Virus record (IMG/VR): IMGVR_UViG_3300044712_000124
Location: 1-21,269 of that record
Source: a virus
DNA: 21,269 bases
Strand: one strand, 5' to 3'
Below the pieces are notes generated by a model. The model was not told where the DNA came from. It saw nothing but the letters and a program-made list of their open reading frames with translations, and did no database searches. A program made the position numbers and the translations under genes. Below are positions 1-21,269 of the stretch, piece by piece. The stretch's first letter is position 1, and the number at the start of each line of letters is the position of its first letter.

Positions 1-240
1 AAGCCGGGCCACGCTTTTAGGTTTGGCCATTAGGAATACGGCTTCAACTACTACCGGTTCGGTAAACCTGGCATAGTCCCCGGTAGCTGCCTTATGGGTT
101 TCTTGGGCGGCCCAAATTGCGGTCGCTAAAGTCTCGCGCCATGGTTTTAGATACTTGGACGCTTCAACGAACCGGCCATTACCCAAGTAGCGTTTAGATC
201 CTTGGGCCGCTGGTCGGCCATAAGCCCTAAAGTAAAACAC
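1..240 (-). CDS. RusA-like Holliday junction resolvase, 3' end beyond window
   Basis: Only the first 80 residues are inside the window, and the reading frame is still open at base 1. RusA enzymes are small dimeric endonucleases that cut four-way DNA junctions during phage replication and recombination. What is seen: an N-terminal strand ending in YGRPAAQGSKRYLG, which fits the family pattern GxPxPxGSxR, then WRE in a helix. A second strand, VVVEAVFLMAKPKSVA, carries the family's PKS signature. The catalytic aspartates would lie further on and cannot be checked. The start is a GTG whose first base is the last base of the preceding TAG stop (TAGTG), so translation is probably coupled to the 54-aa gene. 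This gene was found by translating the left edge directly. The family call is firm; completeness is unknown. Confidence 0.85.
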   Translation of the reverse strand, partial: MFYFRAYGRPAAQGSKRYLGNGRFVEASKYLKPWRETLATAIWAAQETHKAATGDYARFTEPVVVEAVFLMAKPKSVARL

Positions 241-404
241 TAGTTGGCGTTCCAAAACCAAACATGGACGCGCTTACCTAGGTAAACGTCAAAAGTCCAG
301 CGGTCCCCGGTGCCGTCGTACTCGCGGTAAAGCATTACGCCCCAATACCGGTTAGCGCTTAGTTTGGATCCGTTAGCCGGGTACTTGCGCTTAGTGATTT
401 TCAT
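240..404 (-). CDS. Small hypothetical protein, 54 aa
   Basis: A 54-residue reading frame with an ATG that shares its A with the TAA stop of the SSB-like gene (TAATG), and with a TAG stop shared with the GTG of the RusA gene. It fills the gap between these two genes exactly, which is the main reason to believe it. The protein is basic at the N-terminus (MKITKRKYP) and rich in aromatic residues, with a WTFDVYLGKR strand and a VHVWFWNAN end. It looks like a small beta-rich protein. I do not recognise the family. Its position between SSB and resolvase suggests a role in DNA replication or recombination, but that is inference from context only. Confidence 0.7.
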   Translation of the reverse strand: MKITKRKYPANGSKLSANRYWGVMLYREYDGTGDRWTFDVYLGKRVHVWFWNAN

Positions 405-781
405 TAGAACGGTAGATTAGGGTCTACTGGAGTCGCGCCGGTCGAAGCTAAGAAGCTGGCGGCGTCGCCGCTGGTCTCGGTGGCCTCTACGATAGATTCC
501 GCGCGGACCTTGATAGAAGTACCCGGGGTTCCGTCGCGCTTGGTAAATACCTGGGTTCCGTTTATGCGTCCGGTTACGGTTACCTGGCGAACGTCGGCTA
601 GGTTTAGCTGCTCCGAAGTCGTTACGTCGTAGCTGGTTTTGTCTACGGTCTCCCAAAGGCCGGTAGCGTCGTTCTTCTTGCGAACGTCTACGGAAACTTT
701 TAGCGCGGTTCCCCAATCGAAGTTCTTTACGTTGTCTGCCCAACCGGTAACGGTTACTAGTGCTTCGTTTCTAATTGCCAT
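404..781 (-). CDS. Single-stranded DNA-binding protein (SSB-like, OB fold)
   Basis: The protein has 125 aa. The frame is open further upstream to 895, but the ATG at 781 is preferred. It follows the previous stop by four bases, has a GGAAGG ribosome site about nine bases ahead, and the extra upstream residues overlap the replication gene and look unlike SSB. What is seen: alternating strands typical of an OB fold, such as EALVTVTGWADNV near the start and RQVTVTGRINGTQVF with GTSIKVRAESIVEA near residues 65-105. The C-terminus ends in DPNLPF, which matches the acidic, Pro-Phe tip that SSBs use to recruit partner proteins. The expected role is to coat single-stranded phage DNA in the cytoplasm and serve the neighbouring annealing protein, exonuclease and replication initiator. 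Confidence 0.82.
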   Translation of the reverse strand: MAIRNEALVTVTGWADNVKNFDWGTALKVSVDVRKKNDATGLWETVDKTSYDVTTSEQLNLADVRQVTVTGRINGTQVFTKRDGTPGTSIKVRAESIVEATETSGDAASFLASTGATPVDPNLPF

Positions 782-785
782 GGTT

Positions 786-1652
786 CTAATTGCCTTCCGT
801 TTTTTTATCTTGCGCCATGCGGCGTAAACATACTTTACACTTTGCCAGATTTTCGCCATGGTCGCACTTAGGCGGTCCGGCGCGTCCCGCTTCAACTACG
901 GCGGCCCAAGCCTCGCGTTCTTTGTCCCGGGCTTCTTGCTCTAAGCGGCGTTGCTCTCGCTCGCGCTCTATTCGAACCAACCTAGCGGCTTCGGCGTCCG
1001 CTTCTAGTTCTTGCTTGCTCTTAGATCGCTCCGGTAATGGTCCGTCTAGGTGGCGGTCCTGGTTTAGCCATGTTGCGCCATGCGGTATAAACGCCGTAGG
1101 CGGCAGATTAGGGTCCTGGGCGTATCTTTTTACGGCTTCCAGTAGTTCGGCCGCTGTAGCCCGACGTAGGGCCGCCTTGTACGCTGTGAACGCTCCGCGT
1201 CTAGCTAACTTCTTTGGGTAGTGGTCCCAAAATTCCCCAAAATTGGCCAATAGGTTTTCTTCTAATTGTTTTTCTTTTATTTGTTCTTCTTTAGTGGTGC
1301 GATTATCCGCCGTCGGAAAAACCGCCGTCGGATTTTCGCACGCGGTTGGATCATGGATAGTCCAAACCATTGGGCCTAGCTTGCCGTCCGGTAATCTTTG
1401 TTGCTTGGTTACTACGTACTTGGCTTCGATTAGCTCCGCGGCGGCCGCTCTAATGGCGCTCCGGCCGTCTTTGGTATCGCGGGCTATTCGCTCCAGCGTT
1501 AGCGTGTACCCGGTTTCGTGGCTAAGTAGGTACGTTAGTAACCCCTTGGCCTTTAGGCTTAGTCGCTTATCCCTTATCCAACCGTTAGGTATCTGCGTAA
1601 AGTTGGTTTCAAACGGTAGGACTTCCCGGTAGATCCCCGCTAAATTTGACAC
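786..1652 (-). CDS. Replication initiator or helicase-loader-like protein with winged helix
   Basis: The protein has 288 aa. Residues about 30-82 form a winged helix-turn-helix of the type found in phage replication initiators (RLSLKAKGLLTYLL, then TLERIARDTKDGRSAIRAA). Residues 138-201 carry the FGEFWDHYPKK ... PHGATWLNQDRH pattern common at the C-terminus of phage replisome organisers. A charged coiled coil follows (about 213-250), then C263-x-H265-x6-C272-x2-C275, a likely zinc site. The start is a GTG inside the end of the HNH gene (44-base overlap), supported by an AAGGGG ribosome site at normal spacing. No Walker A motif is seen, so it is not itself a helicase. It probably binds the phage origin and recruits host helicase. 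The domain reading is solid; the exact role is inferred. Confidence 0.75.
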   Translation of the reverse strand: MSNLAGIYREVLPFETNFTQIPNGWIRDKRLSLKAKGLLTYLLSHETGYTLTLERIARDTKDGRSAIRAAAAELIEAKYVVTKQQRLPDGKLGPMVWTIHDPTACENPTAVFPTADNRTTKEEQIKEKQLEENLLANFGEFWDHYPKKLARRGAFTAYKAALRRATAAELLEAVKRYAQDPNLPPTAFIPHGATWLNQDRHLDGPLPERSKSKQELEADAEAARLVRIEREREQRRLEQEARDKEREAWAAVVEAGRAGPPKCDHGENLAKCKVCLRRMAQDKKTEGN

Positions 1653-1992
1653 TATAACCCCTTAGTTCGTGCCGGCCGTAATTGTCGTCCAGCGTATACC
1701 ATTTACCCGCTTTGGCGTCGTAAACCGGTATCGTCCTAGGATCCATGTAACGGCTAACCTTCCAACCGTAATTTATGGCCCTGGCCGCCTGGTCCGCGTC
1801 CGCTTCAATTAGGTAATTCATTTTGGAGCATAGCACTAAATAGTTAGAAGGCAAATTTAGATAGCTTTTGGAAGCTGCGCCGCCCATTCCCCGGTTAGCC
1901 CGGTGGTTAGGTGAAATTGCTTCCATTTCGCCGCAACAAACACAACCGCCACCGTCGCGTTCTACTAGCTTGGCGAATTCTTTAGGTGTCAC
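1609..1992 (-). CDS. HNH-family protein, diverged
   Basis: The protein has 127 aa with a GTG start that overlaps the FmdB-type gene by four bases (GTGA). What is seen: C17-V-C19-C20 as half of a zinc site, then PNHRANRGMGG (H30), which is the first His of the HNH fold, then LPSNYLVLC (N50). The usual last motif in related phage proteins is CHxxIE; here it reads MNYLIEAD, so the last His is replaced by N59. The second zinc pair is also incomplete, with one Cys at 55. HNH proteins cut DNA, and in phages they may act in packaging, homing or recombination. This one sits inside the replication operon and not next to a terminase. HNN variants exist in the superfamily, so activity is possible but not assured. 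Confidence 0.72.
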   Translation of the reverse strand: MTPKEFAKLVERDGGGCVCCGEMEAISPNHRANRGMGGAASKSYLNLPSNYLVLCSKMNYLIEADADQAARAINYGWKVSRYMDPRTIPVYDAKAGKWYTLDDNYGRHELRGYSVKFSGDLPGSPTV

Positions 1993-2174
1993 CGGTTGCC
2001 TTTATCGGTGGAGTAGAACCCGGGACTTTTGAACGTAACCGCTGGCGCGTCGTAGATCCTGGTTTGAGGTTGTTTGCATAGCTCGCACTTTAGGGCCGGG
2101 TCGTATTGCTCTAGAGTGCAAGAAACGGTACGCAAAGTTTTACAATTAGCGCAACGGTAGGCGTAGGTAGGCAT
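1989..2174 (-). CDS. FmdB-type zinc ribbon protein
   Basis: The protein has 61 aa. It begins MPTYAYRCANC, the standard opening of the FmdB / putative regulatory zinc ribbon family, with Cys pairs C8-x2-C11 and C30-x2-C33. Near the end it has the family's SPGFYSTD element. Members are single zinc ribbons found in bacteria and phages; the molecular role is not established, and a nucleic-acid or protein-binding regulatory role is usually assumed. A GGGAG ribosome site lies just ahead of the ATG. The upstream 63 bases are AT-rich, and the gene overlaps the following HNH gene by four bases, so the two are probably translated together. Confidence 0.85.
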   Translation of the reverse strand: MPTYAYRCANCKTLRTVSCTLEQYDPALKCELCKQPQTRIYDAPAVTFKSPGFYSTDKGNR

Positions 2175-2237
2175 AGTCTCCCGATTTCATAAGTAATTAG
2201 GGTTTTTGTTTTGAAATAGCGCCGATTCTAAAAGGGA

Positions 2238-2471
2238 TTATTCCCAAGCCGGCCTAAAACCTAGTTGTAATTCTGGTTCGTGGAATTGCCCGGCTAGTTC
2301 TACTTGCGCGTTCGCGGACGTGTCGCGCTCTAGTGGCACTTCGTCCCGGCAACTATGCCGGTTATTCCATTCACGCCATAGCTTTAGTTCGTCGTTTCTG
2401 TCTGCCGCAAACTCCGCACCGCAACTACACCGCTCGGTTATCAACGTTCGCCGACTCCAGCGGTTCGCCAT
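2238..2471 (-). CDS. Small zinc-finger-like hypothetical protein
   Basis: The protein has 77 aa. The N-terminal half has CSCGAEF (C15, C17) and, about 20 residues later, WNNRHSC, so two Cys and a His-x-Cys pair could hold one zinc ion. The second half is acidic and Gln/Glu-rich without clear structure. Small proteins with a CxCGxxF ... W...H..C layout are common in actinobacteriophage early regions and have no assigned function. The gene overlaps the end of the 116-aa coiled-coil gene by 31 bases, and its ribosome site is weak (AGAGC), so its translation may depend on the upstream gene. Confidence 0.65.
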   Translation of the reverse strand: MANRWSRRTLITERCSCGAEFAADRNDELKLWREWNNRHSCRDEVPLERDTSANAQVELAGQFHEPELQLGFRPAWE

Positions 2472-2791
2472 TGTAGCTCTATCATGCGGGCCGAAGTCTG
2501 TACGGCTCCCATAGATTCGCTTAGGTGCCGTAGCTGCGCTTTAGCTCGGTTCACTTGTACCCGGAGTAGCGCGGCTTCTTCTTGCTTTTCCATGCTGGCT
2601 AACTTAGCTAACGCCTGGCGGTCCACTACGGTACCTTGGCCGCTTAGTATCGCCTGGGCTTCCAGTTTGTCGGCTTCCAGCTCGGCTATAACTAGTTTGC
2701 GCTCTAGATCCTCTAGTACGCCTAGCCCGGCTTCGGACCGTCTACGTATTTCGGCCAGTTCTTCGATTACTCCGCCCGGTGTCTCTATCAA
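2441..2791 (-). CDS. Coiled-coil hypothetical protein, 116 aa
   Basis: The reading frame starts with a TTG at 2791 that overlaps the previous TGA stop (TTGA). A GGTGGGGA ribosome site just ahead supports this start. The protein is almost entirely predicted helix with heptad-like spacing: IEELAEIRRRSEAGL, ERKLVIAELEADKLEAQ and RVQVNRAKAQLRHLSES. I do not recognise the family. Its neighbour on the 5' side, the 73-aa protein, is also helical, and the two may pair. Position directly after the annealing protein gene suggests a recombination or replication accessory role, which is inference. Confidence 0.7.
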   Translation of the reverse strand: MIETPGGVIEELAEIRRRSEAGLGVLEDLERKLVIAELEADKLEAQAILSGQGTVVDRQALAKLASMEKQEEAALLRVQVNRAKAQLRHLSESMGAVQTSARMIELQWRTAGVGER

Positions 2792-3009
2792 GATTCCCCA
2801 CCTAGTTCCTCTATGGCTAGTTGCGTGTTTACTAGTCTTATGCTGGTTCGCTCTATTTCCTTGGCTAGTGCGTTGCTATCCACTTGTATTAGATAACCAC
2901 CTAGCCGGGGATTCCCTTGGGCTTGCTTTACTAGCTGGTCTAGCTCTACTAGTTCTTGTAGGTGCGCCGCCTGGATCTTGCGACGCTCTACTAGTTCTTG
3001 GCTATCCAT
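2788..3009 (-). CDS. Small helical hypothetical protein, 73 aa
   Basis: The ATG lies eight bases inside the end of the annealing protein gene, and the TGA overlaps the TTG start of the next gene. The protein is mostly helical and charged: ELVERRKIQAAHLQELVELDQ, then a short GNPRLGGYLIQVDS turn or strand, then a second helix ALAKEIERTSIRLVNTQ. This helix-turn-helix hairpin shape is compatible with a coiled-coil partner protein. No family is recognised. Tight overlaps on both sides support it as a real gene in the operon. Confidence 0.68.
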   Translation of the reverse strand: MDSQELVERRKIQAAHLQELVELDQLVKQAQGNPRLGGYLIQVDSNALAKEIERTSIRLVNTQLAIEELGGES

Positions 3010-3517
3010 TCAACGAAGCTACTTTGGCTTTTATAGCGTCTAGGGTAGCTTCGCCTACCTTGGCTTTTTGGGCTTGAACGTAAAGCTTCCGGGCCTGGTC
3101 TACGTCGGCAATTTTGGCAACTTCATTTAGCCAGTCGGTTACTTTAGGTGCCTTGGGAGTTACGCCGCGCTCGGCCTTTTCCATTTCGGTAGCGCTTGGG
3201 CGCTTGGCCCCGCTGTAGGTGTAGTTAGCTAAGCAACGGCCAATAGCGGACGTTTCCGCGGTCTCCAGCGCCGCCGTTTTCTGGGCCATGCCCACGCCGT
3301 CCACTTCGAACGCCCAACCGGTAGTTTTCGGTAGATCGTTAGCCTGGTCTCCGGCGCTTAGGTATAGCCGGGCTTCGACCACCCAAGTAGATACGCTACG
3401 GTCTGCCGGTGTGGTGTGGTTTATTGTCACTATGCGGGCGTCCGCGTTGCTTGGATCTTCCCAAAAGCGCTTTAGTCGCGCCTCTACGGTTTCGTATTCG
3501 TTTACGTTGTAAGCCAT
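3002..3517 (-). CDS. Probable single-strand annealing protein (Erf/Sak-like)
   Basis: The protein has 171 aa. An N-terminal segment, VEARLKRFWED...ARIVTIN, is followed by a strand STWVVEARLYL and then LETAETSAIGRCLANYTYSGAKRPSATEMEKA (residues about 84-114). The ETSAIGRxLAN motif is characteristic of Erf-type phage annealing proteins and related actinophage proteins. These bind single-stranded DNA and anneal complementary strands. The C-terminal 50 residues form a separate helical tail. The partner is visible: a YqaJ-type exonuclease lies one gene upstream, giving the usual exonuclease plus annealing protein pair. An SSB-like protein is encoded further down the same operon. The family assignment rests on one motif plus context, so I hold it at moderate confidence. 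Confidence 0.65.
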   Translation of the reverse strand: MAYNVNEYETVEARLKRFWEDPSNADARIVTINHTTPADRSVSTWVVEARLYLSAGDQANDLPKTTGWAFEVDGVGMAQKTAALETAETSAIGRCLANYTYSGAKRPSATEMEKAERGVTPKAPKVTDWLNEVAKIADVDQARKLYVQAQKAKVGEATLDAIKAKVASLNG

Positions 3518-3784
3518 TTATTCCCCTTCGTCGGTGTCTTCGATAAGTCTAATGTTTGAACCGGAAACGTCTATCATTCCGTCCAGCCCGGCTAAAGCTA
3601 TAGCCACTTCTTCTACCGCCATGTAACCGATTTCGCTACCCTCTAGGGCTAGTTCTTCCATGTTTAGGTAACGGCTAATCCGGACTTCAGTAACGACGCC
3701 GCTAACCTCGGTAGCGTAACCACCTTCTACGACGTTTAGGGTTATCTTGCTTCCGGGCTGTATTTCGCTTGGTCTGTATTCCAT
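3518..3784 (-). CDS. Hypothetical protein between exonuclease and annealing protein
   Basis: The protein has 88 aa and is acidic, with a beta-rich pattern: GSKITLNVVEG, EVSGVVTEVRISRYL, EVAIALAGLDGMIDVSGSNIRLIED. It could be a small barrel, but I do not recognise the family. It sits between the two genes of the recombination pair, six bases after the exonuclease start of the same operon would require, and its stop abuts the ATG of the annealing protein. An AAGGAC ribosome site precedes the ATG. The position suggests a co-factor or regulator of the recombination pair, which is inference. Confidence 0.68.
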   Translation of the reverse strand: MEYRPSEIQPGSKITLNVVEGGYATEVSGVVTEVRISRYLNMEELALEGSEIGYMAVEEVAIALAGLDGMIDVSGSNIRLIEDTDEGE

Positions 3785-3789
3785 AGTCC

Positions 3790-4716
3790 TTATTTCCTAT
3801 TCACTAAGTAGGGGATTCCGCCCTTACGTGCCTGGCGGGTTATTAGCCATTGGTCGTAAATTAGTCCGCGTCTTGCGTTGCCCATTAGCTGGATAACTTG
3901 GGCCTTGGCCTGGTCTACCTTGGCTTGGGCTGTCTCTAGATCTGCTAGGTAATCCAAGTAGGCCCGCCCGGTGTCGCCTAGCTCTACTTCGACTTCCTGG
4001 CTAATCTCCGGGTGCTGGTACCTTAGCGCTTCTTGGGTCGCTGTAAACGGTGCGGTTAGCTCCGGGGTATCGTCGCTTAGTAGTAGCTCTATAAACTTAT
4101 TGGCTTCATTTACGGCTAGTTCTTGCTCAAACTCGGAACCCTCTACGGCGAATTCGTGGTATCTGGATCCACCAAATAGGACGGCAACGGTAGCCGTCTG
4201 TAGGCCAAGTACGTAAAGATACCATTGGACTTGGGCGCGATAGCTAGGCGGGACGGTTAGTACGCCGTCTTCGTTCTTCCAGTACGTTTCGTCTCTAGCG
4301 GTCTTTACTTCTAGTAGCTGTAGTTCACCGGTAGGGGTTAGGTATAGGCCGTCCGGGTTCGCTCTATGTAAGGAATTTTCCTTACTAGCCCACGTACCGC
4401 AATTTACGAACGTAATACCCGGCCGGTTCTCCGCGAACTTTTGGGCTATCGCCGGTTCTAGCCGGTGGCCCCACTCCATAGCGTCGCTAGTTTCCTGGTC
4501 GGGGATTAGGCCCTTCTTCTTAGCCCATAGCGCGTACGGACTAACGAACGAACTAAGCCCTAGCAAAATACCGACGTCGCTGCCACCTATCGCGCCGGGT
4601 TCGTTGCGTAGTCGGTGCCAGTCCGGGCTATTGTCCTCGAAGTACCCAAGGTTATCCCCAAGTAGTTTCGCGGTAACTTCAATAGGTGCGGTGCGTAAGT
4701 CTGATAGTGTAGCCAT
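3790..4716 (-). CDS. YqaJ-type viral recombination exonuclease
   Basis: The protein has 308 aa and is a member of the lambda-exonuclease-like PD-(D/E)xK superfamily. Seen in order: W33-R35 ... IGGSDVGILLGLS (GGSD at 44-47), SPYALWAKKKGL, WGHRLEPAIA (E87), NPDGL (D122), LLEVKTA (E136-x-K138), and the Q162-x-QWYLYVLG helix. These are the full active-site set expected for a metal-dependent 5'-3' exonuclease that resects double-stranded ends and hands the tail to an annealing protein. The length is normal for the family, and the last 80 residues are a helical extension. A GGAAGGGAC ribosome site precedes the ATG. The annealing protein gene lies two positions downstream, as expected for a working pair. 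Confidence 0.92.
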   Translation of the reverse strand: MATLSDLRTAPIEVTAKLLGDNLGYFEDNSPDWHRLRNEPGAIGGSDVGILLGLSSFVSPYALWAKKKGLIPDQETSDAMEWGHRLEPAIAQKFAENRPGITFVNCGTWASKENSLHRANPDGLYLTPTGELQLLEVKTARDETYWKNEDGVLTVPPSYRAQVQWYLYVLGLQTATVAVLFGGSRYHEFAVEGSEFEQELAVNEANKFIELLLSDDTPELTAPFTATQEALRYQHPEISQEVEVELGDTGRAYLDYLADLETAQAKVDQAKAQVIQLMGNARRGLIYDQWLITRQARKGGIPYLVNRK

Positions 4717-4745
4717 GCCGGTAGTCCCTTCCGTTATCGGTAGCT

Positions 4746-4775
4746 AGGCCGCTAGTAATCCCCTTCTAGCGGCCT
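4746..4775. repeat. Inverted repeat (10-bp perfect stem) in an intergenic gap
   Basis: AGGCCGCTAG (4746-4755) and CTAGCGGCCT (4766-4775) are perfect complements with a 10-base loop. The hairpin lies in the 93-base gap between the 103-aa gene and the exonuclease. On the minus strand it is not followed by a U-run, so it is unlikely to be a full terminator for the operon; it may slow transcription, protect RNA or be a processing site. On the plus strand it is followed by TTTAGCTTTTCT, which is more terminator-like, but no plus-strand gene is nearby. A second weaker pairing (AGCTA at 4742-4746 with TAGCT at 4777-4781) could extend the structure across a bulge. Confidence 0.6.
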
Positions 4776-4809
4776 TTAGCTTTTCTAGGGTACCGCGTAC
4801 CTACGACAA

Positions 4810-5121
4810 TTACAGAACGTCGAATAGGCGGGTTAGCGCGTCGGCCAAGTATTTACTTCTACCGGTGGCGTCCTGGATTAGTCTTAGGTCGCGTTTAGCC
4901 TGGTCTGCCCAACGGTCTAGGTAGTCTATGGATCCGGGTACGGCGTCGCCCTGGAGCGCGCCTAAAAGGTCGTATAGGTCGTCGTCGAAGAAGTGCGACG
5001 AACTTAGCCGGTGGCGCTCTAATAGATCTGCCAAGGGTAACCTAATGGTTTCGAAGTCCTCGGACCAAAGTAGGTTCGCGTCGCGTAATAGCGCTATTGC
5101 TTCCGATAGTTGTTTATCCAT
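4810..5121 (-). CDS. Hypothetical protein, 103 aa, between sigma-like factor and exonuclease
   Basis: The start ATG shares a base with the stop of the sigma-like gene (TAATG), so it is coupled to it. The protein is helical and acidic: LSEAIALLRDANLLWSEDF, LPLADLLERHRLSSSHFFDDDLYDLLGAL, then YLDRWADQAKRDLRLIQD. I recognise no family. A 93-base gap with a hairpin follows before the exonuclease. Being coupled to a sigma-like factor, it could be a partner of that factor, for example a regulator of its activity, but nothing in the sequence proves this. Confidence 0.68.
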   Translation of the reverse strand: MDKQLSEAIALLRDANLLWSEDFETIRLPLADLLERHRLSSSHFFDDDLYDLLGALQGDAVPGSIDYLDRWADQAKRDLRLIQDATGRSKYLADALTRLFDVL

Positions 5122-5702
5122 TAGTCCCCTAGGTTGTCGCTCATTTTCTTTAGTGCGCGGTGAATAGCCGTCTTAGTGGCTTCTACACTCATGCCGCGTA
5201 ATTCGGCTATTTCTTCATGCGCCAAGCCGTCCCGGTACCGTAGTCCTAATAGTTCCCGGGTAGTCGGTTGTAGATCGTAGTAGGCGCTTCGAACGTCCAT
5301 AAGGATAGCCGCCGCTTCACTACTTGCGCTTGGGTTGCCTACTGGTTGCCCGGTAACCGGGTTTACCAGAACGGTACCTAGCGTGGTTTCTTCAAAGATA
5401 AACGGCATAACCCGGCGAATACGCTCCACGCTGTAGAACCGGCCGGCCGTTAGCGGTTGGCCAATACGTGCCGTAGTCTCTCGGGCGCAATACTTGGACG
5501 CTTCACGCTTTAGGGATACGTAGAGACGTCCCCTACCGGCGTCGGTTAGTCTCCAGCGCTCTAGGTGGTGAACGTTCTGGAAAAGCCATAGCGTTAGGTG
5601 GCTTGCTAGGTCGTCTTCTTCGACGTTTTTCCAGCGACTACCAATACGCCAAGCCAATTTAGTAGCTAGTTGTAGTTCGGCCTCGGTCGGTCCATTACTC
5701 AT
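5121..5702 (-). CDS. Sigma-factor-like protein (sigma-70 regions 2 and 4)
   Basis: The protein has 193 aa. Residues about 8-75 (LAWRIGSRWKNVEEDDLASHLTLWLFQN ... LYVSLKREASKYCARE) resemble region 2 of ECF-type sigma factors. Residues about 134-190 (AYYDLQPTTRELLGLRYRDGLAHEEIAELRG ... ATKTAIHRALKKM) are a clear region 4 helix-turn-helix. The middle 50 residues are unlike standard linkers and Pro/Gly-rich. Such proteins occur in the early regions of actinobacteriophages and may redirect host RNA polymerase to phage promoters. The start overlaps the end of the phosphoesterase gene by eight bases. An HTH regulator that does not bind polymerase is the main alternative. Confidence 0.75.
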   Translation of the reverse strand: MSNGPTEAELQLATKLAWRIGSRWKNVEEDDLASHLTLWLFQNVHHLERWRLTDAGRGRLYVSLKREASKYCARETTARIGQPLTAGRFYSVERIRRVMPFIFEETTLGTVLVNPVTGQPVGNPSASSEAAAILMDVRSAYYDLQPTTRELLGLRYRDGLAHEEIAELRGMSVEATKTAIHRALKKMSDNLGD

Positions 5703-6954
5703 TTATTACCCTAGTGTCCGGCATGGATCTAGCCCAACGATAAGGCGCTACCCACTCTAGTTTCTGGTCTTTGGTAATGGTCCCGCGCATTACTACCGGG
5801 TCGTTTACCAGCCCCGCGGTTTGGCTAAACCAGCTAGAAGCGTCGCATAGTGCGCCGCCCTGTACCCACTCGGTGCCGCCTACTAGTTGTTGATACCTGG
5901 CGTGGTGGTAATGGCCGGTAAAAAGTACGTCACTATCGCCCATAGGGTCGCGGGTCGCTGCCTGGCGCTTGAACCAGTCCAGTATTTTAGCTTCGACGGA
6001 TCCAGAACCGCGGGCTACGTGTCCATGCGTTAGGCCGATTACGTGGCCCTGGACCTCTACGGTTAGGCTTAGGCGGTCCCGCTGCGGTAGGGAAAAGGTA
6101 ATACGGTCCCGGCCGGCTAGTTGGAACGCTTCGGCTATTTGTTCGATTATGGCTAGGTCGTCGTTGTCGCTAAACGTTGTATACGCTTTACCGTCCTGGC
6201 GGTTCTCACCATGGTTACCGGGTACGGCCGCCACGTGGATAGGTAGGCCAGTTTCGTCTAGGGCTAGTAGGAATTCACTTACCAACCTACGGACTAGCTT
6301 TACCTGGTCGCGGCGGTCTAGTTGAACGCTAAAAGTTTGGGTAGCGTACCAACCACTAATACCCTCTACTAGATCCCCGGTAATTGGGATAAAGATAGAA
6401 CCGGCCGCGTTGCCCGCTTTGGCTAGGTCCTTTAGATCCTGTAGCGCTATGTTGGCTAATTGTCTTACGCGGGTAACCATACCGGCCACTCCGTCGCCGT
6501 CCGCTTGGCCGGCCTGAAAGTCGGTTAGGTGTAACCAGTAGGTGCGGTCGTTAGTCCCGGTTTGGGACTTACCCGGCTTGCTCTTGCGGGCCGCGTCTAG
6601 TAGGTCCTCTAGATCGCGCAATACCGCGAGCGCCGACGCTTTACGGCGTAGCTTGGCCTTGAAGTAGTAGAACCGTTTTATTTCGCCTTGGCCTACGTTG
6701 CCGTCCCAAGCGCGCATTTCTACGGTGTCGCCGTCTATTTCAAAGTCTGCCGGGTCCATGCCCTCGGGGAGTAGCTGGGCCAAGAAGTCGGACCAGTCTT
6801 TAGGCGGTGCGGCTTGCGGTGGAGTTGTAACGTATCCGCCGCGTTCGGTAATTACCAGCGGCTCCCAACCGGCCGGGTGCGCGGCTTTACCCCGGCGTAC
6901 CTCTACGGCCCCGCCGTCGGTGCCTATCTGCAGTAGTTTGTCTAGATCCGGCAT
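5695..6954 (-). CDS. Mre11-like metallophosphoesterase (DNA nuclease)
   Basis: The protein has 419 aa. The calcineurin-like core runs from about residue 138 to 355. Seen are LTDFQAG (D145, with Q147 where most family members have His), ITGDLVEG (G193-D194), VPGNHGE (N247-H248), THGH (H310, H312) and GHYHH (347-351). These bind two metal ions. The D-x-Q first motif is the form I know from actinophage proteins annotated as Mre11-like double-strand-break nucleases. The first 135 residues form an extra N-terminal region, Pro-rich and then helical, of unknown function. The ATG follows directly after the stop of the HTH-type gene. Likely role: nuclease processing of DNA ends or structures in early infection. 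Confidence 0.82.
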   Translation of the reverse strand: MPDLDKLLQIGTDGGAVEVRRGKAAHPAGWEPLVITERGGYVTTPPQAAPPKDWSDFLAQLLPEGMDPADFEIDGDTVEMRAWDGNVGQGEIKRFYYFKAKLRRKASALAVLRDLEDLLDAARKSKPGKSQTGTNDRTYWLHLTDFQAGQADGDGVAGMVTRVRQLANIALQDLKDLAKAGNAAGSIFIPITGDLVEGISGWYATQTFSVQLDRRDQVKLVRRLVSEFLLALDETGLPIHVAAVPGNHGENRQDGKAYTTFSDNDDLAIIEQIAEAFQLAGRDRITFSLPQRDRLSLTVEVQGHVIGLTHGHVARGSGSVEAKILDWFKRQAATRDPMGDSDVLFTGHYHHARYQQLVGGTEWVQGGALCDASSWFSQTAGLVNDPVVMRGTITKDQKLEWVAPYRWARSMPDTRVINE

Positions 6955-7179
6955 TTATTCCCCTTCGAATAGTGGAGTAGCCCCGCATAGGCATAGGTTA
7001 GAACGGTGTTGGCTTACCCCGCCGGTACTTGCCTTTAGGCCTACGCGCTTTAGCTCTATTACCACCTTGGCAATAGTTAGGCCGTAGTAGTTCCCGGTAC
7101 CGTTTAGTATCTGTAGGTACCTGGCCCTAATCGCTTCCGGCATGTTGTCGGCCTGGGCCTGTAGCGCGCATTTACTCAT
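6955..7179 (-). CDS. Small HTH-type protein, first gene of the left operon
   Basis: The protein has 74 aa. The segment RYLQILNGTGNYYGLTIAKVVIELKRVGLKASTGGVSQHR fits a helix-turn-helix with the recognition helix near ASTGGVSQHR. It resembles the small phage DNA-binding proteins with a ...VxxHRxxxC ending, and here the tail is HRSNLCLCG (two Cys). It could bind DNA as an early regulator, or be a small-terminase-like protein. There is no clear ribosome site ahead of the ATG; instead two TATAAC hexamers lie 8 and 14 bases upstream, so the transcript may be leaderless. The gene is the natural site of first expression in the left block. Confidence 0.65.
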   Translation of the reverse strand: MSKCALQAQADNMPEAIRARYLQILNGTGNYYGLTIAKVVIELKRVGLKASTGGVSQHRSNLCLCGATPLFEGE

Positions 7180-7187
7180 AGCCCAAG

Positions 7188-7222
7188 GTTATAGTTATAC
7201 TTGAAGGTTTACCGGTGGATAA
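7188..7222 (-). promoter_or_regulatory. Candidate early promoter, possibly leaderless
   Basis: On the minus strand, TTATCC (7222-7217) is followed after exactly 17 bases by TATAAC (7199-7194), and a second TATAAC follows at once (7193-7188). The -10 elements are good; the -35 is weak. With the second hexamer as -10, transcription would begin about two bases before the ATG at 7179, giving a leaderless mRNA; with the first, the leader would be about seven bases. This agrees with the lack of a ribosome site and with the known use of leaderless mRNAs in actinobacteria. The start site itself is inferred. Confidence 0.5.
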
Positions 7223-7244
7223 GTCTTTGGCGTGTCGCATACCT

Positions 7245-7262
7245 TTACCACTTTTGTGGTAA
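7245..7262. promoter_or_regulatory. Inverted repeat, possible operator
   Basis: TTACCAC-TTTT-GTGGTAA is a perfect seven-base inverted repeat around a four-base centre. It lies about 45 bases upstream of the candidate early -10 elements and about 45 bases downstream of the late terminator, within the only control region of the window. Its symmetry fits a dimeric DNA-binding protein; the small HTH-type protein encoded next door is one candidate. It could instead form a small RNA hairpin. No second copy was noticed elsewhere by eye. Confidence 0.4.
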
Positions 7263-7305
7263 CGTCTTTGCGCGTAGCACTTTTTTCTTGGTTGGGATAG
7301 GAACG

Positions 7306-7343
7306 CAAAAACCCCGGTAGCAACGAAGCCGCCGGGGTTTTTG
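7306..7343 (-). terminator. Rho-independent terminator at end of late operon
   Basis: A perfect 12-bp stem: CAAAAACCCCGG (7306-7317) pairs with CCGGGGTTTTTG (7332-7343) around a 14-base loop. On the minus strand the GC-rich part is followed by TTTTTG, the normal layout of an intrinsic terminator. It lies 12 bases after the stop of the holin-like gene and therefore ends the late block. Because both arms carry A/T runs it would work in either direction. Confidence 0.92.
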
Positions 7344-7354
7344 TTATGCCTGGG

Positions 7355-7732
7355 TTATTTGTCTAGGTCTTTTATATCGCCAATTACGTTAGGTCCGTCG
7401 CCGTAGAGTTCGTCGTACTCCAGCGCTTCTTCCCAAGTTATAGCGTCGTCCTGGGACACTCTAAGGGCTTCTCTAACTTCCGGGCTATCCTCGGCTTGCT
7501 TAGCGACCGCGGCCCTAAAGCCCTTTTCTATGTCGGTATCGCTTAGCTTTGCGTCCCAAGCTAGTTGGACGCCAAAGAAGATAATAATAGAAGAATAGAC
7601 ACCGGCAACGGCGATAATACCGCCCATAAACCAGCCGGCCGGAGTAGCCGCACCTACGGCCATGCCCGGGATAAACGCGAACATAACAACGCCTAGGGAT
7701 CTAACGCCGATTTGTTTTAGCTTCTCTAGCAT
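7355..7732 (-). CDS. Holin-like membrane protein (two TM segments)
   Basis: The ATG at 7732 gives 125 aa; its A is shared with the TAA stop of the endolysin (TAATG), and GGGAAGG lies about eight bases ahead. A longer frame to 7759 exists but would lack this ribosome site. Two hydrophobic stretches are clear: about residues 12-30 (SLGVVMFAFIPGMAVGA) and 33-58 (GWFMGGIIAVAGVYSSIIIFFGVQLAW), after a short positive N-terminus (MLEKLKQIGVR). The last 65 residues are soluble and strongly acidic. The layout and the position right after the endolysin suggest a holin, which permeabilises the inner membrane at lysis. A membrane protein of another role, such as a holin regulator, is possible. Confidence 0.68.
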   Translation of the reverse strand: MLEKLKQIGVRSLGVVMFAFIPGMAVGAATPAGWFMGGIIAVAGVYSSIIIFFGVQLAWDAKLSDTDIEKGFRAAVAKQAEDSPEVREALRVSQDDAITWEEALEYDELYGDGPNVIGDIKDLDK

Positions 7733-8301
7733 TATTCGGCCTTCCCGCATGTTGGACACTTCTTTACTTCGGTCTTCTTAGCGGTCTTGGTTGGAGCTGT
7801 AACGCCCTTTTGGAGTTGCTTAGTAATAAACGCGTGTAGGTCGTAGACGGTGCCGGCAAAGACGCCTTTTAGCGTGTTAGATAGCGTCGCGTGTAGGTGC
7901 GCGCCACTTGAACATTTACCGGAGTTACCTAGCCGGAGAAACTTTTGCCCGGCGGTTACTTTATCCCCTACCTTGGCGTTCTTTAGCGGCGTCTTGCAAC
8001 CGACGGCCGGCCCTTTACACTCCGCGCCATGCGTGGAGCAGAAAAGATGACAATAGCCCACGTATAAAGTCTTACCGTCAGCCTTACCGTCTTGTACGAC
8101 TACCCACCCTAAGCACTCCGAATACTGGATTAGCCTTATGGTACCGTCGGTAACCGCTGGAATTAGTGCGCCGGGCTTTAGGCCGTTGCTCCAGTCGGTC
8201 CCGCGGTGCGGTCCTAGTCCTAGCTTCTTACGGTTTTCGCTTAGTTTGCCAAAGTGTTCGCGTAGGTATTTGTCGTCGAATGGGTATTGCCAATTAGACA
8301 A
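7732..8301 (-). CDS. Endolysin, M23 metallopeptidase
   Basis: The protein has 189 aa. Catalytic motifs of the M23 (LytM/lysostaphin) family are complete: H32-x3-D36 in PHRGTDW, H85 in GYCHL, and H135-L-H137 in GAHLHATL; these hold the zinc and cut peptide cross-links of peptidoglycan. The KVGDKVTAGQKFLRLGNSG stretch is the family's conserved hairpin. There is no signal peptide, so release needs a holin. Oddities: eight cysteines (63, 84, 88, 95, 102, 130, 182, 185), including an insertion C84-x3-C88-x6-C95-x6-C102 near H85 and a C-terminal CPTC, with no recognisable cell-wall-binding domain. The start is a TTG preceded by GGTGG, overlapping the LysM gene by eight bases; this weak start may limit expression. 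Confidence 0.9.
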   Translation of the reverse strand: MSNWQYPFDDKYLREHFGKLSENRKKLGLGPHRGTDWSNGLKPGALIPAVTDGTIRLIQYSECLGWVVVQDGKADGKTLYVGYCHLFCSTHGAECKGPAVGCKTPLKNAKVGDKVTAGQKFLRLGNSGKCSSGAHLHATLSNTLKGVFAGTVYDLHAFITKQLQKGVTAPTKTAKKTEVKKCPTCGKAE

Positions 8302-8623
8302 CGGTAACCACCATGCCCGGGCGTAGGTCCTTGATCTTATTAGCGTCGAATAGGACCTTGGCGTAATCCTGGCGTCTAGTGCCTACCGGAGCGTAAAACG
8401 CTGCGATAGTCTGCCAGTTCTCACCTTCCGCGACTACGTGAGTGCCTGGAGCCGATACCGGCGCGACCTCTACGTATTCTTCTTCGGTGTCGTCTATTTC
8501 CATGGTTGGAACGTCCTCTAGCTCCGTACCTACCGGGCGTTCGAACTCCGTACCGTCTTGTACTAGTCCGTCGCCGTCGGCGTCTTTAGCTGCCGGTACG
8601 TAAGTGTTCTTTTTCGCTGCCAT
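8294..8623 (-). CDS. LysM-domain protein with Ca-binding-like loop
   Basis: The protein has 109 aa. Residues 60-109 (THVVAEGENWQTIAAFYAP ... VLFDANKIKDLRPGMVVTVV) match a LysM domain, which binds N-acetylglucosamine in peptidoglycan or chitin. Residues 14-26 (DADGDGLVQDGTE) look like an EF-hand or thrombospondin-type calcium loop and recur in actinophage proteins as DxDGDGxxxDGTxxER. The middle is very acidic. An AGGAG ribosome site precedes the ATG. It sits directly ahead of an endolysin that has no obvious wall-binding domain, so it may bind the wall for lysis or be a virion-associated wall anchor. It has no signal peptide or TM segment. Confidence 0.8.
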   Translation of the reverse strand: MAAKKNTYVPAAKDADGDGLVQDGTEFERPVGTELEDVPTMEIDDTEEEYVEVAPVSAPGTHVVAEGENWQTIAAFYAPVGTRRQDYAKVLFDANKIKDLRPGMVVTVV

Positions 8624-8633
8624 TTATTAGCTC

Positions 8634-8885
8634 CTATAATTGCGAATTTATTGCGGCGACTACCATAGCGGTTAGTCCGGCTGAAGCCGTTGCCGTTAGC
8701 CAAGCGGTACTCCATGCGCGCTTTTCTAGTGCGCGTACCCGGTCTTCGTGGTCGTCTAGTAGCGTTTCCATGCGCTGCCGCCAAGCTCTATCGGCCTTTA
8801 TTTCGGCCTTGATTTCGGCTAGATCCTCTACTACGCGAAGTAGTAGGGTTTGCTGCGACGTGCTACGCGGAGAAGTCTCCGGCAT
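8634..8885 (-). CDS. Coiled-coil protein with C-terminal TM segment, holin-like
   Basis: The protein has 83 aa. Residues about 15-55 are a charged coiled coil (LLRVVEDLAEIKAEIKADRAWRQ, then LLDDHEDRVRALEKR). Residues 59-79 (STAWLTATASAGLTAMVVAAI) form one membrane segment, with only four residues after it. This is the layout of XhlA-type lysis accessory proteins, in which a coiled coil on the cytoplasmic side is anchored by a C-terminal helix. It opens the lysis cassette: after it come the LysM protein, the endolysin and a two-TM protein. Two membrane proteins in the cassette could work as a pair. Confidence 0.72.
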   Translation of the reverse strand: MPETSPRSTSQQTLLLRVVEDLAEIKAEIKADRAWRQRMETLLDDHEDRVRALEKRAWSTAWLTATASAGLTAMVVAAINSQL

Positions 8886-8889
8886 GGTC

Positions 8890-9168
8890 TTACTTTTCTG
8901 CCGAAGTTTCTAGGTTTTCGTTATCTAGATCCACGTAAGTAGGTTCGGTGAATTCGAAAACCGGATTTTCTGGAGAGTGTCCCGGCATTGGGTTAGTGGG
9001 ATCCTCTAAGAATTTTTCGTAAGCGTCGGCCCAAGCTTGCGCCTGTTTTTTAGTCCAAGAAGCGCCGTTAGGGTAGCTCTCTTGGCGTAGGACCGGAACG
9101 CTTAGACTGGTCTCCGTATTGAATACCAAGACCACTTTATCCGCTGTTACTTTGACTTCGTAGGCCAT
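8890..9168 (-). CDS. Fibre-adjacent hypothetical protein
   Basis: The protein has 92 aa. The ATG shares a base with the stop of the fibre gene (TAATG). The N-terminal half is a strand pair (YEVKVTADKVVLVFNTE); the middle ASWTKKQAQAWADAYEKFLEDP is helical, and the C-terminus is Pro/Glu-rich and acidic. Proteins of this size and composition often follow phage fibre genes, and some act as fibre chaperones or small tail components. I do not recognise a named family, so the role is inferred from position. Confidence 0.65.
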   Translation of the reverse strand: MAYEVKVTADKVVLVFNTETSLSVPVLRQESYPNGASWTKKQAQAWADAYEKFLEDPTNPMPGHSPENPVFEFTEPTYVDLDNENLETSAEK

Positions 9169-11387
9169 TAGAGTAGCTCCATTCCTTTAGCTTGCATTAG
9201 GTTACCGTTAGCGCTGCCAATAAAGAAGCGGCCAAGCGCGAAGATACCAGCCGTCGGCACTTGGCCGGCGGAGTGTGGTAAGTGCGTTGATCCAGCCGAA
9301 CTACCACCTGAAACGCCAATTAGTGCGTATTGCGCTGGGGTTCTTAGTCTCATAAAGGAGTTTACGACGCTAAATGTTTGGCTGCTAAGTATAGGCGAAA
9401 ACAATAGTAATACGCCGTTTCCATAAACCATAATTGGGTTAGTCGTAGCTGTTTGAGTTGTTGGGTTCATTATTGAAGTAGGGCTGCTGCGGAAACCGTC
9501 AGTAGAACGGTAGTAGGGCCAAGTCGAAGAATTGTTTAGCGCTCCAGCTACGAAAAGCGAACCGTTCGGCCCCTTCGTAATACTTGTAAAGGAAGCATGG
9601 GATCCCGAAGCTCCGCCGGCCGTCCAAGTGCTACCGTTGCCGGAGTAGACGACCGTAGCAATAGATCCAACGGCACCCGCTAAGTAGAATTCGCCTTTAT
9701 CAAAGACACCGGCCCGAACGCTAGTTAGCGCCGAAGTGCGAACTACCCAAGTAGTAGCGTCGGCGGATTCGGCAATAATTCCAGTAGCCGTTCCAGCTAC
9801 GTATTTACCGTTTCCGAAGACGATTGTATTTATTTGAGTCCCGCCGAAAATACCACTTAGGCCGCTTACGGCCGTCCAGTTGATTCCGTCGGTGCTAGTA
9901 GAGATACCACCACTGGCTGTACCAATAACCCACCGGTTTCCGCCGAATACCGAAGCCGTAATAGCTGTAGTACCCTGGTTGGCGTTTCTGCTAGTCCAAG
10001 TAGTGCCGTCGGTCGTAGTAGATAACGCTCCATTAGCTCCAGCGGCTAGGACCATGGTAGTAGAAGCTGCAAAAGTGTTTATGCCAGCCCCGGCGCTTAG
10101 TGGTGAAGTTAGCGCGGTAAAGTTAGCGCCGCTATCTGTAGATCTACCAATAAAGCCGGATCCGCCAATAACTACGGCGGTCGTACCTGTCATAGCTAGA
10201 GAAGTCAATACACCAGCTCCGAAAGTCGGTCTAACCGTCCAGCTAACTCCGTCGGCGGAGACTGCCACGCGGCCGGAATTGCTAATGATAATGAACCCGC
10301 CGAAGGCAGCATTATAATAAACGCGCTGTACGGCCCCACTCAAAGAAACCGCGCGGTTGGTCCAAGTGGTACCGTTAGTAGAAGTCTCTACCTGGTCGCC
10401 TACTTCTCCACCCTTTACGAATACACCATTACCAAAAGCGATTCCGTTAGCTCCAGCCGGCGAAAGTGAAGTGCTTTGGTTAGTGATGTTATTTAGTGTT
10501 GATCCGGTAAAGATGTGGCTATTACCAACTCCGACGTAAAGGTTAGTTCCGTTGAAGGCTATATTTCTATTGAACTGCCTAATAGATCCGCCCATGTCTG
10601 CGCGAAGCCAACTTACGCCGTTGTCTGTACTGTAGTAGTAACGGCTACCGGCACTTAGGCCGGAAAACCAAGCGGCCGCCGTCCAGTTGTTTCCACCCTG
10701 GTGGTTTATGCGTACCGGTGGAGTATCACTAACGGATAAGCGTTGAGTCCAAGTGATTCCGTCGGTGGAAGTCCAGATAGCTCCGCTAGTGCTAGTACCT
10801 TCGCTTGGATCTAATCCAATACCAGCATTTATACCAGCTAGTACAAAAACGCCATTTCCAAAGCTTACGCCGCGGTAGTAAAAACTTGCGTTTGGGCTAA
10901 CCGGGGTAAAGTTTACTAGGTCTGTGGTACGTAATACGTTGGTCTGCGTGGCAATTAGGTAGACGCCGTTTCCAAAAGCTATATCTTGAATAGTCGCGCC
11001 GCCGCTGCCAAGTCCAAGGGTTGTAAGCGCGTTGGAAATAGTAGTCCCGGCGTTAGCTGGTAGGTACGATCTAACGCTTACGGTAGCTTCCCCAATAATG
11101 TAAAGGGTATTGGCGGTTTCCGCTACGGTGTGAAGTATCGTTGCGTCACCGTTGGAAGCGGTGGTTACAAAAGAATAATCCGGGTAATTCTCATTAGCTC
11201 CGGTATAAACTTCAATAGTGTTATTTGGACGGCTGGAAATACTTAGCGAGTAGGTTCCCGGCACTAGGTCTATAGCAAATTTAGATCCAGCGATACCAGC
11301 GGAAAAAGAACCTAAAGTCTCTCCGCCAAAGTCGGTTCCGCCAGCTCCGCCGCCGCCGCTAATAGGTGGGAATACGGATACACTCAT
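9168..11387 (-). CDS. Tail fibre / receptor-binding protein with beta-propeller repeats
   Basis: The protein has 739 aa. After a Gly-rich N-terminal tract (about 8-26) and a beta domain (about 27-130), the rest consists of about 14 repeats of roughly 43 residues. A typical unit is a strand pair such as IAFGNGVFVKGG followed by TSTDGTTW. The [ST]-x-D-G-x-x-W piece is a near Asp-box, as in BNR/sialidase-type propellers. Good examples lie near residues 206, 253, 337, 377, 458 and 498. No catalytic residues of a sialidase are seen, so binding and not cleavage is the expected role. It lies after the hub and baseplate genes and before lysis, the usual place of the receptor-binding protein. Start and stop overlap both neighbours by one base. 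Confidence 0.8.
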   Translation of the reverse strand: MSVSVFPPISGGGGAGGTDFGGETLGSFSAGIAGSKFAIDLVPGTYSLSISSRPNNTIEVYTGANENYPDYSFVTTASNGDATILHTVAETANTLYIIGEATVSVRSYLPANAGTTISNALTTLGLGSGGATIQDIAFGNGVYLIATQTNVLRTTDLVNFTPVSPNASFYYRGVSFGNGVFVLAGINAGIGLDPSEGTSTSGAIWTSTDGITWTQRLSVSDTPPVRINHQGGNNWTAAAWFSGLSAGSRYYYSTDNGVSWLRADMGGSIRQFNRNIAFNGTNLYVGVGNSHIFTGSTLNNITNQSTSLSPAGANGIAFGNGVFVKGGEVGDQVETSTNGTTWTNRAVSLSGAVQRVYYNAAFGGFIIISNSGRVAVSADGVSWTVRPTFGAGVLTSLAMTGTTAVVIGGSGFIGRSTDSGANFTALTSPLSAGAGINTFAASTTMVLAAGANGALSTTTDGTTWTSRNANQGTTAITASVFGGNRWVIGTASGGISTSTDGINWTAVSGLSGIFGGTQINTIVFGNGKYVAGTATGIIAESADATTWVVRTSALTSVRAGVFDKGEFYLAGAVGSIATVVYSGNGSTWTAGGASGSHASFTSITKGPNGSLFVAGALNNSSTWPYYRSTDGFRSSPTSIMNPTTQTATTNPIMVYGNGVLLLFSPILSSQTFSVVNSFMRLRTPAQYALIGVSGGSSAGSTHLPHSAGQVPTAGIFALGRFFIGSANGNLMQAKGMELL

Positions 11388-11719
11388 TAGTTCACCTCAC
11401 TTCCGAAGGCGTGAAAAGCCAAAGCGTTAGCGGTGTCGGATCGTACGGTAATCTTATCGCCGGCCGCCATGGTAATACCAAGAGTAAAAGCCGCCACGCT
11501 ATTAGGGCTAATTAGGACGTCGTAAGTAATCGCGTTGCTAGTGGTTGCGTTAGCTCCATTCTGGCGAACGAATACGCGGGCGTAAGCTTCTACCGCGGTA
11601 ACGTTGGTAATAACCAACGAAGAAACGACCGTAGCGGTACCGCTTGGGACGGTGTAAAGATCCGCGTTAGCGGTCGAACTTGGGTTAGTCTGGCCCAAGA
11701 TTTTATAGGTGTTTGCCAT
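11387..11719 (-). CDS. Small minor tail protein, beta-sandwich-like
   Basis: The protein has 110 aa and is Thr/Ala/Val-rich with alternating strands: ADLYTVPSGTATVVSSLVITNVT, EAYARVFVRQNGA, PNSVAAFTLGITMAAGDKITVRSDTANALAFHAFG. Proteins with the PSGTxAVVSSLxVxN opening are common in siphovirus tail-tip regions and may form a small jelly-roll on the fibre or baseplate. The stop overlaps the start of the fibre gene by one base (TAATG), so the two are probably made together. The exact role is not known. Confidence 0.7.
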   Translation of the reverse strand: MANTYKILGQTNPSSTANADLYTVPSGTATVVSSLVITNVTAVEAYARVFVRQNGANATTSNAITYDVLISPNSVAAFTLGITMAAGDKITVRSDTANALAFHAFGSEVN

Positions 11720-11724
11720 TTAGA

Positions 11725-12222
11725 TTACGCTCCCATTAGTAGGAATGGACTAAGCGCGGGTTGTGCGCTTAGGAATGTACGACGGTCGGTAACGTCCGCC
11801 GCCAGAATTGAAGAAGCCGAAGCCGGGATAGTTACTAAGCCTAGAAGTAGTTGGTAAATACCGGCGTCGGTTTGGGTTAGTGTCGGTGGTACCGGGCCGC
11901 TAGGTACTGCGGTCCCCTGGACTACCTTTAGTTCGATTTTGTTTGAAGCTGGATCTAGCTCCAATACTATCGCGTCTACCCTGGTATCCGTTCCAGCGGT
12001 GTCAAGTGTTAGGGTTTCTTGCGCTGTAGATAGGTAGTAATGCCCGCGTACCATAGCTTCGCCGGACGCGATACGGACTTGTAGCCCGGAGTCGTCACCG
12101 AATGGCTTTAGCTTAGTGTCGTCCGGACCACCATTTACGCCTTCGCCTATGTGTCGCGCCCACTTACTAAATTGGGTTTCCGTAGTGTCTATGTTCTCAA
12201 AAGGCCAGGAAGTTTGCGCCAT
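11725..12222 (-). CDS. Minor tail / baseplate protein
   Basis: The protein has 165 aa. It opens with AQTSWPFENIDTTETQFSKWAR and has GLQVRIASGEAMVRGHYYLS in the first half, then DTRVDAIVLELDPASNKIELKVVQG and GIYQLLLGLVTIPASASSILAADVTDRR. This pattern is common to a family of siphovirus tail-tip proteins in which a strand-rich N-domain (baseplate-attaching) precedes a DRVDxIVLRxD segment. It lies between the hub gene and the fibre, with gaps of five bases on each side. It probably links the fibre to the tail tip, inferred from family and order. Confidence 0.75.
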   Translation of the reverse strand: MAQTSWPFENIDTTETQFSKWARHIGEGVNGGPDDTKLKPFGDDSGLQVRIASGEAMVRGHYYLSTAQETLTLDTAGTDTRVDAIVLELDPASNKIELKVVQGTAVPSGPVPPTLTQTDAGIYQLLLGLVTIPASASSILAADVTDRRTFLSAQPALSPFLLMGA

Positions 12223-12227
12223 GTTGA

Positions 12228-13811
12228 TTACCCTTCTATTTCGTAGGTGCCGCTTATGTGGAAATTATCCGCCGTAGTTAGTGTTACCGGTTCGCCTTGG
12301 CTAAAAGGGAAGTCGTAAATTCTATTTCCCTGGCTATCGGTCGTAAATAAGTAAAGTAACGTTTCCCCGGGGTAGACGTGTGCGCTAACGTGGTAGGACC
12401 TATTGGCGCTTACGTCATGTAGGCAACCGTCGCGGAACTGGTAGGCAACTCTAGCCGGATAGGGGAGCGTTAGGTAATACTGCCCGGTCCCAAAGTTTGT
12501 AATGTTGGTAAAGTCTACGCGAATACTAAAGTGGACCATGTTACCGAAACGGTTGTAAGATCCAAAGATAGCCGGACCGCTAAAGGTTGGTTGCGTTCCA
12601 GAAACGGTACCACCGGCCGGCTGGTACTGCACGTTTATACCGTAGCCGGTTACCGACTTTTCTAGGTTGCTTACCCGGGCTTCGGTTGTAATAGCCTTTT
12701 GAATAATGCGGCTTTCGAAGTCTGTAGCGTTTGGCGTTCCAAGCGTCGCGCCAATTCTTACGCCGTCGGTTCCAATACCTATACCGACTTCGGTTACCAC
12801 GCTTACGGCTTCTTGGTCCCCAATAACTACGGTTACTTTGTCGCCTAGGTTCCAGTCTATGCCGTAACGCATGTTGGTTTCGTCGCTAGGTGTAACCGCT
12901 AGGGTAACGATTGTCTTACCATTGTCCACTAGGAATTCTTGCGCGGCCTGGTCTAGATCCGCCTGGACCTTAGTACCGCGGTCGTCTAGGAACGTCTCAA
13001 TACGACGGCCCCAAGTTGATTCGGCGGCTAGTGATTCGGTGCTAGTGCCTTCGTAAAAAATTCGGTCTTCGGCTTCACCGGCACCGCCGACAATAGCGCG
13101 GGTTCCCTTGGGACCAACGTACGCGTATTCGGTGCGGGTTAACTGATTGTTGTCTATGTCCATACGAACACTTGCGCTACGATCCGTTGGTACGTATACC
13201 TGGAACTCCAGCGCCGAACCGTCTTGGGCGATTTCGTAGCCAAGTCCGCCGGTTTGTGCAAGCGGGTATAGAAGTTCCTGGAGTACGTCGAACCTAGCCT
13301 GGGCGGTAACGTCGGTGCCGCGTCCTAGATCGTACTCAATTTCTAAGTTAGGGATAGCTCTATCAGTCCCGGCAACGGCGCTTATGTTGTCTTGTACGTA
13401 AGACTTTATTACCGTCTCCGCGGCTCCGGTGCGGACGTCGTACGCTTGGGTCTGCGCGTTTACGTCGTCTTGGGTTGGATCCGGGTAGGCCAGTCGCTCC
13501 GTAAGTATTACGGTGTCGTCGGTGCCTTCAATAAACCAAGTACCTTCGGAATTATCTATAGATTGCTCTAGGCGGGCCGACCGCATTGGGCCGCTAAATA
13601 GTACGCCGCTAGGTCCGGTAACGATAATGCCCGCGCCCGGGGTCCTAAGCGCTTCGACCATAAGCGAAGCCGGGTTTAGCTTTACTTCCCAAGTGCCTAC
13701 GTTGTTATACCTGGCTATAAACTTAGCGCCGACTAGATCCGTAGGCATGAGTAAGCCAAGCCGGTTTAGGTTGCCGTCTCTAACTTCTACGGTTAGTTCT
13801 TCTAGGCGCAT
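12228..13811 (-). CDS. Minor tail hub protein, ReqiPepy6 gp37-like, with extra C-terminal domain
   Basis: The protein has 527 aa. The N-terminal 370 residues fit the Siphovirus ReqiPepy6 gp37-like tail family: VRDGNLNRLGLL, ARYNNVGTWEVKLN, GPMRSARLEQS, then TVIKSYVQDNIS, and RIETFLDDRG in the middle. These proteins form the tail hub next to the distal tail protein. A short coiled linker (ITTEARVSNLEKSV) leads to a separate C-terminal beta domain from residue 389. Seen there are GTVSGTQPTFSG, GNMVHFSIRVDF and GQYYLTLPYPARV, a common carbohydrate-binding-like or fibre-type sandwich in phage tail proteins. The ATG shares a base with the previous stop. The C-terminal domain may touch the host surface. 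Confidence 0.82.
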   Translation of the reverse strand: MRLEELTVEVRDGNLNRLGLLMPTDLVGAKFIARYNNVGTWEVKLNPASLMVEALRTPGAGIIVTGPSGVLFSGPMRSARLEQSIDNSEGTWFIEGTDDTVILTERLAYPDPTQDDVNAQTQAYDVRTGAAETVIKSYVQDNISAVAGTDRAIPNLEIEYDLGRGTDVTAQARFDVLQELLYPLAQTGGLGYEIAQDGSALEFQVYVPTDRSASVRMDIDNNQLTRTEYAYVGPKGTRAIVGGAGEAEDRIFYEGTSTESLAAESTWGRRIETFLDDRGTKVQADLDQAAQEFLVDNGKTIVTLAVTPSDETNMRYGIDWNLGDKVTVVIGDQEAVSVVTEVGIGIGTDGVRIGATLGTPNATDFESRIIQKAITTEARVSNLEKSVTGYGINVQYQPAGGTVSGTQPTFSGPAIFGSYNRFGNMVHFSIRVDFTNITNFGTGQYYLTLPYPARVAYQFRDGCLHDVSANRSYHVSAHVYPGETLLYLFTTDSQGNRIYDFPFSQGEPVTLTTADNFHISGTYEIEG

Positions 13812-14665
13812 TAGTGGATAACTTCGTATCTAGGCGAATAGGTTAGCTGGACGTTGAAATTTAGGTCTACGTCGTCACCGTTTACGGCCAAGCTTGTAGT
13901 TCCCGGTGGTAGTAGGAATAGCTTGGGCGCTGCCGATAGTCGCGAATAGCTGTTTACGCCGTCGGCGTCGGTAACTGCTCCAGTTTCGGTATTCACCGTA
14001 AGCACTTCGCCACTAAAGATTTGGCCGAAGCCAAAGCCTTGGGTTCCGTTGCTAATGACTAGGTTTTGTACCGGGCCGGTAATGGTCCATACCGGGTAAG
14101 CTGCGACGTCTCCAGCGTTTACTACGGTAACGGTACCTAGCTGGCTGGAGCTAGAAACCTTTAGCTTGGATAGCTGCGGCAATAGCCCGCGGCCGGTACC
14201 ACCGGTACCAATAGTAAACGTTTCTTCTAAACCGGAGCGCCAAAACGGATTAGGCGCGCGTAGCATTAGTCCCCAAGTTGCCCAAGTTAGGCCGGCCTGG
14301 TCGTTGTCGTAAACGGTTTCACCGCCGCCGGTGTAATGGACTTCTAGGTAAAGACTTTCGCCACCGGTGTAGGTTGCCCTTAGCTTTGGAGCGCCTAGGC
14401 TGTCCTGGAGAATTTTACCCAAGCGTCTTAGTTTGGTTTCCACGTCGCCGCGGCTAGTGCCAAAGACGGTTACCGGTAGATCTACGTCGCGGGCCTGGCG
14501 CTTAGTGTGTCGCCATACTCCACCGTCTCCGGCGGATTCTTCAATACGTACCGCGGTAGCCGGAATACCAAATCCAACGATTCCGCTTCTAAGAATGTAA
14601 GTAGTATCGTCGAAAGTGATTACGTCGCCGTTAGCGCCCTCTAGGGAATAAGTTACGTCTACCAC
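13811..14665 (-). CDS. Distal tail protein (Dit-like)
   Basis: The protein has 284 aa. It begins VDVTYSLEGANGDVITFDD and has RQARDVDLPVTVFG followed by a regular helix (VETKLRRLGKILQDS) and ESLYLEVHYTGG. Then comes a long C-terminal beta region with APNPFWRSG and YPVWTITGPVQNLVISN. This order is that of phage Dit proteins, which form the ring at the tail tip that connects the tail tube to the hub and fibres. It follows the tape measure gene, the normal place. The GTG start overlaps the tape measure stop by seven bases and has GGTGG ahead of it. Confidence 0.83.
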   Translation of the reverse strand: MVDVTYSLEGANGDVITFDDTTYILRSGIVGFGIPATAVRIEESAGDGGVWRHTKRQARDVDLPVTVFGTSRGDVETKLRRLGKILQDSLGAPKLRATYTGGESLYLEVHYTGGGETVYDNDQAGLTWATWGLMLRAPNPFWRSGLEETFTIGTGGTGRGLLPQLSKLKVSSSSQLGTVTVVNAGDVAAYPVWTITGPVQNLVISNGTQGFGFGQIFSGEVLTVNTETGAVTDADGVNSYSRLSAAPKLFLLPPGTTSLAVNGDDVDLNFNVQLTYSPRYEVIH

Positions 14666-17460
14666 GAAGCTACCACCGGCGCGCGTCTCATAGCCTGAAT
14701 TAGGGCCTGTTCGCTGTCTAGCGATTGGTTAGGTGCCGCGTTGTATACCAAGGTCTTACCCCCGCCTAGTCCTATCATGCGTTCGAAGTCTGCCAACGGT
14801 GTAACGACTTCCGGGCCGGCCTCACCGATTAGGGCGAATGTTGGCCGGTCTACGTATCCACCGTCCGCGAACGGAACCGCTCTACCTACAATAGATTTAC
14901 CGCCGACGGTCGAATACTTACTTTGTAGTACGTCAATTCTACCGATTAGGTCGTTTATTTCGCGCGTAAGCCCGGCGGTTTTGCCCTTCATGTCGCCTAC
15001 CTTTTCGGTAAAGACGTCTTGAATGTTGCCAAGCTTTTCGGTGAACTGATCCCTGGCCTTAGTCATGGATTCGTTTAGCTTTGTCTGCGCGTTGAAAATT
15101 GCGGCCGCTAGATCCTGGTCCGCCTTTGCCATAGCTTCGGTAAACCTAAGATTTATGGCTGCGGTAGCTTCGGCGTAAATAACTTCTTCGGCGGCTAGTG
15201 CGGTTACTAGCTCCGATTGGGTTTGGGCGTAAAGGTCCTTTAGGGCTTGGGTAGCTAGTCCGGCCTTATCGTAAATAGCCTGGCTTAGTCCGTCCATGCC
15301 GGTTTCGGATTGCGTTTCCAGTTCACCGAATAGGTATTGGAGCTGCTCGCGGGTTTCTGGCGCGGCGTTTAGAAGCGCCATAGCCATTTCGTTACCGGCT
15401 TCGCCGCCTAGGGCTACGACCTGTTCGATAAACGTTTGGGAGAACCCGGCCGCGTTTAGCGCTCCAGCGTTGGTTACTAGATCCTTAGCCGCCTTTAGCT
15501 TGCTAGTAAGCTCTAGTACCAGCTTATCTACCCGGCCGCCAACTTCTTCGGACGTAAATAGTTCGCCTACGTTTACGGCTACGGCGCTGCGGTAAGCGTC
15601 CCGAAGTCTATTCATAGACTCCGCGATTATGTCCGCCTGGCGCTTAGCAAAGTCGGCTTCGATTCCAGCTACGCGGTTGTTATGGTCCTTTAGCGCGTCC
15701 GCTAGGCCCTTATCGCGCTCCGCTATAGAGTCGCTTACGGTTGTGTTGTAGTCGCTGTAGGCGTCGGCTACGGCGGTCGTATAAGCCTTATTAGCTTCTT
15801 TTACGGTTTTGTTGTAAGCCTTGGTAGCGGACTTGATACCCTTATCCGCTTCTTTTACCGCGGACTTTACAACGTCCGCCGGGCTTTTACCCCTAGCTCC
15901 GCCGCCGGCTGTACCAGCTCCAAGTGCTGCGCCGGAAAAGTCTACTTTTGTATTTCTAGGCGCGCCCGCTTTGTAGGTTCCGGTAATCGGATCGTATACC
16001 TGGCCGGCCGTCCCGCTGTAAGGTGTACCGGTTGTAGTAAATTCGGTGTTTACCTTTATGTTTATAGGCTTTATGTTGGCAAAGTCCATAAATTGCTTTA
16101 GGACCGGCTCCAGAATACCGAATAGCCAGTTAAGCGCGTTGATAACGTCGCCTACCAACTGCGCGACTATCTTTAGCGCTGCGCCTAGGACCTCACCGGC
16201 GATACTTGCAAGTAGCCCAATAATCGGGATTACGTACTGCTGTAAGTAGCCGAATAGTTCTTGGAACTTAGGGGTAAGGTAGGCAATTACTTCTAGTAAT
16301 GCCGGTAGGAATGAAGTTACCAGCGGTACTAGTGCGTTCACTAGGTCTACGATAACCGGCGCGAACATAATAAAAAGATCTATAAGCGGCGGTAGAAGCT
16401 GGCCTACGACCTCTACAACTAGGTCTATAAGAATACTAAAGACTTCTAGCAACGGATCGAATAGCGGCGATAGCTGCGTAATAGCGTCCGCGGCTAGTTC
16501 AAATAGCGGGATTAGTTTTATGAATAGGTCGGCCAACATTGGGCCAACTTCGGAAATAATAGGGTTGATTGCCCCAATAACTTCGCCTAGCGCTGGTAGT
16601 AGCGCTGTACCGGCGGCGGCCGCGGTGTTGGTTAGCTCCGCTTGCATTGTCTGTAAAGCGTTGTCGAAGCTATCGCCGTAGGCTACGAAGTCCCCGGCGG
16701 CTACTCCCAAGTTCTCCATTAGGTACGCTTGGGTGGCTAGGGCCTTTTGGCTAGGAGTTAGCGCCTGGTCTACGCTTGCGGTAATCCCGGCGGCGAACGC
16801 GGCTTGGCGTAGTGAAGCGTCGTCTAGGAATAGGGAATACTGCCTTAGCGGTTCGAACTGGCCTTGCATAGCCGATTGGATCGCGCTTAGCGCTTCTTCC
16901 GCGGTTCCACCGTTGAAGCTGGCTAGGTCTCCGGCGGCCTGGACCAAGCTGGTAGAGAAGTTAGCGGCCGATTCACCGGCTAGGCCGGAACTGGTAGCGA
17001 TTACACCGAATTGTTTAGCAGCACCTAGGGCGGCGGCGGCGGTTAGTCCGGCGGTCTTGGCGGCGTTAGCGCCGAATTCCTGGACGATTGCGGCCGATTC
17101 CCCAAATACCTGCTCTACACCTAGGGATTCTACGTTTAGGGCCTTAGCTGCGTTTATGGCGTTGCCAACGAACGCGCCTACACCGGCAACCGCGGCGGCG
17201 GCCAAAGCGCCCTTTAGAAGTCCTTTTACGCTGGATCCAAAGCTATCGCCGTAGCCCTTACCGGCCTTCTTACCTGACTTCTTGGCTTCGTCTACCCAAA
17301 AGTCTTTAGTATTTTTGTCGAAACCGTCTTCGAATTCTTCCCCGGCTTTTGCGCCGGCTTTACTCATGTCTTCAAGTAGCCGGGTCTTTAGGTACTTTTC
17401 TAGATCTACGGTACCGGGGACTATGTTTACGAAGGCGGTAGCTAGTGCGCGTTCGGCCAT
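14659..17460 (-). CDS. Tape measure protein
   Basis: The protein has 933 aa, the largest gene of the window. It sets tail length and travels with DNA into the host. Seen: an N-terminal coiled region; a first hydrophobic helix (LKGALAAAAVAGVGAFVGNAI, about 80-100); and a long array of hydrophobic helices in about residues 285-475 (LFIKLIPLFELAADAI, LLPPLIDLFIMFAPVIVDLV). Then come two charged coiled coils with repeated KAYNKTVKEANKAY-like and TKARDQFTEKL-like elements. The C-terminus has the family's FADGGYVDRPTFALIGEAGPEVV element (about 866-885). At the usual 0.15 nm per residue the tail would be near 140 nm, an inference. The ATG directly follows the stop of the frameshifted chaperone. Confidence 0.95.
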   Translation of the reverse strand: MAERALATAFVNIVPGTVDLEKYLKTRLLEDMSKAGAKAGEEFEDGFDKNTKDFWVDEAKKSGKKAGKGYGDSFGSSVKGLLKGALAAAAVAGVGAFVGNAINAAKALNVESLGVEQVFGESAAIVQEFGANAAKTAGLTAAAALGAAKQFGVIATSSGLAGESAANFSTSLVQAAGDLASFNGGTAEEALSAIQSAMQGQFEPLRQYSLFLDDASLRQAAFAAGITASVDQALTPSQKALATQAYLMENLGVAAGDFVAYGDSFDNALQTMQAELTNTAAAAGTALLPALGEVIGAINPIISEVGPMLADLFIKLIPLFELAADAITQLSPLFDPLLEVFSILIDLVVEVVGQLLPPLIDLFIMFAPVIVDLVNALVPLVTSFLPALLEVIAYLTPKFQELFGYLQQYVIPIIGLLASIAGEVLGAALKIVAQLVGDVINALNWLFGILEPVLKQFMDFANIKPINIKVNTEFTTTGTPYSGTAGQVYDPITGTYKAGAPRNTKVDFSGAALGAGTAGGGARGKSPADVVKSAVKEADKGIKSATKAYNKTVKEANKAYTTAVADAYSDYNTTVSDSIAERDKGLADALKDHNNRVAGIEADFAKRQADIIAESMNRLRDAYRSAVAVNVGELFTSEEVGGRVDKLVLELTSKLKAAKDLVTNAGALNAAGFSQTFIEQVVALGGEAGNEMAMALLNAAPETREQLQYLFGELETQSETGMDGLSQAIYDKAGLATQALKDLYAQTQSELVTALAAEEVIYAEATAAINLRFTEAMAKADQDLAAAIFNAQTKLNESMTKARDQFTEKLGNIQDVFTEKVGDMKGKTAGLTREINDLIGRIDVLQSKYSTVGGKSIVGRAVPFADGGYVDRPTFALIGEAGPEVVTPLADFERMIGLGGGKTLVYNAAPNQSLDSEQALIQAMRRAPVVASW

Positions 17461-18098
17461 TTATTTACCGTCCTTCGGATTCATTCGGTCTAATAGTTTC
17501 TTTACGTGGTCGCGGTCTTGCATTTTGCGCCCACCCACGCGGCCGGCACCTGGCGCGGGCCATGGTGTCGGATACGGCTTAGGCTTGCGCTTGCTATTTA
17601 CTGCGGCCAGTAGGTCGTATAGGTGCGCGCCCTGGATCCACTCATAGCTAACCGGGTTACGCCAGTCGTTTACGGCGGCTTGCGTCCAGCTAGTAGGGTC
17701 TCTAAGCAGAACCGATACCAATAGGACGGCTTCCCGGTAGGGGATAGTGCGCCCTATTTCACGCGCGGAAAAATTGAAACGACTTCTAAAGTCGTAAGTT
17801 AGTTCGGCCTCATGCTCCGCGATTAGATCGCGAAGCTTTATTATTCCCCCAGCGGCGCGCCTTGGGTCCAGCCCTTTAGGAATTCTGCGAACGCTGCGCC
17901 ATTCATGGAGTCAATAGCGGCTAGTGCCGGGTTGCCTTCCGGTAGGACTTCTTCCAAAATAATAAATACTTTGTCCGCGTCGTCGGTTGCCTTACGTGCC
18001 TTACGTAGCGCTCCCATTGGAACTTCGGAAAATAGTGGGATAGTAAAAGTCTTGCCGTTGTGCTTGAAACTGTGGGTAGTTGCGGTGTTGTCTGCCAT
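17461..18098 (-). CDS. Tail assembly chaperone, long frameshifted form (GT-type)
   Basis: A -1 ribosomal frameshift at the run of five G (17850-17846) would join the first 84 residues of the short chaperone to a second frame that is open from the run down to 17461. The fusion would be about 212 aa. The second frame has no good start of its own near the junction. It reads IIKLRDLIAEHEAELTYDF, then ARTIPYREAVLL-like sequence, then SWTQAAVNDWRNPVSYEW, and ends in a basic tail. GT-type chaperones bind the tape measure protein while the tube assembles, and this pair lies in the standard place between major tail and tape measure genes. Confidence 0.82.
17841..18098 (-). CDS. Tail assembly chaperone, short form (G-type)
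   Basis: The protein has 85 aa. It reads HSFKHNGKTFTIPLFSEVPMGALRKARK, then DADKVFIILEEVLPEGNPALAAID, then FAEFLKGWTQ. This is the common form of the short chaperone in actinophages: a strand pair and a helical bundle ending in F..F..W. AGGAG lies ahead of the ATG. Just before the stop the mRNA has CTG GGG GAA TAA, which gives the slip site for the long form. Most ribosomes are expected to stop here, so this form should be in excess. Confidence 0.87.
   Translation of the reverse strand: MADNTATTHSFKHNGKTFTIPLFSEVPMGALRKARKATDDADKVFIILEEVLPEGNPALAAIDSMNGAAFAEFLKGWTQGAPLGE
17846..17850 (-). promoter_or_regulatory. Slippery G run for -1 frameshift
   Basis: The minus-strand mRNA reads CTG GGG GAA TAA in the short chaperone frame. 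A slip back by one base on the GGG codon keeps full pairing in the P site (GGG again) and continues as GGA ATA ATA AAG in the second frame. The stop codon two codons later matches the usual layout of this tail-gene recoding signal. The exact codon of slippage and its efficiency cannot be read from sequence. Confidence 0.75.
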
Positions 18099-18133
18099 GT
18101 TTGCGGTCTCCTATTTTGCGTTATGGTGCAATT

Positions 18134-18162
18134 TTTAGATCTTTGTTATGCGGTCTATTCAA
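18134..18162 (-). promoter_or_regulatory. Weak candidate promoter before the tail chaperone
   Basis: On the minus strand TTGAAT (18162-18157) is followed after 17 bases by TCTAAA (18139-18134), in an AT-rich part of the 126-base gap between major tail and chaperone genes. It stands just after the hairpin at 18175-18208. The -10 matches the consensus at only four of six positions, so this is a tentative call. Confidence 0.25.
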
Positions 18163-18174
18163 GCTTACTAAGTA

Positions 18175-18208
18175 CCGGGCCGGCGGGACCGCATTTCCAC
18201 CGGCCCGG
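18175..18208 (-). terminator. Intergenic hairpin after the major tail gene (attenuator-like)
   Basis: CCGGGCCGG (18175-18183) pairs perfectly with CCGGCCCGG (18200-18208) around a 16-base loop, beginning 16 bases after the stop of the major tail gene. It is very GC-rich, but the minus-strand sequence after it has no U-run, so it is more likely an RNA-stabilising hairpin or a partial terminator that lowers expression of downstream genes. Confidence 0.6.
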
Positions 18209-18224
18209 ATTCTTTAGTAGTGGC

Positions 18225-18755
18225 TTACGCCTCGAACTCGCTGTAGAAGATGTCTACGGCGCGGCCGGCAGTCATGTAAGCCGTAACGGTGATTCCGTAA
18301 CCGACTGCCTCGCCGTTGGCGATTGTCTGCGGCTCTACGGTTAGAACCTCACCGGCTGGAATGTAGTGGCGGATAACCTTAGTGCCGTCTACTACGTCCA
18401 ATACGAACGACTTGCGGCCGCCGGTGGTAGTAGGGTCTAGGGTAATCTTGCCGCCGGTCATGGTTGCACCGAAGTAAGTTTCGATTGCGTCCTGGTTGGA
18501 CTCCATTAGCATAAAGGAGTAAGTTACGGTACCTTCGGTAACGACCTCGCGTACTAGGTCGGCGTTCTGCCAAGCCCTAATCTGGTTGGTTGCGCGGTCG
18601 GTAGTAAAGCTAACGCCGTCGGTTGATACGTAGCCTAGGTCGGTAAAACCGACTGCTAGGGTTGAGTCGCTTGCGGTAGGTGCGGTGGTAGACGTAGGAC
18701 CGACGTAAACCCGGCCGGTAATACCTACTACCACGTTATCGGCGGTAAGTGCCAT
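18225..18755 (-). CDS. Major tail protein (tail tube subunit)
   Basis: The protein has 176 aa. It opens ADNVVVGITGRVYVGPTSTTAP and has FTDLGYVSTDGVSFTTDRAT near residues 37-56, the recognisable opening of actinophage tail tube proteins. Then come strands YSFMLMESNQDAIETYFG and KSFVLDVVDGTKVIRHYIPAGEV and a final AVGYGITVTAYMT strand. It stacks in hexamer rings to form the tail tube. A strong TAGGAG ribosome site precedes the ATG, in line with high expression. It is flanked by hairpins on both sides, and it lies between tail terminator and chaperone genes, the standard order. Confidence 0.9.
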   Translation of the reverse strand: MALTADNVVVGITGRVYVGPTSTTAPTASDSTLAVGFTDLGYVSTDGVSFTTDRATNQIRAWQNADLVREVVTEGTVTYSFMLMESNQDAIETYFGATMTGGKITLDPTTTGGRKSFVLDVVDGTKVIRHYIPAGEVLTVEPQTIANGEAVGYGITVTAYMTAGRAVDIFYSEFEA

Positions 18756-18784
18756 TTTGTTTCTCCTAATTAGGTGGGTTGTTT

Positions 18785-18816
18785 GGAGTTTTTACGCTCC
18801 GGGTTTCCGCGGCGCG
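18785..18816 (-). repeat. Two small hairpins upstream of the major tail gene
   Basis: In the 66-base gap between the tail terminator and major tail genes, the minus strand has TTCCGC-GCC-GCGGAA (6-bp stem, 3-base loop) and then GGAG-CGTAAAAA-CTCC (4-bp stem). The first could protect the 5' end of a processed major tail mRNA. Neither has a U-run. The second is weak and may be chance. Confidence 0.4.
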
Positions 18817-18821
18817 GAAGC

Positions 18822-19205
18822 CTAAACGTCGGAACCTTTTACGATTAGTTCGACGTCAATACTGCGGCGTTCTTGTTGGCCTTCTTCGGTAGTGCGAACT
18901 GGACCAAGCCTAACGGTAACCCGCTTGATTTCCTGGCCGACGGATCCGCGTATCAAAGATTCGACCAAAAGCCCTAGGGAACTGGCGGTAGCGTAGTCGT
19001 CCGCGAATACGTCTAGGGTTAGGGTAGCGCGCTTAGTGACGTATTGTACTTCGTCGTTGTAAGCGGCAATAATTACTAGTTCTTTGGCGTAAGGGCCTTC
19101 GCCCGGTTGCGCCTTCTTAGTGCCAACTCTCACGCCCTGGCCGGCTAGTGCCGTATTGAAGTAGCTAACCAAAGTAGCTTCTATGTCCGGGAAGATTACC
19201 GCCAT
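18822..19205 (-). CDS. Tail terminator / tail completion protein
   Basis: The protein has 127 aa. It begins FPDIEATLVSYFNTALAGQGVRVG and contains LVIIAAYNDEVQYVTKRATLTLDVFADDYATASSLGLLVESLI and VTVRLGPVRTTEEGQQERRSIDVELIVKG. This is the alpha/beta pattern of siphovirus tail terminators (lambda gpU / SPP1 gp17 type), which cap the tube and join it to the head. Gene order supports it: it lies directly before the major tail gene and after the connector genes. Two bases separate it from the previous gene. Confidence 0.8.
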   Translation of the reverse strand: MAVIFPDIEATLVSYFNTALAGQGVRVGTKKAQPGEGPYAKELVIIAAYNDEVQYVTKRATLTLDVFADDYATASSLGLLVESLIRGSVGQEIKRVTVRLGPVRTTEEGQQERRSIDVELIVKGSDV

Positions 19206-19207
19206 GT

Positions 19208-19585
19208 TTACGCCTTATAGGTTTCGTCGTATAACGCTTTACGTAGGTGTCCTACGCCGTCGCGCTTTTGTGTGTAAAAGTGGACGCGGGTAGCCAATTC
19301 GCCGTCGGCATTAGATCTAACGTTTACCCTTGGTCTTTTGTTGCCGGGGTTATCCCATTCAACACTAAAACCGGCGTCAGCGTATCCGGTAAGGTTTCCG
19401 CCCGGGCCTTTTTCTGCGGCGCTTGCGGTTGCTTGCGCGTTCGCTGCTACCGCTTGGCCGGTCTTTACTAGAAGGTCTCTAATGCTTTTGTTAGCTTTTA
19501 GAATTTCCTCTACGCCTTTTTCGTCTACGATAACGCGGACCTTTTGGCCGCCACCTAATAAGTTCTTCGGTGGTTTTCTAGCCAT
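19208..19585 (-). CDS. HK97 gp10-like tail completion / neck protein
   Basis: The protein has 125 aa with a basic N-terminus. It reads VRVIVDEKGVEEILKANKSIRDLLVKTGQAVAANAQATASAA, then a strand region ending in RVNVRSNADGELATRVHFYTQKRDG and a final helix HLRKALYDE. The long helix followed by a strand with DG and a final RKALY helix is the HK97 gp10-like pattern. These proteins sit at the neck between connector and tail. It overlaps the previous gene by eight bases. Confidence 0.75.
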   Translation of the reverse strand: MARKPPKNLLGGGQKVRVIVDEKGVEEILKANKSIRDLLVKTGQAVAANAQATASAAEKGPGGNLTGYADAGFSVEWDNPGNKRPRVNVRSNADGELATRVHFYTQKRDGVGHLRKALYDETYKA

Positions 19586-19910
19586 TCCTACGCCTTAGCG
19601 GTACAACTACACCGGCCGCAAAGTCGAACGGTGGCGCGTATACTTGCGCTTGGCCGTCCTTTACCCATTCGGTCCCGCGGATTACGAAGCGGTCGCCTTC
19701 TTGTATTTGGGTTCCATTAGGTAAGTAGAGTGTAACTTTAGCGTCTATAGCGTCGCGTTCGACGTCCACCGGTTCGCTACTGGAGCCGAAGCCAACTAGT
19801 GCATTTTGCACCGTAATAGTAGTAACGCTGTAAGTCTTATTGCCGTACTGGTCGGTCGAAGTCGCGGTACGTCTTTTGATAGTTACGGTTTCGCCGCCGC
19901 TGTAGAACAT
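19578..19910 (-). CDS. Head-tail stopper-like protein
   Basis: The ATG at 19910 (110 aa) is preferred because it forms a TGATG overlap with the previous gene and has an AGG ribosome site; a TTG at 19928 would add six residues. The protein is strand-rich: GGETVTIKRRTATSTDQYGNKTYSV, then NALVGFGSSSEPVDVERDAIDAKVTLYLPNGTQIQEGDRFVIRGTEWVKDGQA. The DxVTLYLPxGTxIxxGDRFxIRG segment is typical of phage head closure (stopper) proteins, small beta barrels that close the portal after packaging. Confidence 0.8.
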   Translation of the reverse strand: MFYSGGETVTIKRRTATSTDQYGNKTYSVTTITVQNALVGFGSSSEPVDVERDAIDAKVTLYLPNGTQIQEGDRFVIRGTEWVKDGQAQVYAPPFDFAAGVVVPLRRRNG

Positions 19911-20323
19911 CAGTTTACCTGGATCCAAACGGTGTCATAGGCCGCTAGGTTAGCGGTGTGGCCTTGGTTTACTTCGAACGCCTTACCGCGTGACTGCGGC
20001 GCTAGTAGTGTCTTTTCGTCGTCGGTTAGCCATACGTCGCGGTCGCTTCCAAAAGTGCGCCCTTGGCCGAATGGTCCTGTAGTTTGTTGTAGGTAGGTTA
20101 GGTTGCCGGGGTTTCTAAGTACCCGGGTAACCATGCGTACTACCACCATGGTTACTAAATCTTCGTTTAGGGTGCCGGCGTCTATGCGCGCTTGGATCCC
20201 TGGATAGTGCGCCGTAATAACGGCTTCGGCGTCGGTAATAAGTGCGGTAATTACGTCGGTATCCGTCGGTGCGTCGTTTCCAACCCACCTATCTAAAACG
20301 TCTTGATAAGTTGCCCAAGCCAC
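19910..20323 (-). CDS. Head-tail adaptor protein
   Basis: The protein has 137 aa with a GTG start preceded by AGAAGG. The first 90 residues are helical: WATYQDVLDRWVG, DTDVITALITDAEAVITAHYPGIQARID, LNEDLVTMVVVRMVTRVLRNPGNL. Then GPFGQGRTFGSDRDVWLTDDEKTLL follows. This is the pattern of HK97 gp6/SPP1 gp15-like adaptors, with the xDExxLL segment near the C-terminus. The adaptor ring binds the portal and carries the stopper. It lies directly after the capsid gene, as in many siphoviruses. Confidence 0.83.
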   Translation of the reverse strand: MAWATYQDVLDRWVGNDAPTDTDVITALITDAEAVITAHYPGIQARIDAGTLNEDLVTMVVVRMVTRVLRNPGNLTYLQQTTGPFGQGRTFGSDRDVWLTDDEKTLLAPQSRGKAFEVNQGHTANLAAYDTVWIQVN

Positions 20324-20352
20324 TTTATTACCCTTCTTCTTTGTTTGTAGTG

Positions 20353-20382
20353 GCCGGGACCGGGCCTAAACCCGGCCCCGGC
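20353..20382 (-). terminator. Intergenic hairpin after the major capsid gene (attenuator-like)
   Basis: GCCGGGACCGGG (20353-20364) pairs with CCCGGCCCCGGC (20371-20382) with a single mismatch and a six-base loop, 13 bases after the capsid stop. It is extremely stable for its length, but the minus strand continues with CACTACAAAC, no U-run. It could partly end transcription or protect the 3' end of capsid mRNA. A similar hairpin follows the major tail gene. Confidence 0.65.
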
Positions 20383-20395
20383 GGTTACGTAGTTA

Positions 20396-21253
20396 TTAGG
20401 CTACGTCTACGGTAATCTTGCGGAACGCCGCGGTGTTAGAGACGCGGAAACCAACCTCAATTTCGGCGAGAACTGCAAACATGTTCTGCTGGAATAGGTT
20501 AATAGTGTCCTCACCTGCGGTAAGGGTTGCCTGGTCGCTAATCTTAATAACGACGTCGGAAACCTGTCCCCAAACTGCCTGGCTCCAGTCACCGGTAAAG
20601 CCAAGTACGTCGGTGGTGGTGTCTAGGTAGGCAGCCTGTGACTTGAATACCGGACGGCCAAGTAGCGAACCGATAGTACCTTGTGTCTGTAGGTCGCCTA
20701 GGAATAGTGGGCGGCTCTGCTCGTCCTTTAGTCCTAGTAGTGCGGCCTCGCCCTGCGGGCTAATGATAAAGCCGTTTAGGTCGTAACCGGCTCCACCTAC
20801 GCCAGAAATAGCAGATACTAGGCCGTCGTAAGTCATTTCGACGGCGGTAGCACCGGATAGGGTGTCAAAGTCTGATCCCGGCGCGGTTCCATGGAACGCG
20901 GTAGAGTCGAACTTCTTGGCTAGTGCCGCTGGTAGGCGGTCTGCTAGTGCGCTGTAAAGCGCTGGTAGGTCGCGACGGAACTCGTTAGAGAAGGTCTCAA
21001 TTACGGCCAACTTGTAAGGACGTAGAACCTTGGTAGCAGCGCTGCCGTTGGAAACTGGCTTTACTGCGGTCTCTCCAACCCAAGCGGCGGTAGGCTCTCC
21101 GGTAATTACGTTGATAGCTGCGCCGTTGCCTGGTAGCTCTACCCTGCGGGCTGCGCGCTGGATTACGGAAGTTTCCGCTACCTTTGCTAGGATCTCATTT
21201 GATACGGCGGCCGGTAGAGAAATTCCGGACGATCCGCGGTTTAGGTCTGCCAT
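20396..21253 (-). CDS. Major capsid protein, HK97 fold
   Basis: The protein has 285 aa. It begins DLNRGSSGISLPAAVSNEILAKVAETSVIQRAARRVELPG, then GEPTAAWVGETAVKPVSN, then KLAVIETFSNEFRRDLPALYSALADRLPAALAKKFDSTAFHG, which is the long spine helix of the HK97 fold. Later come YDLNGFIISPQGEAALLGLKDEQSRPLF and LLGRPVFKS, and the A-domain strands at the end. There is no long N-terminal delta domain, so a separate scaffold may be encoded to the right, outside the window. AAAGGAG lies ahead of the ATG. A strong hairpin follows the stop. Confidence 0.93.
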   Translation of the reverse strand: MADLNRGSSGISLPAAVSNEILAKVAETSVIQRAARRVELPGNGAAINVITGEPTAAWVGETAVKPVSNGSAATKVLRPYKLAVIETFSNEFRRDLPALYSALADRLPAALAKKFDSTAFHGTAPGSDFDTLSGATAVEMTYDGLVSAISGVGGAGYDLNGFIISPQGEAALLGLKDEQSRPLFLGDLQTQGTIGSLLGRPVFKSQAAYLDTTTDVLGFTGDWSQAVWGQVSDVVIKISDQATLTAGEDTINLFQQNMFAVLAEIEVGFRVSNTAAFRKITVDVA

Positions 21254-21269
21254 GTTAGCAAACTCCTTT

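Follow-up and report, generated by a model that had tools for sequence, protein, structure and literature searches.

The window, by which we mean the whole stretch of 21,269 bases that was analysed, comprises the entire virus record. All 33 genes called in it lie on the minus strand, leaving no opposite-strand gene among them, and its GC content is 53%. The features discussed below are collected in Table 1. Relatives were found with the major capsid protein gene; the RecE-like gene, used as a query, gave one weak relative, and a megablast search of 50,697 phage records returned no near-identical phage.

Table 1. Features of the window, with CTA use in individual genes
Feature	Position	Strand	CTA/Leu codons	Basis
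Whole fragment; coding strand almost without CCTG, CTGT, CCTC, TGTG and CTCG	1..21269	-		word counts
Whole fragment; GATG/CATC, TTAA and ATAT almost gone from both strands	1..21269			word counts
Densest CTAG cluster, 13 copies in 360 bases, spanning two small genes	2641..3000	-		count
Small gene	2788..3009	-	11/11	codon tally
RecE-like exonuclease gene	3790..4716	-	27/37	
Exonuclease-family gene (phrog_284)	5695..6954	-	27/39	
Small gene	6955..7179	-	9/9	codon tally
Tape measure protein gene	14659..17460	-	65/98	
Major capsid protein gene	20396..21253	-	21/27	

Leucine codons and CTAG

Tallied over the 33 genes, CTA accounts for 376 of 594 leucine codons (63%), followed by CTT (74), TTA (55), TTG (45, four of them start codons counted as leucine), CTG (28) and CTC (16); among valine codons, GTA makes up 50%. 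The CTA share of single genes ranges from 0.17 to 1.0, the genes are spread along the whole window and both halves show the preference, which bears out the view of the first-pass annotation that leucine is written mostly as CTA and that this is a property of the phage rather than of one segment. Its second observation, an excess of CTAG, also holds. We counted 173 copies, including the same 13 that it had reported for the densest cluster; base composition alone would give 80.3, and first-order Markov simulations gave 123.7 ± 11.5 (60 runs, maximum 157). The second-order (trinucleotide) expectation is 194.5, giving a ratio of 0.89. The high frequency of CTAG is therefore no more than a consequence of that of CTA and TAG, and we reject it as a selected word. 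The lack of a CTAG-depleting host repair, which had been offered as one cause, is not needed for a word slightly below its trinucleotide expectation.

Words lost from the coding strand

We observed that the coding strand has kept hardly any copies of CTG, CTC and other words, whatever the frame. The trinucleotides CTG, CTC, TGT, TCA, TGA and TGC are depleted both in frame and out of frame, 11 coding-strand tetramers stand below 0.1 of a protein-preserving expectation, and CTG in frame 2 occurs 36 times where 173 are expected with codon usage kept; the depletion, which is independent of reading frame, thus already shows in tetramers and, for the most part, in CTG and CTC as trinucleotides. Several words are missing in one orientation only: CCTG occurs once and its reverse complement CAGG 82 times, with corresponding counts of 1 and 50 for CTGT and ACAG, 1 and 64 for CCTGG and CCAGG, and 1 and 50 for GGTCT and AGACC. 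Others are gone from both strands, namely GATG/CATC, ACGGG/CCCGT, CACGG/CCGTG and the palindromes TTAA (4 observed, 52 expected) and ATAT (3 and 45), both below 0.1 of the protein-preserving expectation. Non-palindromes make up 12 of the 14 lost words. We consider both the scale and the one-sidedness of this loss unusual.

Most of the words missing from the window are present in its relatives. In homologous blocks (87 pairs at 60% identity or more from 31 loci, each pair adding its window block to the count), the window and its relatives hold 0 and 175 copies of CTGT, 0 and 152 of CCTC, 1 and 130 of CCTG, 0 and 122 of TGTC, and 23 and 281 of CATC, while the reverse complements CAGG (333 and 333), GAGG (187 and 213) and ACAG (188 and 240) are near the relatives' level. 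The loss of TTAA, in contrast to these, is common to the relatives' group and not special to the window: its count of 58 in the window and 12 in the relatives arises because the same window blocks are counted repeatedly, the whole window holding 4, and both TTAA and ATAT are also absent in many close relatives. The sets of eliminated 4-bp palindromes vary among the relatives (AGCT, GATC, GTAC, CCGG, GGCC, GCGC and others), as restriction avoidance predicts.

Once CTG and CTC are removed, leucine is left with CTA, along with CTT and, where no TTAA forms, TTA; the rise of CTAG follows from that of CTA and TAG. A frame-blind word model trained on non-leucine codons only, and then used to predict leucine codons, gave 4.8% CTG (observed, 4.6%) and 2.5% CTC (observed, 2.6%). 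That leucine codon use can be predicted in this way from other amino acids, together with the out-of-frame depletion of both words, upholds the avoidance of CTG- and CTC-containing sites, one of the causes suggested by the first-pass annotation, as the proximate cause. CTA itself is predicted at 40% of leucine and observed at 64%, the excess coming at the expense of TTA and CTT.

Cross-validation was carried out on 51 sets, the window and 50 loci, excluding loci shorter than 12 kb, with more than 12% minority-strand ORFs or with fewer than 3,000 codons; near-duplicates (e.g. L083/L087, L099/L100, L013/L014) were kept, as they were in the lost-word counts (the 14-word tally and the palindromes). 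On held-out codons of the window the word model is better than a codon-usage model by 0.185 nats per codon, a gain exceeded only by L077, L100 and L073, in that order. The additional gain from strand-specific words was dropped as proof, since it is also present (0.040) in the non-extreme L101, which shows little word gain.

Candidate causes of the word loss

Viruses are known to evade bacterial defences by losing words. We hypothesize, and give it about an even chance, that the preference for CTA was left behind, for the most part, by selection acting on short words in the DNA, by which the phage escapes sequence-specific host restriction, including orientation-dependent (Type III or ISP-like) systems. 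The lost words would then be recognition sequences of host defences: TTAA, ATAT and GATG/CATC may be sites lost from both strands to ordinary restriction enzymes, and the one-sided words may be asymmetric sites of which only one orientation remains. This would allow escape from Type III or Type ISP-like enzymes, whose action requires a pair of sites placed head to head, as with T7 and EcoP15. Several observations sit uneasily with this reading. Known Type III sites have 5-6 bases and the eliminated words are shorter, at 3-4 bases. The simultaneous one-sidedness of several words would call for several enzymes or for a single site that is degenerate. Certain of the orientations that are kept also fall below the protein-preserving expectation (GAGG 34 of 99, CGAG 26 of 86, CACA 21 of 67, ACAG 50 of 96), and CTA exceeds the word-model prediction.

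It is unlikely, in our judgement, that the words are instead avoided in mRNA, a host ribonuclease such as a MazF-like toxin cutting them in transcripts so that only the sense strand loses them. All genes of the window run in one direction and the one-sided words are gone from the sense strand in every frame, which such a ribonuclease would produce; however, mRNA cutting leaves unexplained the both-strand loss of the five words or word pairs named above, and the L277-L279 phage lacks GAG and CTC on both strands. Genes on the opposite strand of other phages bear on the choice. The single such gene of L077, a distant relative whose coding strand is without CTC, speaks for a rule of the DNA strand rather than of the mRNA: the DNA-strand model is better by 8.4 nats, and for the 16 longest same-strand L077 genes the same-strand model is better in 16 of 16, by 6.7-86.6 nats. 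No relatives of this gene were found outside its own contig. Other such genes are mixed. The L100 WhiB gene leans to the mRNA model by 2.2 nats, where the opposite-strand model is the better one, by 14.5 nats, for 1 of 14 short same-strand L100 genes; the four plausible L018 genes score -12.0, -1.3, +7.7 and +0.3 nats (positive favouring mRNA) and the L016 WhiB gene +0.6, with 2 of 6 (L018) and 1 of 6 (L016) same-strand genes fitting the opposite-strand model better. We set aside an apparent CTTC flip at the beginning of L099, whose first 1,692 bases align inverted to L100 at 99.2% (an inversion or assembly join), three L099 minus-strand ORFs (12367-13802), antisense by the codon positions of substitutions, and L149:3750-4316 (minus), antisense from its translation.

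We regard it as quite unlikely that the dinucleotide skew arose as a mutation pattern, through a context-dependent, strand-biased process (cytosine deamination, for example). The coding-strand ratios (TG 0.58, CA 0.66, TC 0.62, TA 1.52) are the result expected from changes of CA/TG to TA, but GC content remains at 53%, and words with the same mutable trinucleotide differ sharply: CATG is observed 47 times with 47 expected and CATC 4 times with 67 expected, and CTGG stands at 72 of 113 and CTGT at 0 of 53. Moreover, tetramers and pentamers improve held-out prediction beyond shorter words by 0.085 and 0.031 nats, respectively, so that a nearest-neighbour pattern is not enough.

Codon adaptation, in which an abundant tRNA-Leu(UAG) of host or phage makes CTA the best-translated codon, is in our view very unlikely as the main cause, although host tRNA supply had been proposed. 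CTA exceeds its predicted share in the word model by 24 points, at the cost of TTA and CTT, and the six relatives closest by capsid identity (L002-L007) are moderate CTA users (0.28-0.35 of leucine); this residual excess may be a codon-level effect. Against adaptation as the main cause, the depletion of CTG and CTC is just as strong out of frame, and codon-usage models predict held-out codons less well than word models. The suggested search for tRNA-Leu(UAG), made with ARAGORN, found no tRNA in the window and two, for Phe and Arg, among 32 relative loci. Nor did we find the CTA preference in the hosts sampled: CTA makes up 6-19% of leucine in 19 of 19 sampled actinobacterial segments, and exceeds 0.19 in none of these or of 29 short ribosomal loci, a weak test, as the 20-kb segments come from small genomes, selected on size within the class of a Microbacterium genome, and may not include the real host. 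The interpretation of the first-pass annotation as a whole is thus partly supported.

We know of no reason for a phage to shed priming sites. A replication-strand constraint, acting on one of the template strands for or against words that serve as primase start trinucleotides or as a different signal of the lagging strand, is the least probable cause: the window loses CTG and gains CTA, both among the d(CTG), d(CTA) and d(CCC) starts given for bacterial DnaG primases in the accessible text of PMC5429622, and other phages examined lose CTG, CTC or CCCC on one strand, but the gain of CTA is not strand-specific, TAG being equally enriched, CTGG survives while CTGT, CTGA and CTGC vanish, and the word loss of L277-L279 is on both strands.

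Comparison with known systems

A few other phages that we examined show a similar loss of CTG or CTC, one-sided for CTG in the L073/L270/L243 group. We tentatively suggest, as a rather improbable reading, that a recurrent, undescribed agent, most likely a defence system, reads very short CTG/CAG and CTC/GAG words, often on one strand, and that several phage lineages of different hosts (the window, L073/L270/L243, L077 and L277-L279) have recoded whole genomes in response. A literature search found no report of one-sided loss of many 3-4-base words, most subscription papers lying outside its coverage. We stress that the removal of words can leave a phage with a strong codon preference as a side effect, that it can be misleading to interpret codon usage as adaptation to tRNAs or to infer the host from it, and that out-of-frame and leave-one-amino-acid-out tests tell word removal from a codon effect. 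If the one-sided words do mark orientation-dependent restriction, it would be recorded in phage genomes on a scale that the survey of Rusinov et al. (2018; PMC6286503), in its accessible text, did not see as systematic, and lost words could predict the specificity of defence enzymes in uncultured hosts.

The L124, L132 and L138 phages are also rich in CTA (0.31-0.37 of leucine); unlike in the window, the CTA share predicted there by word models trained on the other amino acids is much lower (0.12-0.23) and these models perform worse than codon usage, and CTA in these phages therefore behaves as a codon effect. The near-complete loss of short palindromes such as TTAA and ATAT resembles the restriction-site avoidance surveyed by Rusinov et al., from which the window differs in that its lost words are mainly non-palindromic and that for several of them the loss is confined to one strand; for Type I or III sites, the accessible part of that survey describes no systematic avoidance that is strand-asymmetric. 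A parallel in orientation is phage T7, for which the accessible text of a review (PMC3874151) gives a published strand bias of EcoP15 sites and a Type III strand-bias model. Our T7 control gave 36 copies of CTGCTG and 0 of CAGCAG, and T7 and the window (CAGG 82, CCTG 1) are alike in holding asymmetric sites in one orientation only; in the window, unlike T7, the words have 3-5 bases rather than 6, several are affected at once and some retained orientations are partly depleted.

Loss of short words from the coding strand

The window is a complete IMG/VR virus record of 21,269 bases, a fragment of a siphophage, and its minus strand carries all 33 called genes. The first-pass annotation counted its excess of CTA and CTAG correctly: CTA supplies 376 of the 594 leucine codons (590 in total without TTG starts), and CTAG occurs 173 times against 80.3 expected from base composition, with 13 copies between 2641 and 3000. 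This is above a first-order Markov simulation (123.7 ± 11.5, 60 runs) and not above the trinucleotide expectation of 194.5; CTAG is abundant because CTA and TAG are, and the suggested lack of a CTAG-depleting repair is therefore unsupported.

Permuting synonymous codons in 100 shuffles, with protein and codon usage preserved (null 1), we observed 89 CTG, 62 CTC and 40 TGT on the coding strand, where 249, 164 and 125 were expected. CTG is depleted in the second (36 versus 173 expected) and third (25 versus 48) frames, and CTA is elevated out of frame too (second frame, 244 versus 112). Since the effect acts on words and extends out of frame, host tRNA supply finds no support as the main source of the CTA preference; the proposed avoidance of CTG/CTC sites was right in kind, CTG and CTC both being depleted out of frame.

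Under null 2, which samples codons by third-base composition (tetramers with at least 15 expected), 11 tetramers fall below 0.1 of expectation on the coding strand (observed/expected): CTGT 0/52, GATG 1/86, CCTC 1/86, CCTG 1/69, TGTG 1/30, CTCG 3/93, CATC 4/67, ATAT 3/45, TTAA 4/52, CTCA 7/82 and CTGA 6/71. Over the whole window, the coding strand holds CCTG once and CAGG 82 times, CTGT once and ACAG 50 times, CCTC once and GAGG 35 times, and TGTG once and CACA 22 times; CCAGG (64) and AGACC (50), the latter being the EcoP1 Type III site, are retained, with one copy each of CCTGG and GGTCT. Some kept words are also under null 2 (GAGG 34/99, CGAG 26/86, CACA 21/67). ACGGG/CCCGT, CACGG/CCGTG and GGAGG/CCTCC, the last being a canonical ribosome-binding core, have zero copies on either strand.

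In 87 ortholog pairs of at least 60% identity from 31 loci, window blocks being counted once per pair, CTGT goes from 175 in relatives to 0 in the window, CCTC from 152 to 0, CCTG from 130 to 1, TGTC from 122 to 0 and GATG from 206 to 4, with little change in CAGG (333 to 333), GAGG (213 to 187) and ACAG (240 to 188). TTAA and ATAT loss is common to most close relatives.

Leucine codons predicted from other codons

CTA stands at 743 of 1,056 conserved leucine positions in the window and at 356 in relatives. A conditional-logit model was fitted to all non-leucine codons of the window, with words of 2-4 bases as predictors regardless of frame, and then used to predict 587 leucine codons. Predicted and observed shares were 4.8% and 4.6% for CTG, 2.5% and 2.6% for CTC, 40% and 64% for CTA, 23% and 9% for TTA, and 21% and 13% for CTT; the likelihood per codon (-1.164) is slightly above that of the window's own leucine usage (-1.187). 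In five-fold cross-validation over 51 sets, the word model exceeds the codon-usage model by 0.185 nats/codon in the window, ranking fourth behind the related loci L077, L100 and L073. From this prediction and gain, we conclude that the CTA bias is mostly a leftover of word removal, part of it unexplained. In the CTA-rich phages L124, L132 and L138 (0.31-0.37), word models are worse than codon usage, and the bias there acts like genuine codon choice.

Word loss in relatives and the likely host

The best 80 of 286 relatives from a capsid search of IMG/VR were retained; among the closer ones, CTA is mostly 0.15-0.38 of leucine. The nearest capsids are Mycobacterium prophages (44-46%) among named phages, and rumen Clostridia and Spirochaetia assemblies (51-55%) among bacterial genomes, with a Microbacterium at 34%. 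Genes for WhiB, an actinobacterial regulator family, occur in L016, L018 and L100, so an actinobacterial host is likely. Separately, L099 1-1692 is inverted relative to L100 (99.2% identity), an inversion or an assembly join.

Features in the window and in related phages
Feature	Location	Strand	Remark
First called gene	window 404-730	-	mechanical ORF, shortened by hand to reduce overlap
Sigma-70 region 4 gene	window 5121-5702	-	adjoins exonuclease-family gene
Single opposite-strand gene, L077 phage	L149:2553-3230		226 codons; only long open frame there
WhiB regulator gene	L100:16721-17086	-	oriented against structural genes
WhiB regulator gene	L157:10138-10431	-	oriented against structural genes
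WhiB regulator gene	L155:9089-9439	+	oriented against structural genes

At equal lengths, across 78 sets including near-duplicates and controls, the window ranks third for eliminated tetramers, with 14 (2 of them palindromic, 6 lost on both strands and 6 one-sided), after L077 (28) and L073 (15); the median is 1, and the control phages have 1 (T7, Hum25) or 0 (McProf, Spartoi). At least three one-sided words occur in 8 of the 78 sets, near-duplicates included. Among 64 further loci, most of them without such a rule, CTG is nearly absent, on the coding strand alone, from L073 (8/179), L270 (8/92) and L243 (6/56), mutually 70-78% alike, and CTC likewise from L077 (10/114), grouped with L149. L277 (7711 b), L278 (11614 b) and L279 (14778 b), one phage at 99.9-100% identity, nearly lack GAG/CTC on both strands (CTC 8/237, GAG 14/176); their leftover GAG lies almost only within TGAG and GGAG, AGAG and CGAG being absent. 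L057, L232, L236, L237 and L259 have 0-1 coding-strand copies of CCCC and 18-37 of GGGG.

DNA strand, transcript and known systems

None of the window's 33 called genes is on the opposite strand. The opposite-strand gene of the L077 phage, which has no relatives beyond its own contig, fits the DNA-strand word energies better than those of its own transcript by 8.4 nats, and the 16 longest same-strand genes all favour the same-strand reading (6.7-86.6 nats). Elsewhere the values are mixed: with positive values favouring the transcript, WhiB genes give +2.2 (L100) and +0.6 (L016), and four plausible opposite-strand genes of the L018 phage -12.0, -1.3, +7.7 and +0.3 nats.

We hypothesize that palindromes and GATG/CATC would have been lost through restriction avoidance, and that loss of the one-sided words may work like Type III strand bias. 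Mutation pressure alone is unlikely, because words of 4 (0.085 nats) and 5 bases (0.031 nats) improve held-out prediction, and CATG is at expectation whereas CATC is nearly absent. Primase trinucleotides, given in PMC5429622 as d(CTG), d(CTA) and d(CCC), are a strand-specific alternative of low probability.

Site avoidance is already known as a kind; the point of interest in the window is word-level, partly one-sided recoding. One survey (PMC6286503) reports that systematic strand-asymmetric avoidance was not seen. The nearest precedent for one-sided words is Type III strand bias (PMC3874151), whose T7 case we reproduced (CTGCTG 36, CAGCAG 0). Known Type III sites are, however, longer than the words lost here, and several words have gone at once; we therefore say that the loss would work like a Type III system, not that it is one.
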